In this document: piece after piece, positions 1 to 64,000 of the stretch
Numbering within the stretch: position 1 is the stretch's first letter
Layout of the letters: every line of letters starts with the position of its first letter
Origin: Devosia sp. ZB163
Lineage (GTDB): Bacteria; Pseudomonadota; Alphaproteobacteria; Rhizobiales; Devosiaceae
NCBI RefSeq assembly: GCF_028613635.1
Contig: NZ_JAQRMY010000001.1
Location: 1,158,331-1,222,330 of the forward strand
DNA length: 64,000 nt
Direction of reading: 5' to 3'
The notes under the pieces: model-generated
Seen by the model: the letters and a program-made list of their open reading frames with translations, nothing else
Told to the model about the DNA's origin: nothing
Databases searched by the model: none
Program-made: the position numbers and the translations under genes

Positions 1-88
1 TGTCGAGCAGCGCGCTCGGGTAGGGTGGCCGATGCACGTACGAGGCAACGACCCCCGCCTCTTCGAACGTTTGGCCCTTCCGGGTCAT
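1..88 (-). CDS. Partial CDS, possible class I SAM-dependent methyltransferase N-terminus
   Basis: An open frame begins with ATG at 88 behind a purine-rich GGGGGAAG and runs off the window edge. The visible N-terminus contains ...ASYVHRPPYPSALLD. The HRPPYP stretch resembles the start of many small class I SAM methyltransferases, but only 29 residues are visible, so the family is a guess. It lies just beyond the yidC terminator and has the same orientation, so it is probably a separate transcription unit. Confidence 0.4.
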   Translation of the reverse strand, partial: MTRKGQTFEEAGVVASYVHRPPYPSALLD

Positions 89-99
89 GAGCTTCCCCC

Positions 100-130
100 A
101 AAACGAAAACGGCGGGGTGTTGCCCCGCCG
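100..130 (-). terminator. Rho-independent terminator after yidC
   Basis: Read on the minus strand there is an 8-bp perfect stem (CGGCGGGG with CCCCGCCG, 110-117 and 123-130), a 5-nt loop and then a T-rich run (TTTTCGTTTT). It sits 9 bp past the yidC stop. Confidence 0.85.
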
Positions 131-139
131 CTTGGTACG

Positions 140-1999
140 TCAGCTCGCCTTGCCGCCGGCTTCCGCCTTTGGCTTGCGCTTGAAGCTTGCCGCGATGTTG
201 CCGAGCAGGTCTACCTCGGCGCCGTGGCGCTTCATGATGAACCACTGCTGGGTCACCGAGAGCAGGTTGTTCCAGGCCCAGTAGATCACGAGGCCGGCGG
301 GGAACGAGCCCAGCATGAAGGTGAAGATCACCGGCATCCAGTTGAAGATCATCGCCTGGGTCGGATCCGGCGGGGGCGGGTTGAGCCGCATCTGCACCCA
401 CATGGTGACGCCCATGATGAGCGGCCAGATGCCGAGGTGGAGCAGGCCGCCGATGACCGGCACGGCAGTCGGGTTCCACGGGATCAGGCCGAACAGGGTG
501 AAGATGTTGGTCGGATCGGGCGCCGCGAGGTCGACGATCCAGCCGAAGAAGGGCGCATGCCGCATCTCGAGCGAGATGAAGATGACGGTATAGAGCGAGA
601 AGAACACCGGGATCTGGATGAGGATCGGCCAGCAGCCCGAGAGCGGGTTGATCTTCTCTTTCTTGTACAGCTCCATCATCGCCTGCTGCTGCTGCACGCG
701 ATCGTCCTTGAAGCGCTCCTGGATGGCCTTCATTTCCGGCTGCACGCGCCGCATCGCCGCCATCGAGGCGTAGGAGCGGTTGGCGAGCGGGAAGAAGAGC
801 GCCTTGACGATGACCGTCACCGCGAGGATCGCGAGGCCGAAATTGCCGAGGATTCCGTAGAGGAAGTTCAGCAGCTCGAACATCGGCCGGGTGATGAAGT
901 GCAGCCAGCCCCAGTCGATCAGCAGTTCCAGCCGGTCGAAGCCGTAGGTCTTGTCGTAGTTGTCGATGACATGCGTCTGCTTGGCACCGGCAAAGGTATA
1001 GGTCTTGTTCTCAGCCGTGCCGCCAGCCGGCACGACGAGCGGGGTGCTCTCGACGAAGCTCGTCTGGAAGACGTCGGTCGTGCCCTGGCGATTGGCCGAG
1101 AAGCGCGCGTTCAGCGGCGCGCCGGGGAACGAGAGAATGGCCGTCGCCCAGTACTTGTCGCCGATGCCGACCCAGCCACCGGTGGCCGAGGTCCAGTTGT
1201 TCTGCCCGTCATGCAGAACGTCGGAGTACTTCTTGGAGACGAGGTTGTTCGTGCCGAGCACGCCCAGCGGGCCTTCGTGCTGGACGAAGAAGTTCTGCAC
1301 ATGCGGCATGCCCTGGCGCACGACGCGCGAGAAGGGGAACAGCATGACGTCGCCGGTGCCGGCGTTCTCGACCGACTGGACCACGGTGAACAGGTAGTGG
1401 TCGTCGACACTGATGGTGCGGCGGAAGACGAGGCCGGCGCCATTGTCCCAGCGCAGCGTCACCGGGGTCGCCTGGGTCAGCGTCTGGTTGTCGCCCTCGA
1501 CAGCCCACGTCGCATCAGGCGGGGTGGCCTGCGCGCCGTCGGCGGTGGCAAAGCCCTGCTCGACATAGTAGCCGCCCGGGCCACCCGCGGGGCTCAGCAG
1601 CGTGATGATCGGCGAGTTGGGGTCGACGGTCTCGTGGTATTCCTTGAGCCTGACGTCATCGATGCGCGCGCCCGTGAGGCTGATCGAGCCGGACAGCGCC
1701 GGGGTGTCGATGGCGACGCGCGGCGAAGCCGCAAGCGCCGCGTCGCGGGTGGCGAAGGTGCCGGGCAGGGTGGCATCGCCCGAGGCCGCTGCAGCGGGGG
1801 CCGCGCCGGGCGCAGCAGTGCCCGCGGGTGTCGCGAGGCCCTGATCGGCAGTCGGCTGCAGTTGGGCGGCGGTCTCGGCCTCGGCACGGCGCTGCGCCTG
1901 CTCGAGTTGCGGCCCGGCCACGAAGAATTGCCATCCGAACAGCACTACGACGCTGAGCACGATCGCAATGATCATGTTGCGGTTGTTTTCGGACTGCAT
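140..1999 (-). CDS. yidC: Membrane protein insertase YidC
   Basis: YidC is the inner-membrane insertase that folds and inserts membrane proteins with or without SecYEG. The 619-residue length fits the large proteobacterial type. The N-terminus (MQSENNRNMIIAIVLSVVVL) is the characteristic signal-anchor. A low-complexity Ala/Pro-rich linker and a large periplasmic beta domain follow, then the conserved C-terminal membrane block from about residue 360 (WGWLHFITRPMFELLNFLYG, then ANRSYASMAAMRRVQPEMKA). It ends in a basic tail that can contact the ribosome. Its ATG shares one base with the rnpA stop (TGATG), so translation is coupled within the rpmH-rnpA-yidC operon. Confidence 0.97.
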   Translation of the reverse strand: MQSENNRNMIIAIVLSVVVLFGWQFFVAGPQLEQAQRRAEAETAAQLQPTADQGLATPAGTAAPGAAPAAAASGDATLPGTFATRDAALAASPRVAIDTPALSGSISLTGARIDDVRLKEYHETVDPNSPIITLLSPAGGPGGYYVEQGFATADGAQATPPDATWAVEGDNQTLTQATPVTLRWDNGAGLVFRRTISVDDHYLFTVVQSVENAGTGDVMLFPFSRVVRQGMPHVQNFFVQHEGPLGVLGTNNLVSKKYSDVLHDGQNNWTSATGGWVGIGDKYWATAILSFPGAPLNARFSANRQGTTDVFQTSFVESTPLVVPAGGTAENKTYTFAGAKQTHVIDNYDKTYGFDRLELLIDWGWLHFITRPMFELLNFLYGILGNFGLAILAVTVIVKALFFPLANRSYASMAAMRRVQPEMKAIQERFKDDRVQQQQAMMELYKKEKINPLSGCWPILIQIPVFFSLYTVIFISLEMRHAPFFGWIVDLAAPDPTNIFTLFGLIPWNPTAVPVIGGLLHLGIWPLIMGVTMWVQMRLNPPPPDPTQAMIFNWMPVIFTFMLGSFPAGLVIYWAWNNLLSVTQQWFIMKRHGAEVDLLGNIAASFKRKPKAEAGGKAS

Positions 2000-2358
2000 C
2001 AGCTCTTCTTCTTCAAGTGTATCTTGGAAATGGAGGTGGCGAGCTCGTTGACGAGCTGGCCGAAAGGCATGCTCAGCGCCTCGCGGCGACCGACGAGCAC
2101 GTAGTCATGTCGTGGCTCGAACCCGTTCTCGCAAGCCTTCGCGGCAGCCCTGAGGCGCCTGCGGATCCGGTTGCGCTCGGGCGAGTTGCCCATCTGCTTG
2201 GTAACAGTGAACCCGATGCCGGGTTCATCAATCTCGCGTGCGTTCGCCTGAAGCGAAAACGCAGAGCGCCCGACGCGCTGGCCCCGGGCGGCTCTGAGGA
2301 ATTCCGATCGTTTCCTGAGGCGCCGCAAGGCTGCCCCCTGCGACCCGGCCGTGAGCAC
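1999..2358 (-). CDS. rnpA: Ribonuclease P protein component
   Basis: RnpA is the protein subunit of RNase P, which matures tRNA 5' ends. The signature GNSPERNRIRRRLRAA is present, with the usual RKRSEFLRAARGQR N-terminal helix and a basic C-terminus (HLKKKS). The frame is open further upstream but there overlaps rpmH, so I place the start at GTG 2358. A TTG at 2328, preceded by AGGGGGCAGCC, is a serious alternative and would give a protein 10 residues shorter. It lies between rpmH and yidC, overlapping yidC by one base. Confidence 0.9.
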   Translation of the reverse strand: MLTAGSQGAALRRLRKRSEFLRAARGQRVGRSAFSLQANAREIDEPGIGFTVTKQMGNSPERNRIRRRLRAAAKACENGFEPRHDYVLVGRREALSMPFGQLVNELATSISKIHLKKKS

Positions 2359-2368
2359 GGCCGTCGCC

Positions 2369-2506
2369 TTAGGCCGACAGCTTGGCGCGGCCGACGGCAC
2401 GGCGGCGATTCAGGATCTTGCGGCCGTTCTTGGTCGCCATGCGGGCGCGGAAGCCGTGCCGACGGGTGCGAACGAGCGTGCTCGGCTGGAAAGTGCGTTT
2501 CGACAT
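2369..2506 (-). CDS. rpmH: 50S ribosomal protein L34
   Basis: A 45-residue protein starting [20 protein letters not shown] and ending GRAKLSA, the textbook L34 pattern (usual length 44-47). It binds 23S rRNA in the large subunit. It is the first gene of the rpmH-rnpA-yidC operon and is shorter than common ORF cut-offs. The stop TAA (2371-2369) is 10 bp before the proposed rnpA start. Confidence 0.97.
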
Positions 2507-2784
2507 ACGATCTGACCACGCCGGCGCGCGGTTCCCTAATTCTCAACTACGGGCAGTTGCATGCCGGGCTGCACCCTCGCTAGGGCGCTTACGGCAGATT
2601 GGGGCGGCTTATAGGGAAAGGAACCTGCGAAGTCAACGCGACCCTGTGCGGCAGAAATGCCGGTGTGCGAGGCCGAAATACGCCGATTTCCACACGGCCC
2701 TTGCCCCGCCCACTATTGTCCCGCAACCACCGGGTGCTATTGAGGCCGGGGGTTATGGGGCCCCGGCGCATCAAGAGGGCAAGA

Positions 2785-4218
2785 TTGGCCGATATCCTTA
2801 CTCCCGATCTCTGCGTCATCGGGGCCGGATCGGGCGGACTTGCAGTCGCCGAGTTGGCCCGCAACTATGGCGCTGAAGTGGTCCTCGTCGAAAAGGCGCG
2901 GCTGGGCGGCAATGCTCTCGGCACCGGCGCCGTGCCGGCTGCCGCGTTGTTCGCCGCCGCTGCCCAGGCCCGCGCCATGCGGGACGGCGCCGCGTTCGGC
3001 ATCGCGAGCGAAGAGCCCAAGGTCAATTTCCGCCGCGTCCACGACCATGTCGAGCAGGTGATCGCCGCCATCGCCCCCGACAGTTCGGTAGCAAGGCTCG
3101 AGGCCCTGGGCATCGAGCTTCTGCGCGGCGGCGCGCGCTTTGTCAGCCGCAAGGCCGTGCAGGTGGGCGATACCGAGATCCGCGCCCGCCGCTTCGTCGT
3201 CGCCACGGGCGCCAGGGCGCCGGTTCCGGCGATCCCCGGTCTCGATGCGGTGCCCTATTTCACCACCGAGACCATCCTCGACAACACCCGCAAGCTCACC
3301 CACCTCGTCGTCATCGGCGGCGGTGCCGCCGCTGTCGCGCTGGCCCAGGCCTATGCCCGCCTCGGCTCGGAGGTCACTGTGGTCGCGCCGGGCAACCTGC
3401 TCGAGGGAGTGGACCCCGAACTCGCCGTCGTGGCGCTGAAGCAGGTGGCCGAGGAGGGCGTGACCCTTCTCCCCCATACCGGCGTCGCCGCCATCCAGGG
3501 CCGCTCGATGGGCATCGGCGTCGCCATCCGCTCGGGCGAGCAGGACCGCCTGCTGGATGCCTCGCATATCCTCGTCGCCGGCGAACGCCTGCCCAATCTC
3601 GATGGCCTCGACCTCGACAAGGCCGGAATCAAGCGCAGCAAGGCCGATCCGCGCCAGCTGCAGCTGGGCCCGACGCTGAAGACGACGAACCCGCGCATTT
3701 ACGCCGTGGGTGACGTCGCCGGCGGGCATTCGGTGCAGGCAGCCGCGCATCAGGCCCGCGCCGTGGTGCGCAGTGCGCTCCTCGGTCTCGTCGCCCGGCC
3801 CGATCCGCAGGTTGTGCCGCGGCTCGTTTCGACCGACCCCGAGATTGCCGAGGTCGGCCTCAACGAAGTGACGGCGCGTACCCGCCACGGGATCAACTTC
3901 CGCGTCACCCGGCTCGCCTTCGCCGAGAACGACCAGGCCCGCGCCTCGCGCCAGACCTACGGTGTCGCCAAGCTCGTCACCGACCGGTCCGGCCGCATCC
4001 TCGGGGCCGGCGTCGTCGGCACCGGCGCCGCGGAACTTGTCTCGCTCTTCGCCCTCGCCATGGCGGGCGGGCTCAATGCCAGCCGGCTCGCCGATTTTGC
4101 GGCGCCCTATCCCTCGCGGGCCGATATCGCCGTGCGCCTGGGCGCCGAGCTGCAGCGCTCCGAGGCGGCCAATCCGCTGCTGAAACACTGGCTCACCCTC
4201 AACCGCCTGCTCGGCTGA
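2785..4218 (+). CDS. FAD-dependent pyridine nucleotide-disulfide oxidoreductase homologue lacking redox cysteines
   Basis: The fold is that of the dihydrolipoamide/mercuric reductase family: an N-terminal FAD Rossmann motif (VIGAGSGGLAVA, residues 11-22), a central NAD(P) motif (VVIGGGAAAVALA), the second FAD motif with YAVGDVAGG, and a C-terminal dimerisation domain. The active-site segment that is normally GGxCLNxGCVPSK reads GGNALGTGAVPAA, so both redox cysteines (positions 44 and 49) are Ala. The C-terminal His-Pro motif is also changed, to YPSRAD. It therefore cannot do standard disulfide chemistry and probably acts as a plain NAD(P)H:acceptor oxidoreductase or in another role. Start: TTG 2785 follows AAGAGGGCAAGA and matches family N-termini; ATG 2755 is an alternative. 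The histidine kinase follows 57 bp downstream. Confidence 0.9.
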   Translation: MADILTPDLCVIGAGSGGLAVAELARNYGAEVVLVEKARLGGNALGTGAVPAAALFAAAAQARAMRDGAAFGIASEEPKVNFRRVHDHVEQVIAAIAPDSSVARLEALGIELLRGGARFVSRKAVQVGDTEIRARRFVVATGARAPVPAIPGLDAVPYFTTETILDNTRKLTHLVVIGGGAAAVALAQAYARLGSEVTVVAPGNLLEGVDPELAVVALKQVAEEGVTLLPHTGVAAIQGRSMGIGVAIRSGEQDRLLDASHILVAGERLPNLDGLDLDKAGIKRSKADPRQLQLGPTLKTTNPRIYAVGDVAGGHSVQAAAHQARAVVRSALLGLVARPDPQVVPRLVSTDPEIAEVGLNEVTARTRHGINFRVTRLAFAENDQARASRQTYGVAKLVTDRSGRILGAGVVGTGAAELVSLFALAMAGGLNASRLADFAAPYPSRADIAVRLGAELQRSEAANPLLKHWLTLNRLLG

Positions 4219-4275
4219 CAGCATCTTTGCGCCTGTCGCTGGAAAGGAAGGGCTTTTCCGGGTAAGCATCGCTCA

Positions 4276-5706
4276 ATGGCCACACAGACCCGCGCGATGC
4301 CGGGCCCGTTCTCGGGCCTCTCCGTCAAGATCATCGCCACCATCATCGTGGTGATTCTCGCGGTCGAGGTGGTGATTTACCTGCCGTCGGCCGCAAACTT
4401 CCGCCAGAGCTGGCTGAACGACCGTCTCCGCGTCGGCACTGTCGCGGCCCACGTGCTCGATGCCGTGCCCGACGCCATGAACCTGCCGCGCACGCTCACC
4501 GACCGGCTGCTGAACTCGGCCGGCGCCCTCGCCATCGTCTATCGCCGCGAGGGCCAGAGCCAGCTGCTTGCCCTCGACAATGTCGAGCTGCCGCGCGAGG
4601 CCGTGACCGTCGACATGCGCCAGCGCGACCCCGCCACGCTGATCATGGGCGTCCTCGATACGCTGCTCTTCGGCTCCAACCGCACCCTGCGCATCGTCGG
4701 CGAGGAGAATGGCCAGCCCGACCGCGTCATCGAGGTGCTGATGCCCGAGGCGCCGCTCAGGGCAGACCTGCTGGTCTACTCGCGCAACCTCTTCTTTCTC
4801 TCGCTGATTCTGGCGATCATCACCTCGGCGGTGCTCTATGTCTTCGTGTCGCGCATCCTCATCGCACCGATCCGCCGCCTCACCGCCAACATGGTCGACT
4901 TCTCCGAGGCCCCCGAGAATCCCGGGCTGATCATGGCACCGTCCGATCGCCAGGACGAAATCGGCGTCATGGAGCGCGGGCTCGCCACCATGGAGACCGA
5001 CCTCTATTCCATGCTGCGCCAGCGCCGGCACCTCGCCGATCTCGGCCTCGCGGTCGCCAAGATCAACCATGACCTGCGCAATACGCTCACTTCGGCCCAG
5101 CTGCTCTCCGACCAGGTGGCCAATGTCGACGATCCCAAGGTGCAGCGCCTCGCCCCGCGGCTGGTGCAGTCGATCGACAAGGCCATCGGCTTCGCCCAGT
5201 CGGTGCTCGACTACGGCCGCCAGAGCGCGACACCGCCGCGGCCCGTCCCGGTCGATCTCCACCTGCTGCTCGACGAGGCCGCGTTCGATGCCGGGCTCGT
5301 CGGCCATCCCTCCATCCGCTGGCGCAATGGCGTGCCCGACGCGGTGAGCATTTCCGCCGACCCCGACCAGTTCGCGCGCATCTTCGACAACCTGTTCAAG
5401 AATGCGCGCGAGGCCCTCGAGGCGGCCAACGGCAAGATCGAGGAGCCCTATGTCGAGGTCGTGTTCGACGAGACCCCCGACTGGCTCGTCCTAACCGTCT
5501 CGGACAACGGCCCGGGCCTGCCGCCACGGGCCCGCGAGAACCTGTTCGTCGCCTTCGAGGGCTCCGCCAAGGCCGGCGGCACCGGCCTCGGCCTCGCCAT
5601 CGCCCGCGAGCTCACCGAAGCCCATGGCGGCCGCCTCAACTATGTCGACCAGCCGCTGGGCACCCGTTTCGACGTGACCCTGCCGCATGCCATCCGCATC
5701 GCCTGA
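4276..5706 (+). CDS. Membrane sensor histidine kinase (orphan)
   Basis: A 476-residue two-component sensor kinase of the inner membrane. Two hydrophobic segments (about 18-38 and 166-190) enclose a periplasmic sensor region, followed by a HAMP-like linker. The H-box is unusual (KINHDLRNTL, His at about residue 265). The catalytic HATPase_c domain shows an N-box (NLFKNAREAL), a G1 box (DNGPGLP) and a G2 box (GGTGLGLAIA). No response regulator is adjacent, so the partner is unknown. It is co-directional with the FAD protein upstream and may be co-transcribed; no strong Shine-Dalgarno is seen close to ATG 4276. Confidence 0.9.
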   Translation: MATQTRAMPGPFSGLSVKIIATIIVVILAVEVVIYLPSAANFRQSWLNDRLRVGTVAAHVLDAVPDAMNLPRTLTDRLLNSAGALAIVYRREGQSQLLALDNVELPREAVTVDMRQRDPATLIMGVLDTLLFGSNRTLRIVGEENGQPDRVIEVLMPEAPLRADLLVYSRNLFFLSLILAIITSAVLYVFVSRILIAPIRRLTANMVDFSEAPENPGLIMAPSDRQDEIGVMERGLATMETDLYSMLRQRRHLADLGLAVAKINHDLRNTLTSAQLLSDQVANVDDPKVQRLAPRLVQSIDKAIGFAQSVLDYGRQSATPPRPVPVDLHLLLDEAAFDAGLVGHPSIRWRNGVPDAVSISADPDQFARIFDNLFKNAREALEAANGKIEEPYVEVVFDETPDWLVLTVSDNGPGLPPRARENLFVAFEGSAKAGGTGLGLAIARELTEAHGGRLNYVDQPLGTRFDVTLPHAIRIA

Positions 5707-5808
5707 ACCGTCCACACCTGTGTCAATTTCCCTGCTTCACCCGGCTTGCAATGCCAGATCACCCAATGTATGGGTCACGCCGTTCGCCGAAACCGCTCGG
5801 CGCAACAG

Positions 5809-5885
5809 GCGCCCGTAGCTCAGCTGGATAGAGCACCAGACTACGAATCTGGGGGTCAGGAGTTCGAATCTCTTCGGGCGCGCCA
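5809..5885 (+). tRNA. tRNA-Arg(ACG)
   Basis: A complete cloverleaf: the acceptor stem GCGCCCG (5809-5815) pairs with CGGGCGC (5875-5881), and the CCA end is encoded at 5883-5885. The anticodon loop CTACGAA gives anticodon ACG, and the T-loop is GTTCGAATC. Its 3' half is overlapped by the end of the antisense serine recombinase gene, which marks it as the integration site of the element to its right. Confidence 0.97.
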
Positions 5886-7514
5886 CTTCCGTGCAAAACT
5901 GCGAACCCCGGACTTACCGGCGATCACGTCTTCAAGGGTCGCCTTGTCTCCGATGATGCGGATGACCTCGTCATTGATTTCGACGCGATCGATGACTGAA
6001 CGAAGATAGGTCCGGCGGAAGCCTATCTCGCCAGTCGCGATGTTCTTGCGCATGCCGAGGCAGAACTTTTCCAGCATCGCAGGCGAGACTGCATCTTTGG
6101 CGATCTGGGGACGGATACGATCCAGGGCAGCCTGCGCTCGCTCGCGGTCAGAACGAAGCGCTGCGATACGATCGCGCAGGATGTCATCGAGTTCGGCAAC
6201 GCCATCTTCGACCATGCGATAGAGGCGCTTCAGCTTATCTTCGGCCTCGATTGCCTCGGCTTCCAGCGCAGCGATGCGGCGGCCGATCTCTGCGTCTTTT
6301 TCGGCACGGCGCTGCGCAAGCGAACTGACAATCTCTGATAGTCGATCCGGCGTGAACAACCGATCGGAAAGCCGATCAACCACCATTGTATCGAGCTTGT
6401 CCATGGCAATCGACCGACCCTTGCACATGCTGTCACCGACCCGCGCCGCACCTGAACAGGTGTAGTACTTGTAGACGCGTCCAGTCTTGGAGGTGCCGGT
6501 GCGCAAAGTCATGGCGCTCCCGCACGTCCCGCAGGTGGCGAGGCCCGTGAGCAGGATGGGACCCGTCACGACCCTTGGCGCCGTATTCTTCGGATTGCGG
6601 GCAACGAGCGTCTGCTGGACGCGCTCGAACTCGACGCGGTCGATGATCGGAGGGACCTCGACAATGATATGCTCGGAAGCGGGCTTTGCCTTGCCGGTCT
6701 TTGTGCTCCGGCGGTTGAAGGCCATTTCGCCGATATAGACCCGATTGGTCAAAATGCCGTGGACGGTGCCGACGCCAAACCGGGCTCCAGACCGCGTCCG
6801 GTGGCCACCGCTGTTGAGCCACTTGGCGAGCCCCTTGGTCCCGAGCGGCCCGGTTTCGCCATCGCCGTGCCGATAGAGCTTGAAGATCAGTTCGACGAGC
6901 TGCTGTTCGACCGGGTCGATCTCGACGCGCTTCTTGATGCGGGCGCCCTTCCTTTCAACCTCGACGGCGCGATAGCCGAGTGGCAACGGGCTGCCGTTGT
7001 AGTAGCCCTGTAGGGCGTTCTCCTTCATCGCTCGCAGCACATGTTTGGCATTCTCGCGCGACTGGTACTCGTCGAACAGCGCGATCACCTGGCGCATCAT
7101 GACCTGCGCGGGGTCGTCACCCAATTCCTGGGTTACGGAAATGAGCCGCACATCCGCTTTGGCGAGCTTGCGGATGTACATTTCGAGACCGAAGGAGTCG
7201 CGGAAGAATCGGGAGTAGCTGTGAACGACTATGACATCAAAGGGACGATCATCGTCAGTTGCCCGTTCGATCATGCGCTGGAATTCCGGTCGCTGATCGT
7301 CGGTCGCTGAGGCCCCCGGTTCGACGTATTCGGTGACGAGAGTCCAAGTCCGCGCCTCGCAGAAGGAAGTCACCTGTTTGCGCTGATCGGGGATCGACAG
7401 ATCACCTTCCGCCTGCCGTCCGGTCGAGACCCGAAAGTATCCACAGGCACGCAGAGCCGTTGCCGAATGCTCGCCTGCCACTTCTTCGGTAGTCTTCGCC
7501 ATATGGACATTCAT
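5856..7514 (-). CDS. Large serine recombinase (integrase)
   Basis: A 552-residue site-specific recombinase that would catalyse integration and excision of the element. The N-terminal resolvase domain has the nucleophile Ser30 in YFRVSTG and downstream arginines in SYSRFFRDS. The middle is the recombinase domain, then a zinc ribbon with Cys at 328, 331, 353 and 364, then a coiled coil at about 398-460. The stop codon lies inside the tRNA variable arm, and the last nine or so residues (ending ARRDSNS) are translated antisense tRNA, so the C-terminus is site-dependent. ATG 7514 has a good ribosome site (GGAG, 8 nt upstream). A promoter with an overlapping inverted repeat lies at 7559-7593. Confidence 0.93.
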   Translation of the reverse strand: MNVHMAKTTEEVAGEHSATALRACGYFRVSTGRQAEGDLSIPDQRKQVTSFCEARTWTLVTEYVEPGASATDDQRPEFQRMIERATDDDRPFDVIVVHSYSRFFRDSFGLEMYIRKLAKADVRLISVTQELGDDPAQVMMRQVIALFDEYQSRENAKHVLRAMKENALQGYYNGSPLPLGYRAVEVERKGARIKKRVEIDPVEQQLVELIFKLYRHGDGETGPLGTKGLAKWLNSGGHRTRSGARFGVGTVHGILTNRVYIGEMAFNRRSTKTGKAKPASEHIIVEVPPIIDRVEFERVQQTLVARNPKNTAPRVVTGPILLTGLATCGTCGSAMTLRTGTSKTGRVYKYYTCSGAARVGDSMCKGRSIAMDKLDTMVVDRLSDRLFTPDRLSEIVSSLAQRRAEKDAEIGRRIAALEAEAIEAEDKLKRLYRMVEDGVAELDDILRDRIAALRSDRERAQAALDRIRPQIAKDAVSPAMLEKFCLGMRKNIATGEIGFRRTYLRSVIDRVEINDEVIRIIGDKATLEDVIAGKSGVRSFARKWRARRDSNS

Positions 7515-7558
7515 TGTGCTTCTCCGGGCGTAGTCTGCACCATGTATGGTGGCTTTAA

Positions 7559-7593
7559 GTCATTGTACAAAAACGTGAATCTTAAACAATGAC
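7559..7593 (-). promoter_or_regulatory. Integrase promoter with overlapping inverted repeat
   Basis: On the minus strand TTGTTT (7589-7584), a 16-bp spacer and TACAAT (7567-7562) form a near-consensus sigma-70-type promoter 48 bp before the integrase ATG. Perfect 8-bp arms GTCATTGT (7559-7566) and ACAATGAC (7586-7593) overlap both promoter hexamers, which suits a repressor operator. Confidence 0.6.
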
Positions 7594-7600
7594 AAAATGG

Positions 7601-7617
7601 AGCGCCTCGAAGGCGCT
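7601..7617 (-). terminator. Hairpin after the 139-aa gene
   Basis: AGCGCCT and AGGCGCT flank a 3-nt loop, and the minus-strand reading continues into CCATTTTGT. It lies between the stop at 7631 and the integrase promoter, so it probably ends the upstream minus-strand transcript. Confidence 0.5.
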
Positions 7618-7630
7618 TCATTGGGTCAGC

Positions 7631-8050
7631 CTAACAAATCTGAACCCGGAGGCATCCGAGGCGCGGATGAAGGGCGATATGCGCGATGACGTAGCCTCCC
7701 GTCTTGCTCGTGACCCAGATCGCCGGCTCAACACCAGAGCCGTCGTCGCTAGCCGTCCACGGAGCGACGTCATAGGCCAACTTACCAGCTACCAACGCTT
7801 CGGCGAGCTGCCCGACCGCCTCGGGGCGATCACTCAGGTCCACGATGGCATCCGCCAGCGGGATGTCATCGTCGTAGAAGTGCCAGCCGTCGTCGACGTC
7901 GATCGCTGTCATCAGGGAGCAGCCCGTCCAGCCTTCGGCGAGGGTTGCAATGAATTCGAGAACCTGCCGCAAAACGGCAGGCGCTTCCTGCTCGGGGTAC
8001 GTCAGCACTCGCTGTGCGTAAGCCGCCGCTGAAACAAATTGGTTCGCCAT
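7631..8050 (-). CDS. Hypothetical protein (139 aa)
   Basis: The frame is open further upstream, but the start is set at ATG 8050 because a strong ribosome site (AAAGGAGG) lies just ahead of it and the upstream part is low-complexity. The protein is soluble and acidic, with no signal peptide or membrane segment. It contains WHFYDDDIPLADAIVDLSDRPE and ends in a beta-rich stretch (AIWVTSKTGGYVIAHIALHP). I do not recognise the family. It follows the relaxase operon in the same direction, which suggests an accessory role in the element. Confidence 0.65.
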   Translation of the reverse strand: MANQFVSAAAYAQRVLTYPEQEAPAVLRQVLEFIATLAEGWTGCSLMTAIDVDDGWHFYDDDIPLADAIVDLSDRPEAVGQLAEALVAGKLAYDVAPWTASDDGSGVEPAIWVTSKTGGYVIAHIALHPRLGCLRVQIC

Positions 8051-8129
8051 TTCAGGCCTCCTTTGGAGAAATCGGTGAGGTAAGGCTATGGAGCCGTGAG
8101 GCGGGGCCCGGCCCTGTGGTTGAATCCGC

Positions 8130-8336
8130 CTATGCATCGTCGCCTCCGAACAGTTCGTCGAGCAGCGTGCGCAGCCAGATTTCGATGACCTCGAGCTCGC
8201 CGGTGGCAACGGGAACTCCCTCGGGCCAGTTGTCCTCGACATTGGTTGCCGACGGTTCCCGATTGCTGTCCCTCGAAGAGGAAGCTGTGAGCGGCCCGGA
8301 CCCCGTCCTTCCGCGTTTGCCGCCCGCGTCAGTCAA
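8130..8336 (-). CDS. Small hypothetical protein overlapping the relaxase stop
   Basis: A 68-residue frame starting at TTG 8336 and overlapping the relaxase stop by 8 bp, as translationally coupled genes do. The C-terminal half is a regular amphipathic acidic helix (ELEVIEIWLRTLLDELFGG); the N-terminal half is Ser/Gly/Arg-rich. No known family is recognised. The overlap and the coherent C-terminus argue that it is real; the TTG start and small size are the doubts. Confidence 0.5.
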   Translation of the reverse strand: MTDAGGKRGRTGSGPLTASSSRDSNREPSATNVEDNWPEGVPVATGELEVIEIWLRTLLDELFGGDDA

Positions 8337-11040
8337 GGCCGATCTCCGCGACCTGGTTGCGCCCGCGACCCTGGCTCTGGCGCTCCTGTGACGCCGACAG
8401 GGACGGCTGTTGATCGGGGACCGGTTGAAAGTCCTGGGTGGTGCGTTTCAGCCGTGCTCGTGAAAGTTGAGTCGCGAGGAAGTCCAGCCGCTCCTCGAAC
8501 TGGATAGTTTCCTCCTGGCGGCGCTGGTCGAGTGGCAAGCTGGCCTTGAGGCTTGCGTCCAGCCCCTGGCGATCTAGAAAGAATCGGGTTTCTGCTCGAG
8601 CGCGGCTCGCCGCCACGTAGATGTCGTGGCGGTCCATACCCGGCGTGAGCCAGACAAATGCCCGTTCGACTGTCATTCCCTGCGCGCCATGAATGGTACT
8701 GGCATACGCATGGTCGATGCGGGCCCGGCCATGCTCATCGGCAATCTGGTCGGGCGAAAACCGGATCCGGCCGTCTTGGGTAGTGACGGTCAGTTCGACC
8801 GTCTCCCCCACCCGGATCGCCTCGACTCGGCCCTCCGCCCCGTTGATGACCTCGGTGCCATCGAGCGTTGCGCGCTTCAGGAAGCGGATACGATCCCCCT
8901 GGGCAACCGGCAGCGCGACTGCATGGCCGGAGGCCGAAACAGCAGATATTGTTTGGTCGGGACCGACAATCTCGCCCTGTTCGCGCATGCGCCGGCGGAC
9001 CTCAGTCGAGATGGCGCGAACCTGGGCATTGGTCTTGGTGACCATCAGGACCGATGCATTGCTGGATTCGGTCCGCGCCCGGTTACAGGCGTCGACCAAG
9101 GTCCTCACATTTGCTCCCGTGCCGTTGACCTCATGGATCATCCCATGGTCGCGGTATGCCCCGAGTGCTTCCTTGGCTCGGCCCTTGCCGAAATCGGTGA
9201 CCGCGTCGCGCGCCCATTGCTCATTCTGGCGAATGATGCGGTCCACCCGCGTAACCGAAAGCGCGTTGGCGACGAGGCGAAGGCCGGATCCGGCGCCAAC
9301 GCTCTGGAGTTGGTTCCGGTCTCCAAGCAGGAGCAGGCGGCGACGGCCATTGCCCGCAAAAAAATGCTCGCCACTGACGGCCTTCAGCAAGGCGTGCATC
9401 TGCCGGCTTGAAAGCAGGCCGGCCTCGTCGATGACCAAGACGGTATTTTCATCGACGAAGTTGCCGCCGTGTTCGGCAACGGCGAGCCAGGAATCGACCG
9501 CGCGCGCTTCGATCGAAAGCTCATCGCGAAGGGCATGCGCCCCTTTCCAGGCCGTGGCGCCGGCGATGACGCGACAACCGGCTTCCTGCAGCGCTTGCAC
9601 CACCGGTTTGAGCAGTGTCGTCTTGCCACAACCCGGCGCACCCTCAATCAGGTTGACGGCCCGGCTTGCGAGAGCTTGGCGTACCGCGGCAGCCTGTTCG
9701 GCATTGAGCTCGTGCCCTGCAATCAGCCCATCGACCCGCTCGGTGTTGATCGGTTCGGCATTGATCGCCGACAGCGCCTGCGCCATCTCACCGATCTCGC
9801 GCTCGAGCCGCAGCATTTCGGGCGTCGTGAGGATTTCCTGACCGAAGCTGTCGTGGTCCAGCACAACGAACCGACCAGCAGCAATCAGCCGATCGACTTC
9901 CGACGCGGCGCGGCTGGGGTCTTCTCCGGTCCCGACGAAGGCCGACGCAACGGCACCGTGCAGGGCCCGCCGGTCGAACGTGCTCTCATGCTCAGTCAGC
10001 TCGAGAGGAATACGGGCCAGGCGGTCTTCGAGATGTTCCCGCTGCTCGCATTCGGCGAGGCTGGCCTCGATGACAGCGGCGGCGTCATGGCCCTGCTCGG
10101 CGACCCGGGCGCGCCAATCGGCATGCCGATCCTCGACCTCATGCTCCTGCTTGGCCTTGCGCGACTTGCGGGCGATCGACGCTGCCAATGCAGGCGAATC
10201 TGAGCTTGCCATGCCGGACGCGGCAAGTTCGTCCTCGATCTCCTTCCGTCGGGCCGAGAAGTATTTGATAAGGTCGACTGGAACGCCGCGGACCTCGAAG
10301 AGGCCGTTCTTGCCGGTGGCCTCGACGCTCAGCCCGAGTCGCATCAACTCGAACGACAAGGAGGCGTGGTACTGGGCTCCCAGACACATCTTGGCAGCGA
10401 ACAGGGCGGTACCGTCGAGGGCACCAAAGTCGGCGGCGCCAGAGTCAGCGTCCTGTCGGTTCTCGCCGCTACGGTCCCGCCGGGGACCGGCATTGATGAC
10501 CACACAGTGGGTGTGAAGGTTAGGATCGGAGAAAGTCTGGCCGTCGGCGTGCTCAGCGGGGCGGGAGTCGCCGTGCTGGAAGGCCGCGACTGTCAGGAAG
10601 GTCTTCTCCCGGCGGATGCCGCCTCGGCCAAACCGACAGAAGGCAGCGTAGTCTTCCGCCAGACCTATGGCCTGGGCGACCACCTTGGACTGTGCGGCCT
10701 CCAGACTGGCCCGGAATTCGTCATCGGCGATCGCCCACAGCAGTGCGACGCTCTTGGGTGCTGAGAAGGTCGCGTCGTACCCGCCAATGCGGCGGCGCGG
10801 ACCGCCGACGCCGACGGTAGAGAGCAACACGGAGCCGTCGGGGCGCAGGCCGGCGTGAATCTGTTCGAAGTCCGTCCGCTCAACGACGGCACCGATCGCC
10901 AGCGGCAGTCCCGGTGCGACGGCAATCCAGCGCCCGGCAGGCTCCCGCCCGCCAAGATAGTAGTCCGTCGTCTCGATGTAGTACTGGGCGGAAGTCCCCG
11001 CCGCGATCGTTGCGACCATTGCGCCTGTGCTCACGTTCAC
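8329..11040 (-). CDS. MobF-family relaxase/helicase (TrwC/TraA-like)
   Basis: A 903-residue bifunctional transfer protein. The N-terminal relaxase domain has tyrosines near residues 20-28 for strand cleavage and the metal-binding 3-His set (His156, then DPNLHTHC with His176 and His178). The C-terminal half is a superfamily 1 helicase with Walker A GAPGCGKT (467-474), Walker B VLVIDEAG at about 533 and a late motif YASTIHGAQGMT. It would nick oriT, stay bound to the 5' end and unwind the transferred strand. GTG 11040 is used as start. The triplicated motif sits 29 bp upstream and a GC-rich hairpin beyond it; that interval is a candidate oriT. Confidence 0.93.
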   Translation of the reverse strand: MNVSTGAMVATIAAGTSAQYYIETTDYYLGGREPAGRWIAVAPGLPLAIGAVVERTDFEQIHAGLRPDGSVLLSTVGVGGPRRRIGGYDATFSAPKSVALLWAIADDEFRASLEAAQSKVVAQAIGLAEDYAAFCRFGRGGIRREKTFLTVAAFQHGDSRPAEHADGQTFSDPNLHTHCVVINAGPRRDRSGENRQDADSGAADFGALDGTALFAAKMCLGAQYHASLSFELMRLGLSVEATGKNGLFEVRGVPVDLIKYFSARRKEIEDELAASGMASSDSPALAASIARKSRKAKQEHEVEDRHADWRARVAEQGHDAAAVIEASLAECEQREHLEDRLARIPLELTEHESTFDRRALHGAVASAFVGTGEDPSRAASEVDRLIAAGRFVVLDHDSFGQEILTTPEMLRLEREIGEMAQALSAINAEPINTERVDGLIAGHELNAEQAAAVRQALASRAVNLIEGAPGCGKTTLLKPVVQALQEAGCRVIAGATAWKGAHALRDELSIEARAVDSWLAVAEHGGNFVDENTVLVIDEAGLLSSRQMHALLKAVSGEHFFAGNGRRRLLLLGDRNQLQSVGAGSGLRLVANALSVTRVDRIIRQNEQWARDAVTDFGKGRAKEALGAYRDHGMIHEVNGTGANVRTLVDACNRARTESSNASVLMVTKTNAQVRAISTEVRRRMREQGEIVGPDQTISAVSASGHAVALPVAQGDRIRFLKRATLDGTEVINGAEGRVEAIRVGETVELTVTTQDGRIRFSPDQIADEHGRARIDHAYASTIHGAQGMTVERAFVWLTPGMDRHDIYVAASRARAETRFFLDRQGLDASLKASLPLDQRRQEETIQFEERLDFLATQLSRARLKRTTQDFQPVPDQQPSLSASQERQSQGRGRNQVAEIGLD

Positions 11041-11069
11041 AGGCGAGACTACCGAAGCTGAAAACCCGT

Positions 11070-11094
11070 CCTCCGGGCACCCCCCTCCCTTAAG
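11070..11094 (-). promoter_or_regulatory. Triplicated element motif, copy 1 (upstream of relaxase)
   Basis: Given on the plus strand: CCTCCGGGCACCCCCC, three variable bases, CTTAAG. The same block with the same 19-bp offset from CCTCC to CTTAAG recurs at 14446 and 25917, each time ahead of a minus-strand operon. Here it ends 29 bp before the relaxase start. Confidence 0.65.
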
Positions 11095-11097
11095 GAT

Positions 11098-11126
11098 GCG
11101 GCCGCGAACAAAATGCCCGCGGCCGC
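11098..11126. repeat. GC-rich inverted repeat between coupling protein and relaxase
   Basis: Perfect 9-bp arms GCGGCCGCG (11098-11106) and CGCGGCCGC (11118-11126) surround an 11-nt spacer. No T-run follows, so it is a weak terminator candidate. Its place directly upstream of a MobF relaxase also makes it a candidate part of oriT. Confidence 0.5.
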
Positions 11127-11154
11127 CATGTAGTCTTTCGAAGGGTTTGCCTTG

Positions 11155-12921
11155 TCAGCCGGGGAGGCCAGTCCACTCGCTGAATTTCCACTCCAGCACG
11201 TAGACATCGCCCAGCCCGGCGACCGCAGCCCGGATTGACTTGCCGCCGCGCCAGTCCATAGTCAGGCCCAGCGCTTTTGCCATTTCACTAGGCGACAGGG
11301 CTGGCAGCTTGTGGATCGACTGTTCGCCATCCTTGCCAACATTCACCCCGAACGTTGCCTGCCCGACGAGTGTTTCGGCAATCTGCTCGGCATTCTTGCC
11401 CGGCCGCACCTTGCATATGACGACTTTGCCGAAATTCTCCAACAGTGCCTCGGCACCGGTTGCCGACAGCTTCTCCTCCAACTGCGCGATGCTTTGCGCG
11501 CTCGCCACGATTCTGATTCCGCGTGAGCGACCGAGAGACGCCAACAACGAGACATCGCCGGCCGCGCCGGAGAAGCGAGGCAACTCATCGGCAAAAAGCC
11601 AGATGCCGTGGTCGACGCCGTCCTCGACCCGGCTACTCAGCAACTCACTGGCAACGACACTCAGCATGGTCGCGATCAGTCGTCCCGAAAGCTCGGCATT
11701 TCCAAGGTCGTGCTGCAGGACTAAGACCGGGTGGGCCTCAGCCACTACCCACTTGGCGAGAGAGATCTTTGGCCAGCCGGCAGCTTCCATGTCGGCGAAC
11801 ACGCCGACGAAGTCGTCCACGTGCGAGATCATGTTGAAGATTGTGGAAAGGGCCATCGATGTCGGCTCTCCCTCCCGGTTGCGCAGCAGTTCGGCGACCT
11901 GCTGCATTGTGGGGGCCAGTTCTGCGGCAATCGCCTCCACGGGACGCGATATTGAGTGCTTCACGTCCGTCCAGCCCCAGTTCCGACCGCGTGTTTCTCG
12001 CAGCTTGACGAGCATGCCCGCGAACAGAAGCCGGGACGCTGCCGACCAGACCGGGTCCTTGGAATCCGGAATGAGAAGGGCGGCAATCCGCTGTGCCGCC
12101 TGCCGGCTTCGCAAGTCCTGACCGATTGCCCAGACCCCGCATCCTCGTCCGAGGCCGACGACACTTGCGGTGCCCTTGCCGAACACCCTGGTGATCCGTC
12201 GGAACAATCCCCCCTTTACGTCAAGGCAGAGCAGACGCTCCTTGCGCTCTACCGCCTGCCGCATGATCCCCTCCGCGATCACAGTCTTTCCCGAACCAGG
12301 GAGACCCATGATGAAGAGGGACTCATGCTCCGCCAGTCGGGGCAATTGCAGGCCCGGCGCCAGGGTAACACCAACGGGTGCTTCCTTGATCATTGGCCGA
12401 AGAAGACCGCCGGCAGCAGCAATAGCCTCGCCGAACCAGAGCACCCTGGGGCCATCGATCCAAGTTGCGCGACGGTGATGCGGAGCCCGGCTAGCGACGT
12501 GCCTAAACACCAGGTCCGCGGCCACCAGACCCGCCACAACTACACCGATCAGTCGGATCGACACATCGGTTGAGAGGTCGGCCCCAGCCAGTCGCGCCGG
12601 CAACGCAACGAGAAAACTGAGCGGAACGAGCAGCCACTCAACAAAGTAGCCAATGAAGTTGATTAAAAGAACGAGCCCATTATCAGAAGAGGTCGGGTAG
12701 ATCGGCGCGGCCTCCGCGACCAACTCGCCGACCAGACCCACGAGGGCATTGAGATCGAAATACGCCGTGTGACCAGCGACAGCGTTCCAACCCCTGATCG
12801 GAAGAATGGCAAACACAAAGGCGGCTACGACAATCGCCGCGAGGACGAATGCGGTGAACGCGGCGCCACGAGCTTTGGTCTCGTCCGGCACCGGGGTAAG
12901 GGCGTGTTGCTTACTATTCAC
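11155..12921 (-). CDS. Type IV coupling protein-like ATPase (TraD/VirD4 family)
   Basis: A 588-residue membrane ATPase that would bring the relaxosome to a secretion channel. There are three hydrophobic segments near the N-terminus (about 20-41, 86-107 and 124-140), then Walker A GLPGSGKT (206-213) and Walker B IWLFADELPRFSG. The start is GTG 12921, inside the last codons of the upstream gene (8-bp overlap). The frame stays open upstream, but that part overlaps the preceding gene. No channel proteins are encoded nearby, so it must work with a heterologous type IV secretion system or a very reduced one. Confidence 0.88.
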   Translation of the reverse strand: MNSKQHALTPVPDETKARGAAFTAFVLAAIVVAAFVFAILPIRGWNAVAGHTAYFDLNALVGLVGELVAEAAPIYPTSSDNGLVLLINFIGYFVEWLLVPLSFLVALPARLAGADLSTDVSIRLIGVVVAGLVAADLVFRHVASRAPHHRRATWIDGPRVLWFGEAIAAAGGLLRPMIKEAPVGVTLAPGLQLPRLAEHESLFIMGLPGSGKTVIAEGIMRQAVERKERLLCLDVKGGLFRRITRVFGKGTASVVGLGRGCGVWAIGQDLRSRQAAQRIAALLIPDSKDPVWSAASRLLFAGMLVKLRETRGRNWGWTDVKHSISRPVEAIAAELAPTMQQVAELLRNREGEPTSMALSTIFNMISHVDDFVGVFADMEAAGWPKISLAKWVVAEAHPVLVLQHDLGNAELSGRLIATMLSVVASELLSSRVEDGVDHGIWLFADELPRFSGAAGDVSLLASLGRSRGIRIVASAQSIAQLEEKLSATGAEALLENFGKVVICKVRPGKNAEQIAETLVGQATFGVNVGKDGEQSIHKLPALSPSEMAKALGLTMDWRGGKSIRAAVAGLGDVYVLEWKFSEWTGLPG

Positions 12922-13519
12922 TCCGGTCTCCCGTTCGTTTGATGCGAACATGCGCTCCGCTTGGGAGCGGGTCGTTCGGTGAAAGATTTGGGTTTTTGGC
13001 AGCGAGCGTCGCCAGCGGAACACCGATGAGTTCCGCCACCCGCGTCATGGATAGATCGTTGGCCCTGACCTCGAAGCTGCAGTCGTCGGTCAACGCATCG
13101 AGGCGCAGACAGAGTCCCATCTCATCGCCGCTGAACAATCCAACATGATGAAGCAGCCACCGAGCGTGGCGCTCGCCCGACGAGGCAGCCACGGTGACTG
13201 CGGTGACGACTACGATGCCGAGGATTAGCAGTTCGAGAAGCGAGGGAACTCGCTCCGGGTTCTGGGTCGTGCCGCTCTTGGGTGCAGCGGCGCTTGACTT
13301 CGCGTCGACCGGTTCAGCCTTCTTCGGCGTGCTTATCGGCTTAGCAGTCGCGTCTGTGGGCAATTCGACCTCGAGCCGTTTCAAGGTCGAGCGGGGCACC
13401 TTGGCCACCTCGCGGATCGGAAAGGTCGCAATGTTCCGACGCAGATAGAGGCGCGCGGACTTGCCGCGCGCCCTGTTGCTGGCGATCCGGTCCATCACTT
13501 TGGCCGGAGTGCTAGCCAT
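12914..13519 (-). CDS. Single-pass membrane protein with LysM-like C-terminal segment
   Basis: A 201-residue protein starting at ATG 13519, which overlaps the ParA-like stop by 8 bp; it in turn overlaps the coupling protein start, so all three are translationally coupled. The N-terminus is basic (RIASNRARGKSARLYLRRN), then comes a Pro/Ala/Lys linker and one membrane segment at about 97-117. The C-terminal domain ends VAELIGVPLATLAAKNPNLS...GAHVRIKR, which has the pattern of a LysM repeat. If exported as drawn, this would touch peptidoglycan. I infer a role in anchoring the transfer apparatus; the family is not otherwise recognised. Confidence 0.72.
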   Translation of the reverse strand: MASTPAKVMDRIASNRARGKSARLYLRRNIATFPIREVAKVPRSTLKRLEVELPTDATAKPISTPKKAEPVDAKSSAAAPKSGTTQNPERVPSLLELLILGIVVVTAVTVAASSGERHARWLLHHVGLFSGDEMGLCLRLDALTDDCSFEVRANDLSMTRVAELIGVPLATLAAKNPNLSPNDPLPSGAHVRIKRTGDRSE

Positions 13520-14387
13520 TGGCCTTCTCCACGTCAAAGCCCACCACGGCGCCCAGGCGCGGCCAGACTTCCGCGAGGAAGTCCGCGACATCGGCGCGCA
13601 CCGCCACAGCGACGGCGCGCGACAGCCCGAGACGAGCCATGAGTTCGTCCTCCGATACCATCATCGCTTCAGTGAAGGTCATGCCGACGGCCTCGAAGAG
13701 TGGCCAGGCACCCTCTGCGACCGCGGGCAAGGACAGGTGGCGGCGCCCCTTCAGGGCAGGCTGGATGCGTTCCGCGAAACACTTCCGCGCAGGACTGCCG
13801 GCAATGAAGCGGAAGCTGCCACCGTAGGCGTTGAGGACCGGAACGATCTCGGCAGAAGGATGCACCTGCTCCAGGTCGGCGATCACCGACGCCGTCTGCG
13901 TCATCGCGCTGCTATCGGCAGTCGTCACTGCCAGCGCTACGGCCTTCACCTCGTGACTGCCGAGATAGTTGTCGAAGCGGCTCCTGCTGATGAAATGCAG
14001 CAGTGCGCCCGTGTTGTGGCCGGCGCCGACATCGACGACCAGCACGCCCTTGCGCAGGGCGATGCTGCTGACCGCCAGGTCCAACGGCTCGAAGACGCGA
14101 ACCGCCGAGAGCGGGTCGATGCGCAGATCTTCTGCCGACGGGGCCACGATGGTGGTGGTAATCCCCTCATAGAGCTCAGGCAGGGTAGGCGCGCGGTCGA
14201 TCTGGATGATCGACACATCGCGACCGGCGGCTTTGCAGCCGTCGATCACGAGGCGCGCCACCGTCGACTTGCCGACGCCCCCTTTCGGGCCAACCGTGTA
14301 GACGATCGTCGGCTGCTCAGTGGCATGCTCCTCCTGGCTTGCCGACTTCGTCGCCGGCTCATTGCCGGCGCTGTTCTTAGTGATCAC
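13512..14387 (-). CDS. ParA/MinD-type P-loop ATPase
   Basis: A 291-residue deviant-Walker ATPase with KGGVGKS at residues 35-41 and VLVVDVGAG as the switch region. Such proteins position DNA or protein complexes. The start is GTG 14387, 7 bp after GGAG. It heads the operon ParA-like, LysM-like membrane protein, coupling ATPase, so it is as likely to place the transfer machinery as to segregate DNA. The ParB-like protein at 16.1 kb is transcribed the other way. A motif copy and a shared upstream element precede it (14446-14582). Confidence 0.85.
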   Translation of the reverse strand: MITKNSAGNEPATKSASQEEHATEQPTIVYTVGPKGGVGKSTVARLVIDGCKAAGRDVSIIQIDRAPTLPELYEGITTTIVAPSAEDLRIDPLSAVRVFEPLDLAVSSIALRKGVLVVDVGAGHNTGALLHFISRSRFDNYLGSHEVKAVALAVTTADSSAMTQTASVIADLEQVHPSAEIVPVLNAYGGSFRFIAGSPARKCFAERIQPALKGRRHLSLPAVAEGAWPLFEAVGMTFTEAMMVSEDELMARLGLSRAVAVAVRADVADFLAEVWPRLGAVVGFDVEKANG

Positions 14388-14445
14388 GACTTTCTCCAAA
14401 GCGCCGAAGTGACGCGCTGGAAGTACAGCACATTGAAAGATGCCC

Positions 14446-14470
14446 CCTCCGGGCACCCCCCCGACTTAAG
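14446..14470 (-). promoter_or_regulatory. Triplicated element motif, copy 2 (upstream of ParA-like gene)
   Basis: CCTCCGGGCACCCCCC, three bases, CTTAAG on the plus strand, with exactly the same 19-bp offset as the other two copies. It ends 58 bp before the ParA-like start. Confidence 0.65.
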
Positions 14471-14547
14471 CCTGAACCGGCGAATTCTGGGTGTGATCTC
14501 CTCTTCCGTGGAACCAGGCCAACGGCGGTTGTCGTCGGACGATCTGC

Positions 14548-14582
14548 TGACAGAATTGACAAAATTGCCAAAACGGTCGGGA
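14548..14582 (-). promoter_or_regulatory. Shared upstream element, copy a
   Basis: ACAGAATTGACAAAATTGCC followed by AAAA, a C and GTCGG closely matches 26033-26055 (TTGACAGAACTGCCAAAA then GTCGG). Both copies lie about 110-116 bp from a copy of the triplicated motif, so motif and element form one conserved control region. Confidence 0.5.
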
Positions 14583-14730
14583 TCCGAAAGCGCCTGAGGC
14601 TTGGCACCGCTGGTGGTATTGCCCGTGTGCTTCTCGCCACATGGCCGCTCCGGAGCTCCGCATCGGGACGACGCGGAACCCCTCCTGTTTCCAGCGCCGA
14701 GAGATAGAGGAGTGTGGAAGCGTTCATGAC

Positions 14731-14779
14731 GGATCAGGGCTAGGAGAGAGTCTCCCGGCGCCCGTCGTGGAGAATACCC
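14731..14779 (+). promoter_or_regulatory. Hairpin leader of the DUF932 gene
   Basis: GGAGA and TCTCC pair around GAG inside outer GGGC and GCCC arms, followed by CCCGTCGTGGAG and the GTG start. The arrangement hairpin, CCCGT, TGGAG, start codon is repeated ahead of the ParB-like gene. Confidence 0.45.
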
Positions 14780-15976
14780 GTGACCCAGATTGTAATGGCG
14801 GCCGATACCCGCGATAGGCGGAGTGGCTACAAGGTCGATGCGAGCCGCGGCGAGCGAGTTGGCCGAGTGAGTTCGGAGTGGCATTCGAGACCGGACGACG
14901 AGAGATACCTATCACTCGCCGACCTGCACGCTTCGGTCGTTACTCGAACCGAGCGCAGCCGAACGCGGACGGTCGAGAGTTCTGCGATCCGCGTCGAGGC
15001 CAGCAACAATGACCCGGAGCGTCTGCGACTGATCGTTCCGGGCTCCGACACGCCGATCGCGCCGACCAACTGGTCGTTTGGACAGTTGTCGAGCCTGGTC
15101 GGTGCGCCGGCCTCATACCTGCGGGAACTGCCGGCTCCGCTCGCGGCGATCAATCTGCAGTACGGTCTCGCCGCTCATCGCTCCGAACAGATCAAAACCT
15201 ACGAAATTGACGACGGCCGCACCGAACTGCGTGCCGCGACCGGTCCCGATTACGGCAGGATTTTCGACCACCAGTTGGTCGAGTCGGTGAGGCGGATAGC
15301 CGGCAACGGGACCGGAGATACGCGCTGGAAGGTTCCAGGCGTCCTCGACTGGGGCACCGGCATGTACAACCCCCACACCGAAATCTCGAAAGAAACGACT
15401 ACGCTTTACGCGAGCGATAGGGATATTTTCTTGTTTCTGGTCGACGATCTCAACCCGATTGAGGCTGGTCGTTTGCCGAGCGGCGAGCCGGATCTGTATT
15501 TTCGCGGATTCTATTGTTGGAACTCTGAAGTCGGTGCGCGAACATTCGGAATCGCCAGCTTTTACCTTCGCGCCGTCTGTCAGAACCGCAATCTCTGGGG
15601 TGTCGAAGATTTTCAGCAGATCACGATCCGGCATTCGAAACTCGCGGACTTCCGCTTCGCCCGCGAGGCGGCACCGGCACTGACCCGGTTTGCCAATTCA
15701 TCGCCGCAGCCGTTCATCACCAGCATCAGATCGGCCCGCGAGACGATCGTCGCCCGCAACGATGACGATCGGAGCGATTTCCTGCGCAAGGCCGGCTTCT
15801 CGAAGGCCGAGACCGGCAAGATCATCGAGACTGTGCTGCGCGAGGAAGGTCGGCCGCCAGTGTCCATCTTTGACTTCGTGCAAGGCATCACCGCCATCGC
15901 GCGAAGCCGCCCGCACCAGGATGCGCGGCTCGATCTCGAAGCCAAGGCAAAGAGATTACTCGAAAAAGCTGCGTAA
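14780..15976 (+). CDS. DUF932 (phage/plasmid-like) protein
   Basis: A 398-residue protein of the DUF932 family, which is common on plasmids, phages and integrative elements and has no settled biochemical role. Recognisable core: WSFGQLSSLVGAPASYLRELPAP, then YGRIFDHQLVESV, RDIFLFLVDD and RAVCQNRNLWG. It starts at GTG 14780 with GGAG 9 bp upstream. It is the first gene of a plus-strand series (DUF932, ParB-like, unknown, Toprim, DUF2493, DUF736) separated by hairpin leaders, which suggests individually tuned expression. Confidence 0.85.
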   Translation: MTQIVMAADTRDRRSGYKVDASRGERVGRVSSEWHSRPDDERYLSLADLHASVVTRTERSRTRTVESSAIRVEASNNDPERLRLIVPGSDTPIAPTNWSFGQLSSLVGAPASYLRELPAPLAAINLQYGLAAHRSEQIKTYEIDDGRTELRAATGPDYGRIFDHQLVESVRRIAGNGTGDTRWKVPGVLDWGTGMYNPHTEISKETTTLYASDRDIFLFLVDDLNPIEAGRLPSGEPDLYFRGFYCWNSEVGARTFGIASFYLRAVCQNRNLWGVEDFQQITIRHSKLADFRFAREAAPALTRFANSSPQPFITSIRSARETIVARNDDDRSDFLRKAGFSKAETGKIIETVLREEGRPPVSIFDFVQGITAIARSRPHQDARLDLEAKAKRLLEKAA

Positions 15977-16024
15977 CGCAGTCGGTCGGCTCCCCGATCC
16001 AGTCCGTCTCCCCACTGACAGTTC

Positions 16025-16055
16025 GGCGCCGTCCTCGGAGTAAGAGGGCGGCGCC
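16025..16055 (+). terminator. Hairpin after the DUF932 gene
   Basis: Arms of 12 bp (GGCGCCGTCCTC and GAGGGCGGCGCC, one G-T wobble) with a 7-nt loop, followed by TTGCTTCG. It is a plausible intrinsic terminator or attenuator between DUF932 and the ParB leader. Confidence 0.5.
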
Positions 16056-16065
16056 TTGCTTCGTG

Positions 16066-16119
16066 ACGGGTTTGGAGGCCGGGAGAGAGTTTTCCGGCCG
16101 CCCGTTATGGAGATCTGCC
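16066..16119 (+). promoter_or_regulatory. Hairpin leader of the ParB-like gene
   Basis: GGCCGG (16077-16082) pairs with CCGGCC (16094-16099), inside outer ACGGG and CCCGT arms (16066-16070 and 16101-16105). GAGAGAGT is in the loop, as in the DUF932 leader. TGGAG and the ATG follow. Confidence 0.5.
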
Positions 16120-18240
16120 ATGGCAAAGGCTACACCCATGATCGCGCTCAACCTCTCGCGCGACATCCCCTTCAGCCAACTCGTGCTGTCGCAATCGAAT
16201 GTCCGCCGTATTCAGGCCGGCATCTCGATTGAGGATCTTGCCGAGGACATCGCCCGTCGCGGGCTGCTGCAAAGCCTCAATGTCCGGCCGCTGCTCGACG
16301 CCGACGGCAAGGAAACCGGAACGTTCGAAATCCCTGCGGGCGGCCGGCGCTATCGTGCCCTCGAATTGCTGGTGAAACAGAAACGCATGGGGAAGCACCA
16401 GCCAGTGCCCTGTGTCGTCGTCGACGCCGGCAGCGCAATCGCACTCGAGGAAGATTCCCTTGCCGAAAACGTGCAGCGCGCCGACCTGCATCCGCTCGAT
16501 CAATTCAGGGCGTTCGCCGCCTTGCGCGAGAACGGTGTTGATGAGGAGGACATCGCCGCCAGGTTCTTTGTTCCGGTCACCATCGTGCGCCAGCGGCTGA
16601 AACTCGCCGCCGTCTCCCCAAAGCTCCTTGATCACTATGCCGAGGGCACCCTGACGCTCACCCAGTTGATGGCATTCACCGTCAACCCTGACCACGGGCG
16701 CCAGGAGCAGGTCTGGGAGGCGATCCAGCACTCTTGGTCGAAGGAGCCTTTTGCGATCAAGCGCATGCTCACAGAGAACACGGTTCGAGCCAATGACCAG
16801 CGCGTTGGCTTTGTCGGCATCGACGCTTATGTGGCGGCCGGCGGCGCTGTACTGCAGGATCTCTTCGACAATGACGGAGACGGCTGGCTGCAGGATGTCG
16901 CTCTGCTCGACCGCTTGGCCGGCGAGAAACTTGCCGCCGAGGCTGACGGCATCCTCGCCGAGGGCTGGAAATGGATCACGGCCGCCATCCAGCACCCTTA
17001 CGGGCACAGCCAGGGCATGACCCGTGTCTGGGGCGTTCCGGCGGAACTCAGCGATAGTGAGAGAGTAGCCATGGACGCTCTCGTCGCAGATCAGCAGAGG
17101 ATCGAGGACGAGTACGCCGACGCCGATGAGTTGCCCGAGGAGATCGACGCCCGCCTGGGCGAGATCGAGACCCAGCTCGAAAGTTTCGAGAACCGGCTGG
17201 CCGTCTTCAACCCCGAGCAGGTCGCCCATGCCGGTGTGTTCGTGTCGATTGACCAGAACGGGTCTCTGCTGGTCGAGCGCGGGTTCCTTCGTCCCGAGGA
17301 CGCCGAAGCCCTCCGCTCGGACAGCAACAAAGAGGACACCCACGACAGCGCTCGGGAGGAACAGGAGCCCGGCGACACGGTCGATACCAACGGTAGCGCT
17401 CCGCCCGCGGACAGCGATGCTGACGATGAGGAGGAAGGAGATGGCGGTAAACCGCTGCCCGAGCGGCTGCTGGGTGAACTAACGGCGTTCCGGACGTTGG
17501 CACTTCGCGACGCGGTGGCCGAGCATCCCGATACTGCGCTGACCCTGCTGCTCCAGCAACTGGTCACCGACCGCTTCTACTATCGTTCGTTCGGTGGCTG
17601 CCTGCAAGTCGCGCTGCATGAGCAGCACTTTCCGTTCCAGGGCAATAATCTCACGGACAGCGTGCCGGCGAGGACGATCGCCGAGCGGCATGAGAACTGG
17701 AAAGCCGATATCCCCGAGGATCGTGAGGCGCTCTGGGACTGGCTCGCGGGTCTCGACGCCCATAGCCGCCTATCGTTGTTGGCGCATTGCCTGTCGTTCG
17801 GCGTCACCGCATTGCACGAACGGACCGATCGCTTCAGCAACCCTTCGGGCGCCGCGATCCAGCGACGGTTGGAGGATGCCGATCGCCTCGCGGCCGCAGT
17901 CGCGCTCGACGTGGCCGAAGCGGGCTGGGCCCCGACCGTCGACACGTACCTTGGTCGGGTGACGAAAGCGCAGATCCTCGACGCGGTGCGGGAGGCAAAG
18001 GGCCAGCGGGCGGGCGACCGGATCGAGCACCTCAAGAAGGCGGAGATGGCCCAACTCGCGCAGGAACTGATCGCCGATTCCGGTTGGTTGCCCGCGGCAT
18101 TGCGCACTCCGGGTCTCTCCACTCCGCCCGCACTGGAGGCCGAGTTTCCCGTCGAAGATGCGGAAGTCTCGGTCGATCCTGCCCTCGAACATGATGTCCG
18201 TGCCGAACTGGCAGACATCCATCCCGTCGCAGCCGAGTAG
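16120..18240 (+). CDS. ParB/Spo0J-family protein with long C-terminal extension
   Basis: A 706-residue protein whose first 200 or so residues form a ParB-type core: SQSNVRR, the nucleotide/clamp motif PAGGRRYRALELL and SLAENVQRADLHPLDQFRAF, then a helix-turn-helix region (EDIAARFFVPVTIVRQRLKLA). The remaining 450 residues include an acidic hinge (about 400-455) and a helical domain ending in another acidic tail. This is much longer than chromosomal ParB (about 290 aa) and matches the large ParB-like proteins of integrative elements, which may act in replication or transcription control. Start ATG 16120 has GGAG at proper spacing. Confidence 0.85.
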   Translation: MAKATPMIALNLSRDIPFSQLVLSQSNVRRIQAGISIEDLAEDIARRGLLQSLNVRPLLDADGKETGTFEIPAGGRRYRALELLVKQKRMGKHQPVPCVVVDAGSAIALEEDSLAENVQRADLHPLDQFRAFAALRENGVDEEDIAARFFVPVTIVRQRLKLAAVSPKLLDHYAEGTLTLTQLMAFTVNPDHGRQEQVWEAIQHSWSKEPFAIKRMLTENTVRANDQRVGFVGIDAYVAAGGAVLQDLFDNDGDGWLQDVALLDRLAGEKLAAEADGILAEGWKWITAAIQHPYGHSQGMTRVWGVPAELSDSERVAMDALVADQQRIEDEYADADELPEEIDARLGEIETQLESFENRLAVFNPEQVAHAGVFVSIDQNGSLLVERGFLRPEDAEALRSDSNKEDTHDSAREEQEPGDTVDTNGSAPPADSDADDEEEGDGGKPLPERLLGELTAFRTLALRDAVAEHPDTALTLLLQQLVTDRFYYRSFGGCLQVALHEQHFPFQGNNLTDSVPARTIAERHENWKADIPEDREALWDWLAGLDAHSRLSLLAHCLSFGVTALHERTDRFSNPSGAAIQRRLEDADRLAAAVALDVAEAGWAPTVDTYLGRVTKAQILDAVREAKGQRAGDRIEHLKKAEMAQLAQELIADSGWLPAALRTPGLSTPPALEAEFPVEDAEVSVDPALEHDVRAELADIHPVAAE

Positions 18241-18267
18241 TCAGGCTTTCAATCAATCCCATCAATC

Positions 18268-18290
18268 GGGCCCGGCCTTGCGTCGGGCCC
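18268..18290 (+). promoter_or_regulatory. Hairpin leader of the 143-aa gene
   Basis: GGGCCCG (18268-18274) and CGGGCCC (18284-18290) form a 7-bp perfect stem 19 bp before the TTG start; ATGGAGG follows. Confidence 0.45.
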
Positions 18291-18309
18291 CTCTGATATG
18301 GAGGCTCAC

Positions 18310-18741
18310 TTGGCCGAATATCCGCTGCGGTTTTCCGTCGCCCTCGACACCGGCACCGCCGCCAACGCCGCAGAGGCGATTGCGCTTTACGCGGCGCTTG
18401 CCAGCACCGTCGCCGAGGACTTCATCGCCCCCGGCTTCGTCGTCGGCCCACATCCCGCTCTCCGTTCATCGACCATATGGATCCACGACCTGAACGGCCG
18501 TGGCGACCCTGAGCGGGTCGTTACCTTCGTCACCCGCTGTGCCGAACTGTTCGGGCTTGAGGGCAAATGGGGCTTTCAGTGGGCCAACACCTGCTCCGAA
18601 CCATTGCTCGATGCGTTCGGTGGCGGCGCCCTGGTCCTGAACCTCGCCACCGGCGAGGTCGTCGACGCCGTTCACACCGACGCCTGGCTTCCCGTCCGGC
18701 TCGACGACGATGCCGCGGGGGATGCCGCGCGGCAGCGTTGA
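18310..18741 (+). CDS. Hypothetical element protein (143 aa)
   Basis: An unrecognised soluble protein. I prefer TTG 18310 because GGAGG lies 5 nt upstream and the leader layout matches neighbouring genes; ATG 18298 in the same frame would add four residues. The sequence has a helical Ala-rich N-terminal half (AANAAEAIALYAALASTVAED) and a mixed C-terminal half with WGFQWANTCSEPLLDAFGGG and ATGEVVDAVHTDAWLPV. It lies between the ParB-like and Toprim genes, which suggests a maintenance-related role. Confidence 0.65.
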   Translation: MAEYPLRFSVALDTGTAANAAEAIALYAALASTVAEDFIAPGFVVGPHPALRSSTIWIHDLNGRGDPERVVTFVTRCAELFGLEGKWGFQWANTCSEPLLDAFGGGALVLNLATGEVVDAVHTDAWLPVRLDDDAAGDAARQR

Positions 18742-18764
18742 ACCTTCGCAATCCACCCCTCATC

Positions 18765-18788
18765 CGGGCTCGCCATCTGGCGGGCCCG
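18765..18788 (+). promoter_or_regulatory. Hairpin leader of the Toprim gene
   Basis: A 10-bp stem with one G-T wobble (CGGGCTCGCC with GGCGGGCCCG) and an ATCT tetraloop, followed by TTCGTTTTCGGAG and ATG 18810. Confidence 0.5.
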
Positions 18789-18809
18789 TTCGTTTTCGGA
18801 GAACAGAAT

Positions 18810-19847
18810 ATGCTCTACACCCCTAACGAGGTGGCGGTCGAACTCGCGCGTCGTGCCGAAGCCGTATGCCGACGCTACCTCTCCAACGGACAACGCCAGG
18901 GGCGCTATTGGATTGTCGGCGACGTCCGCAACGCACCCGGCAGTTCCATGTTCGTCCGTCTCGTCGGCCCTGTCCGCGGTCGCGGGGCGGCGGGCCGGTG
19001 GACCGATGCCGCGACGGGCGAACGTGGCGACCTGATCGATGTCATCCGGGCCTCGCTCGGCCTCGCAGAATTCCGGCATGCCATGGACGAAGCCCGACGA
19101 TACCTCCTGATGACTCCAGCGAGCCCACAGCCGTTGATCACCCTGAACAGGTCGCCGGCACCCACCGGATCGCCCGAAGCTGCCCGTCGGCTGCTCGCCA
19201 TATCGAACCCCATCGGCGGCACGCTTGCAGAGACCTACCTGCGCGGTCGCGGCATCATCGATCTTCGCCATTCTAGCGCCCTGCGTTTCCATCCACGTTG
19301 CTACCATATGCCCGCACAAGGGCCGACCGAGACGTGGCCTGCAATGATCGCTGCCGTGACCGACCTCTCTGGCAATGTCACCGGGGTGCACCGCACCTGG
19401 CTGGCACGGGACGGCAGCGGCAAGGCACCACTCGACACACCGCGCCGCGCCATGGGCGAACTGCTCGGGCACGCGGTACGCTTCGGCACTGTATCCGACG
19501 CCTTGGTGGCTGGCGAAGGCATCGAGACGGTGCTGTCGCTGCGGCAGGTCATGCCCGAACTGCCGATGGCCGCATGCCTTTCGGCCGCCCATCTGGGCGC
19601 CTTGGCGTTCCCGCCGACACTGCGCCGGCTCTATGTCGCCTGCGACGACGATGCCGCGGGTGAGGCCGCCTGGATCGCTCTCGCCCAACGAGCTCGCGCC
19701 ATAGGCATCCAGCCGATAATGCTCTCGTCACGGCTGCAGGACTTCAACGATGACCTTGTCCTGCTCGGTATCGACGCGCTCAGGACCTCGATGCGGGAGC
19801 AGCTTGCTATCGAGGACGTCCTCCGCTTTCTCGGCTCACCGGCATAA
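18810..19847 (+). CDS. Toprim-domain primase-like protein (DUF7146 type)
   Basis: A 345-residue protein. The N-terminal half carries the DUF7146-like region (RYWIVGDVRN, GRWTDAATGERGDLIDVI). The C-terminal half is a Toprim fold with the Glu motif VAGEGIETVLSL and the DxD-type motif YVACDDDAAGEAAW. Toprim proteins of mobile elements act as primases or other nucleotidyl-transfer and nicking enzymes; a primase serving conjugation or replication is most likely. ATG 18810 has CGGAG 8 nt ahead. The frame stays open upstream, but that part overlaps the preceding gene. Confidence 0.85.
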   Translation: MLYTPNEVAVELARRAEAVCRRYLSNGQRQGRYWIVGDVRNAPGSSMFVRLVGPVRGRGAAGRWTDAATGERGDLIDVIRASLGLAEFRHAMDEARRYLLMTPASPQPLITLNRSPAPTGSPEAARRLLAISNPIGGTLAETYLRGRGIIDLRHSSALRFHPRCYHMPAQGPTETWPAMIAAVTDLSGNVTGVHRTWLARDGSGKAPLDTPRRAMGELLGHAVRFGTVSDALVAGEGIETVLSLRQVMPELPMAACLSAAHLGALAFPPTLRRLYVACDDDAAGEAAWIALAQRARAIGIQPIMLSSRLQDFNDDLVLLGIDALRTSMREQLAIEDVLRFLGSPA

Positions 19848-20169
19848 CGCAGGAGCGTGCGTGTCGCCACGTTCACACCGCGCAACCCTCTCGCTGCGCC
19901 GCGCCCGGCCTTCCAGAGGGCGATCGAGCCCACGGGCAGCTCGGTACGGCAACGGCTCCTGCCGGCTATTTTCCGGCGGCGCGCCCCTGGTGTGCGACGA
20001 CCGGCCAGCAGACCAACGCCGTTCCATCGCGAAGCAAAATAGCCCGCCTCCGCCATCCTCCGCTTTCGCTCCGTCCCGCCGCTTCGCTCCGGGTGCCGCC
20101 CGTCCCGCCCCTGGGCTTTCGTCGCCATGAAGGCCGCGAGGGTCGCGGCTAACCGACAGGAGCAGCCCC
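19848..20169 (+). other. Intergenic stretch with DUF2493 leader hairpin
   Basis: No convincing coding sequence. It is C/G-rich with repeated CCGCTTCGCTCC-like strings. At its end GCCGCGA and TCGCGGC form a 7-bp hairpin (20132-20148) ahead of ACAGGAG and the DUF2493 ATG, in keeping with the leader layout of the upstream genes. Confidence 0.5.
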
Positions 20170-21090
20170 ATGTACGACCGCGACGACATCGAACATCACG
20201 ATGCCTCTCCAACGGCCCATATCATCAGCGAACTCGAGCTCCATGGCTGGAGACCATCTGGCGACGACATCGACACTCGACCAATGCCCGAAGACTATGT
20301 GCTCGCCGGCGCAATCAGCGACGTCTTCGACGCTATGGTTTCGAGCTTCGCCGACACTGCGCTCGACGCGGATCTCGAGGAACTACTCTGGTCGATCACG
20401 AACGGCTTCCATCGCGCGGCCGCCCGGATCGAGCGGCAGCTCGACGACAACGAGCAGTCCCAGCGCCGGCTACAACAGGAGCAGGACGGCACCGAAGTGA
20501 AGGCAGTCGAACTCGAGCGGCTGCTGACCACAGGCGAGTTGCTGATTGCCCGACGCGATGCGCTCGAACTAATGCGCGATCAGGCCGCCGAAAAGTTTGA
20601 GCACCAAACCGGCTCACCCTGGCGACCGCGCAACGGTTCGGTGGTCAACCACAGGGCCCTAACGTCCGCTCTCGTTGATAGCCGCGACTACCTGGCGGCA
20701 AGAAAGCGGGCCGACACGAAGGTCATGCTTCCGATCGGACCGAAGATCGCCCTCACCGGTGGCCTCGACTTCAACGATCACCGTCTGATCTGGGAAACAC
20801 TCGACAAGGTCCATGCCAAGCACAAGGACATGGTTTTAGTTCACGGCGGCAGCGCGAAAGGGGCCGAGTTGATCGCCGCCAAATGGGCCGATACCCAGAA
20901 AATCAGCCAGATTGCTTTCAAGCCCGATTGGACGGCGCATGGAAAGGCAGCCCCATTCCGCCGCAACGACCAGATGCTCGACATCTTTCCCATCGGCGTC
21001 CTGGTCTTCCCTGGATCTGGAATTCAGCACAATTTGCGCGACAAGGCCCGTAAGCTCGGTATTCCCGTCTGGTCAGTCGGGGGCGCATAA
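20170..21090 (+). CDS. DUF2493 (SLOG/YspA-like) protein
   Basis: A 306-residue protein with an N-terminal helical region specific to element-borne members and a C-terminal DUF2493 domain of the SLOG (nucleotide-derivative binding) superfamily: KIALTGGLDFNDHRLIWETL, then VLVHGGSAKGAELIAAKWA and VLVFPGSGIQHNLRDKARK. The GGSAKGAE and PGSG loops are the expected ligand-binding positions. SLOG proteins bind or process nucleotide derivatives; the in vivo role on integrative elements is unknown. Start ATG 20170 follows AGGAG. Confidence 0.85.
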   Translation: MYDRDDIEHHDASPTAHIISELELHGWRPSGDDIDTRPMPEDYVLAGAISDVFDAMVSSFADTALDADLEELLWSITNGFHRAAARIERQLDDNEQSQRRLQQEQDGTEVKAVELERLLTTGELLIARRDALELMRDQAAEKFEHQTGSPWRPRNGSVVNHRALTSALVDSRDYLAARKRADTKVMLPIGPKIALTGGLDFNDHRLIWETLDKVHAKHKDMVLVHGGSAKGAELIAAKWADTQKISQIAFKPDWTAHGKAAPFRRNDQMLDIFPIGVLVFPGSGIQHNLRDKARKLGIPVWSVGGA

Positions 21091-21584
21091 GCGCCTTCGA
21101 CCTGCAGCGATACAACCCTAGTGCTTGGCCCGCTGCCTCCTGTACCAGCACCAGTCCTTCTCGGGATATCCGAAACGTCGACCGCGACGCCCTACCTCGC
21201 AGCCACGGAACAGGAACGAAGGACAGCAGCCGTGACGCCACTTAGCGCTCACTCGCCAGGCCATCGCCATAACCACTCGAGATCCGCGGCCACGCCAACA
21301 TCTCCAAGACCCGTGTCGCAGCCCTCTCCATCCCGGCCTGACTGACTGGCTGATCTGGCTGTAGGACGGCTTCGCCTCGACCAGCTTTGCTTCAACGGCG
21401 GCGCCGAACTTTCTTCCCCTGCCGGCTCTGCCGGCATTCCTCGCGGGAAAGCCAAGAAAGTTCTATGCCGCCGTCCTCCGCTGCGCTGCGGCCCGTTGGG
21501 TGAAGCACCGGTCGCCTGCAGCCTGTCGATCGCCATCGAGGCCGCGATGGCGCGGGCTCGGAACATCAGATCAAGGAGACTACC
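21091..21584 (+). other. Non-coding stretch with nested inverted repeat
   Basis: About 490 bp between DUF2493 and DUF736 without a convincing gene. It contains a nested inverted repeat at 21406-21463 and, nearer the DUF736 start, a hairpin with arms CGCCATCG and CGATGGCG ahead of AAGGAG. Replication-origin or transfer-origin function is possible but unproven. Confidence 0.5.
21406..21463. repeat. Nested inverted repeat
   Basis: Outer perfect 10-bp arms GAACTTTCTT (21406-21415) and AAGAAAGTTC (21454-21463) enclose a 7-bp hairpin TGCCGGC-TCT-GCCGGCA (21420-21436). Such a structure can extrude as a cruciform. Confidence 0.65.
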
Positions 21585-21902
21585 ATGGCGACCATCGGCA
21601 CCTTCAAGAAGTCCGGCAACGAACTCACCGGCGAGATCATCACCCTCTCGGTCCAGGCCAAGAACGTCCGCATCGTCCCCGAGGCCAGCCCGGCAAACCA
21701 GAACGCCCCGACCCACCGCGTCTTCGTGGGCAAAGCCGAGATCGGCGCCGCCTGGACCAAAAAGTCGAACGAGGGACGCAGTTACCTCTCGGTCAAGCTC
21801 GACGATCCGAGCTTCGCAAGTCCGATTTACGCAAACCTCTTCGACGACGACGACACCGGAGCGACGCTCGTCTGGTCAAGGCCGGCGCGAAAGGCGGAGT
21901 AA
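21585..21902 (+). CDS. DUF736 family protein
   Basis: A 105-residue protein beginning MATIGTFKKSGNELTGEIIT, the standard DUF736 opening, with NVRIVP, GKAEIGAAWTK and the late YLSVKLDDPSF and YANLF motifs. The family is a hallmark of alphaproteobacterial plasmids and integrative elements and has no established function. ATG 21585 follows AAGGAG at ideal spacing. A strong hairpin follows the stop. Confidence 0.92.
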   Translation: MATIGTFKKSGNELTGEIITLSVQAKNVRIVPEASPANQNAPTHRVFVGKAEIGAAWTKKSNEGRSYLSVKLDDPSFASPIYANLFDDDDTGATLVWSRPARKAE

Positions 21903-21908
21903 GATTGG

Positions 21909-21933
21909 GAGGCGCTCCCTCGGAGCGCCTCCG
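21909..21933. terminator. Bidirectional hairpin between DUF736 and the convergent 574-aa gene
   Basis: Perfect 11-bp stem GGAGGCGCTCC / GGAGCGCCTCC with a CTC loop. It sits between two converging genes; there is no long T-run on either side. Confidence 0.6.
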
Positions 21934-21961
21934 TCCCCCTACAAACCGAGAGATGTTCGGT

Positions 21962-23686
21962 TCACGCTATTTTGGTGTCGTCCTCTAGAATGCCGATAGC
22001 TTCCCTCCAGACAGCCAACGCCGAACCCGAGGGATCCATCGCTTCAAGGACGGCCTTGATTACTGCCTCATCAGGCCGAGCTCCCCAGACCATCAACTCC
22101 GGGTCGTGCTCAAGCTCCATCCTGTAACGCTCAAGTGCGGCTGGCACCGTCGGAACTTCGTTTGGCACCCCCCCGGTCCGACGCTTGATGTCCGCCTCAT
22201 AGACTACACCCTCATCGAAGCGCGCAGCCAGTTCGCGATACCAGTCGAGCGTCGGAGTGGCTACTTTCTCAAGCATTTCCTTCCGCAATGGTCCGTAGTT
22301 GCCGCCTCGCTCAAGCAACTTGGCATGACGGACATGGAACATCTCGGTGAGGGCGCGCAGCTTCACCGAGCTATCGCGAAGGCTCCAGAGCCGTTCAAGA
22401 ACGCGCTGACGCCCCTCCTCCAAACGTCCCGTCGTCTTCCTCTGATGTTCGGAGGCGTACATGACCGGCGAGCCGCGATCGAGATAGTGGGCGTTGGCAG
22501 GCGGCCGCTCCGTGTCTTCGCCATCATTGGGATCGAGCAGTTCCACTTTAGCGATGTGGATACTTCTCCAACGCAGCTTCCACTTCAGGATGCGCAGCAC
22601 ATGCCGGGCGTGCTTGGCGCCTTCAAGTGCGGCATCGACAGCTTCCTTCTGCAAATCGACCCCGACGTCGCCCGGCATGGCAATCTCGTTCAACCCTTCG
22701 CCACCCCGCGTCGGCGCCAGCAACTCGAAGATGGTGCGTCCGAATTCGAGGAGCGGACTGGGCCTAGTCCAACTGGCGATTGTCTCGCCGGACTGATTAT
22801 TCCTTTGACGATCCGTCATCTGGAATTCGATCTCGAGGAAGCGCGCAGCGCGACGCGCAGTAGTCGCCAGGTTTTTACGTGCTTCCACGAAACCCTGTCC
22901 TTCCTCGGGGAGTCCCTTCTGCATGGGGGATGTTTCCTTCCCAGAAAGCAGATCTCGAGCCCCTTTGAGGCTTGCGAAAATGCCTCCTGCGAAAGGCTCT
23001 GCATTTTCGATCGCCTGTCGCGACCGCTCTCCAAGCTCCCACGTTGCCTGATCGACACGAAGGCTTGCCGGCGCGCCAAACTTGCTTGCCAGGGCGAACT
23101 TGCGCTTGAGCTTGCGCGAATTAGCCGCTTCATCGGCGGTTAGATGCGACGGGTCGTGAAAACCGAAAACTGTCTCGTCGTGATCCTCCGGAACGGCCGT
23201 TCCTTCCGCATCAACATTCTTCTCACCGAGTTCGACGAACCGCAGGTCATCCCTACGCGGCCTACCATCCAGCGGATCAGGAAAGGACACCAACAGCGGT
23301 CCCAACACGCCCTTCTTCTCGAGCGCGTCCACAACATCGGTCGGGATCGGGCGATCGCCGAGCCTGGGCTGCTTCCGGCCGGGCTTGAGATCCCAGCCGA
23401 AAACCTCGCCGATGCGCTCCAGTTGCTTGATGAGAGAGATGCGGCTACGCGGATGCTCGCCCAACGTGGTCCCATCGGTCTTAGCTGCAGGATCGAGCGC
23501 CACGTTCCAATCGAGCGCCGACCAAAGATATCCAGCCAACAATTCGACGCTCTGCGCGGAGGTCAGTTTCCGACGCGGCTGTCCGATACGTTCGAAAACC
23601 TCGGACATGTACTCGGCGAACTCTTCCGCCTCGCACGTGGCGAGAGGTGTGGTTTCAATTAAATTAACGACCGTTGAAATATTCAT
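21962..23686 (-). CDS. Large hypothetical protein (574 aa)
   Basis: Not recognised. A soluble, highly charged and mainly helical protein with no signal peptide or membrane segment. Features seen: an N-terminal helical region with SVELLAGYLWSALDWNV, a middle part rich in Arg/Lys (NSRKLKRKFALASKFG, TTARRAARFLEIEFQ) and a helical region near residue 430 (GRLEEGRQRVLERLWSLRDSSVKLRALTEMFHVRHA, split here by description only). No P-loop or nuclease motif is evident. The upstream region is markedly AT-rich relative to the rest of the element. It is transcribed after the small 131-aa gene and may form a module with it. Confidence 0.7.
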   Translation of the reverse strand: MNISTVVNLIETTPLATCEAEEFAEYMSEVFERIGQPRRKLTSAQSVELLAGYLWSALDWNVALDPAAKTDGTTLGEHPRSRISLIKQLERIGEVFGWDLKPGRKQPRLGDRPIPTDVVDALEKKGVLGPLLVSFPDPLDGRPRRDDLRFVELGEKNVDAEGTAVPEDHDETVFGFHDPSHLTADEAANSRKLKRKFALASKFGAPASLRVDQATWELGERSRQAIENAEPFAGGIFASLKGARDLLSGKETSPMQKGLPEEGQGFVEARKNLATTARRAARFLEIEFQMTDRQRNNQSGETIASWTRPSPLLEFGRTIFELLAPTRGGEGLNEIAMPGDVGVDLQKEAVDAALEGAKHARHVLRILKWKLRWRSIHIAKVELLDPNDGEDTERPPANAHYLDRGSPVMYASEHQRKTTGRLEEGRQRVLERLWSLRDSSVKLRALTEMFHVRHAKLLERGGNYGPLRKEMLEKVATPTLDWYRELAARFDEGVVYEADIKRRTGGVPNEVPTVPAALERYRMELEHDPELMVWGARPDEAVIKAVLEAMDPSGSALAVWREAIGILEDDTKIA

Positions 23687-23724
23687 GAATTGTACTACCG
23701 AATAATATCTCGCACTGGGCCAGT

Positions 23725-24120
23725 TTACTCATCGTATTCAGACATTCTAGATTTGATTAAACTTCTTGCTTCTGCCAGCCGACCGACGAGCCCGGTCTTT
23801 GGTGGCGCCGACTGTCGAGGAGTCGGCCCCATCGGCAACCGGACGTTTTCGACGATCGGCGGCAACACACTCATGTTGGTCGCCGCGGATTTCTTCTTGC
23901 AGCGCAGATAGACGGCATTGAGTTGTCGCCGGGACAGCGGGCGTCCACTTCTCTGCGTCACGCCGGCCCGAGCGAGTGCCGCTGCAATGGAAGACCAGGT
24001 GAGCCCCTGTTTGATAAGGTCATCGAACAGCGAGAGGCGCTGCCTGACAACTCTCTCAAAAGGTACGTCTGCCGGCCAGTCGGCCACTAGCTTGTCGTAT
24101 CGTGCGGTCATCGGAGCCAT
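23725..24120 (-). CDS. Small putative DNA-binding protein
   Basis: A 131-residue basic protein. Residues 27-75 form a helix-turn-helix-like pattern (LFDDLIKQGLTWSSIAAALA, then GRPLSRRQLNAVYLRCKKK) of the kind found in element-encoded regulators and recombinase linkers. The C-terminus is Pro/Arg-rich, then helical (RLAEARSLIKSRM). The start may be ATG 24120 or the in-frame ATG three codons later. It lies 38 bp downstream of the 574-aa gene's upstream region and shares its direction. Confidence 0.6.
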   Translation of the reverse strand: MAPMTARYDKLVADWPADVPFERVVRQRLSLFDDLIKQGLTWSSIAAALARAGVTQRSGRPLSRRQLNAVYLRCKKKSAATNMSVLPPIVENVRLPMGPTPRQSAPPKTGLVGRLAEARSLIKSRMSEYDE

Positions 24121-24130
24121 CCGTTAGGAA

Positions 24131-24152
24131 GAAGGGGCCGTACGGCCCCTTC
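24131..24152. terminator. Perfect palindrome between DUF3987 and the 131-aa gene
   Basis: A 22-bp perfect palindrome (GAAGGGGCCGT then ACGGCCCCTTC) lies 8 bp past the DUF3987 stop. It may be a terminator hairpin or a protein-binding site. Confidence 0.5.
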
Positions 24153-24159
24153 GTCATGT

Positions 24160-25824
24160 CTATGCCCTTCCCAGCGCCAGCAGCGCGGGGTGGACCTGCC
24201 AGTCTCCCGAGGGGCGACCACGGCCAGCACCCCGCGGCGCGGGCCTGACGAGACCGCGCTGCCTCAGTTCCTCGAGCGCCTCACGAACCGCCAAGGGCTC
24301 GCGCAGAGGCGAGCCATGCCCGCGGACGATGTCCTCGCGCCCGTTGATTTCCGGCTTGCCGGCGCGGGCCAGGTACTTCGCCAAGGCGCTCGCATCCGAG
24401 TCCTTGGGGCGATGGCTGGTGAAAGTACGCTCGGCCATGGGCAGGATGTAGCCATCGACCAGTGCAATGGCACTTGCCATGGCCTGGTGACCTACGGCCA
24501 CCGGGAGCCCATGCTTCCCCGCTACGACGTGGTCCAGGATCTCGAAGAGACCGCCAATGCGAATGGCGTACTGGCGGCCGCGGCCCAGGGCCGTGGCAAA
24601 CAACTCGCCGCTCAGATCCTGCTGTCGCAGCCAGATCGCCGATGCCGTCTCGACCAGTTCGCGCGCACCAGCAGCGAGCGGGATGATCGTCGAATAGGTC
24701 GTCCCGTCTCCTGCCGGCTTGATCGAGATCAGTCGCGACAACAAGTTGTGCAACACGTCAACCGGGCCCGGGTCGGACCCAAACTCGGCAGTGGATTCGA
24801 CATTGGGATAGACCCAGAAGACGCGAGCCGCAAAGCCGTCGTCCGCGCCGCGCAAGAGCGCCGGCAGCTTCCTCGGCTGCGTGGCACCCAGAATCGAGAG
24901 CACCAACGCCGGAACCCTGAGCCGGCCTCCCGATTTCGACCGCGCCGTGTAGGGACCCCCGTCAAAGGCACTCAGCAGAATACCTTGCGAGCGCGCCGCC
25001 TGGCTCGACATTAGATAGCCGAGCGAACCGGTAATCTCATGGGTCAGCAGCATGCGGCCATTTTGGTCCATGCTGAGTTCGTCGAGCAGTCCCGAGGCGG
25101 TTCCTTCAGTCACCAACAGCGAGGCGCTCACTGGCTCCGTAACGCTGGCCACCGCGTTCTCGTAGTCAATGGCGAGGCGGCGCGACACCTTGGACTGGAT
25201 CTGTTCGAGTATCGTGTTCAGGGCCTCTTGCCCGTCGGTCGCGGCAGCGCCACGAGTGTCGCCGCACATTTCGTTGTCGATGACGCGCAGAGGCTCCTCG
25301 ACGACCTTGAGGGCATTCCCCTTGCCCTTGCTCGCGTCACCGACCAGGACAATATAGGTGCTCAGGGTTTCCGTCGTTCCATCCGGAAGGCCGACCCGAG
25401 CGCGATTGCCGATCGCCCCCGACACCGCGCCCAGAACCGCAAATGCCACGTAGTCGGGCACGAGCTTCCGTGCCTCGACCAAGCCCGCCACGAGTTCCGA
25501 GAACTTGGCCGGCAGCTTTTCCATCGGCAACGTCGGCGCAGGGGCCACTGCCGGCGTCAGAAAGCTCGTGTCCGGGTCCGGCCAGACGGTGCCAACGGCC
25601 GATTCGATGTCGGCCGTTTCAACGATGGCGATGGCCGCCGACTCGGCGGGCGCGGAAGTCTGGCTGGCTTCACTCTCGCCGGCAGTGATCAAAGCTTCCT
25701 GAGGCTGTTCGTCCACCTCCTTATCAGCGGGAGCACGCTCGACCGTGGCGGTCTCTGTCGACGCCTTGTTCGCGTCAATCCCGCTAGCCGCCTGAAACGC
25801 ATTCTTCGCTCTTGGCTTACGCAT
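24160..25824 (-). CDS. DUF3987 family ATPase-like protein
   Basis: A 554-residue protein of the DUF3987 type found with mobile-element primases and helicases. After an Ala/Glu/Thr-rich N-terminal tail (to about 100) comes a P-loop-like segment (IVLVGDASKGKGNAL), deviating from the GKS/T consensus, then LLVTEGTASGLLDEL, RMLLTHEITGSLGYLMSS and a C-terminal winged-helix-like region (REALEELRQRGLVRPAPRG). A replication-linked role is likely but unproven. ATG 25824 has GTGGAG 7 nt upstream; a GTG 12 bp earlier is possible. Motif copy 3 lies 92 bp upstream. Confidence 0.8.
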   Translation of the reverse strand: MRKPRAKNAFQAASGIDANKASTETATVERAPADKEVDEQPQEALITAGESEASQTSAPAESAAIAIVETADIESAVGTVWPDPDTSFLTPAVAPAPTLPMEKLPAKFSELVAGLVEARKLVPDYVAFAVLGAVSGAIGNRARVGLPDGTTETLSTYIVLVGDASKGKGNALKVVEEPLRVIDNEMCGDTRGAAATDGQEALNTILEQIQSKVSRRLAIDYENAVASVTEPVSASLLVTEGTASGLLDELSMDQNGRMLLTHEITGSLGYLMSSQAARSQGILLSAFDGGPYTARSKSGGRLRVPALVLSILGATQPRKLPALLRGADDGFAARVFWVYPNVESTAEFGSDPGPVDVLHNLLSRLISIKPAGDGTTYSTIIPLAAGARELVETASAIWLRQQDLSGELFATALGRGRQYAIRIGGLFEILDHVVAGKHGLPVAVGHQAMASAIALVDGYILPMAERTFTSHRPKDSDASALAKYLARAGKPEINGREDIVRGHGSPLREPLAVREALEELRQRGLVRPAPRGAGRGRPSGDWQVHPALLALGRA

Positions 25825-25916
25825 ATACAACTCCACGGGTATTCCGTGGTCCCTGGGCTAGGAGCCGGGCTGAATTGCTCGACTACGCGTAAACCCTACC
25901 CCGGCTGATAATGCTT

Positions 25917-25941
25917 CCTCCGGGCACCCCCCCGCCTTAAG
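25917..25941 (-). promoter_or_regulatory. Triplicated element motif, copy 3 (upstream of DUF3987)
   Basis: CCTCCGGGCACCCCCC, three bases, CTTAAG, with the identical 19-bp offset. It ends 92 bp before the DUF3987 start. Confidence 0.65.
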
Positions 25942-26032
25942 CGAGGTGCCGCGCAATTGATTCAATTTCTTCGAGCCCCTCATTGTTGGTGAGGGGCATC
26001 CGACAGCGAAGAGAAGCGATTCGCTGTCAAAA

Positions 26033-26055
26033 TTGACAGAACTGCCAAAAGTCGG
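26033..26055 (-). promoter_or_regulatory. Shared upstream element, copy b
   Basis: TTGACAGAACTGCCAAAA followed by GTCGG, nearly the same as 14557-14580, and likewise about 116 bp from a motif copy. It overlaps the inverted repeat CTGTCAA-AA-TTGACAG. Confidence 0.5.
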
Positions 26056-26082
26056 ATCGCTGCACAGCCCGGACCGCAATCC

Positions 26083-26134
26083 GTCAACGAAAGTCAACAA
26101 ACGTCAACATTGCCTGATGTTGACTTAAGTTGAC
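26083..26134. repeat. Phased GTCAAC palindromic array
   Basis: GTCAAC begins at 26083, 26093 and 26103, and its reverse complement GTTGAC begins at 26119 and 26129. Spacing within each arm is exactly 10 bp, and the inner two pairs are symmetric about 26113.5. All sites therefore face one side of the helix, as in a cooperative operator or an iteron-like origin. Confidence 0.75.
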
Positions 26135-26392
26135 CTCACACCGGTGCATCCGTGGATGACGCCGGCCTTTCGCACTGGTTCCTTAGCCGTGCAATATCCG
26201 GTCGTTGTGGTCATCTCTTCGACCGTTGCGCTGCAGCACTCAATTCTGCCGTGACTGATTCCTCATGCTTGGCCGCTTGCGAAAGCGGCCAGAGTTGCGT
26301 TGCAGCGAGGCCAGCGATTTGACGCACAGCCAACGGGACGTTTTCAGCATCCGCTACTGGCGTAAACTCAAAAGGCGTTGCAAATAGGAGCA

Positions 26393-27497
26393 ATGGCAAA
26401 AGGTTTCAGCGGATCGAGAATCAAGTCCTGGTTTCAGTACCGCTGTGAGCGGAAGGTTCGTTTCGAGCTCTCAACTAATGACGAGTTGGCCGCGGTACCT
26501 GTGGTCAAAGACATCCGCCAAGCGAGTTGGGCTGCGCTCGGTACCGCCTACGAGGCCCGAGTAGTCCGGCGTCTTGGCCGCGAGCAGGGTGTGCGAACCC
26601 CAGTCACGCCGCGCGAGCCCCTGGACGAGAAAGTGACTGCCGCCTTTCTGCGGGGCCTGATCCAAGTACCGTATGTCGCGCAGGCGAACTTGACCCCACG
26701 AAGCGTGCCCCGCTTTTTGGCCGGTACCGGCCTTACCCTGAACCGAAATCTGCCTGACCTGATACGGCGCGCAAAAGACGACGGTGGTGACGGCCACCTC
26801 TTCACCGTGATCGACGTCAAGGCCACGCGACGCGCCACCGCGTTCCACAAGACCCAGGTCGCCTTCTATGTTCGGGTTCTGGAGGAATTGCTGCGCGAAC
26901 TCGACGCTTCCGCCCCGACCGGGGCAACGCTCGACCCCTTCGGGGAGATTTGGCGAATTCCAGACGACGGCACCGCGGAAGGCGATGCATGGGAGGCAGA
27001 GCGGTTCCGCCCTCGGGCCATACCTTCGCCTGGTGGACGAGTTCTGCAATGACATTCTCCCCGGCATCGGCGCCAAGAAGCTCGGCCCGGGAATTGATCA
27101 GACGTTCTTCCATCTCTGTTTTAAATGCGAGCAGTGCGAATACCTGGGACATTGTTCCAAGAGCATCGACCCGTCGCTCCCGCCAGAGCAGCGCGACGTG
27201 TCTGCTGTTCCAGGCCTCACTCACGAGGGCAAGCGGTCGCTACAGCGGCTGAAGATCAGGTCGTTGCGCGATCTTAGCAACGCATCTGGTCTTGCGGGAG
27301 CGCCCGGCCTCGGATGGTCGCTCAGCAGGCGCGCGGCGCTCCTTGCCGCGCGCGCGCAGGCGCTAGCGACCGGCTCCGTATTGCGGACCGAGGAGGAGCA
27401 CACGTTCCTGATGCCACCGCGAGCCGATGCAATTCTCATGCTTTCGGTCGATCACGATCCGGTGGATGACCGCTTGCCCCAATGCGCGCGAGGATAG
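26393..27497 (+). pseudogene. Frameshifted and truncated RecB-like (TM0106-type) nuclease
   Basis: Two overlapping frames together encode one protein. The first, from ATG 26393 (ribosome site TAGGAG), carries a PD-(D/E)XK core (TVIDVKATRRATAFHKTQVAFY). The second resumes as GPYLRLVDEFCNDILPGIGA, a Cys cluster (CFKCEQCEYLGHC) typical of Fe-S RecB/Cas4-like nucleases, and a helix-hairpin-helix-like part (AVPGLTHEGKRSLQRLKIRS). One extra C in GCCCTC near 27019-27024 explains the shift. Family members usually continue into RNase H-like and DNA2-type helicase domains. Here the frame ends soon after RADAILMLSVDHDPVDDR, so the C-terminal part is missing as well. Either a real pseudogene or, less likely, a sequencing error at the shift. 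Confidence 0.8.
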
Positions 27498-28120
27498 CCC
27501 GTGGGCGTCGGCGCCGTCGAGCGCACCGTCCGATCCGTTTCCTCTTGGCGGGTGTTCGTGACTTGCTGCGACGGCGCTGCGGCTGGGCCAGCTCCCCCGG
27601 TAGTCGGCCGCATGGTCTCAGGAGCAGCGACTTGCTCTCCGTCTGCGCGATCGCTGCCGATCCAGGGAAGGTTGAAGGCGCGCAGGAGGCTTTCGCTCAC
27701 GCCTGCGAGCGCGAGTTCTCCTTTTTCCTCTATAGTGTCGGCGCGGTCAGGATCGCCCCAGTAGGCGAACGTTCTGCGCATTCGGCTTCGCTCCTGCTCG
27801 GAGCTGGCGGCAAGTTGCGTCTTGATGATCGCACCAAGCCGGTTCGAGGAGAGCACGCGGTCTGCCCGTCGATGCTCTTCGATGGGCAGCGGCTCAATCC
27901 CGACGCCCGGATACGACCCCTCGTCCAGCCGATGCGGTTCAGACAGCGACGGAAGCAGAACTGCCTGGAGCATACCCCTGGGCGTCTTCCACGTGAGACC
28001 CTTGTCGCTTTCCTTCAGGCTGTCATACAGGCGATCGAGGGCGGCACCGGTGAAGGGAAACAAGGAAACGCCGGCGACTTCTCCGAACGTGCTAACGCAC
28101 GCGTCGCGCTCGCGTCGGGC
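27452..28120 (-). pseudogene. Fragment of a large ATPase-like protein
   Basis: A minus-strand frame whose 5' end is cut by the IS3 remnant and whose 3' end collides with the truncated nuclease gene, so it lacks both ends. The preserved part starts near RRERDACVSTFG and has SLFPFTGAALDRLYDSL and TWKTPRGMLQAVLLPSL. That pattern resembles the region after the P-loop domain in large defence-type ATPases, but no Walker motif is left, so this is only a suggestion. It ends in a Pro/Ala/Thr linker. The last 20 or so residues are antisense to the nuclease gene and not original. With the nuclease it may be the remains of a defence module. Confidence 0.55.
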
Positions 28121-28451
28121 GTCACCATTTTTTTGCAGCGACATCCTTGAGGATGGCGTTGTCCAGCATTGCCTCGGCCAGAAGCTTCTTGAGTCGGGTG
28201 TTCTCGTCCTCGAGTGCCTTCAGCCGGCGGGCATCAGACACTTCCAGGCCACCGTACTTGGCCTTCCACTTGTAGAAGGTCGCACTGCTGATCCCATGCT
28301 TGCGGCACAGGTCGGCCGTCCCCAGCCCCGCTTCCTGCTCCTTCAAGATCGCAATGATCTGCTCTTCGTTGAACCTGCTGCGCTTCATGCGTCCGCCCCC
28401 TATTGCGGCGGACTCTACCAAAATCTGGAAGAGATCTAGGGGCTCAGGTCA
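28120..28451 (-). mobile_element. IS3-family remnant
   Basis: Contains an intact OrfA and only the first few codons of OrfB, so about two thirds of the IS is gone. The outer end probably reads TGACCTGAGCCCC on the minus strand (28451 leftward), resembling IS407-type termini. It abuts, without a gap, the 108-bp repeat at 28452. Confidence 0.7.
28122..28388 (-). CDS. IS3-family transposase OrfA
   Basis: An 88-residue OrfA: helix-turn-helix (RFNEEQIIAILKEQEAG, ADLCRKHGISSATFYKWKAK) and a leucine-zipper region (LEDENTRLKKLLAEAMLDNAILKDV). ATG 28388 gives the canonical MKRSRF start. A slippery A7 run followed by TGG/TGA at the end is the classic -1 frameshift site feeding OrfB, which then reads MVTPDA and is cut off. 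Without OrfB it cannot transpose. Confidence 0.85.
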   Translation of the reverse strand: MKRSRFNEEQIIAILKEQEAGLGTADLCRKHGISSATFYKWKAKYGGLEVSDARRLKALEDENTRLKKLLAEAMLDNAILKDVAAKKW

Positions 28452-28559
28452 GGTCACTTAGGACGGTGACGACGGAATGGTGCAGATGCCGCACCACCAT
28501 CGTCTGACCACCGTTCAATCGAAGTGTCTGCCAAGGACGTGGCGGCCAATAGGCGCGCC
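28452..28559. repeat. 108-bp direct repeat, copy A
   Basis: Matches 33435-33542 in the same orientation at 105 of 108 positions by eye. It covers the 3' end of the gene at 28454-28771. Confidence 0.9.
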
Positions 28560-28771
28560 TCGTAGCCTTTGAGCCACTCATGCACCTCGCCCCGTGCTTC
28601 GGAGCGGGACTTGCCGGTACGGTCTTTGACCATGGTGACGAGTTGAGGTTCGTTGTGAATTACCGAAAGGTCCAAGGTGGTGAGGAACGGCCACCGGTTT
28701 CGCGCAGCATCTCGTTCTGCAATCATACCGACGAGCACCTGTGGTGCGCCGCCTGCTGCATATCCAAACAT
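28454..28771 (-). CDS. Hypothetical small protein (105 aa)
   Basis: An unrecognised protein. The middle part (VTMVKDRTGKSRSEARGEVHEWLKGYEARL) is a coherent charged helix and looks like the functional core; the C-terminus (SAPFRRHRPK) is basic. Its last 34 codons recur at 33437-33540, so the 3' end has been duplicated. In the second copy a 31-residue membrane peptide gene overlaps the stop (GTGA); here that peptide is destroyed by the IS end. Confidence 0.55.
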   Translation of the reverse strand: MFGYAAGGAPQVLVGMIAERDAARNRWPFLTTLDLSVIHNEPQLVTMVKDRTGKSRSEARGEVHEWLKGYEARLLAATSLADTSIERWSDDGGAASAPFRRHRPK

Positions 28772-28898
28772 TGGAGGATCTCCGTGAGCGCGGGCGGCCG
28801 ACGGCCGTTGGATCCGGCTACTCTGACCGGAAGTGCCTCTGCACTCTCACCCATTGAAAGTGGTGCTTAGGGCATCCCTTTACAATGGAGATGCCCAA

Positions 28899-29075
28899 CT
28901 AGTGAGGTGATGCTGTCTCGTCGGCAATTGCTCGGTCCACCGCTTCAAGTTGCAGCTGGAGTGTTACCACCACCGTGGGAAGGTGTGCGGCAGCCGCTGC
29001 TCGGCGGGCGACAACCAGCTCCTCGCGCATTTGGTGGAGAGGCGCCAGGTAGGAATTCTTCTCGTGCGGGATCAT
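28899..29075 (-). CDS. Small hypothetical protein (58 aa)
   Basis: A short frame below usual cut-offs, starting MIPHEKNSYLAPLHQMREEL and ending in an amphipathic helix (TLQLQLEAVDRAIADE). A GAGGAA ribosome site lies 6 nt before ATG 29075. Composition and helix periodicity are protein-like. Function unknown. Confidence 0.5.
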   Translation of the reverse strand: MIPHEKNSYLAPLHQMREELVVARRAAAAAHLPTVVVTLQLQLEAVDRAIADETASPH

Positions 29076-29565
29076 GGGAGTTCCTCAAGCAACCGGCTCC
29101 ATCCGTCGCTCCTGGAGCAGTGCCCTAAAGGTCGGTCGCCCGGGTTCGCGGAACAAGGCATGGCTACTGTCGCATAATGCCGGCCGGCAGTTGCAACCGT
29201 CCTTGGCACCAACCGTTGTGTTCTCACGACCGCATCGACGACGATGCATATGCGGGCTGTCCTCTTCAGCCCGGCATCAGTTCCCGTCCGAATCGGACCT
29301 CAGCAGACAGCGAGAAATCATGAGTACGACAAACCGTGCTTCCGAGCGCAGCAAGTTTGGTCGCATCAGAGCGGAACTGGTGTTTCCCCGACATCAGCAG
29401 GAGCAGCCCCGCGCCAGAACCGTGTGGCAGGCCACGATTGATGAAGGCAGCGAGCCGCTCCTCATCGATGCACTCGAGGGGGCGCCGCATGCATCTGCGC
29501 CACGCCCTGCTCGGTCGGGATGCTCCGGAGGGGCCGCCGACCCAACGAAACCCGGGGGCACAGCA
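29076..29565. other. Stretch without a convincing gene
   Basis: Open frames exist on both strands but none looks like a family I know. The last part (29497-29545) is similar to 33543-33590, part of the scrambled duplications of this zone. The transglutaminase frame is open through this region, but only its part from 29566 resembles the family. Confidence 0.5.
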
Positions 29566-30402
29566 TTGATCATCCGGGCCGGCTACACCATCAGCTATGA
29601 TTGCCCGAAGCCAACACCCACCATCTTGACGCTAAGGGTGCACCCCTCGCGTCGTGCCGATTTGCTGGCTCCGGAGCGCCTCAGATTCTCGCCCATGCTG
29701 GACGCGAGTGACTACACCGACGGCTTCGGCAACGCCTGTACGCGGCTGACGGCTCCTGCGGGTCGGCTGACGATTTCGACCGAGTTCGACATGTTCGACT
29801 CGGGCATACCGGACGTGGTTCCGTTCGATGTCGCACAGCACGACATCCAAGAGCTACCCGATGATGTGCTGGTCTATCTCCTGAGTTCCCGCTACGTCGA
29901 AACGGACGTGCTCTCGAACATCGCGTGGGACCTGTTTGAGGGAACGCAGCCTAGCTGGACGCGCGTGCAGGCGATCCTGAACTTCGTTCACCGGCATATC
30001 CGCTTCGACTACATGCAGGCGGACAATATGCGATCAGCCTTCGGAGCCTATCTGCAACGCGTTGGCGTCTGCAGGGACTTTGCCCATCTCGCGATTGCGT
30101 TCTGCCGCTGCATGAACATTCCGGCAAGGTACTGCACCGGCTACCTCGGAGACATCGGCATGCCTCCGAACGATGCGCCGATGGATTTCTCCGCCTGGTT
30201 CGAGGTCTATCTTGGCGGCAAGTGGCACACCGCCGACGCTCGTCACAATACGCCCCGGATCGGCCGGGTCCTTATGGCGCGAGGTCGCGACGCCACGGAC
30301 GTGGCGCTGTCCACGCAATTTGGGCCGAGCACTCTCGCTGGCTTCGTTGTGAACACCGAAGAAGTCGAGCCAACAAGGCGGCAGTTCGAGCGGACCGCCT
30401 GA
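29566..30402 (+). CDS. Transglutaminase-like cysteine protease family protein
   Basis: A 278-residue cytosolic transglutaminase-like protein of the kind with an N-terminal beta domain (MIIRAGYTISYDCP, VHPSRRADLL, DGFGNACTRLTAPAGRLTI) and a C-terminal catalytic domain. The triad is visible: Cys169 in GVCRDFAHLA, His221 and Asp224 in KWHTADARHN. Such proteins hydrolyse or transfer amide bonds; the substrate is unknown. TTG 29566 is chosen because the family begins just before this point and GGGGG lies 6 nt upstream. The longer frame upstream is not family-like. Confidence 0.85.
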   Translation: MIIRAGYTISYDCPKPTPTILTLRVHPSRRADLLAPERLRFSPMLDASDYTDGFGNACTRLTAPAGRLTISTEFDMFDSGIPDVVPFDVAQHDIQELPDDVLVYLLSSRYVETDVLSNIAWDLFEGTQPSWTRVQAILNFVHRHIRFDYMQADNMRSAFGAYLQRVGVCRDFAHLAIAFCRCMNIPARYCTGYLGDIGMPPNDAPMDFSAWFEVYLGGKWHTADARHNTPRIGRVLMARGRDATDVALSTQFGPSTLAGFVVNTEEVEPTRRQFERTA

Positions 30403-30505
30403 CGAAGCCTCGCAGGCACCGGGCGTGGCTGGGGGGGTAAGGCCGAAGCCACCGACAGCCGCCTCGGGCGTTCCAGTGTGGCTACAAACCGCAACGGAGA
30501 TGGAC

Positions 30506-30781
30506 ATGTCGACCCAGGAAGTGGTCTTCTACAGCAGCGAAAATGGCGACGAGTGGCTGTTGCTCGTCGGCGAGGACGGCGCCGTGACGGTACGGCACTC
30601 GCCAAATGCGGCCTCTGGCGGCCAGAAGCGCGACGTCGATCTGAACGACTTTCTTTCGCGCGAACAGAACACGCCGCAGAACCAGGCGTTGCTGCGAATT
30701 CTGGAAACGCTGGACCTGCGCCGCTCGTCGAGTGCGATCGAGAACCTGATGCAGGCGGCGAAGGGCTCTAGAAGGACTTAA
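30506..30781 (+). CDS. Small conserved-type hypothetical protein (91 aa)
   Basis: Starts MSTQEVVFYSSENGDEWLLL behind ACGGAG and has a compact acidic fold with HSPNAASGGQKRDVDLNDFL and NQALLRILETL. The pattern recalls small rhizobial hypotheticals, but I cannot name a family. It follows the transglutaminase gene by 100 bp in the same direction. Confidence 0.6.
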   Translation: MSTQEVVFYSSENGDEWLLLVGEDGAVTVRHSPNAASGGQKRDVDLNDFLSREQNTPQNQALLRILETLDLRRSSSAIENLMQAAKGSRRT

Positions 30782-30985
30782 GCAACCGCCCAGTGAGTCT
30801 GGCGTTCCGTCTGGCACTGCGATCGCGCCTCACCAGGGGTGGTAGACGGAACCGGTTGGAGGACCCTCACCGGTTCGCCAACCTGCGTCCTCGGGCCGGT
30901 GACCTGATTCCATTAGGCCCCTCGGACCAAGGGGCGTACTGTGAAGTTGCGCGTCCATGCGCCAGCAAGCGAAAGCGATCCCCTG

Positions 30986-31132
30986 ATGCCCGTCGATCAT
31001 CCTACGCCACCGCCGGGTGCGGTGCGGCCTGTGCGCGCTCGCCTTCTGTTCCTGACGTTGAGCTTTCTGGTCACACTCGGTGCGATGCTCGCAATCGCGC
31101 CGCTGCTCAGGCAAGCCAACATGCTCGGCTGA
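30986..31132 (+). CDS. Possible small single-pass membrane protein (48 aa)
   Basis: A Pro-rich N-terminus (MPVDHPTPPPGAVRPVRA) is followed by one hydrophobic helix (LLFLTLSFLVTLGAMLAIAP). A GTG 45 bp earlier in frame is possible. There is no clear ribosome site, so support is weak. Confidence 0.35.
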   Translation: MPVDHPTPPPGAVRPVRARLLFLTLSFLVTLGAMLAIAPLLRQANMLG

Positions 31133-31154
31133 TCCCGGCCGGAGAGGAAGTCGA

Positions 31155-31373
31155 ATGCTCAGGATCAGCTTTACGGGGGTGGCTCGGTTTCTAATGTCCT
31201 TCGGCGACACGATGGACCCTGACAATATCGATGCGTCGCCTTCCAGCCAAGCGATGGCTGGCGCCCAACTCCCGCCGTTTCCAGTCCAGGGAATTCACTG
31301 GACGCGGCATGAGCGTCCACGAAGGCCACCACGAGCCCAGGCCTCACGCGCGCATCTACGGGTCGTGAAGTGA
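31155..31373 (+). CDS. Possible small protein (72 aa)
   Basis: ATG 31155 has a very good ribosome site (AGAGGAAG, 4 nt spacing). The sequence (MLRISFTGVARFLMSFGDTM...) has a short hydrophobic start and a basic Pro-rich end. No family recognised; it may be a decayed gene. Confidence 0.35.
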   Translation: MLRISFTGVARFLMSFGDTMDPDNIDASPSSQAMAGAQLPPFPVQGIHWTRHERPRRPPRAQASRAHLRVVK

Positions 31374-31667
31374 TCGGCCCTTCGTAAGTCGCGGGGAATG
31401 GAGAAGTCGTTCCCCCCGCTTCGTCAGGCCGGCAGCTTTGCCTCCTGCTTCCAGGAACGAAGGGACGAGCCCGCCACAGGCTTTCAACCGTGGTTCCTGA
31501 ACTTGACGTCATCGAGTCGCTTTTGGTCGACAGAGTTCGGCTCTGCACACTCGAGGCGGGGGGCGTCACGATCAGTTGGCCGACGCAAGGTCCGGGCGGC
31601 CTGCTTGCCCTGAACCGCCGGCGCTAGCTGGTGCGCCGCAGCGGCGGGCCCGCTTCATGCAAAGCGT

Positions 31668-31868
31668 CTAGTCGATCGCATGCCGCCGGCGGAGATCTGC
31701 CTTGAGGGCCTCCGGTAGTTCTAGGGTAGCCAGAAGCTGGCGCACCAAGTCCCGCCGGGACCTCGGCAACTCGTCGAGCGACATCAGCCGATGATGCTCG
31801 ATTGTGTGACCGGGGCTATGCCAAACGCTTGGAATTGCGGGCTTCGGAGGAAAGCTGGGTAAGGGCAT
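31668..31868 (-). CDS. Small hypothetical protein (66 aa)
   Basis: ATG 31868 gives MPLPSFPPKPAIPSVWHSPG and a charged helical C-terminus (SRRDLVRQLLATLELPEALK). The 3' half is partly duplicated at 33706-33815 in degenerate form. No clear ribosome site; function unknown. Confidence 0.4.
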   Translation of the reverse strand: MPLPSFPPKPAIPSVWHSPGHTIEHHRLMSLDELPRSRRDLVRQLLATLELPEALKADLRRRHAID

Positions 31869-32076
31869 CAACGCGCCTGAGTACTTGAATGGACTCAACA
31901 CCTCGCTCCCACCGGCGTTCCATTCGAAACGAACGTGTGATCTTGCCGGGGTAGCAGGGCGCGTGGGTATGTTCGCGTCTGGCGACAGCAATTTGCTCGT
32001 CCCAGGGAACGATGCGTACGTCAGACGATTAAGCTTTGTTGTGCCTTGTTCGGCACCGTCCGGAGGGAGTACGCCG

Positions 32077-32520
32077 ATGACCCCTAGTCGACTTGCTGAG
32101 TGTCTTCAGATCGTGCACTGGGGTCCGGCTACCCTGACCCAGGTCATGAGCCTGCCGGAGGATACCGTCGAGAGCTGGCTGCAAGGCGAACGATCGATTC
32201 CCACCAATGTGGCATCCTGGATCGAGGCCCTGTGTTTCACCCACGAATCCGCTGACTTGCTCATGCCGAAGGTGGACCCCGACGCGGCAAGTGAGGGAGA
32301 CGACAGCGTACAGCGGTTGGAACATATCCCCTCCTACTCGTACCACCTCCTCAGACGGCTTAGCGAAGGGCCCGTTGGGCTGCGCAGCCTGTTCGGAACC
32401 GATGATGAAGCTGCGGTCTTTTTTCTGGTCTCGCGGGGGCTCGCAGAACGCAAGGAAGGGGACCTGACCATCACTCCCTCCGGCAAACGGATCGGAGAGA
32501 TCCAGGAGTTCCCGTCATGA
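32077..32520 (+). CDS. Putative HTH (XRE-like) small regulator (147 aa)
   Basis: ATG 32077 follows GGAGGGAG at good spacing. The N-terminal 60 residues (RLAECLQIVHWGPATLTQVM, VESWLQGERSIPTNVASWIE) have the helix-turn-helix pattern of small rhizobial XRE-like proteins with the W-L-x-G-x-R-x-I-P signature. The C-terminal half (HLLRRLSEGPVGLRSLFGTD, LVSRGLAERKEGDLTITPSG) looks like a winged helix. It probably binds DNA; the target is unknown. Confidence 0.62.
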   Translation: MTPSRLAECLQIVHWGPATLTQVMSLPEDTVESWLQGERSIPTNVASWIEALCFTHESADLLMPKVDPDAASEGDDSVQRLEHIPSYSYHLLRRLSEGPVGLRSLFGTDDEAAVFFLVSRGLAERKEGDLTITPSGKRIGEIQEFPS

Positions 32521-33344
32521 GCCTTTGCCAACGTCCATGAGAAAAGCCCGCGCTGTTGGCAAACAGACGCAGGCTGGTTCGGGCGATTTCGGCCGTAGCC
32601 AATGCTGTGAGGGCTAGGGAGACGGCCGCCGAACGTCCGGGACTATGCTGCCTGGTGCGTGATGGGCGCGTTACCCGTCTACGAGCGTTGCCACCCGATA
32701 GGGGCCGCGCCGAGTGCACTGGGTGCAGTCGAATGCGCTCCACCGCCACCGTTGACAGCCTCGGCCACTCCGGCCCGCGCTCAGGCGGCGGCGAGGCCGG
32801 CAGAACTCGCCCCATCAGTTCGCTTGCGAATTAGGCTTGTCCCGAAGTCCGCCCCTGCCAAGCGCTGTAGTCGGTCAACTCGTGGATTTCCTCGACTGAG
32901 AGCCCTCTTGGTCCGGAGCCAATTTCTGGATGCGCGCTGATGCGTTTACCTTGATCTAGATGGGCATAGTCACCCCCATTTTGGGGGACTCATACCACAG
33001 CGAACAAAACCAGATCAGACGGAGGGCTAGTGGCGTTCCTTCGACGCGCCTACAAGCCGCCGAGTTCGCCTGCGAGATGGATAGCGACCTGACGAAACAC
33101 GTCATCGTCTCCCGGCTCGGGCAGGAGATCACCGTGCAGGTGCGCTACGCGTCGGATGTGGTGCTGGAGGAAGACGTCCACCGCTTTCGCACCAATGGGC
33201 CGGTCGAGATTGTCGGACGACAACTGGGGAACGATCGACTACGCGACGGCTCTGCTCTTCGGTCTCTTCCGATGGCAGCGGCGAGTTCGGTTCTAGTCTG
33301 CGCGGCCGTTGCTCCCGCCTAGGAAAGTTGGGGCTTCGCCGCCG
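32521..33344. other. Gene-poor stretch
   Basis: About 820 bp with only short, unconvincing frames. One stretch (from 33077, plus) reads MDSDLTKHVIVSRLGQEITV and ...VHRFRTNGPVEIVGRQ, which could be a short protein or a remnant. Nothing else stands out. Confidence 0.4.
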
Positions 33345-33440
33345 TCAGTTGAGCAAGCCCACTGTGAGCAACACGAGTGCCAGGAACACCAGGATCAGCG
33401 CAACAAAGCCGCGTCCGTTGAGGTTCGGTCGCAGGGTCAC
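33345..33440 (-). CDS. 31-residue membrane peptide
   Basis: GTG 33440 overlaps the preceding frame's TGA as GTGA. The peptide is MTLRPNLNGRGFVALILVFL followed by ALVLLTVGLLN, a basic start and a single hydrophobic helix. It follows the repeat copy B; in copy A the same position is cut by the IS3 end. It resembles tiny single-pass membrane proteins, but the function is unknown. Confidence 0.4.
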   Translation of the reverse strand: MTLRPNLNGRGFVALILVFLALVLLTVGLLN

Positions 33441-33542
33441 TTAGGACGGTGACGACGGAATGGTGCAGATGCCGCACCCCCATCGTCTGTCCATCGTTCA
33501 ATCGAAGTGTCTGCCAAGGACGTGGCGGCCAATAGGCGCGCC
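33435..33542. repeat. 108-bp direct repeat, copy B
   Basis: Matches 28452-28559 at 105 of 108 positions. Only the last 34 codons of the gene at 28454 are included, so this copy is a fragment. Confidence 0.9.
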
Positions 33543-33815
33543 GCGCCACGCCCTGCTCGGCCGGCAAATTCCGGAGGGGTCCCCGGCCGCAACGCCCCGC
33601 GTCGGAGCGGCTCGCGATACCTGACGGCACGCAGAATGATCCCCCGGGCCCTAAGCAGCACATGAACTAAATTGCCTAAATCAAGCGGGTAGCGCCAGCT
33701 ATTTGCGAAGCGCCTAGTCTATCCCATGCCGCCGGCGAGATCTGCCTTGAGGGCCTCCGGTAGCTCTAGCGTCGCCAGAACTGGCGAACCAGGTCCCGTT
33801 TAGGCCTCGGCAGCT
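33543..33815. repeat. Mosaic of partial duplications
   Basis: 33543-33590 resembles 29497-29545, and 33706-33815 resembles 31661-31773 with small gaps. Together with copy B next to it, three pieces from different places 2-5 kb upstream lie side by side here. Confidence 0.7.
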
Positions 33816-34169
33816 CGCTTGGCGGAGAAGGAGCCGGCAGGGGTTTAGGCCGTCCGCCCCACGCCCAGCAGAGTCACGATGAGAATAGGGCGGCGATTAC
33901 AGGCGGTGCCGAAAATTGTCATGAATTGACTCCGCCTGATTCCGAGTTTGTTTCGACGTGCCGTAGTTGGTTGTAGGAGTTGGCGAAGGGACATCTGGTT
34001 CCTAACTGGAAACGCCCACCCCTTCTTGCCGACACTGCCTCACCTTGATGACCGCGGACACACTCGTTCGCGCTTTACGGGTTGGAGGTTCAATCACCGC
34101 CGGTTCACACCTCACAGCCCTTATTGTAGGCGCCATGACTGCAGTCTCAAACGACCGAGGAGCGAGCAA
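33816..34169. other. Stretch without a convincing gene
   Basis: No coherent protein is seen. The DUF2092 frame is open across part of it, but the signal-peptide start and ribosome site at 34170 argue that the gene begins there. Confidence 0.5.
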
Positions 34170-34973
34170 TTGACACGCAATACACTCAGGGGACTGACGC
34201 CCGGCACAATGACCGTTCTGGCGGTCTCGGTGCTGATGGGAACAAGCATCGCGACCCCCGCGGGTGCTGCCGAAGCGGAAGCCAAGACCGCATTCAAGGC
34301 AATGTCGGACTACATGGCCGCCCAGACGGATTTTTCCTTTGACTACGACTCCGACCTGGAAATCGTGACAAGGGATCAGCAGAAGCTGGCACTGGCCAGT
34401 TCCGGCTCGATGACAGTGGAGCGACCCGACAAGATACGGGCCGAGCGCACTGGTGGATTCACCGACGTCGAGCTCGTGTTCGACGGCAAGACGGTTTCGC
34501 TTTTGGGCAAGGAGGCCAACGCCTACGGCCAGGCCGACATACCGGGCACATTGGACCAACTGATCGACGCTTTGCGCGACGACTACGAGCGACCGATTCC
34601 GGGAGCCGACCTGCTCTTGTCGGACATCTACGGCGAACTGATGCCGCTGGTCACCGACGTGAAGGACCTGGGAAGCGGTATGATCGGTGGTGTCGAATGC
34701 GATCATTTCGCGTTCAGGACGGACGAGGTGGATTGGCAGATCTGGATCGCACAGGGGGATCGCCCGTACCCGTGCCGATATGTCGTTACCAGCAAGTCTG
34801 TCCGGGGATCTCCCGAGTACAGCATCGACGTCAGGAACTGGAAGACAGGGTCTGAGGTCGACCCGGTCGAGTTCGCTTTCCAGGCACCGGCAAACGCCAA
34901 GAAACTGGACCTCAAGGAGCTTCCGGACACCGATGAGTTGCCGAAGACGTTTCTGGAAGGAGGCGTGAAATGA
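34170..34973 (+). CDS. DUF2092 family exported protein
   Basis: A 267-residue protein with an N-terminal signal peptide (ending near ATPAGAAEA) and the DUF2092 body: LKAMSDY-like helix (FKAMSDYMAAQTDFSF), repeated beta strands (ASSGSMTVERPDKIRAERTG, ELVFDGKTVSLLGK) and late WQIWIAQGDRPYPCRYVVTS. The family is thought to adopt a LolA/LppX-like half-barrel that binds lipids in the periplasm. TTG 34170 is selected because GAGGAG lies 7 nt upstream; the open frame before it is not signal-like. The next gene overlaps its stop by 4 bp. Confidence 0.82.
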   Translation: MTRNTLRGLTPGTMTVLAVSVLMGTSIATPAGAAEAEAKTAFKAMSDYMAAQTDFSFDYDSDLEIVTRDQQKLALASSGSMTVERPDKIRAERTGGFTDVELVFDGKTVSLLGKEANAYGQADIPGTLDQLIDALRDDYERPIPGADLLLSDIYGELMPLVTDVKDLGSGMIGGVECDHFAFRTDEVDWQIWIAQGDRPYPCRYVVTSKSVRGSPEYSIDVRNWKTGSEVDPVEFAFQAPANAKKLDLKELPDTDELPKTFLEGGVK

Positions 34974-35182
34974 CGATCTCTAGAAAAATGGGTACCGTAG
35001 CACTGGCGGCGGTGATCGGCCTTGCCGGCCTGGAACTTGGTGCAAGCATCGGAGTTCCAGGGCTACCGACAGTTGTTGACGAAGCATTCGCCCGGGTCGG
35101 GCGTCCGTTGACCCCCGTCAGCGCAGCGGGAGCTGCACGTCGAACCGTTCGGCGCTGCGCCGCTGGCGTTTACACCTGCTAG
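34970..35182 (+). CDS. Small exported protein paired with DUF2092 (70 aa)
   Basis: ATGA overlap with the DUF2092 stop shows translational coupling. It has a signal-like N-terminus (MGTVALAAVIGLAGLELGAS) and a conserved-looking C-terminus (RPLTPVSAAGAARRTVRRCA) with two Cys. Such small partners commonly follow DUF2092 genes; I infer a shared envelope function. Confidence 0.7.
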   Translation: MTISRKMGTVALAAVIGLAGLELGASIGVPGLPTVVDEAFARVGRPLTPVSAAGAARRTVRRCAAGVYTC

Positions 35183-35709
35183 CCAACTGGCCGGGTGGGC
35201 CCAACGTCCATCCGGCCCATCGGCTCTTCCCCCATCAACCCACCCGAGCTGGACGAGCGGCGGCTTGGTTGAGCCAGGAGCGGGTCGCCAGACGGTGTTG
35301 GCAGCTGCCAAGCCTCGTAGAGCCGATCCGTGATGCGTGCCGTAGGCCGGTGTCCTCAACTCCCCTGACGCGTGAAGAGGGACAGAACCATCAGCGCCAT
35401 GGCCGCGCGCCGTTACCGGCGAATGCGACATCGGGTGCCGTTCGGCTCGAGCGCCGCCATCCACTGGCCATCGACGGTTTGAACGGCAATCGGGTAGCGC
35501 GAGCACAATGGCGAGCCTCGATTCCCGAACCATGATTGACAGCTCGGGGTTTGGCGCGTCGTAGGCAGCCCGGCGCAGATCGTGGCCTCCGTCTCCATCA
35601 CCGCGTCGACTCTGTTGCCCGCCTTGAAGCGAGAGCATCTTGCCGCGCTTGGTGATGTAAGAAGAACCTTGGGGCCAGGCGCTAGCCGCTCCCGTCATCG
35701 CCAGACAAG
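35183..35709. other. Stretch without a convincing gene
   Basis: Long open frames on the minus strand look like noise. One short minus-strand piece (35413-35500) reads CSRYPIAVQTV...AALEPNGTRCRIRR, which could be the end of a decayed small Cys-containing secreted protein; support is weak. Confidence 0.4.
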
Positions 35710-35737
35710 GGGAGGGCCCCCCACGGGAGGCCCTCCC
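35710..35737 (-). terminator. Hairpin after the BA14K gene
   Basis: Perfect 9-bp arms GGGAGGGCC and GGCCCTCCC with a 10-nt loop just past the BA14K stop. The T-run is poor. Confidence 0.5.
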
Positions 35738-35742
35738 AGCAA

Positions 35743-36159
35743 CTACGGGTTGCAGCGGTGGTACGCGCCGTCAAAGCCGAGGAACATATCGGTTTCGGGA
35801 TTGTAGGACCGATAGCGTGCCTCACATAGCGCGACATGCTCGTCCACGGTGACTATGTTCTGGTTGACGTACCTTTGATTGGTTAGCGCGGCACCGGCTC
35901 CATAGCCTATCACGCCGGCGCCAAGTCCCCAGCCGTAGGGCCGATAGCCCGCACCCCAACGGTTGTAGTAGCGGTTATTCAGGCCAGCGCCGCCCCAACG
36001 ATTGTAGTAGCGGTTGTTGTTCCAACCAATGCCACCCCCGCGGTCTATACCCGGATTCAGGTGAACTCCTCCACCGAATCGCTGCGCACTTGCGGGTATC
36101 GTGGTCACGAGCATCCCTACGACTACGGCCGCCATGGCGGCCAGGGCGAGCTTCCGCAT
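35743..36159 (-). CDS. BA14K family exported protein
   Basis: A 138-residue envelope protein. ATG 36159 is preceded by GGAGAGGGACG and opens a clear signal peptide (MRKLALAAMAAVVVGMLVTT, cleavage after ASA). A Gly/Asn/Tyr-rich repeat follows, with NNRYYNRWG present twice in tandem, then a hydrophobic Gly-rich segment (GLGAGVIGYGAGAAL). The C-terminal BA14K signature is CEARYRSYNPETDMFLGFDG and ends with a second Cys. BA14K proteins are lectin-like or immunoreactive surface proteins in Brucella relatives. The frame is open upstream, but that part has no ribosome site. Confidence 0.85.
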   Translation of the reverse strand: MRKLALAAMAAVVVGMLVTTIPASAQRFGGGVHLNPGIDRGGGIGWNNNRYYNRWGGAGLNNRYYNRWGAGYRPYGWGLGAGVIGYGAGAALTNQRYVNQNIVTVDEHVALCEARYRSYNPETDMFLGFDGAYHRCNP

Positions 36160-36429
36160 CGTCCCTCTCCCTTCTTGGGTCATGTCGTGAGGCAATGTTG
36201 AACGCGCATCTGCGAGTTTGGTTGCGTTGTAGTATACCAAACAGGACATTCAAATATCAACGGGGCGCTGATGGCGCCAGTAATTCTTATCTACTTGCGG
36301 CGCATTTGTTATGTGATCGGCAAGAGTAGTTGGACATAGAATGTAGACGCCTCATCCCTCTGGACACCCGGCGCCGCTCCGTCTCGGACATATCGGCGAC
36401 CTGATGTGCCGCGCCTAGGCGGATCGCAG

Positions 36430-38006
36430 ATGGTTGAGAGCTTCGTCGAGACCCTACGCGCCTACCCGTACATCGCGCTCTTCCTCGCGCTCGCGTTGGG
36501 ATATGTGATTGGCCAGATCAAGGTCGGCGGGCACCCCCTGGGGCTGGTCACGGGCTCGCTCTTTGCCGGTCTACTCGTGGGGCAGCTCGCCATCGAGCTA
36601 AGCCCCGAGCTCAAGACGATATTCCTGCTTCTCTTCCTGTTCGCCAACGGATACGGAGCTGGGCCCCAGTTCTTCCGGGCACTCCGGCATGATGGCGTCG
36701 GACCGTTGCTGCTTACGCTTGTGGTGTGCTTCACCGGCCTCTTCATGGTCTGGCTGATGGCAAGGCTCAAGGGGCTCGATATGGGATACGCGGCGGGCCT
36801 TCTGTCCGGCACTCTCACCCAATCCTGTTCGGATTCTGGGGTGAGGTGCTGTTCGTTGCTGCGATCCTACCGCGCCTTTTGGGCATCGAACTCGAGCGTG
36901 AGGCCCGCGCACTCGAAAAGCAGCTTAGCATGAAGCAGGATTCCGGCATGCAGTCGGCATGTGCCATTCACGCCACCCGGGCTTTTAGGCTCGACACCGA
37001 CCGTTACGCGACCGCAGCCTCGCTTGAGGACGAAGCGGCGGCCGAGGGGATGCGCGTGCTTGTGCTGAGGCTGCGGCGAGGCGAGATTATCTATGATGCA
37101 ACACCGGCAACTGAGCTTCGGATGGGCGACATCTTGGCGCTCGGCGGACAACGACAATACCTCCTCGCCTTCGAGGGCCGGATCGGAAGCGAGCTGGACG
37201 ACGCTCTGCTTCTCGACATCCCGGTAGAATCCGCCAGCGTCATCGTCACAAAGGCCGGAGCAGATGGCAGCAGCATCGGCGAGATGGCGCAGCAGGACTA
37301 TGCCCGGGGGGTGTTCCTCACGCGTCTGATGCGCGGCCAGCAGCAGATTCCGATCACGGCCGTTACCCAGATCCAGCGGGGCGATGTGCTCTCGCTTATC
37401 GGTAATCCTGCCCGGTTGGATGCGGTTGCCGCAGAGATTGGGTACCGGGAGCGTTCGACGCTTGTCACCAATATGCTGACGTTCGGGTTGGGGATTGCCG
37501 TGGGATGCCTGATTGGTCTGCCGGCGTTCTTTATCGGCGGTGTAAAGCTTGCGCTTTCTACTTCGGTGGGCACCTTGCTGGCGGGACTGCTGTTCGGCTG
37601 GCTGCACAGCAGGCGACCCTGGCTGGTGGGGCACATCCCCGAGCCCTCGCGCATGTTTCTCGTAAACTTCGGCCTAGCCGGGTTCGTCGCGATCACCGGC
37701 CTGCATGCCGGGCCGTCCTTCATAAGCGGACTGCTGGAGGTCGGGCTCGCCCTCTTTGTCGCGGGAGTGATCTGCACATGCGTCCCACCCACCATAGGCG
37801 TCCTCTTCGGCCGCTACATCCTCAAGATGAATCCGGTGCTGTTGCTCGGCGCTGTTTCGGGCGCGCAAACAATGACGGCGGCGATGGTCGCGGTCCAGGA
37901 CCGTGCGAAGAGCCAGGCCCCGGTGCTCGGCTTTACGGTGCCCTATGCGCTGGGAAACGTCATCCTAACCACATTTGGCACGGTGATCGTGCTGCTTATG
38001 AGTTGA
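36430..38006 (+). pseudogene. AspT/YidE-family antiporter, deleted and frameshifted
   Basis: The 5' frame (from ATG 36430) encodes the N-terminal membrane helices (YPYIALFLALALGYVIGQIK, FLLLFLFANGYGAGPQFF) and stops making sense after AAGLLSGTLTQS. The family protein continues in another frame from FGFWGEVLFVAAILPRLLGI, then two RCK-C-like domains (ELRMGDILALGGQ, QIQRGDVLSLIGN) and the C-terminal helices ending at 38006. About 50 residues that normally follow the GALTxS motif are missing at the shift (36815-36850), so this is a deletion rather than a simple base error. The family exchanges amino or dicarboxylic acids; this copy is presumably dead. Confidence 0.8.
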
Positions 38007-38056
38007 AGGCCGCGAAGCTCCCGAAGCATCGACACCTTCGTGATGGAGATCAGCAA

Positions 38057-38506
38057 ATGTACAGGCGCATCCTTGTTGCAATCGATGGATCGGACGTTGC
38101 GGCGCGAGCCCTACAGCATGGGCTGGCGCTTGCCGGGGTTCTCGGGTCCACGGTGACTATCGTCCATGTTGCCGGGATGACATCCCCGCCGATTGATGTT
38201 CACGCCGCCGCGGCCGGAGCGCGTTTGCCGCGCTTGTCAGTGGTACCCGAAGACATGCAAGCGTCGTCCAATCGCCTTCTCGAAAGGGCGAAAGAAGTCG
38301 CCGCGACCGCGGGGATAGAGGCGAAAACCTTGCTGGTGGAATACCGCCGGCCCGCCGAAGGCATTGTTGAGGCCGCGATCCTCGAGAGTGCAGAGCTTAT
38401 TGTGATGGGTACTAACGGACGCCGTGGGCTCAGCCAGATGGTTCTTGGCAGTCAAACCAATACTGTGTTGCAGCACACGAACGTGCCGGTGCTGGTGACG
38501 CGCTGA
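38057..38506 (+). CDS. Universal stress protein (UspA family)
   Basis: A 149-residue single-domain USP: MYRRILVAIDGSDVAARAL at the start and the nucleotide-binding motif GTNGRRGLSQMVLGS (G-2x-G-9x-G-S) near the end, so ATP binding is expected. Start ATG 38057 has GGAG 8 nt upstream. It lies 50 bp after the broken antiporter gene and may have been in one operon with it. Insertion in the loop (SPPIDVHAAAAGARLP) is a common variation. Confidence 0.9.
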   Translation: MYRRILVAIDGSDVAARALQHGLALAGVLGSTVTIVHVAGMTSPPIDVHAAAAGARLPRLSVVPEDMQASSNRLLERAKEVAATAGIEAKTLLVEYRRPAEGIVEAAILESAELIVMGTNGRRGLSQMVLGSQTNTVLQHTNVPVLVTR

Positions 38507-38733
38507 GGCACGGCGAACCGCCGTACCCCCAGTTTGTGCTCTTGGCGTCGTAAGGATGGTAAACGCTGGACGAGAACCCCCAAGAATACGGCGCTCGAGT
38601 GGCACCTCTCGGCCGTTCGGCTCTAGGACGATTTGCTGCGATATCGCCCCGAATGCGGGGAGTGATGTTCACCCGGTGTTGGAACGGGATCGCGATGATG
38701 TCGTGGGCAATGTTGCCCCCAAAGGAGAAGGTC

Positions 38734-39021
38734 ATGACGCGCTTTCGCATTTTTGCAGTCGTTGCTTCAGTCCTGATTGTTGCTGGCCCGGCCGTCGCTG
38801 CCGAGGCCGACCTGTCCAAGTTGACCTGCAAACAAGCTGCTGAAATGGGGCCAGTCGCCACGGGAGTGGTTGCGGCATGGGCAAGTGGTTATTCTCACGC
38901 CAAGAGCAACAACCCGATGGTGGAAGTAGGGACCCTCACTGCCAATGTTGACAAGGTGAAGGCCGCTTGCGCCACGTCTCCCGACGCTACCGTTTCGAGT
39001 ATCATCGAGGGAATGAAGTAG
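38734..39021 (+). CDS. HdeA/HdeB-family periplasmic acid-stress protein
   Basis: A 95-residue exported protein: AAGGAG then ATG 38734, a signal peptide (FAVVASVLIVAGPAVAAEA) and a short helical mature domain with LTCKQAAEM, AWASGYSHAKSNNP, ANVDKVKAAC. The two cysteines are in the positions that form the HdeA disulfide. Known members act as acid-activated periplasmic chaperones; here the assignment rests on pattern and size. Confidence 0.78.
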   Translation: MTRFRIFAVVASVLIVAGPAVAAEADLSKLTCKQAAEMGPVATGVVAAWASGYSHAKSNNPMVEVGTLTANVDKVKAACATSPDATVSSIIEGMK

Positions 39022-39212
39022 AAGTAGCTCATCTGAGTAGGCGCATGGCGGCGATAGGAACGGGCACTGTCGCCGCTTGCTTTAAGGAAACGGCCAGGGA
39101 GCTGCGCCGTCTATTGGTGCCCGCAGCTCGATCGCCACGCGGCCACCGGGGCCATCGACGCCGAACGGGTTGGGGAACCTATGCGACCTCTCCGCCAGCC
39201 TGCTTTCGCTCC

Positions 39213-39249
39213 TGAAAGCGAAACCCCGCCACGGGCTGCCGGGGCGGGG
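39213..39249 (-). terminator. Rho-independent terminator after the outer-membrane protein gene
   Basis: On the minus strand CCCCGCC (39249-39243) pairs with GGCGGGG (39230-39224), followed by TTTCGCTTT. Confidence 0.65.
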
Positions 39250-39278
39250 GCCACTGGAGCACGGAAGCTCTCGAGGGT

Positions 39279-39971
39279 CTAGAAGCTCCAGTTGAGTCCG
39301 ATAGTAAACCTGCTGGTGACCAGCCCGAAATCGGGATTGTCGTCATCCCAGCCGATGTCGATTTCCTCTTCATCGTACCAGCTGGCGCGGTACTGCAGAT
39401 CGACCGCGAGGTTCTCGGCAACCGCGTAGGCGACGCCAACGCCGGCCGTGCCACCCACGGCGCTGACGTCAACTTCCACGTCGGCAAACTCCGACCAGTG
39501 CGTGGCATCAATGAAGGAAATACCGGCTGTCAGGTAGGGCATCCATAGGCCACCATCCCAGCCCAACACGCCGCGCAGCGAGCCTTCGAAGTTGACGTTG
39601 CTTTCCCAGTCGCCGAATTCGTCGAAACTGTCGTCTGCGGACAAGTCGACCCAGGCGATATCACCAGCCACGCCGAGGACAATACCGCCCGATCCGTTGA
39701 GCGCAAAGTTCCAGCCGGCATTGACGCCGAGCAGCCAGCCGCTGAGGTCGAGGTCACAGCCATCGGGCCAGCACAGTCCCTCTTCATCAGGGTTGTGGTC
39801 GAGGCCGCCCCAGCCAAAGCCGCCGAATACACCGATGTAGCCCCCATCCCAGATGCTGTAGGGGATCACTTCGACGGGCGGTTCCTCGATAACGAGGTCT
39901 GCCGCGTAGGAAGCCGACGTCAAGCCCAATGCGGCCGCGCCCACTAGTAGCATAGTCGAGACTTTCTTCAC
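39279..39971 (-). CDS. Outer-membrane beta-barrel protein (Omp25/porin-like)
   Basis: A 230-residue exported barrel. GTG 39971 lies 9 nt after GGAGGGCC and opens a signal peptide (MLLVGAAALGLTSASYA). The mature part begins DLVIEEPPVEVIPYSIWDGG, then alternates hydrophobic and polar residues (YIGVFGGFGWGG, LLGVNAGWNFAL, LAVDLQYRASWYD) and ends ...FTIGLNWSF with the C-terminal Phe needed for BAM insertion. It carries a strongly acidic stretch with two Cys (HNPDEEGLCWPDGCDLD), possibly a Ca-binding or disulfide loop. The family includes Omp25/Omp31-like proteins of Hyphomicrobiales. Confidence 0.85.
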   Translation of the reverse strand: MKKVSTMLLVGAAALGLTSASYAADLVIEEPPVEVIPYSIWDGGYIGVFGGFGWGGLDHNPDEEGLCWPDGCDLDLSGWLLGVNAGWNFALNGSGGIVLGVAGDIAWVDLSADDSFDEFGDWESNVNFEGSLRGVLGWDGGLWMPYLTAGISFIDATHWSEFADVEVDVSAVGGTAGVGVAYAVAENLAVDLQYRASWYDEEEIDIGWDDDNPDFGLVTSRFTIGLNWSF

Positions 39972-42302
39972 TTGAGTGGCCCTCCGGAGGTTTAGCCCAA
40001 GCACGAAACTACGCTGACTCCGTTGGGTAATCGATTGTCCGCGGCCCGTTTCAAGTCACAATATCGCAAGCAGTTGCGACACAGTAACAAGCATAAATAC
40101 GTAAGAATATAAGCGCCACTCCAGATGCCGTTACGGCTTCCGATGCGGGATGCGTCAGCCTAATGCTGCTGGCGTCCACGTCAGCGGCAGAGCCGCATTA
40201 CGATATTCATGACTGAAGGCAGACCTCAGCCTTTAGTCGCGAAGGGCTGGGTCGTAGAGGTCAATCAGGTCCCTACTTCAGCTTTGGGGCTCGGTGAGAA
40301 CCTTGTCTACTATCGTAGAGAGTCCCAGTCTCGTGTCACAATCAATATCGACGTATGGACCAACTCAATGTTCGTCCGACTTCGCACGCTACATATCGCA
40401 AAGCGTTGATCTAGCTGCGCGCGCCCCTAGGAACAACTCGACCTGCGGGCCATTGTTGATCGTTGTCATCGTGGGAATTGGGCGTCAAAAACGCCGTAAA
40501 TTGTCGACGCCGCATCTCCAAAGTGGCAACTACATCTCACGTAGACCTATTTGTGCGCCAGTGTTCGCCCGCTCACCAGAACATGTGGCGCCGGTCTCGA
40601 GTAGTGAGGCAATGCACTCGAGACCGTCTCTTCTCGGACCTCTACGTCAGGGCGCTAGCGCACTGTCAACGTTCGCGAGGTCGAGCGGTGTCCAAGTTTA
40701 CGATATGTGATTGGATCGACGTCGAAGGAGCGGCCTTCCCCTATCATCGGCTGGCGCCGCATCGGTATCGAACTTGCGCGATGGCGAGGCGCGACGACGC
40801 GGCGACCAGGCGTTAAGCCACTAAACTCGAAAGCGAGCGACGATCCGTCCTCCGAAGGCTGGGATCAGTGGCAGATCCTACCGGATGCTTCGCGGAGCCG
40901 AAACCGAGCCAAGGGCGCTCTTGCCGCAGACGCGACAACATCGGGTTATGTCCCGCTACCGAAGGACACTGAAAACCGGCTTCCCTTCAACTACGTGGCG
41001 GATCGGCAGAACCGGACTAATGAATCCTAGACAATGGGCTAGAGGGCCGATTACGCAAAGAAGAGCCCCAGCCTCGGGTCGCCCAAGGCCGGGGCGTATT
41101 CCGCCACCCATCGAACCGAGAAGTCTTAGGGGCAATACCGGCTCCGCCGTCGGTGGCAATGCAGTATATCGCGGCCATTGATAGACCGTGAGTGCGTTCC
41201 CGATCAAGGATCTGAGCGATCTGCCACTCATCCATCTTACGCCCGCCTAGCAGTTCCGCTATCAAAGCATCTCGTCGGTTACCGCGCGACCAGTGTGCCG
41301 CGGAACGATGAGCTTCGTGAGGTCAAACGGTGAAGTTTCGCCGTAACGGAAGACCTCGAGGTCCGATCCAACCATCCTGGCGCTGCTGGAAGTTCTTCAA
41401 CCGCCCGGGCTGAGGCTCAGCGTCGCTCCACCGTCGTGAAAGCGATGAATGGTCCCATTGTCGGCACCGTCGGACTGAAGGCCAACCCAGCGTCACGACG
41501 ACATGTTTGCCAATCCCATCCGAGGCATCTCCGCGATCGCGTTCCAGGGCTCGCATGCCGGTGCGGCGCAAAGCCAGGTCAACTCAAAGGCACGCGCAGT
41601 CGCGTAAGCAGCGCGCGCACCGGCGGTACATCACGCGCGACGACGAACGGCTCTTCTACGAGAAGTTGCGCGATTATCTGGACGACGGATTTGACTCACG
41701 CCGGCAGGGGAACCAGGAGATTCGCTCTCGATTTCCTGATGGTCATCTTCTCCGCTTGTTGCAAACCGGTCGCCCCCCAAGTTGGCGCGCATCGCCGTGG
41801 ATTATCTCGTGATTTCAATAACATAGGAGTTCGCGGTTTTGATCTGACTGGCGCGCCATTCACTTTCACCGACAGTTCAATGCGTTAGGCCCGCCAGACC
41901 CTAAGTCCGTGCTGGTAGTGACCCCGGGACGGCGTCGGCGCCTCCGGAATCGGCTTGATCGGCGGCCTCAAACCGAACCAGCCCCGCGTCTGTCTCCTGA
42001 CAGCGCGGGTTTCTCCCCGTTGGCGGATTCGTGCTTCGTGGCGACAATCGTCCAGCAAGGTCAATGACTCTTCCTTGCGCACACGGTGCAGGGGTAGAGA
42101 GGCCTGCTTCTGAAGTGTTTCGCGTTGGCCACCAGCCCCCAAAGGGTTTCGATAGCCCGCTGCCGCGGCGATATTTCAGCGGCTGGGCGAGTTTACCTTG
42201 TTTTTTGAACTGAATAGGCGCATGGTCTGCTACGCTTCGCTGACGTCTTGCGACATTCTCGGGTCTTTCCCGCGGTTTTCCTCGATATTGTGAACGATTA
42301 GG
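39972..42302. other. Gene desert (about 2.3 kb)
   Basis: Frames of 60-190 codons occur on both strands, but they overlap each other, lack good ribosome sites and match no family I know. A short AT-rich stretch (about 40070-40120) just upstream of the outer-membrane gene may be its promoter region. One plus-strand piece (41620-41710) reads RYITRDDERLFYEKLRDYLD and could be a relic. The rest looks like decayed or imported DNA. Confidence 0.5.
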
Positions 42303-42352
42303 CCCGGTTGGCACGTCGCCACCGGGAACTGGCGCCTGCACGTGTAGGCGCC
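42303..42352 (+). promoter_or_regulatory. Structured 5' leader of cspA
   Basis: Two consecutive hairpins, CCCGGT...ACCGGG (42303-42326) and GGCGCCT...AGGCGCC (42331-42352), lie directly before GAGAAAGG and the cspA ATG. Cold-shock mRNAs often use such leaders for temperature control; the role here is inferred. Confidence 0.5.
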
Positions 42353-42374
42353 GCATATCGAGAAAGGCCCAACC

Positions 42375-42581
42375 ATGATTCAGGGCACCGTAAAGTTCTT
42401 CAACACCACCAAGGGTTTTGGCTTCATCCAGCCCGATGACGGCAGCAAGGATGCGTTCGTCCACATCAGCGCCGTCGAGCGCGGTGGCATGAGCACGCTC
42501 TCTGAAGGCCAGAAGGTCAGCTACGACCTCGAGCAGGGCCGCGACGGCAAGGTCTCCGCGACCAACCTGCGCGCTGCCTGA
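42375..42581 (+). CDS. cspA: Cold-shock protein CspA family
   Basis: A 68-residue single cold-shock domain: MIQGTVKFFNTTKGFGFIQP with RNP1 (KGFGFI) and RNP2 (DAFVHIS), ending DGKVSATNLRAA. It binds single-stranded RNA/DNA as an RNA chaperone. It stands with two small genes and an rpsU paralogue, a common stress-response grouping in Hyphomicrobiales. Confidence 0.96.
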   Translation: MIQGTVKFFNTTKGFGFIQPDDGSKDAFVHISAVERGGMSTLSEGQKVSYDLEQGRDGKVSATNLRAA

Positions 42582-42592
42582 TCACTCTGCCA

Positions 42593-42611
42593 GCCGGACG
42601 CGTAGTCCGGC
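42593..42611 (+). terminator. Hairpin after cspA
   Basis: GCCGGAC and GTCCGGC form a perfect 7-bp stem with a 5-nt loop shortly after the cspA stop; no T-run, so read-through is likely. Confidence 0.4.
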
Positions 42612-42669
42612 CTGAACGCACAGTGCGCGGCTGCCCATCGGCTGCGCCCTGTCGTCACGAGGAGATGAC

Positions 42670-42921
42670 ATGACGCACCAGTACGCCGTGGGGCAGATGC
42701 TCGAGATGCGATCGTCGCCCACCAACTCACGCCGGGCCGGCCCATGCGAAGTGGTGTTCCGCCTGCCGCATGATAGCGGCCCGCTGCTTTACCGGGTACG
42801 CCCCGTCAACGACAGGGTCGAGCGCGTCGTCGCCGAAGCTGATCTCTTCGCCAGCACCGAACCGAGGCCCGATGTAGCCATGGTCGTGCCGGCATTCACG
42901 ATCGCGATCTCCCGGCGATAG
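42670..42921 (+). CDS. Small hypothetical protein (83 aa)
   Basis: Strong ribosome site (GAGGAG, 5 nt before ATG). The sequence forms a small beta-rich domain (YAVGQMLEMRSS, PCEVVFRLPHDSGPLLYRVR, ERVVAEADLF), similar in style to small rhizobial regulators or RNA-binding proteins found near cspA, but not recognised. Lies 88 bp after cspA in the same direction. Confidence 0.7.
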   Translation: MTHQYAVGQMLEMRSSPTNSRRAGPCEVVFRLPHDSGPLLYRVRPVNDRVERVVAEADLFASTEPRPDVAMVVPAFTIAISRR

Positions 42922-42985
42922 CTCGGAGTTCGTCGCACGCGGCTTCTGCCGCAAGAGGTCGGCAGGTGCCGACGGAAAGACTTCA

Positions 42986-43216
42986 TTGATACTGCATTCA
43001 TTCGCTGCTCCCGGAAAGCTGTTCCTGGGCAGTGACGTCGACACGGCGTTGGCCCAAGGGCCGCGCACCTTTCGGACGGCAGCCAACGCCATCCGCTTCG
43101 CGATGGAGCACGCTGCTCCGGTCAGCCTTCGGGGCGCCATGCTGATTGTCGGCAAGCGCTCTTACGGCCCGGACCAGATCAGGTCTCTGCATCGCGCCCT
43201 GCCACAGCCCACCTGA
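42986..43216 (+). CDS. Small hypothetical protein (76 aa)
   Basis: Starts at TTG 42986 with GGAAAG upstream. The pattern FRTAANAIRFAMEHA, LRGAMLIVGKRSYGPDQIRSLH is like a widespread short rhizobial hypothetical with an F-R-T-A-x-x-A-I-R-F-A signature. Function unknown. It lies in the cspA-rpsU block. Confidence 0.6.
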   Translation: MILHSFAAPGKLFLGSDVDTALAQGPRTFRTAANAIRFAMEHAAPVSLRGAMLIVGKRSYGPDQIRSLHRALPQPT

Positions 43217-43258
43217 ATCCCGCTCGGCCCTGCCGACGACGAAAAGATTGGAAGCCAT

Positions 43259-43513
43259 TTGCAAGTCATGGTTCGCGACAACAATGTCGATCAGGCGCTT
43301 CGCGTCCTCAAGAAGCGACTCCAGCGAGAGGGCGTCTTTCGCGAGATGAAAATGCGAAAGTACTACGAGAAGCCGTCCGAAGAGCGGGTACGCGAGAAGG
43401 CCGAAGCGGTTCGGCGGAGCCGGAAGGCTGCACGGAAGCAGGCCATTCGGGAAGGGCTGATCGCTGCCCCCAAGCCGCGTGCAGGGGCCACGACCAGGGG
43501 GGCCTCGCGGTAG
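43259..43513 (+). CDS. rpsU: 30S ribosomal protein S21
   Basis: An 84-residue S21: [20 protein letters not shown], then [20 protein letters not shown] and a basic tail. S21 helps base-pairing of mRNA with the 16S 3' end. The start is TTG 43259, because the conserved residues before MVRDNN are encoded in frame and GGAAG lies upstream; ATG 43268 would cut them off. The genome probably has another rpsU, and this copy with cspA may be stress-linked (inference). Confidence 0.92.
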
Positions 43514-43637
43514 TCGCAAGGGGCCGCACAAATCGGTACTGGAGCGCGCCTTTGAATTGGCGCGCTCGGGGCGCTTTGAGAAGGCCGGCGAGGTGAAGCT
43601 AGCCGTCGCGGTCGAAGGACCGCCGGCAACTCGATGA
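43479..43637 (+). CDS. Possible small gene overlapping rpsU 3' end (52 aa)
   Basis: GTG 43479 opens a frame that continues past rpsU: ...[20 protein letters not shown] then [20 protein letters not shown]. The [20 protein letters not shown] part looks like a real helical protein segment. The start is uncertain. Confidence 0.35.
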
Positions 43638-43857
43638 CCCTTCGTTGACCCCTGAGCAGGCAACCCAAGAAGCTGCCGCCCGTTGCCGCATCCGTTCGTG
43701 CCGGCTGCCTCAGTGTCGATGCGATCGGTGCCGCCCTGAAAGCCGGTACCAACTGCGGCTCCTGTCACCCGGAGATCCGCAGGCATATCGAGGATACCGT
43801 TTCAGTGCCGACCAGCTGACGCATGAGCCACTTGCTGCCGACCCGCGCCAGCGAGCC

Positions 43858-44205
43858 TCAGTTCCCGAACCAGCCGTCCTTCAGGTAGCGCATGTACTCG
43901 AAGATGGCGCCGTGCTTGCGCACGAACACCACTTCGAGGAAGTCGCCGACGATGAAGGGAGGGATCAGGATCTCGACTCCCTCGGCCTCCAGGTGCGGCT
44001 TGAGGTCCTTGACCCGGTAAGCGACGTGCGGGTTGTAGCGCACGGCGTCCGGCACGGTGCTGTCGTCACGGTAGCGCAGGAACTCGATGTGCTCGGGGTG
44101 GTTGCGGGGATTGGTGACCCAGATCTTGCTGGCCTCGACCCAATCCTCCTGCGGCTGTTCTTTCGTCGTGGTGATGCCGACGTGATCGAACTCGAAATCC
44201 GACAT
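43858..44205 (-). CDS. VOC-superfamily (glyoxalase-like) protein
   Basis: A 115-residue vicinal-oxygen-chelate protein: MSDFEFDHVGITTT with the first metal His, HPEHIEFLRY in the middle, and VFVRKHGAIFEYMRYL with the last Glu. These enzymes use a metal for isomerisation, epimerisation or C-C cleavage. Its ATG shares one base with the stop of the Gfo/Idh gene, so the two are translated together. It is the last gene of the cluster that runs from the ABC ATPase at 51.36 kb. Confidence 0.82.
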   Translation of the reverse strand: MSDFEFDHVGITTTKEQPQEDWVEASKIWVTNPRNHPEHIEFLRYRDDSTVPDAVRYNPHVAYRVKDLKPHLEAEGVEILIPPFIVGDFLEVVFVRKHGAIFEYMRYLKDGWFGN

Positions 44206-45206
44206 CAGCCGATCCTCACCACATTGCCGGTGCGAGCCGACTCTTCGGCAGCGAGCGTCGCCTCAAGGGCAGCCGTCGCATCCTCGGGCGTGCCGATGGT
44301 CACCTTTCCGCCGCTGAGAGCGGTGGAGGTGAAGTAGGTGAACTCATCGCGCAGCGCGCCGCCACGAACGCCATCGAACATCGGCCAGTAGGTGGTGTCG
44401 GGCGAGTGCAGCTTGTTGCCGTCGACGATGCCGAGGTTGGGGAAGGTATCTTGGATGTGGATGATGCCTTCGGTGCCGATGATCGACATCCGCTCATCGA
44501 TGTCGAAGGGCGTCTTCTCGGGCATGCACCAGACCGTCTCCAGCGTCGCCGACGCGCCGCCCTTGAAGCGGTACATGGTCTGGCCGATGTCGGGGTGCTT
44601 GAGGCCGCGCACGTCGACCGTCTGCGCGTAGGTCGAGGCGACGGTGTCGCCTGTGAACCAGAGCATGATGTCGGTATCGTGGATGGCGTCGCCGACGATC
44701 GGGCCGATCTTGTTGAGGATCGTCGGGGTCCACGCGGCCGGGATGTTGCGGCGCGAGGACAGCGCGACGATCTTGCCGATACGGCCTTCGTCGATGGCCT
44801 GTTTGGCCATGCGGTAGCGCGGATTGAAACGGACGACATGGCCGATGAACAGGATGCCCTTGGCCCCCTTGGAGGCGGCGGTGATCTTGCGCGCGTCCGC
44901 GACGGTCGAGGCGATGGGCTTTTCGAGGAAGACGTGCTTGCCGGCCTTCAGCGCGGCAATGGCGGGCTCGGTATGCTGGTCCCACATGGTGCAGATCGAG
45001 ACCGCATCGATCTCTGGATCGGCCAGCATGTCGTTGTAGTCGCGATAGAGCTTCTTGACGCCGAACTTTTCGCCCATTGCGGCGAGCCGATCGGGCGTGC
45101 GGGTGCACAGGGCCGCAAGTTCGAGATTGGGAATGCCGGCGATGGTCTCGGCGTGGATCTCGCCGAACCAGCCAAGGCCGATAATGCCGATACGCAGACG
45201 GTCCAT
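44205..45206 (-). CDS. Gfo/Idh/MocA oxidoreductase 1
   Basis: A 333-residue NAD(P)-dependent oxidoreductase. The Rossmann start MDRLRIGIIGLGWFGEIHAE is typical, and the EKP motif is present (HVFLEKPIAS) with the catalytic-type region GDAIHDTDIMLWFTGD. Members act on sugars, inositols and 3-keto-glycosides. One base overlap with the VOC gene and 13 bp from the SDR gene place it inside the operon. The substrate is not deducible. Confidence 0.9.
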   Translation of the reverse strand: MDRLRIGIIGLGWFGEIHAETIAGIPNLELAALCTRTPDRLAAMGEKFGVKKLYRDYNDMLADPEIDAVSICTMWDQHTEPAIAALKAGKHVFLEKPIASTVADARKITAASKGAKGILFIGHVVRFNPRYRMAKQAIDEGRIGKIVALSSRRNIPAAWTPTILNKIGPIVGDAIHDTDIMLWFTGDTVASTYAQTVDVRGLKHPDIGQTMYRFKGGASATLETVWCMPEKTPFDIDERMSIIGTEGIIHIQDTFPNLGIVDGNKLHSPDTTYWPMFDGVRGGALRDEFTYFTSTALSGGKVTIGTPEDATAALEATLAAEESARTGNVVRIG

Positions 45207-45219
45207 TCTTCGTTTCCTC

Positions 45220-45987
45220 CTAGAAATCCTCGAGCGTCAGCTCCCGCGCCATGACGATGTTGCCGGCCGTCAGTCCGCAATCCACGGGGATCGCCGCGCC
45301 GGTGATGGCGCTGGCGGCATCAGAGGCGAGGAAGGCGATGACGCGCGCCACCTCGTAGGGTTCGACGATGCGGCCGAGCGGATACCAGCGCTCGAGCGTC
45401 TTGAGCACGTTGGGGTCCTTGGCCTTGCGCTCGTCCCAGGCAGGGGTGCGCACCGTGCCGGGCAGGACGATGTTCGCGCGGATGCCGTAGCGGCCATATT
45501 CCTGCGCGATCGAGCGGGTCAGCGAGATCATGCCGGCTTTTGCGGCGCTGTAGGCCGGGTCGCCCAGTGCCGAGAGGCCGTTGACCGAACCGACGGTGAC
45601 GATGCTGCCTGAGCGACGCTCGACCATCTGTGGCAGCACCGCGTGCGCACAGGCATGGGCGCCGTTGAGGTTGGCCGCGATATCGGCTGCCCACCCCGCC
45701 GGATCGGTTTTCGCCGCCGTGTGGTGGTTCGACACGCCGGCATTGTTGATCAAGAGGTGGACGTCGCCGAAGCCGGCAAAGGCGACCTCGATCGCTGCGG
45801 CATCGGCGAGGTCGACCACGGCAGTCGTGTGGGCGATACCCTTCGCGACGAGGTCGTGCACCCGTTCGCTGCGGTCGATCGCAGCAATCCGGGCTCCCTC
45901 TTCCGAAAAGAAGCGGCAGAGCCACTGGCCGATGCCACCGGCAGCGCCGGTGATGGCGATGGTCTTGCCGGCGAACTGTCCGCTCAT
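45220..45987 (-). CDS. Short-chain dehydrogenase/reductase 1
   Basis: A 255-residue classical SDR: TGAAGGIG cofactor motif, NNAGVS, and a Ser/Tyr/Lys triad with YSAAKAG. It ends in a longer C-terminal tail (NIVMARELTLEDF). The likely role is oxidation of an alcohol in the same pathway as the two Gfo/Idh enzymes. 12 bp separate it from the amidohydrolase stop. Confidence 0.92.
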   Translation of the reverse strand: MSGQFAGKTIAITGAAGGIGQWLCRFFSEEGARIAAIDRSERVHDLVAKGIAHTTAVVDLADAAAIEVAFAGFGDVHLLINNAGVSNHHTAAKTDPAGWAADIAANLNGAHACAHAVLPQMVERRSGSIVTVGSVNGLSALGDPAYSAAKAGMISLTRSIAQEYGRYGIRANIVLPGTVRTPAWDERKAKDPNVLKTLERWYPLGRIVEPYEVARVIAFLASDAASAITGAAIPVDCGLTAGNIVMARELTLEDF

Positions 45988-45999
45988 GCGCCCTGGTCC

Positions 46000-47205
46000 C
46001 TAGTGCGAGTGATGGCCGCCGATGAGGAAGGTCTCCTCGAACGGCCGGCGGCTGACTTCCATGCTCTTGCCGTCGAGATAGACGGCCATCGGCTGCAGCA
46101 GTGTCGAGCCCTGACGCTGCGTGCCGACCACATCGGTGAACACGTAGTCGCTCCTGTACTCGCGCAGCACCGCGATATCGGCGGGGGCACCGACCCCCAG
46201 GTGTCCGAGGTCGGGACGGCGGATGGCGAGGGCAGGGCGGCTCGTCGACATGCCGATCACCTCGGCGACCGAGAGGCCGCAGTTGAGCAGCTTGCTCATC
46301 GTGTGCAGCAGGTCGTAGCCCGGGCCCTCGACGGCGATGACGTGCACGTCCGACGAGATCAGGTCCGGCTTGAACCCGTCCCTGAGCGCCGCCTCGGCGG
46401 TGTCGTAGCCGAACGCGCCCATGCCATGCGCGATGTCGAACAGCACGCCGCGCTCGCGCGCTTTCCACACCGCATCCAGCACCTTGCCGTCGGGCCCGAT
46501 CGCCGAGTTCGGCTCGGGGCGGTAGCAGTGGGTGAGAATGTCGCCCGGGCGCAGCATGTCGACGACGTCGGAATAGCTCGGCGGCGGGTGGCCGATATGG
46601 GTCATCAGCGGCAGGTCGACGGCGTTGGCAGCTTCGAGCGCCAGTTCCAGCGCACCGAGGCCGAGGTCGCCGGTGACGATGCCGCCGATGCGCACCTTCA
46701 CGCCGACGATGCGGTCTCGATTGGCCTCGACCTTTTCGACGCAGCGGTGCACCGGCAGCATGGCGCGCGCCGTCGCCTCGCCAATCGAGACGTCCTTGTC
46801 GAACCCGAAGATGCCGGGGAAGGAAATGTTGAGGAAGGCGAGGATCCGGTACGGCGACGGGATCATCACGTAGTCGCGGAAGCCGTCATAGTTGCCGGCG
46901 CCGGCGCTGCCCGCATCGATCAGCGTGGTGCAGGCCGAACGGCGCGCAATGAAACCCGGGTCGACGCTCAGCGAGGTCGCCTTGTGGTAGACGTGCGTGT
47001 GGATGTCGATCAGCCCCGGCGCGACAATCGAGCCGGCGACGTCGCTGACCCTGGCTCCGGCCGGATCGATCGAGGGCGCTACCGCGGCGATCTTGCCGGA
47101 CTTGATGGCGACGTCGAGCTGGCCGTCGACGCCGTTGCGCTCGTCGATGACGCGCCCGCCCTTGAGGACGAGGTCGTATTTCGGCTGGTTGGCAGGTCCA
47201 GGCAT
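46000..47205 (-). CDS. Amidohydrolase/deacetylase-family metallohydrolase (COG3964 type)
   Basis: A 401-residue TIM-barrel hydrolase of the amidohydrolase superfamily with dihydroorotase-like metal sites: HTHVYH, the candidate carboxylated Lys in GVKVRIGG, THIGH, THCYR and SSDVH. The studied COG3964 relative Atu3266 was reported to hydrolyse acetylated alpha-hydroxy acids such as acetyl-R-mandelate rather than dihydroorotate. Here the substrate is unknown, but removal of an acyl group before oxidation by the neighbours would make sense. ATG 47205 follows GGAGG. Confidence 0.88.
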   Translation of the reverse strand: MPGPANQPKYDLVLKGGRVIDERNGVDGQLDVAIKSGKIAAVAPSIDPAGARVSDVAGSIVAPGLIDIHTHVYHKATSLSVDPGFIARRSACTTLIDAGSAGAGNYDGFRDYVMIPSPYRILAFLNISFPGIFGFDKDVSIGEATARAMLPVHRCVEKVEANRDRIVGVKVRIGGIVTGDLGLGALELALEAANAVDLPLMTHIGHPPPSYSDVVDMLRPGDILTHCYRPEPNSAIGPDGKVLDAVWKARERGVLFDIAHGMGAFGYDTAEAALRDGFKPDLISSDVHVIAVEGPGYDLLHTMSKLLNCGLSVAEVIGMSTSRPALAIRRPDLGHLGVGAPADIAVLREYRSDYVFTDVVGTQRQGSTLLQPMAVYLDGKSMEVSRRPFEETFLIGGHHSH

Positions 47206-47282
47206 GGGAGCCTCCGGGGTGAGCGAGGCCCTGCGGCGGACCTGCCGGGCCGCCGCCGAAACGCGCTGCAACGTTGTGGGGG

Positions 47283-48362
47283 TCAGGCGAGCTCTACGAC
47301 ACGCTTCTCGTTGATGCTCTGCTCTGCGGCGAGAACGATGCGGAGGCTGTTCACCGCGGCATCCATCGAGTCGGACAGGTCGATGTCCTCCTGGATCGCC
47401 TTGAGGAAGAAGGCCTGCTCGCGATCGCACAGGTCCTGGTGACCCGGCTCGTCGGTCATGGTGAAGATCTCGTCCTTCTTCACGAAGCTCTTGTCGCCCG
47501 GCGCCACCTCGGCGTGGTGGTACTGGATGGCGTCGGTCTTGGTGTGCTGGTCGATGTTGGAGGAGTCCGAGACGCCGTCCTTGTGGTCGTGCGGGTTGGG
47601 CACGATGGAAACGGCGCCCTTGGGGCCCACCACGTCCTTCACGAAGTACGCGACCTCGCTCATCATCGGGCCCCAGCCGGCTTCGTACCAGCCGACAGAG
47701 CCGTCATCGAAGGTGACATGCAGGTGACCGTAGTTCGGCTTGTCGGCCTCGGCCCACAGATGTGCGCCGATACCGTGCACCCGCACCGGCTTGGCGCCGG
47801 TCAGCTGGCACATGACGTCGACATAGTGCACGCCGCAATCGACGATCGGGATCAGCGAGTCGATCAGGTTCTTGTGCCAGTCATAGGTGGGGCCGCCGGA
47901 CTGCTGGTTGAGGTTGAGGCGCATCACCAGCGGCTTGCCGAGCGTCTGGCCCAGCTCGATGAATTTCATCCAGCTCGGGTGCACGCGCAGGATGTAGCCG
48001 AGCACGAGCTTGCGGTTCTTCGCCCGCGCCGTCGCGACCACCTTCTCTGCATCCTCGATATTGGTCGCGATCGGCTTTTCCATGAAGACGTGCGCGCCCG
48101 CGTTCATCGCCTTGATGGCGTATTCGGCGTGGCTGTTGGGCCAGGAATTGATCGACACCGCGTCGGGGCGGGTAACGGCGAGAGCTTCGTCGAAATCCTC
48201 GAACAGCGGATAGCCCTGCAGCTCATCGGGGACCGGCTTGGACTTGGCCGTGCGGCTCATGATGCCGACGATCTCGAACCCCGGATTGCGATGATAGGCG
48301 CTCGCATGGGACTTGCCCATGTTGCCCAGCCCCACCACCAGCACGCGCACCTTGTCAGCCAT
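47283..48362 (-). CDS. Gfo/Idh/MocA oxidoreductase 2
   Basis: A 359-residue second member of the family in the same operon: VRVLVVGLGNMGKSHASAYH, the EKP motif (HVFMEKPIAT) and GYILRVHPSW. It carries a long His-rich insert (NPHDHKDGVSDSSNIDQHTK) not seen in the first. Two different Gfo/Idh enzymes beside an SDR suggest stepwise oxidation and reduction of one carbon skeleton. Confidence 0.88.
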   Translation of the reverse strand: MADKVRVLVVGLGNMGKSHASAYHRNPGFEIVGIMSRTAKSKPVPDELQGYPLFEDFDEALAVTRPDAVSINSWPNSHAEYAIKAMNAGAHVFMEKPIATNIEDAEKVVATARAKNRKLVLGYILRVHPSWMKFIELGQTLGKPLVMRLNLNQQSGGPTYDWHKNLIDSLIPIVDCGVHYVDVMCQLTGAKPVRVHGIGAHLWAEADKPNYGHLHVTFDDGSVGWYEAGWGPMMSEVAYFVKDVVGPKGAVSIVPNPHDHKDGVSDSSNIDQHTKTDAIQYHHAEVAPGDKSFVKKDEIFTMTDEPGHQDLCDREQAFFLKAIQEDIDLSDSMDAAVNSLRIVLAAEQSINEKRVVELA

Positions 48363-48429
48363 CCGGCCCTCCCCGTTGTCTTGTTGTCTGCAAAGACGCG
48401 GGCGGCGCGTTGGCCGCCCGCTTCAGTGG

Positions 48430-49590
48430 TCAGGCGATGGCCTGGTCGAACAGCTTGGCCTTGACGGCCTCGATGTCGACGGCAGCCAGATCGGCCGGCA
48501 GCTCGACGGCGAGCGCGTCGGCCTTGACCTTTTCGTGGTCGAAGTCGTTGGCGGCCGCGATGCAGTCGTTGGTGACGACGTCCTCGGCCTTGATCGGCGC
48601 CTTGACCTGGCCGAGCTCGTGGACCTTGTCGAAGAAGGTCTGCCAGGCGGCCATGTCATGGTGGCCCCAGCCCGCGCGCTTGGACATGTCGCCACGCACC
48701 ACGTTGAGGTTCTGCAGCATAGACATGGCGCCCTGCTCAGGGCCGTTGGCCGCCGCGACCGACGGGAACTGCTCGAACACGGCATGCACCGCGGCCATCG
48801 GGTTCTGGTAGGAGGCCTCGAGGCCCATCGACCAGGCGCGCAGGTACTTGTCGAGGAACGCCTTCTTGTCCGGGTCCTCGAGGTCGGCAGCGCGCACCAC
48901 GTAGGTGTTCGCGAACAGCGGCGAGCGCTGCACGCCAAGCCAGTACTCGAAATCGAGCCCGGTCGAGATCCACTCGGCGCGCAGGCCTTCCCAGGCGAGG
49001 GCGGCATCGCCCTGGCCGGCGGCGAGCGCCGTGCCCCAGGTCGGCCAGCCGGCTTCGACATACTTCACCTTGGTGATGTCGACGCCGTGCACGGCCAGCA
49101 TCGGATCAACGATCGACTGCCAGGCGGCCGAGCCGAGCAGGATCGTCTTGCCTTCGAGTTGCTTCAGGTCGTTGGTGCCTTCGCCCTTGCGGAAGGCGAG
49201 GCTGAACGTGTCGAGCGCGCCCCAGTGGAAGGCGGACTTGAGCTTCATGCCGTTCTCGAGCGCGAACGAGAAGATGCCCGGGGAGGGGAAGCCCATGTCG
49301 GCCTGGCCGACATCGACGAACTTCACCGTCGCGGTGCCGTCGGACGGGCCGGGCTGCATGTCGACTTCGACGCCCAGGTCGTCGAAATAGCCGAGCTTCT
49401 TGCCCATCCAGAAACCGAAATCGTCGAGCACCTCGAGCGTGCCGCGCGGCGAGATCCAGGTGAACTTCGAGTACGGAGCCGCACTGGCGCGGCCGATCCC
49501 GCCCAATGCCGTCGCGGTGACGACACCGGCGGCGGAAACCTGAAGGAAGGTGCGGCGGCTCATGCCACCGGGAAGCGCTAACCTAACCAT
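48430..49590 (-). CDS. ABC transporter substrate-binding protein (SsuA/TauA/NMT1-like)
   Basis: A 386-residue exported binding protein. The N-terminus has a Tat signal (MSRRTFLQVSAAGVVTATAL), with ATG 49590 behind AGGGGTAGACA or ATG 49563 as alternatives. The body resembles SsuA/NMT1 proteins (YFDDLGVEVDMQPGPSDG, VKFVDVGQADMGF). These bind sulfonates, thiamine precursors, or other organic anions. With the permease and ATPase it forms one importer. Confidence 0.87.
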   Translation of the reverse strand: MVRLALPGGMSRRTFLQVSAAGVVTATALGGIGRASAAPYSKFTWISPRGTLEVLDDFGFWMGKKLGYFDDLGVEVDMQPGPSDGTATVKFVDVGQADMGFPSPGIFSFALENGMKLKSAFHWGALDTFSLAFRKGEGTNDLKQLEGKTILLGSAAWQSIVDPMLAVHGVDITKVKYVEAGWPTWGTALAAGQGDAALAWEGLRAEWISTGLDFEYWLGVQRSPLFANTYVVRAADLEDPDKKAFLDKYLRAWSMGLEASYQNPMAAVHAVFEQFPSVAAANGPEQGAMSMLQNLNVVRGDMSKRAGWGHHDMAAWQTFFDKVHELGQVKAPIKAEDVVTNDCIAAANDFDHEKVKADALAVELPADLAAVDIEAVKAKLFDQAIA

Positions 49591-49659
49591 TGTCTACCCC
49601 TGTATGATGGTTCGTTTGTAGTCCCTTGGTCCGTCGCGTCCCTCCACGACGGGTTGGTC

Positions 49660-50505
49660 TCAGGCCTCCCAACTCGCGAACTTCTTCCCGAGCAGGAAGA
49701 AGAGCACGTAGATCAGGATGCCCAGAAGCGAGAGGATCAGGACCACAGCGAAGAACTGCGGCATCTGGATCATCGAAGAATAGGAGGTGAGCCGGTTGCC
49801 CAGCCCGAAGCCACCGCCGACCATTTCGGCGCCGACCGCGGTGAGCAGCCCGAAGATCGAGCCGACCATCAGGCCGACGAAGATCATCGGCAGCGCCATG
49901 GGCGCCCGTACCTTCCAGAAGATCTGCAGCGTCGAGGCGCCATAGGAGCGCGCCAGCGCGATCTTGCCACTGTCGACGCGGCGGAAGCCGGTCGCGGCGT
50001 TGATCATCACCATCGGGCCCGAGGCCAGCGCCACGGCGATGATGCGCGGCTCGTAGCCGAAGCCGAAGCGCAGGATCAGCAGCGGCACCAGCGCCAGCAT
50101 CGGCGTCGTCACGAGCAGCAGGATATAGGGGGTGATGATCTTTTCGGCGAACGGGAACTGGGTGATCACCGCAGCGAGGATCAGGCCGATTGTCGCGCCG
50201 ATGGCGAAGCCGCTCAGCAGTTCGACGAGCGTGTGCCCAAGGTGCGGCAGGATGAGGTGAAAGTCCGTCACCAGCGCCACCGCGATCTCGCTGGGCTTGG
50301 GCAACACGTATTGCGGCACCTGGAATAGGTTGAGCAGCAGTTCCGTGCCGCCGATGATGACCACCGCGACCAGCACGATCGCCAGCACCTCGCGCAGCGA
50401 GCGGATGCCTGGCCCGGCGGCCAGCGCCGACATGCCGCCGCTGATGCCGACCTCGCCGGTCGCGCCGCCGCGCTTGAACTCGGGAATGGCGTCGGTTTCG
50501 CTCAC
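49660..50505 (-). CDS. ABC transporter permease (SsuC/TauC-like)
   Basis: A 281-residue inner-membrane permease with a 35-residue soluble N-terminus, about six hydrophobic segments and the EAA-type loop (ARSYGASTLQIFWKVRAPMA). GTG 50505 lies 8 bp after the ATPase stop; the open frame before it is within the ATPase gene. It ends LGKKFASWEA. Confidence 0.88.
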   Translation of the reverse strand: MSETDAIPEFKRGGATGEVGISGGMSALAAGPGIRSLREVLAIVLVAVVIIGGTELLLNLFQVPQYVLPKPSEIAVALVTDFHLILPHLGHTLVELLSGFAIGATIGLILAAVITQFPFAEKIITPYILLLVTTPMLALVPLLILRFGFGYEPRIIAVALASGPMVMINAATGFRRVDSGKIALARSYGASTLQIFWKVRAPMALPMIFVGLMVGSIFGLLTAVGAEMVGGGFGLGNRLTSYSSMIQMPQFFAVVLILSLLGILIYVLFFLLGKKFASWEA

Positions 50506-50512
50506 GGGATCC

Positions 50513-51358
50513 TCAAACGGAAGGCTGCGCGGGCTGGGCGATGGAGGGCCTGGCGTAGCGGCTCTGCTGCTCGCCAATGATCTCCATCTTGATGGTGTTG
50601 GTGAGGTCGAACACTTCCCTTGTCGCCATGATCTCCAGCGAGCGCGGCCGCGGGAAGGGAACCTCGTGGATGCTGGCAACCCGCCCCGGACGGGCGCTCA
50701 TCACCACGATGCGGTCCGACAGGAAGATCGCTTCCTCGATCGAGTGGGTGATGAGGACGATGGTGGTACGGGTGTCGAGCCAGATCTCCTCGACCATCTG
50801 GTTCATCTCTTCGCGCGTGAAGGCGTCGAGCGCACCGAACGGCTCGTCCATCAGGAGCACCGATGGCTTGAACGACAGCGCGCGCACCAGCGCGGCACGC
50901 TGCTGCATGCCGCCCGACAGCTCACGCGGAAACCGGCCGCCGAAGCCGCCGAGGCCGACGCGCTGCAGCAGGTCGTCGATCCAGGCGCGATCGGGTTTGG
51001 TGCCCTTGATCTCGAAGGGGAAATTGATGTTGGCGTCGAGGTTGCGCCAGGGCAGGAGGTTGGCGTCCTGGAACACCATGCCGATCTCGGGGCTCGGACC
51101 GTCCACCGGCGCGCCGTCGAGCAGCACCTGACCGGAGGTCAGCTTATGCAAGCCCGACATGGACCACAGCAGCGTGGTCTTGCCGCAACCGGACGGGCCC
51201 ACGATGGAGACAATTTCTCCAGCCCGGATGTCCAGCGAACAACTGTCGATCGCCAGCAGGTCACCTGATCGGGTATTGTATACCTTGGTGGCGTCCCTGA
51301 CGCGCAGCTTGGGCTGACTTGCGGCTCCTGACAATCGTCCCTCACGATTCGCGCCCAT
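50513..51358 (-). CDS. ABC transporter ATPase (SsuB/TauB-like)
   Basis: A 281-residue nucleotide-binding subunit: Walker A GPSGCGKTTLL, Q-loop region MVFQDANLLPW, signature LSGGMQQRAAL and Walker B LLMDEPFGALD, then the His switch (LITHS). It is the first gene of the minus-strand cluster and is divergent from the RpiR regulator at 51646. Confidence 0.93.
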   Translation of the reverse strand: MGANREGRLSGAASQPKLRVRDATKVYNTRSGDLLAIDSCSLDIRAGEIVSIVGPSGCGKTTLLWSMSGLHKLTSGQVLLDGAPVDGPSPEIGMVFQDANLLPWRNLDANINFPFEIKGTKPDRAWIDDLLQRVGLGGFGGRFPRELSGGMQQRAALVRALSFKPSVLLMDEPFGALDAFTREEMNQMVEEIWLDTRTTIVLITHSIEEAIFLSDRIVVMSARPGRVASIHEVPFPRPRSLEIMATREVFDLTNTIKMEIIGEQQSRYARPSIAQPAQPSV

Positions 51359-51645
51359 GCCGGCCGCTCCCCGGCGAGCTCCCTCAAGCCCGTCGTAAGC
51401 CGACGATCATAGTGTGTGACTAACCTACTTTTTCTGTCAAGCGACCAAAATGCGCTGCTGAGCAACATTGGCAGTATGCCCGAAAATCGGAGCTTACACG
51501 CCTTGATGGGTGTGTAAGTTTCCGACATATTGCGCTCTACTGTCCCTGTACGACGCGCTTGCAGGGGGCTGTGGGCGATTGAGTTCGTTAGATCCTGAAA
51601 AGCGGTGCTATAGGGCCCCGACTTCAAGCTGCGAAAGGCGCCCTT
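51359..51645. promoter_or_regulatory. Divergent promoter region with inverted repeat
   Basis: 287 bp between the importer operon and its probable regulator. CTTACAC (51493-51499) and GTGTAAG (51512-51518) form a 7-bp inverted repeat with a 12-bp spacer. That gives 19 bp between arm centres, about two helical turns, as expected for a dimeric or tetrameric RpiR protein. Confidence 0.55.
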
Positions 51646-52572
51646 ATGCGCACGCATGTGTCCGACGGTCGAACCAGCGACGGCTACGCCAAGCCGATCC
51701 CCGACATCCTTGCGATCATCAAGGATTCGTATGCCGAGCTGCGTCCGGCGGAACGCCGGGTTGCCGATGTGGTGCTGGCCGACGTCACCTTCGCGGTCGA
51801 CGCGGCCAATGCCGAGATCGCAAAGCGCGCCGGCGTCAGCGAGCCGACGGTGACCCGCTTCTGTCGCGCCATCGGCTGCGAGGGGGTGCGCGACTTCAAG
51901 CTGAAGCTGGCCCAGAGCGTGGTGGTCGGGCGCCTCTACCTCGCGCCGGGCGATCCGATGCCGCCGACGTCGGACGCGTCGCCGCTATGGAGCGTGGTGT
52001 TCGGCGAGGCCAGGAACGCCCTCTCGGCGGTGGAACGGTCCGTGGATCCGGCCGATATCCTGAAGGCGGCCGAGCTCGTCGCAAAGGCGCATCAGGTAGT
52101 GGTGTTCGGCCTCGGTGGAAGCTCCACGGCGCTGGCACAGGAGACGCAGAATCGGCTGTTCCGCTATGGCGTGGTGGCCGTCGCCCACTCCGATCCATAT
52201 GTGCTCAAGATGACCGCCGCGACGCTGAAGCCCGACGACCTGGTCATCGCCATTTCCGGCACGGGGCGGACGCCCGAGGTGATCGAGGTGGTCGAACTCG
52301 CCAAGCACTATCGCGCCAAGGCGATCGGGATCACCACGCCCAACTCCGAACTCGCCGCCATCTGCGACGTGAAGCTCACCGTCGATATCCCGGAATACCC
52401 CGACCCGCTGAAGCCGACGGCGTCGCGCTACGCCTTCCTCGTCATCATCGACCTGCTGTCGAGCGCCGTGGGCTATCGCCTCGACCCTTCGGCACGCGAG
52501 ACGCTCAGGCGCATCAAGTACACGGTCCTGAACCACCGCAAGGGCAAGGTCCTCGAACCGCTTGGGGACTGA
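51646..52572 (+). CDS. RpiR/MurR-family regulator
   Basis: A 308-residue regulator with the N-terminal HTH_6 domain (ERRVADVVLADVTFAVDAAN, AKRAGVSEPTVTRFCRAIGC) and a C-terminal SIS domain that senses a phosphosugar or similar ligand (VVFGLGGSSTALAQETQNRL, VIAISGTGRTPEVIEVVELA). Divergent placement makes it the likely controller of the 51.4-43.9 kb operon. The start ATG 51646 has only a weak ribosome site. Confidence 0.9.
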   Translation: MRTHVSDGRTSDGYAKPIPDILAIIKDSYAELRPAERRVADVVLADVTFAVDAANAEIAKRAGVSEPTVTRFCRAIGCEGVRDFKLKLAQSVVVGRLYLAPGDPMPPTSDASPLWSVVFGEARNALSAVERSVDPADILKAAELVAKAHQVVVFGLGGSSTALAQETQNRLFRYGVVAVAHSDPYVLKMTAATLKPDDLVIAISGTGRTPEVIEVVELAKHYRAKAIGITTPNSELAAICDVKLTVDIPEYPDPLKPTASRYAFLVIIDLLSSAVGYRLDPSARETLRRIKYTVLNHRKGKVLEPLGD

Positions 52573-53021
52573 GCCGCCTGAGGGGGCTGGCGCCTGGTTG
52601 GGGTCCGTTTTGCACTGGCGGCACCGCGGTCAGCGACTTTGCCGAGCGAGGGCGATGCGCGTACGAGTGCGTCGCCCATTATGAACGCCTGGTCGTTCGG
52701 CGCGAGCTGGCAAAGCGTGCCGATCGTCATCCCGTATCTGCAGCGGCTCGGCTCGGAGTGGGGCTCGAAGACATCCGCGACAAGCTGGTGGCAACCTGCA
52801 GGGACATCGCGCGCAACCTGAGCCCCTGATCTGCAGTGGCCGAGTCCCGGCCCGGCACTGGTGTTGCGCCTGCGCTCCCAGCTTGATCGGGGAGAACCTG
52901 TCTCGGGTGGATGTCCGAGGTCGTCTACCCCAGTGGGAGCCGTGATCAGGAAACTCCAGACGGAGGGCCCATGTCAGCTCTTGGCCCGAAGCGACATCCG
53001 CCAGTCGCGCATACTGGGTTC
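52573..53021. other. Intergenic stretch with possible relic and REP-like palindrome
   Basis: No clear gene. Two overlapping frames at 52655-52829 look partly protein-like (YERLVVRRELAKRADRHPVS in one, NAWSFGASWQSVPIVIPYLQ in the other), which suggests a short relic. At 52971-52997 an imperfect palindrome (ATGTCAGCTCTTGGCCCGAA then GCGACAT) resembles short repeats seen between genes of many Hyphomicrobiales. Confidence 0.5.
52971..52997. repeat. REP-like palindrome
   Basis: ATGTC at the start and GACAT at the end, with GCT and AGC inside, enclose TTGGCCCG. It is preceded by GACGGAGGGCCC. Confidence 0.5.
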
Positions 53022-53813
53022 CTAGGTTGTCTTGACCTCCTCGACTGTGGTGGCCGCGCCGGTCATCAGTGCGACCAGGTCGGTGCCGGTGAGCGCCGAC
53101 ATCTGCCCGTCGAATACCTTGCGGCCGAGCCGCAGGACACAAACCCGATCGGCAACCCGCATGACGTGCTGCATGTTGTGGCTGATAAAGATCACGGCGA
53201 CGTTGTGACTGCGCAACTGCTCGATGAACGACAGCACCAGTTCGGTCTGCTTGACGCCGAGCGCTGCGGTCGGCTCGTCCAGCACGACGATGCGGCTGCC
53301 CCACAGCACGGCCCGTGCAATGGCAACCACCTGCCGCTGGCCACCCGACAGTCCCGCGACCTTGGTACGGATATCGGGCAGGCCGAGGCCGAAGCGCTCG
53401 TAACCCTCCTGTACGCGGCGGCGCATGGTTGCCACGTCCATAGTGCGCGTCATGTCACCCAACGGCCCGGACACAAGCAGTTCCCGACCGAGGAAGATGT
53501 TCTCAGCGATGTCGAGGCCGGGGACCAGTGCCAAGGTCTGGAACACCGTCTCGACGCCTGCACGGCGAGCATCCTGTGCGGTCTCGAAGGTGCGGTTCTC
53601 GCCGGCAACGAGAATCTGGCCGGTATCTGGACGGATCGTACCGGCCATCATGCGGGTGAGGGTGCTCTTGCCCGCACCATTGTCGCCGACCAGCCCGATC
53701 ACCTCGCCCGGATATAGGCTGAGGCTGACCGATTTCACGGCATGCACGGGACCAAACGATCTGCTGAGGCCGCGCAGTTCAAGCGCAGGCGCGTGCGTCT
53801 GCGTGGTGCTCAT
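53022..53813 (-). CDS. Sugar ABC transporter ATPase
   Basis: A 263-residue single-domain ATPase of the FrcA/carbohydrate type: Walker A GDNGAGKSTLTR, signature LSGGQRQVVAIAR, Walker B VVLDEPTAALG and the H-loop FISHNM. RbsA-type proteins are double-length; the single domain matches FrcA. It overlaps the permease stop by 4 bp (ATGA), so translation is coupled. Confidence 0.92.
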   Translation of the reverse strand: MSTTQTHAPALELRGLSRSFGPVHAVKSVSLSLYPGEVIGLVGDNGAGKSTLTRMMAGTIRPDTGQILVAGENRTFETAQDARRAGVETVFQTLALVPGLDIAENIFLGRELLVSGPLGDMTRTMDVATMRRRVQEGYERFGLGLPDIRTKVAGLSGGQRQVVAIARAVLWGSRIVVLDEPTAALGVKQTELVLSFIEQLRSHNVAVIFISHNMQHVMRVADRVCVLRLGRKVFDGQMSALTGTDLVALMTGAATTVEEVKTT

Positions 53814-54817
53814 TGGCCGCCTCCCGCGCCTTGCGTGACAGGTTCGATCGGTTCCTTGTCGATCGGCACCTGCAGCCGTTCGAGCCGCTGGTACAGCATG
53901 TCGAGGGCGGCCGCGCCACAGAGCGCCGCGCCGATCGCCACCTGCTCGACATAGGGACTGACGTTGATCTGGATCAGGCCGTTCGACAGCACCCCGACGA
54001 AGAGCAGGCCGAAGAACACCCCGAACAGCGATCCGCGCCCGCCAGTGAACGAAACACCGCCCAGCAGGATTGCCGTCAGGACCTCGAGCTCCATCCCGGT
54101 GCCGATGGTGACCGCAGCACCATCGAGCTGGGACGCGACAATCAGGCCGCCAAGCGCTGAAGCGACACCGGAGGCGACATACAGCCAGAAAGGGACGAGC
54201 TTGACTGGGATGCCGAGTTCGGCGGCGGTGTCCTTGGCGCCACCGATGGCGATCATGTGACGACCGAGCGGCGCCCTGTACCAGAAATGGAGGCCAACGG
54301 CCAGGACGAGCAGGAACAGCAAGATGGGGACCGGCACGCCGAGCAGCTTGCCGTTGCCGAGGAAGGCGAACTCCGGGCCGTAGCCGTAAGTGGTGTAGCC
54401 CTGGGTGATGAATTCGGCAAGGCCTCGGGCGCCGGCCAGTCCGCCCAGTGTGATGATGATCGGCGAGAAGCCGTTAATGGCAATCAGATAGCCATTGAAC
54501 GCGCCCCACAGCATGCCGACGCCGAGGCCGAACAGCAGGGAAGCCGGAAGGCCGAGGCCGTTCTCCATTGCCTGGCCAAAGACGACTGCGGCAAGCACGG
54601 CGACGGAGCCGACCGATAGGTCGACGAGGCCGCACAGGATCAGCATCGCTCCGGGTACGACGATCAACCCGATCACTGCGTTCTGCAGCAGGATCACGGT
54701 CACGTTCGGCAACGTCAGGAAGCGACTGCTCGCGAACGAGAATATTGCGACCAGGAGGACTAGTGCAAAGAACAGGCCGTTGCGCTGGATCCAGGTCAGT
54801 ATCTGCTGGCGTGTCAT
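53810..54817 (-). CDS. Sugar ABC transporter permease (RbsC/FrcC-like)
   Basis: A 335-residue permease with 8-10 hydrophobic segments. The start region is MTRQQILTWIQRNGLFFALV, and the family motifs are GLVDLSVGSVAVL, NGFSPIIITLGGLAGARGLA and TAILLGGVSFTGGRGS. ATG 54817 follows GGGGGGCCCC; an earlier in-frame start is less family-like. It pairs with the ATPase and the binding protein. Confidence 0.92.
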   Translation of the reverse strand: MTRQQILTWIQRNGLFFALVLLVAIFSFASSRFLTLPNVTVILLQNAVIGLIVVPGAMLILCGLVDLSVGSVAVLAAVVFGQAMENGLGLPASLLFGLGVGMLWGAFNGYLIAINGFSPIIITLGGLAGARGLAEFITQGYTTYGYGPEFAFLGNGKLLGVPVPILLFLLVLAVGLHFWYRAPLGRHMIAIGGAKDTAAELGIPVKLVPFWLYVASGVASALGGLIVASQLDGAAVTIGTGMELEVLTAILLGGVSFTGGRGSLFGVFFGLLFVGVLSNGLIQINVSPYVEQVAIGAALCGAAALDMLYQRLERLQVPIDKEPIEPVTQGAGGGQ

Positions 54818-54881
54818 GTTCGGGGCCCCCCAATGATGAGACGGCGGGACCTGAGCCCCGCTGTCGCGTTCGCCAGGTAGG

Positions 54882-55871
54882 TCAGGAATAGACACTCAGG
54901 ATGACGTCGATGTCGGCTTCGTCCGTTTCATGCGAAACGAGCGTGTAGTCCTGCAGCACGTGCGTCTCGGACTCCGGCCCGCCGTTCCAAAGCTGGTACG
55001 GGATGTCGATGACGCGGCGGCCGATCGCTCCGATATCCAGAGCCATGCTCACCTGCAGGTAGGGATCGCGAGCCTTGACCAGTTCGAGGTTCTGCTTGGC
55101 GCCGTCGAAGCCGGCGATGAGCACGTTGTCGGGCCCCAGGCCGCTGTTCTGGTAGGCCGAACGGGCGCCGAGCGCGCCGTCGTCGGTGCAGCAGATGACG
55201 ATCTTCATCTCCGGATGCGCCTGCAGCAGCGACTGCGTGGCCTTGAGCGCGTCGGGCGCACTAAGTGCCGTCGCTTCGAAGAATTTGGTTTCGGGGAGCT
55301 CGGCGAGGATCGCCTCACGGGTCGACTCGATGCGGTCGGTCACGACCTGGATGTTGGTCGCGGTGAGGAAACCGACCTCGGCCGAACCTCCAAGCTTTTC
55401 CTTGATGTGCTTGGCTGTGTACGCCCCGAGAAGGGCACCCGCTTCACGGTCGGCCCACTTGATGAACCCGTCTTCACCCTCGATGCGGTTCGCATAGGAA
55501 ACAAAGAGCGCGTTTTGCTCATGCACCTTGGCGACGATCGGCGCCATGGCATTGGCATCAAGCGACAGCACGATCAGCGCATCAAAGCCCTGCGCCAGCC
55601 AGGTATTGACCTCGGCGAGCTGCTTCTGCGGGTCCATGCCCGAGAAGCTCTGCAGTACTTCGTAGCCGCGCTTGTCGGCTTCAGCCAGCGCAGAATTCAT
55701 GAAGCCCTGAAAGTAGTCCGCCGCGCGATCCGGATGCGCGATAGCGATGCGCTTGCGCTCTTGTGCAACCACCGGAAGTCCAACGGACGCCACGCCGGCC
55801 ACGGCGATGCCTGCTGCTGTCATTTTGAGAAGATCGCGACGCGTTACCGCGCGAGAAGCCTTGGTCCCCAT
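54882..55871 (-). CDS. Sugar-binding periplasmic protein (RbsB/FrcB-like)
   Basis: A 329-residue exported binding protein of the periplasmic binding protein type 1 family. It has a Tat signal (VTRRDLLKMTAAGIAVAGVA), and the ligand-binding folds include ADYFQGFMNSALAEADKRGY, DALIVLSLDANAMAPIVAKV and VLIAGFDGAKQNLELVKARD. ATG 55871 has GGAGGGA upstream. It is the first gene of the importer operon; the operator palindrome is at 55927. Confidence 0.9.
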   Translation of the reverse strand: MGTKASRAVTRRDLLKMTAAGIAVAGVASVGLPVVAQERKRIAIAHPDRAADYFQGFMNSALAEADKRGYEVLQSFSGMDPQKQLAEVNTWLAQGFDALIVLSLDANAMAPIVAKVHEQNALFVSYANRIEGEDGFIKWADREAGALLGAYTAKHIKEKLGGSAEVGFLTATNIQVVTDRIESTREAILAELPETKFFEATALSAPDALKATQSLLQAHPEMKIVICCTDDGALGARSAYQNSGLGPDNVLIAGFDGAKQNLELVKARDPYLQVSMALDIGAIGRRVIDIPYQLWNGGPESETHVLQDYTLVSHETDEADIDVILSVYS

Positions 55872-55926
55872 ACAAGTCCCTCCATCCAATACTGGCCATC
55901 CCAGTAGACGTACCGTAAATCGAGGG

Positions 55927-55962
55927 CTATCATATATCAACATTATCTTTCGTATATGATAG
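55927..55962. promoter_or_regulatory. Perfect palindromic operator between sugar importer and SDR
   Basis: CTATCATATA (55927-55936) and TATATGATAG (55953-55962) are perfect 10-bp arms around a 16-bp spacer in an otherwise AT-rich stretch. It lies 9 bp before the SDR start and 56 bp before the binding-protein start, so one regulator could control both directions. Confidence 0.7.
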
Positions 55963-55971
55963 GACGCGAGC

Positions 55972-56760
55972 GTGAATCTCAAAGGTAAGGTTGCCGTCGT
56001 CACCGGCGCGGGCCGTGGACTAGGGCGCCATGTAGCCCTGCGGCTAGCGGCACTCGGCGCCGACGTGGCGCTGATCGCGCGAAGCGTCGCACAACTCGAT
56101 GATACGGCAGCGGTCATAGCCGGCATGGGCCGGCGCGCTGCGGCACTTCCCTTCGACCTCTCCCGGGAACAGTCCCCAGACGTCATCCGTGCGGCCGTGG
56201 AAGAGGCGCTCGGCCGTCCCGCCGTCCTCGTCAACGCCGCGGGGATTTTCGGTCCGCTTGCGCTCGTCCAGGATGGCAACCCGGCGGCATGGATCCAAAC
56301 CATGACCGTCAATATGCTCAGCCACTACGTGACCTGTCGTGCCTTTGCCGGCGGTATGGTGGAGGCGGGGTGGGGCCGAATCGTCAACGTGTCGTCGGCT
56401 GCGGCACTGCTCACGCCCGGTCCGGCTGACAGCGCCTATGCGACGAGCAAGGCGGCGCTCAATCACTTCACCCGCCACCTTGCCGCCGAGCTCACCGGCA
56501 CTGGCGTTACCGCCAATGTCATTCATCCCGGCGATGTGAAGACCGACATGTGGGCCGACATTCGCATTGAAGCGGACCGCCTGGATGACAAGGGCGCGGT
56601 GTATCGAGGCTGGGCGGAGTGGGTCGGTTCGACCGGCGGTGACGATCCCGACAAGGCAACGGACCTGATTGCTCGCCTGATGGACCGCGAAGCAGACGCC
56701 ATCAACGGCCGTTTCCTATGGATCGAGAACGGCCTCAGAGAGCCAATCGCGAGCTGGTAG
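55972..56760 (+). CDS. Short-chain dehydrogenase/reductase 2
   Basis: A 262-residue classical SDR starting at GTG 55972: TGAGRGLG, NAAG, the Ser in VSSAAALL and YATSKAA. It has a short C-terminal tail (LREPIASW). Divergent from the sugar importer and probably co-regulated through the palindrome, so it may oxidise the imported sugar or a derived polyol. Confidence 0.9.
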   Translation: MNLKGKVAVVTGAGRGLGRHVALRLAALGADVALIARSVAQLDDTAAVIAGMGRRAAALPFDLSREQSPDVIRAAVEEALGRPAVLVNAAGIFGPLALVQDGNPAAWIQTMTVNMLSHYVTCRAFAGGMVEAGWGRIVNVSSAAALLTPGPADSAYATSKAALNHFTRHLAAELTGTGVTANVIHPGDVKTDMWADIRIEADRLDDKGAVYRGWAEWVGSTGGDDPDKATDLIARLMDREADAINGRFLWIENGLREPIASW

Positions 56761-56839
56761 GAGTCACGGATTGTATGGCACGCGATGTCCCCTTGTGCGA
56801 TCGGCTGCCTGGTCAAGGCGTTCGACGGTCCATTCACCC

Positions 56840-57619
56840 TCACCGCGCCAGCTGACGCTTTCCGATGCGTCGGTCTATCCAGAGGACAATGATGCTCGTT
56901 GCGACGACGCTGGCGGCGCCTAGCGCCAGGGACACGGCGAGGCCGTGGGTGTGCAGCGTGAGGCCGATGGTGACAAAGCAGCTTACGAACGAGAACCACG
57001 ACAGCACGCTGCCCCGGAGCAGGGCCGTCGCGGCCTTGGCGCCCCATTGGTGATGCGTGAAGCTGACGACCACGGTCGAGACCACGGGGAAGGTGCCGAT
57101 GATGCCGCTGGATATCGGCCCGAGCCATCCTGCAGCGGTGGTGATCGCCAGCGTCAGGAGCGCTGCGGCGAGCATGCGCAGCCACAGGTCCCACCATGGC
57201 GGCGGCGCCTTGCCCACCGTTTGCTGTGCGCGCGGCATGATGAGGACGGCAAGGATCAGCGCGGCATAGGCTGCGAGCGCAGCGCCGGCGAGCCCGCCGC
57301 CGATCAGGCTGATGGCGAACGAGGCGATGAAGAAGGCGAGGAGCGCCGCGGACAGCGCGCCGGGCCAGGTGGTACGCCTTGCCGCCGCGGCGTAGACGAG
57401 GGCGAACGCGACGACGCCGACGAGGCCGAAGAGGATCCCCACCGTGGCGCGCTCGGCGAAATCGAGGCCCTGATCGAGCGCGAGGAACAGGAAGATCGGC
57501 CCGGTGGACAGCGGGAAACCCACTACGATCCCGCCGATCGTGGGCCCCCAGCGGCGGGCGACCAGGGTTGCGAGCGCAACGAGCGCCGGGGCGAGCACGA
57601 GCTTCAGCAGCAGGAGCAT
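56840..57619 (-). CDS. Multi-pass membrane protein (259 aa)
   Basis: About eight hydrophobic segments, starting MLLLLKLVLAPALVALATLV and with conserved-looking GGIVVGFPLSTGPIFLFLAL and SGIIGTFPVVSTVVV in related positions of the two halves, which suggests an internal duplication. No family is recognised; transport is plausible. It converges on the SDR gene and starts back to back with the fucosidase gene. Confidence 0.75.
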   Translation of the reverse strand: MLLLLKLVLAPALVALATLVARRWGPTIGGIVVGFPLSTGPIFLFLALDQGLDFAERATVGILFGLVGVVAFALVYAAAARRTTWPGALSAALLAFFIASFAISLIGGGLAGAALAAYAALILAVLIMPRAQQTVGKAPPPWWDLWLRMLAAALLTLAITTAAGWLGPISSGIIGTFPVVSTVVVSFTHHQWGAKAATALLRGSVLSWFSFVSCFVTIGLTLHTHGLAVSLALGAASVVATSIIVLWIDRRIGKRQLAR

Positions 57620-57709
57620 TGACGTCCTTTTCCCGGCCGTGCCCCGGCCTTGAAGCGCGCGACGGGCATGGTACTTACCCGAGTATTCACCGCCCGCAGG
57701 AAATCTTCC

Positions 57710-59017
57710 ATGGCCGACAAGCTACCCAACGACCTCTTTCTTCCCGAGGAAAAGAAGGCGTGGTTCAACCACGACCGTTTCGGCATGTTCATCCACTGGG
57801 GCATCTATGCGCTCGCGGCGCGGCACGAGTGGGTGAAGAGCCGGGAAGAGATCGACGATGCCGGCTACCAGAAGTATTTCGACCACTTCGATCCCGACCT
57901 CTACGACCCGCGCGAGTGGGCCCGCCGCGCCCGCGAAGCCGGGATGAAATATGTGGTGCTGACGGCCCGGCACCATGACGGCTTCTGCCTGTGGGACAGC
58001 AAGGTCACCGACTACAAGGCGACCAGGACCGCTTACGGCCGCGACCTCCTGAAGCCGTTCGTCGAGGCGTTCCGCGCCGAGGGGCTGAAGATCGGCTTCT
58101 ACTATTCGCTGCCCGACTGGCATCACCCCGACTTCACCATCGACATGTACCACCCGCTGCGCAACCGCGAGAATGTGGCCGAGCTCAATGCCGGGCGCGA
58201 CATGAAGCGCTACGCGCAATACCTGCGCGACCAGGTGACGGAGCTGCTCACCGGCTACGGCCAGATCGACATCATCTGGTTCGATTTCAGCTACCCCGGC
58301 CGCACCTACAAGGGGCTGCCGGGGAAGGGTGCCGCCGATTGGGAAAGCCTCGAGCTGCTGAAGCTTGTGCGGAGGCTCGCGCCCGACATCATCGTCAACA
58401 ACCGGCTGGACATCGAGACCGAGGTTCCGGACGTGCTGACGCCCGAGCAGTACACGCCGCGCACCCCGCCGACGATCAATGGCCGCCCGGTGACGTGGGA
58501 GATGTGCCAGACCTTCTCGGGATCGTGGGGTTACTACCGCGACGAGGACACCTGGAAGAGCCCGGAGCAGTTGCTCCAGATCCTGATCGACGGGGTGTCG
58601 CTGGGCGGCAACCTGTTGATGAATGTGGGGCCGACCGGCCGCGGGACATTCGACCAGCGCGCCATCGACGCACTCGAGGCCTATGCCGGATGGATGAAGC
58701 TCCATAGCCGCGCCATCTACGGCGCCGGCCGCTCGGATTTCGAGGCTCCGGATGGCTGCCGGCTGACCCAGCGCGGCAACCGGCTGTACCTGCACATCTA
58801 CAACTGGCCCAACCGCTTCGTGCACCTCGACGGGCTGGCGGGCCGGGTTCGCTATGCGCAGCTGCTGCACGATGCGAGCGAGGTGAAGTGGATCGGCGCC
58901 AGCGACGATCCGCACTTCGTGCCGCCCGTCGGCGAGACCACGCTCACCCTCGACCTGCCGGTGAAGAAGCCGGATGTGATCGTGCCGGTGGTCGAGCTGT
59001 TCCTCAAGGACGCCTGA
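57710..59017 (+). CDS. Alpha-L-fucosidase (GH29)
   Basis: A 435-residue intracellular-type glycosidase without a signal peptide. The catalytic barrel shows WFNHDRFGMFIHWGIYALAA, YVVLTARHHDGFCLWDS and the nucleophile Asp192 in IDIIWFDFSYPG. Later parts are TWEMCQTFSGSWGYYRDEDT, GGNLLMNVGPTGRGTFDQRA and a beta-rich C-terminal domain. It would release L-fucose from imported oligosaccharides. ATG 57710 follows AGGAAATC. It lies next to a GlcNAc-type kinase and importer, so fucosylated GlcNAc-containing sugars are a reasonable target (inference). Confidence 0.93.
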   Translation: MADKLPNDLFLPEEKKAWFNHDRFGMFIHWGIYALAARHEWVKSREEIDDAGYQKYFDHFDPDLYDPREWARRAREAGMKYVVLTARHHDGFCLWDSKVTDYKATRTAYGRDLLKPFVEAFRAEGLKIGFYYSLPDWHHPDFTIDMYHPLRNRENVAELNAGRDMKRYAQYLRDQVTELLTGYGQIDIIWFDFSYPGRTYKGLPGKGAADWESLELLKLVRRLAPDIIVNNRLDIETEVPDVLTPEQYTPRTPPTINGRPVTWEMCQTFSGSWGYYRDEDTWKSPEQLLQILIDGVSLGGNLLMNVGPTGRGTFDQRAIDALEAYAGWMKLHSRAIYGAGRSDFEAPDGCRLTQRGNRLYLHIYNWPNRFVHLDGLAGRVRYAQLLHDASEVKWIGASDDPHFVPPVGETTLTLDLPVKKPDVIVPVVELFLKDA

Positions 59018-59023
59018 CGGGAC

Positions 59024-59040
59024 GGCCGGCTCTGCCGGCC
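59024..59040. terminator. Hairpin between converging fucosidase and kinase genes
   Basis: GGCCGGC-TCT-GCCGGCC, a 7-bp perfect stem just past both stops; no T-run. Confidence 0.4.
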
Positions 59041-59052
59041 GCATATCGACGG

Positions 59053-60057
59053 CTAGGCGTTTGCCTTTGCGGTGTGACCGGCAACCGAGGTGATGATGCG
59101 CTGCACCATGGCCTCGTCGACGGTAACATTGGCGCTCCGCAGCGCCAGGACGATCGCGCCCACGGAGCCATCCTTCACGAGGCGGATGTCCGGCGTCTGC
59201 CCGGCGGCGCGGACAATGTCGCTGATGGCCGCCGGCAGGCCGGTGAGATGCGCGACGACGCCGCCGCCAAGGCCGACGGGGCCGGGCATGCCAGGATCGA
59301 ACACCATGCGGAAGTCCTGCAGCAGGTAGGCCTCGGCCTCGGCGAGGAGCCGTGCCGCCACGGGGTCGGTGCGGTTGGCGATGACCAGCGGCGCAAAGCG
59401 CGCAAGTTCGATCGGACGCATGGCGTAGATGGCGTCGACGAAGAGGCGGAGCGGCTCCGGGCGGCTGTCCGAACCGCGATCGTCGGACCAGGGGATGTCG
59501 AACGAGCCGAGCAGGGCGCCGGTCAGCGCCGTCCTCTCGCCGCGGCCCTCGATGGCGGCGGTGACCGCACGCGCCGCCTGGTGACCCAGCCAGTAGCCCG
59601 ACCCGGCATCGCCCAGGAGCCAGCCGGCAGCATCGATCACCGCGTCGATCTCGCCATCGCGCAGTCGCACGGCGCCGGCGCCGGTGCCGCACACGATGCA
59701 GTAGCCATTGGTGGCGGAGGTGACGGACGCCAGCATGGCCTGCAGGTCGCCGGTGAAGATCAGTGGACCGGCAAGGCCCAACCGGGCGAGGCCCTGCTGG
59801 AGCCGGGCTTCGGCGATGAGGACCGCCGGGCCAGCCATGGCAAGCAGAACAAGTTCGATCCTGAGCGATGGGAGGCCGGCATCGGCGATGGCCGCCGCGG
59901 CTGCGGCAATGATCGCATCGGCCGCGAGGTCAGGAGGATTGGAGCCCGGATTGCCCCCGCGATTGCGGCCCTGTCCCAGGCAGTTTCCGGCGTGATCGAC
60001 GAGCGTGGCGCGCGACGTGGAGCCACCGACATCGATGGCGAGCAAGGCTGTTGTCAT
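59053..60057 (-). CDS. BadF/BadG-type sugar kinase (N-acetylglucosamine kinase-like)
   Basis: A 334-residue ASKHA-fold kinase: LLAIDVGGSTSRATLVD (phosphate 1), GTGAGAVRLRDG (phosphate 2), GWLLGDAGSGYWLG and an adenosine-type loop VGLGGGVVAHL. This group contains GlcNAc kinases, and the layout next to an NgcEF-type importer supports that role: conversion of GlcNAc to GlcNAc-6-phosphate. It is divergent from the RpiR regulator. Confidence 0.85.
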   Translation of the reverse strand: MTTALLAIDVGGSTSRATLVDHAGNCLGQGRNRGGNPGSNPPDLAADAIIAAAAAAIADAGLPSLRIELVLLAMAGPAVLIAEARLQQGLARLGLAGPLIFTGDLQAMLASVTSATNGYCIVCGTGAGAVRLRDGEIDAVIDAAGWLLGDAGSGYWLGHQAARAVTAAIEGRGERTALTGALLGSFDIPWSDDRGSDSRPEPLRLFVDAIYAMRPIELARFAPLVIANRTDPVAARLLAEAEAYLLQDFRMVFDPGMPGPVGLGGGVVAHLTGLPAAISDIVRAAGQTPDIRLVKDGSVGAIVLALRSANVTVDEAMVQRIITSVAGHTAKANA

Positions 60058-60163
60058 TCGCTATCGGACCGCTTGCAAAGGGCAAACTTCATGAATAAGA
60101 ATTGTTTTCAACTTTGGGTCACAGGTTCTGATAGCGATTTTCAAGGCACCGGCTGTATCATAG
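60058..60163. promoter_or_regulatory. Divergent promoter region of kinase and RpiR gene
   Basis: 106 bp, with a locally AT-rich stretch near 60091-60112 (AATAAGAATTGTTTTCAA) in a GC-rich neighbourhood, a suitable place for promoters and an RpiR site. No clean inverted repeat is seen. Confidence 0.4.
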
Positions 60164-61108
60164 ATGACCGCCCTCGCAAACACGTTCAAAGTCCTGGACC
60201 GGATCGAGACTTACCAGTCTCAGATGCCGGCGACGATGGGCAAGATTGCGGCCTTCCTGCGTGAAGATCCCAAGGCGCCGTTGACTTTGTCGATCACCGA
60301 ACTTGCTGAGCGTGCCGGGACGTCGCCAGCCAGCGTCACGCGCTTCTGCCGTATGCTCGGGTTCGATGGCTACTCGCAGCTTCGCGTCGATATTGCCGAG
60401 GACGTGGGCCGCGGCGGGGCCAAGGCGGCCTGGATCGCCGATATCGGCCGCTCGCTCGGTCCGGACGATCCGCCGGATGGTATCCGGAACACCCTGCTCA
60501 ATACGCACATCCGGTCGCTGCAGCGGACCGCCAGCCTGCTCGATCTCGATACGGCGATCCGCGTTGCGGCGGCCATCGTCAAGGCGCGGCAGCTCGATGT
60601 CTACGGGGTGGGCGGCAGCGCCCTGACGGCGCTGGAGACCGAGGCGCGGCTCTACCGGATCGGCGTCAACGTCCACACCTGGGCCGAGGTCCACAACGGG
60701 CTGACCAGTGCCGCCATCCTCGATGAGCACTGTGTCGCCGTCGGCATCTCCAACACCGGCCGCACCGAAGAAACCATCCAGATGCTGACGGTCGCCAAGG
60801 CCTCGGGCGCTCACACGGTTGCCATCACCGGCAACCCGGATTCGCCGCTGGCGCGGCTGGCCGACGACGTGCTGATCGCGGCCTCGCCCGACGGCTATCT
60901 GCAGCCGGCCGACCTCTCGGCCCGCCACTGCCAGCTGTTCGTCGTCGATCTGCTCTACCTGCTGATTGCCCAGTCGAACTTCGAGCGCACGACGCGGCTG
61001 CTCGCCGCTTCCGGCGCGGCCGTCGCGCCTCGCCGTCGTCCGATGCGCGGCGGCGGTCTGCCCCAGGCTTCCGTGTCACGTGACGAACTAACCAACCGAA
61101 CCGAGTGA
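60164..61108 (+). CDS. RpiR/MurR-family regulator (amino-sugar cluster)
   Basis: A 314-residue regulator: HTH_6 domain (SITELAERAGTSPASVTRFC RMLGF, read without the space) and SIS domain (LDVYGVGGSALTALETEARL, VAVGISNTGRTEETIQMLTV). It probably responds to a phosphorylated amino sugar such as GlcNAc-6-P. It is followed 4 bp later by the SIS-domain gene, so both are in one operon with the importer. Confidence 0.9.
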   Translation: MTALANTFKVLDRIETYQSQMPATMGKIAAFLREDPKAPLTLSITELAERAGTSPASVTRFCRMLGFDGYSQLRVDIAEDVGRGGAKAAWIADIGRSLGPDDPPDGIRNTLLNTHIRSLQRTASLLDLDTAIRVAAAIVKARQLDVYGVGGSALTALETEARLYRIGVNVHTWAEVHNGLTSAAILDEHCVAVGISNTGRTEETIQMLTVAKASGAHTVAITGNPDSPLARLADDVLIAASPDGYLQPADLSARHCQLFVVDLLYLLIAQSNFERTTRLLAASGAAVAPRRRPMRGGGLPQASVSRDELTNRTE

Positions 61109-61112
61109 ACTA

Positions 61113-61859
61113 ATGACCGACCTGACTGAGCAGTTTCACACCGAAGTCTCGACGCGCCTCGCCAAGCTCGTGACGGACAAGTCGATCGACGACGCCATCG
61201 CGCTGGTGACCGATGCGGTCGCGGCCGGCGGCGTGGTGCAGGCCTTCGGCACCGGTCACTCGGAAGCCTTCGCCATGGAGATCGCCGGCCGTGCCGGTGG
61301 CCTGATCGCTTCCAACCGTATCCCGCTGCGCGCCCTGGTGCTGCGCGGCGGCGAGGACATCTCGATCCTCGGCGGCGCGGCGCTGGAGCGCGATCCGACC
61401 GTCGCCGACCGGCTGCTGTCGCTCTTCGACATCGACAAGAACGACATCTTCATGATCGCCTCGAACTCGGGCGTCAACGGCTCGATCGTCGGCCTCGCGC
61501 TCGCCGCCAAGGCCCGTGGCCACAAGGTGATCGCGGTGACCAGTTTCGACCACACCAGCAAAGTCACGCCCAAGCATCCGAGCGGCAAACGCCTGAAGGA
61601 CGTGGCCGATATCGCCATCGACAACCTCGCTCCATTCGGCGACAGTACGCTTGAACTGGAGGGTGGCATGGGCGTGGGCGCCGTCTCCTCAATCACCGCG
61701 GCATTCATTGCTCAGCGCGTCACCATCGGGGTGGCGCAGGCGCTGATCCAGCGCGGCAAGAAGCCGCCGCTCTACATCTCTGCAAACATACCCGGGGGCG
61801 ATGAGCACAATCGTGCCCTCGAAGATCTTTACGGCAAGCGTATCCGCGGGGAATCCTGA
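61113..61859 (+). CDS. SIS-domain sugar isomerase-like protein (UPF0309 type)
   Basis: A 248-residue SIS protein: VVQAFGTGHSEAFAMEIAGR, IFMIASNSGVNGSIVGLALA and VIAVTSFDHTSKVTPKHPSG. Its members bind phosphosugars. Related genes of the UPF0309 group occur with GlcNAc uptake genes in other bacteria, which fits the neighbours here. The exact reaction is not known. Confidence 0.85.
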   Translation: MTDLTEQFHTEVSTRLAKLVTDKSIDDAIALVTDAVAAGGVVQAFGTGHSEAFAMEIAGRAGGLIASNRIPLRALVLRGGEDISILGGAALERDPTVADRLLSLFDIDKNDIFMIASNSGVNGSIVGLALAAKARGHKVIAVTSFDHTSKVTPKHPSGKRLKDVADIAIDNLAPFGDSTLELEGGMGVGAVSSITAAFIAQRVTIGVAQALIQRGKKPPLYISANIPGGDEHNRALEDLYGKRIRGES

Positions 61860-61921
61860 GGGATTGCGAAGCGCTTGGCGTGGGGCCAACGACTAAGTAC
61901 TTGGAGAAGGGAAGAAACTAA

Positions 61922-63295
61922 ATGTTCAACAAGCCCATCGATCGCCGCAGCTTCTTGCTCGGCACGACGGCCCTGGCGGCGGCAGCGCCGTTCGGCGGAC
62001 TGCTCGGCTCGACCAGCGCGCTCGCACAGGACGCTGCCAATCCGTTCGGCCTTGCCGAAGGCTCGACCGTTGACGCCGTGATCTTCAACGGCGGCTACGG
62101 CATCGACTATGTCGAGTTCGCTGCCAACCTCATGCAGAAGAACCACCCGGGCGTCACCGTGAAGGTGTCGCCCTCGACCCAGATCGCCCAGGAACTGCAG
62201 CCGCGCTTCCTCGGTGGCAACCCGCCGGATCTGATCGACAACTCGGGTGCCCAGGCCATCGGCTTCTCGGCCATCATCGACCAGCTCGAGGACATGAACT
62301 CGGTGCTCGACGCTCCGAGCCTCGAAGGCGTCAAGATCCGCGACACCCTCGTGGGTGGCGTCGAAAAGCCCGGCACCTTCGGCGACAAGTTCATCGCGCT
62401 CAACTACGTGATGACCGTCTACGGCATCTGGTACTCGGCTCAGCTGTTCGAGGACAATGGCTGGACTCCGCCGACCACCTGGGCCGAAGCCATCGAGCTC
62501 GGCAAGGTCGCCAAGGAGAAGGGCATCTACCTGTTCGGTTGGGGCAAGGAAGCCGCGACCTACTACCGCACGACCGCGGTTGCTTCGGCGATCAAGGCAG
62601 GCGGCGACGAAGTGCGTCTCGCTGTCGACAACTTCACTCCGGGCTTCTGGTCGCATCCCGCGTTCCAGGCGGTCTTCACCTCGCTCTACGAGATCATCCA
62701 GGGCGGCATGATGAAGCCGGGTGGCGCTGGTACCCAGTTCACCGCTGCGCAGGCGCAGTGGTCGAACGACCAGTCGTTCCTGCTCTACCCCTCGGGCTCG
62801 TGGATCGAGAACGAGATGAAGCCGGCGACCAAGGAAGGCTTCCGGATGACCGGTATGCCGGAACTGTCCGTCGACGAGAACGACAAGCTGCCCAAGACTG
62901 CTCTGCACGCCACCGCAGGCGAGCCGTTCATCATCCCGCTCGGGGCGCTCAACCTTGCCGGTGGCAAGGAACTGCTCCGCACGATGCTGTCGAAGGAAGC
63001 CGCGTCGAACTTCGCCAAGACCAAGCTCGCACCGACCATCGTCAAGGACACCGTTCCGGCTGACGGCTTCGGTTCGACCGCTCTCGTCTCGCAGAGCAAG
63101 CTCCTGGCCGACGCCGGCAGCGACGTGTTCACCTGGAACTCGTTCGACCTGTACGGCACCAACCAGGACGAACTCGTCGTCTGGAACAGCTTCCTCGACG
63201 GCAAGCTGGACGTGGCGGCCTTCACCGCTGCACTGGAGGCAATCACCAGCGCAGTCTACAATGACGCCTCGGTCACCAAGGTCCTTGTAGAGTGA
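61922..63295 (+). CDS. NgcE-type ABC sugar-binding protein
   Basis: A 457-residue exported binding protein of the large extracellular solute-binding family 1. The Tat signal is IDRRSFLLGTTALAAAAPFG. The body shows GGNPPDLIDNSGAQAIGF, YGIWYSAQLFEDNGWTPPTT and YPSGSWIENEMKPATKEGFR, the pattern of GlcNAc/diacetylchitobiose-binding proteins of NgcE type. ATG 61922 has GGAGAAGGGAAG upstream. It overlaps the next gene's possible first ATG (TGATG). Confidence 0.85.
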   Translation: MFNKPIDRRSFLLGTTALAAAAPFGGLLGSTSALAQDAANPFGLAEGSTVDAVIFNGGYGIDYVEFAANLMQKNHPGVTVKVSPSTQIAQELQPRFLGGNPPDLIDNSGAQAIGFSAIIDQLEDMNSVLDAPSLEGVKIRDTLVGGVEKPGTFGDKFIALNYVMTVYGIWYSAQLFEDNGWTPPTTWAEAIELGKVAKEKGIYLFGWGKEAATYYRTTAVASAIKAGGDEVRLAVDNFTPGFWSHPAFQAVFTSLYEIIQGGMMKPGGAGTQFTAAQAQWSNDQSFLLYPSGSWIENEMKPATKEGFRMTGMPELSVDENDKLPKTALHATAGEPFIIPLGALNLAGGKELLRTMLSKEAASNFAKTKLAPTIVKDTVPADGFGSTALVSQSKLLADAGSDVFTWNSFDLYGTNQDELVVWNSFLDGKLDVAAFTAALEAITSAVYNDASVTKVLVE

Positions 63296-63306
63296 TGGAA
63301 GGCACG

Positions 63307-64000
63307 ATGGCGAGAGCACCGGTCGCTACAAACCGGTGGAAGTTGCCGAGTTTAGAGAACACCAGCTTCGCGCTGGTGTTCCTCGGCCTCCCGCTGGCTA
63401 TCTATGTGATCTTCGTGATCTCGCCATTCGTGCAGGCCTTCTACTACTCGATGACCGACTGGACCGGCTTCTCGAAGAACATGAACTTCGTGGGGCTGGC
63501 CAACTATGCGGCGCTTCTGCAGGACCCGGTCTTCACCAAGGCTGTCTACAACAGCATTGTGCTGGTCGTGGTCCTGCCACCGCTCGTCATCATCCTGGCG
63601 CTGACGCTGGCGACGCTGGTCACCGTTGGCGGGGTGACCCGAGGCCAGATCCAGGGGCTTCGCCACGCGGGCATCTACCGCGTCATCTCGTTTTTCCCCT
63701 ACACCGTCCCGGCGATCGTCATCGGCATCCTGTGGGCGCAGATGTACGACCCCTCGAACGGGTTGCTGAACGGCATCCTGACGCTGTTGGGGTTCGATTT
63801 CTTCAAGTCGTTCGCCTGGCTGGGCGACGAGCGCACCGCCATGGGCGCATCGATCTTCGTGATCGCCTGGTCGATGGTCGGCTTCTACATGGTGCTGTTC
63901 GTCGCAGCCATCAAAGGCCTCCCCTCCGAGGTCTACGAAGCCGCCCGCGTCGACGGGGCAGGGCGCTTCCGCACTGCCATCAGCGTCACCGTGCCGATGA
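63307..64000 (+). CDS. NgcF-type ABC sugar permease (partial)
   Basis: The first 231 codons of a MalF/NgcF-like inner-membrane permease that continues beyond the window. The start MARAPVATNRWKLPSLENTS precedes the first helix (FALVFLGLPLAIYVIFVISP), and the loop before the second has VGLANYAALLQDPVFTKAVY. The EAA motif (LPSEVYEAARVDGA) is seen close to the window end. ATG 63307 has GGAAGG 4 nt upstream; ATG 63295 overlapping the previous stop is an alternative. Confidence 0.88.
   Translation, partial: MARAPVATNRWKLPSLENTSFALVFLGLPLAIYVIFVISPFVQAFYYSMTDWTGFSKNMNFVGLANYAALLQDPVFTKAVYNSIVLVVVLPPLVIILALTLATLVTVGGVTRGQIQGLRHAGIYRVISFFPYTVPAIVIGILWAQMYDPSNGLLNGILTLLGFDFFKSFAWLGDERTAMGASIFVIAWSMVGFYMVLFVAAIKGLPSEVYEAARVDGAGRFRTAISVTVPM

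Follow-up and report, generated by a model that had tools for sequence, protein, structure and literature searches.

The closest described counterpart of the locus analysed here is the MOB-Stb arrangement of plasmid R388, in which stbABC adjoin the trw relaxase genes. According to PMC3098194 and PMC3937220, 9-bp direct repeats of R388 are bound by StbA, a repressor of many plasmid promoters; a single plasmid protein there acts on promoters for both transfer and maintenance. In the 64,000-nucleotide stretch of Devosia sp. ZB163 DNA that was analysed (hereafter, the window), the genes around three copies of a short sequence box recall this arrangement: they include a MobF relaxase, a TrwB-type coupling protein, a ParA-superfamily ATPase and a small HTH protein, and 9-bp direct repeats lie ahead of several operons, as in the StbA regulon. 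In contrast to R388, the Devosia element is chromosomal, in a genome without a VirB4-type model match; gene order is different, DUF3987, orf225 and orf574 are extra, and homology to R388 StbA and StbB is weak. R388, for its part, lacks the box (best score 12.9, vs at least 30 for true copies).

Judged from their sequence, the surroundings of the box copies look like an integrative mobilizable element (IME), sharing with such elements an integrase at a tRNA gene and an own relaxase and coupling protein. No own mating pore was seen in a search with PF03135 (VirB4-type), which gave 0 matches genome-wide and whose control matched in 1 of 14 genomes. The direct-repeat ends of IMEs were not found in the window, where the tRNA 3' region is not repeated beyond 11-bp exact or 13/14-base matches; the cores on which serine recombinases act can be very short. 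The genes concerned are:

5809..5885, plus strand: tRNA-Arg (acg), probable integration site
5856..7514, minus strand: large serine recombinase (domains PF00239, PF07508, PF13408), its gene overlapping tRNA-Arg
8329..11019, minus strand: MobF (TrwC-type) relaxase/helicase (PF08751, NF041492)
11155..13023, minus strand: coupling protein (TrwB/TraD type), start codon uncertain
12914..13591, minus strand: orf225, start codon uncertain, kept in three box-bearing lineages
13512..14387, minus strand: ParA-like ATPase, perhaps StbB/TraL-like
21962..23686, minus strand: orf574, kept in three box-bearing lineages
23725..24120, minus strand: HTH131, small HTH-like protein, possibly StbA/TraK-like
24160..25824, minus strand: DUF3987 protein (130.5 bits)

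The relaxase scores far above cut-off against PF08751 (TrwC; 201.6 bits, cut-off 25) and NF041492 (185.1 bits, cut-off 100). The ParA-like ATPase carries the Walker motif GPKGGVGKST, and its matches to PF10609 (E 0.0016, weak and below cut-off) and to the TraL model (E 0.0046, well short of the cut-off) are accompanied by an hhalign alignment to R388 StbB of just 18 columns. For HTH131, Foldseek returned no match under E 0.001 and a sequence search of solved structures yielded myoglobin alone (E 0.15), while the structure prediction for orf574 (pLDDT 35) is not usable.

Read in gene orientation, the 25-bp box is CTTAAG-N3-GGGGGGTGCCCGGAGG, and it occurs in three exact copies, each ahead of a minus-strand gene, as the first-pass annotation of this DNA had reported:

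11070..11094, minus strand: box copy 1, 5' of the MobF relaxase gene
14446..14470, minus strand: box copy 2, 5' of the ParA-like, orf225 and coupling-protein genes
25917..25941, minus strand: box copy 3, 5' of the DUF3987, HTH131 and orf574 genes

With up to 3 mismatches allowed, the window still holds 3 matches, compared with a mean of 0.00 and a maximum of 0 in 100 dinucleotide shuffles. Random occurrence across the genome, named at the outset as the observation that would undo the proposal, was not seen: no box beyond the 3 window copies was found in the whole genome (4,587,172 bases, 10 contigs, at most 3 mismatches), and the backward-read pattern gave 0 matches. The gaps of 58 and 92 bp between box and gene given earlier are correct, but the 29 bp assigned to the relaxase become 50 bp, because the start common to relatives (protein beginning MVATIAAG) is the ATG at 11017-11019, where the earlier reading took the GTG at 11040.

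To what extent is this box kept in relatives of the element? A family search found pattern matches in 7 of 136 genomes, 4 of which (the host's own, G041, G127 and G129) carry the element. The latter three, of the same family as the host, hold near-identical copies with a relaxase 68% identical to that of the window; since their elements are ~99.99% identical to each other, the independent box lineages number only three. The third is L070, a groundwater contig located via protein rather than motif, with a relaxase 44% identical, in which two operons are visible and diverged box copies stand ahead of the relaxase and ParA-like genes. In every box-bearing relative the box precedes the same genes as in the window. 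Across 7 orthologue pairs box identity is 64-88%, whereas the 75 bp upstream show 44-57% gapped identity, vs 45-48% after shuffling. All 8 box copies share TTA, GGGG, T, CCC and one G without exception. The earlier claim of a box conserved at the nucleotide level and tied to transfer-type operons is supported; the offset described as unchanging holds for the three window copies and not family-wide, the DUF3987 copy of G129 being 1 base shorter. The proposed coupling of transfer and replication genes is supported only in part, as 'maintenance' may fit the third operon better, because it comprises DUF3987 and a possibly StbA-like HTH protein.

Because relatives keep the box while the DNA before it drifts, the box is probably a shared switch for the element's own transfer and upkeep genes. 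The same data bear on a functionless recent duplication of a leader segment, for which the likeness of copies 1 and 3 (76% over 58 bp) could speak; with the same positions kept in diverged relatives and upstream flanks near shuffle level, such a duplication is extremely improbable. TTAA, the motif recognised by CtrA-like host regulators, is nearly invariant over the 8 copies, as expected if a host factor of this type bound the box, but one L070 copy reads TTAT. A host regulator is disfavoured because no box stands at host genes, the host genome having element copies only, and we regard it as very unlikely. A site of DNA processing, whether bound by the relaxase, oriT-like or a single-strand promoter, would suit the copy that adjoins the gene of the relaxase as well as an inverted repeat, and the box is G-rich, as are F-type nic regions; three copies, all ahead of a gene start and gene-oriented, make this reading highly improbable.

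Most of the relaxase's relatives are without the box, which counts against the shared switch. Among 30 scored loci of relaxase relatives it is present in 4 (68-100% identical) and absent from 26, whose best box score is 15.0 (vs at least 30 for true copies); in a second set of 8 loci (43-46% identical), one has it and 7 do not. The remaining family matches (G086, G096 and G099, 5 matches) belong to a dispersed GC-rich repeat, one same context, and are not the box; the reversed pattern matched in 1 of 136 genomes. Beyond the family, G280, G374 and G377 (3 of 385 genomes besides the host's own) gave one match each with 3 mismatches, which is chance level, because reversed-pattern controls matched in 5 of 385. 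Matches in L017, L018 and L019 were set aside as resembling coding sequence, presumably aroC for L017 and bioB for L018 and L019, a similar plasmid match being annotated bioB. Exact box scans of genome-contig and viral-contig collections, from which records near the host genome may be left out, gave 0 matches.

The ParA-like profile matched in 4 of 397 genomes from the order and 2 of 398 from the phylum; both counts include the host's own, and the other matches are distant. It found no relative among viral contigs. DUF3987 matched in 4 of 297 genomes from the order, again counting the host's own, at 25-30% in the others. On plasmids, the ParA-like protein reached 25-27% in two Methylobacterium records and DUF3987 21-23% in 3 records, and the coupling protein had no match at 1e-30. 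Plasmid relaxase relatives number at least 5000 records, the best among the matches listed at 45.6%; the best 3 of those listed had no box in the DNA covered (50,000 of 66,072 bases for one, a 42-kb stretch for another). DNA searches with the copy-3 region gave 1 plasmid match (E 6) and 7 phage records (E 2 or worse), and the copy-2 region none on plasmids. No description of the box (CTTAAG) or of a hairpin gate appeared among the literature matches listed.

Conservation reaches past the box: counted from its start, positions +30 to +33 form a T-tract (T in 7, 7, 6 and 7 of the 8 copies), and T also stands at +43 in 7 copies and at +48 in 6. Resemblance to TATAAT is highest 18 nt 3' of the box, at a level reached by 33 of 5000 shuffles, in a test over 8 copies whose offset range was picked after the pattern was seen and whose shuffles were single-base. 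One box-to-hexamer spacing fits all 8 copies best, the L070 relaxase copy having a poor hexamer (AGAGTC). The weak, putative -10-like hexamers of the window, each 18 nt after its box copy, are:

11046..11051, minus strand: -10-like TAGTCT, after copy 1
14422..14427, minus strand: -10-like TGTACT, after copy 2
25893..25898, minus strand: -10-like TAGGGT, after copy 3

If these hexamers are real, transcription would start ~30 nt after the box, which would cover about -55 to -31 and occupy the place of the -35 element; that place holds the box end and not a TTGACA-like hexamer. Activator or repressor sites can overlap the -35 region, and a long box centred near -43 would resemble them if the -10 assignment is right, although its sequence matched no known regulator site. 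Our preferred reading, of moderate confidence, makes the box an operator of three promoters. A candidate factor encoded by the element (activator or repressor) would bind it and switch together three putative operons, namely relaxase; ParA-like/orf225/coupling protein; and DUF3987/HTH131/orf574. The single best spacing could also be expected of a core promoter in which box and hexamer are read by RNA polymerase carrying a special sigma factor, without separate regulator, but a 25-bp box that includes a separate TTAA block exceeds the usual length of a -35 element and the genome is without further copies, so that an unusual holoenzyme of this kind seems distinctly unlikely.

Two of the three operons may receive a second input, as triple 9-bp direct repeats are found upstream:

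14548..14574, minus strand: three 9-bp direct repeats, GTTTTGGCA ATTTTGTCA ATTCTGTCA (score reached by 0 of 1000 shuffles)
26026..26052, minus strand: three weaker 9-bp direct repeats (56 of 1000 shuffles)

In G041 the corresponding scores are reached by 2 (ParA operon) and 0 (DUF3987 operon) of 1000 shuffles, and the repeat-bearing 33-bp stretch matches that of the window at 94%, while the relaxases are without such repeats (792 and 963 of 1000). As controls, R388 stbA gave 10 of 1000, and one of five control genes (yidC) also scored, at 3 of 1000. By analogy with StbA, the repeats are probably this second input, for HTH131.

Could the box act in RNA instead? Predicted hairpins precede the start codons:

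11022..11045, minus strand: predicted hairpin covering the ribosome-binding region of the relaxase gene (z -1.21)
14394..14422, minus strand: predicted hairpin over the ribosome-binding region of the ParA-like gene (z -1.67)
25833..25849, minus strand: predicted hairpin ahead of the DUF3987 start (z -1.68)

A start-codon hairpin can form in all 8 leaders (z -0.92 to -7.51), of which 4, none from the window, fall below every control (lowest z -2.47), a comparison made rough by controls of which 4 out of 14 did not sit at a start codon. If the promoter lay further upstream and the box were transcribed, box and hairpin could together control translation, and the box end is purine-rich (GGAGG or GGAAG in 6 of 8 copies). 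Minimum-energy folds of the box region nevertheless vary between copies, no shared promoter was seen by eye upstream of it, Rfam gave no match at the box, and a similar hairpin occurs at several box-less relaxases, which makes an RNA leader unlikely. At these box-less loci the start was found in 9 of 22, with z at or below -1.38 in 7 of the 9 (exceptions L066, -0.43, and L065, +1.34). L063 and L067 are the same sequence.

The operator reading can be combined with the hairpins in a two-part gate, a tentative and rather doubtful proposal. The element's factor would fire three promoters via the box, and relaxase and ParA-like transcripts would start at the 5' arm of the hairpin, so that the ribosome-binding site would be open only in mRNA from the own promoter, and mRNA reading through from genes upstream would fold and stay untranslated. 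Evidence that start-codon hairpins may silence read-through mRNA is mixed. With the ribosome site picked by a simple duplex score, 5 of 8 leaders expose it more in the transcript assumed to be native, the exceptions being both DUF3987 leaders and the G041 relaxase. Covariation in the relaxase hairpin amounts to one two-sided change over 4 pairs and 3 sequences, a level reached by 164 of 500 shuffles. The term 'read-through' is absent from the accessible part of PMC8450116.

Few elements permit testing how the genes for relaxase, coupling protein and maintenance of a chromosomal mobilizable element are kept in step. With all three gene groups preceded by one short, strictly conserved box, there is a direct handle for this purpose: the box delimits the regulon, indicates where promoters should lie and could be used as bait in finding the missing regulator. 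The hairpin gate, if real, would extend to conjugation the kind of protection against read-through known for transposases (IS10, IS50), and an integrated, helper-dependent element would then stay silent until its own regulator acts.

A 25-bp box that reads CCTCCGGGCACCCCCC-N3-CTTAAG on the plus strand, and CTTAAG-N3-GGGGGGTGCCCGGAGG in gene orientation, stands upstream of three minus-strand operons of the mobile element:

11070, box ahead of the MobF relaxase operon (minus strand), 50 bp from the start codon at 11019
14446, box ahead of the operon of the ParA-like ATPase, orf225 and the coupling protein (minus strand), 58 bp from the start codon at 14387
25917, box ahead of the operon of the DUF3987 protein, the small HTH-like protein HTH131 and orf574 (minus strand), 92 bp from the start codon at 25824

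The three-copy motif proposed in the first-pass annotation, with its positions ahead of relaxase, ParA-like and DUF3987 genes, is thus borne out, and 100 shuffles of the window returned no match. Its gaps of 58 and 92 bp also hold, while the 29 bp given for the relaxase is replaced by 50 bp when counted from 11019, where the protein begins with MVATIAAG, a start common to its relatives. The window has no further copies at up to three mismatches. Random occurrence across the genome, the case named as refuting, is not what is found, as the 4.6-Mb genome holds only the same three copies, and extending the pattern to take in the T-tract that follows the box again retrieves just these three.

Among the 136 genomes of the family, seven match the box pattern, and in four of them (the genome itself, G041, G127 and G129) the match lies in the element. 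The remaining three were rejected, as they correspond to a dispersed GC-rich repeat (CCCCTCACCCCGCCCTTCGGGCACCCC...) that mimics the box in genomes of the same genus (loci L005, L006, L007, L011 and L012). With about 99.99% identity to each other, the G041, G127 and G129 elements were counted as one lineage, whose relaxase is 68% identical to that of the window and which keeps the box at all three positions: GTTAAGTGGAGGGGGTGCCCGGAAG ahead of the relaxase, TTTAACTCGGGGGGGTGCCCGGAAG ahead of the ParA-like gene and CTTAAGTAGGGGGGGTACCCGGAGG ahead of the DUF3987 gene, the latter one base shorter in G129. As a side observation, 39.3 kb around the element are common to G041 and G127 (L027-L030) at 99.995% identity, despite their placement in two genera, which suggests either that the transfer happened very recently or that the assemblies are mixed.

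Relaxase relatives are more widespread than the box. They occur in 33 of the 136 family genomes, and among the 30 relaxase loci listed the box is present in four (relaxase 68-100% identical) and absent from 26; with a scoring matrix built from the true copies themselves, which score 30 or more, the highest value in these 26 loci is 15.0, within the relaxase match of L048. A protein search of species genomes returned eight loci at 43-46% identity, and one of the eight carries the box: L070, a contig from a groundwater assembly labelled Gammaproteobacteria, where two diverged boxes lie upstream of the relaxase and ParA-like genes. Its gene block runs DUF3987-HTH131-orf574-ParA-orf225-coupling protein-relaxase, and the contig ends before the region upstream of DUF3987. 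In a plasmid of Methylobacterium aquaticum (pMaqPC3, L024), a 19-bp sequence, AATCAGGTTTTCATTCCAG, is repeated upstream of the relaxase and the ParA-like gene, at 11862 (ahead of the relaxase), 12481 (in shifted form) and 15885; the layout is like that of the box, but the motif is different.

Across seven orthologue pairs, box identity is 64-88%, compared with 47-70% in the 45 bp downstream and 44-57% (gapped alignment) in the 75 bp upstream, where shuffled sequence gives 45-48%. Invariant over the eight copies are TTA, GGGG, a T, CCC and one G. Positions +30 to +33 from the box start carry T in 7, 7, 6 and 7 of the eight copies, respectively, and T is also found at +43 in seven and at +48 in six. 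The match to TATAAT is highest 18 nt after the box (2.75 of 6 positions over the eight copies), a score reached by 33 of 5000 shuffles over 16 offsets, the range having been selected after viewing the pattern. Offsets 6 (2.5) and 3 (2.38) follow, owing to the T-tract, and for both reasons this -10-like hexamer is suggestive only. If the assignment is right, the box would cover about -55 to -31.

The genes common to the three lineages are those for the DUF3987 protein, HTH131, orf574, the ParA-like protein, orf225, the coupling protein and the relaxase. HTH131 and ParA-like genes are also present in relatives devoid of the box, while neither orf225 nor orf574 was matched in any of 13 loci that lack the box (tblastn, E 1e-4), and a further search gave no match to orf574 either. 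Since the host genome holds no further copies, a putative factor encoded by the element is favoured as the reader of the box.

On the other strand of the element, genes of the ParB, Toprim, YAcAr and DUF736 types, together with one of DUF932 type whose match is below the cut-off, all lack the box. Given a large serine recombinase gene overlapping a tRNA-Arg, a clearly recognised relaxase and coupling protein (the ParA-like protein is recognised weakly), and no match to a VirB4-type model in the whole genome, the setting is consistent with a helper-dependent integrative mobilizable element; a search of the window for a second attachment site found none. Triple 9-bp direct repeats (about TTTTGKCAR), similar to the StbA sites of R388, lie between divergent operons at 14548-14574 and 26026-26052.

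A hairpin upstream of the start codon is predicted to form in all eight box-bearing leaders. In the relaxase and ParA leaders, six in all, its 5' arm lies at the inferred transcription start or slightly upstream of it (in the ParA leaders of the window and G041, inner pairs of this arm extend beyond that point), so that read-through mRNA would hold the complete hairpin, whereas native mRNA would retain little of it. Folding over the ribosome site in read-through mRNA, with native mRNA left open, is kept as a proposal because the results are mixed: ribosome-site openness agrees in five of the eight leaders, z-scores fall below all controls in four, none of them from the window, and covariation is limited to one pair, not beyond shuffles. 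Hairpins also occur directly before the relaxase start in seven box-less relatives (L037, L038, L063, L064, L067, L068 and L069), most of them with a GGAGG-like 3' arm, and in L070 a long stem (3740-3790, z -7.5) covers the ParA-like gene's ribosome-binding site.

Overall, the box is a real, conserved cis-element of the mobilizable element, and most likely acts as an operator shared by three promoters.
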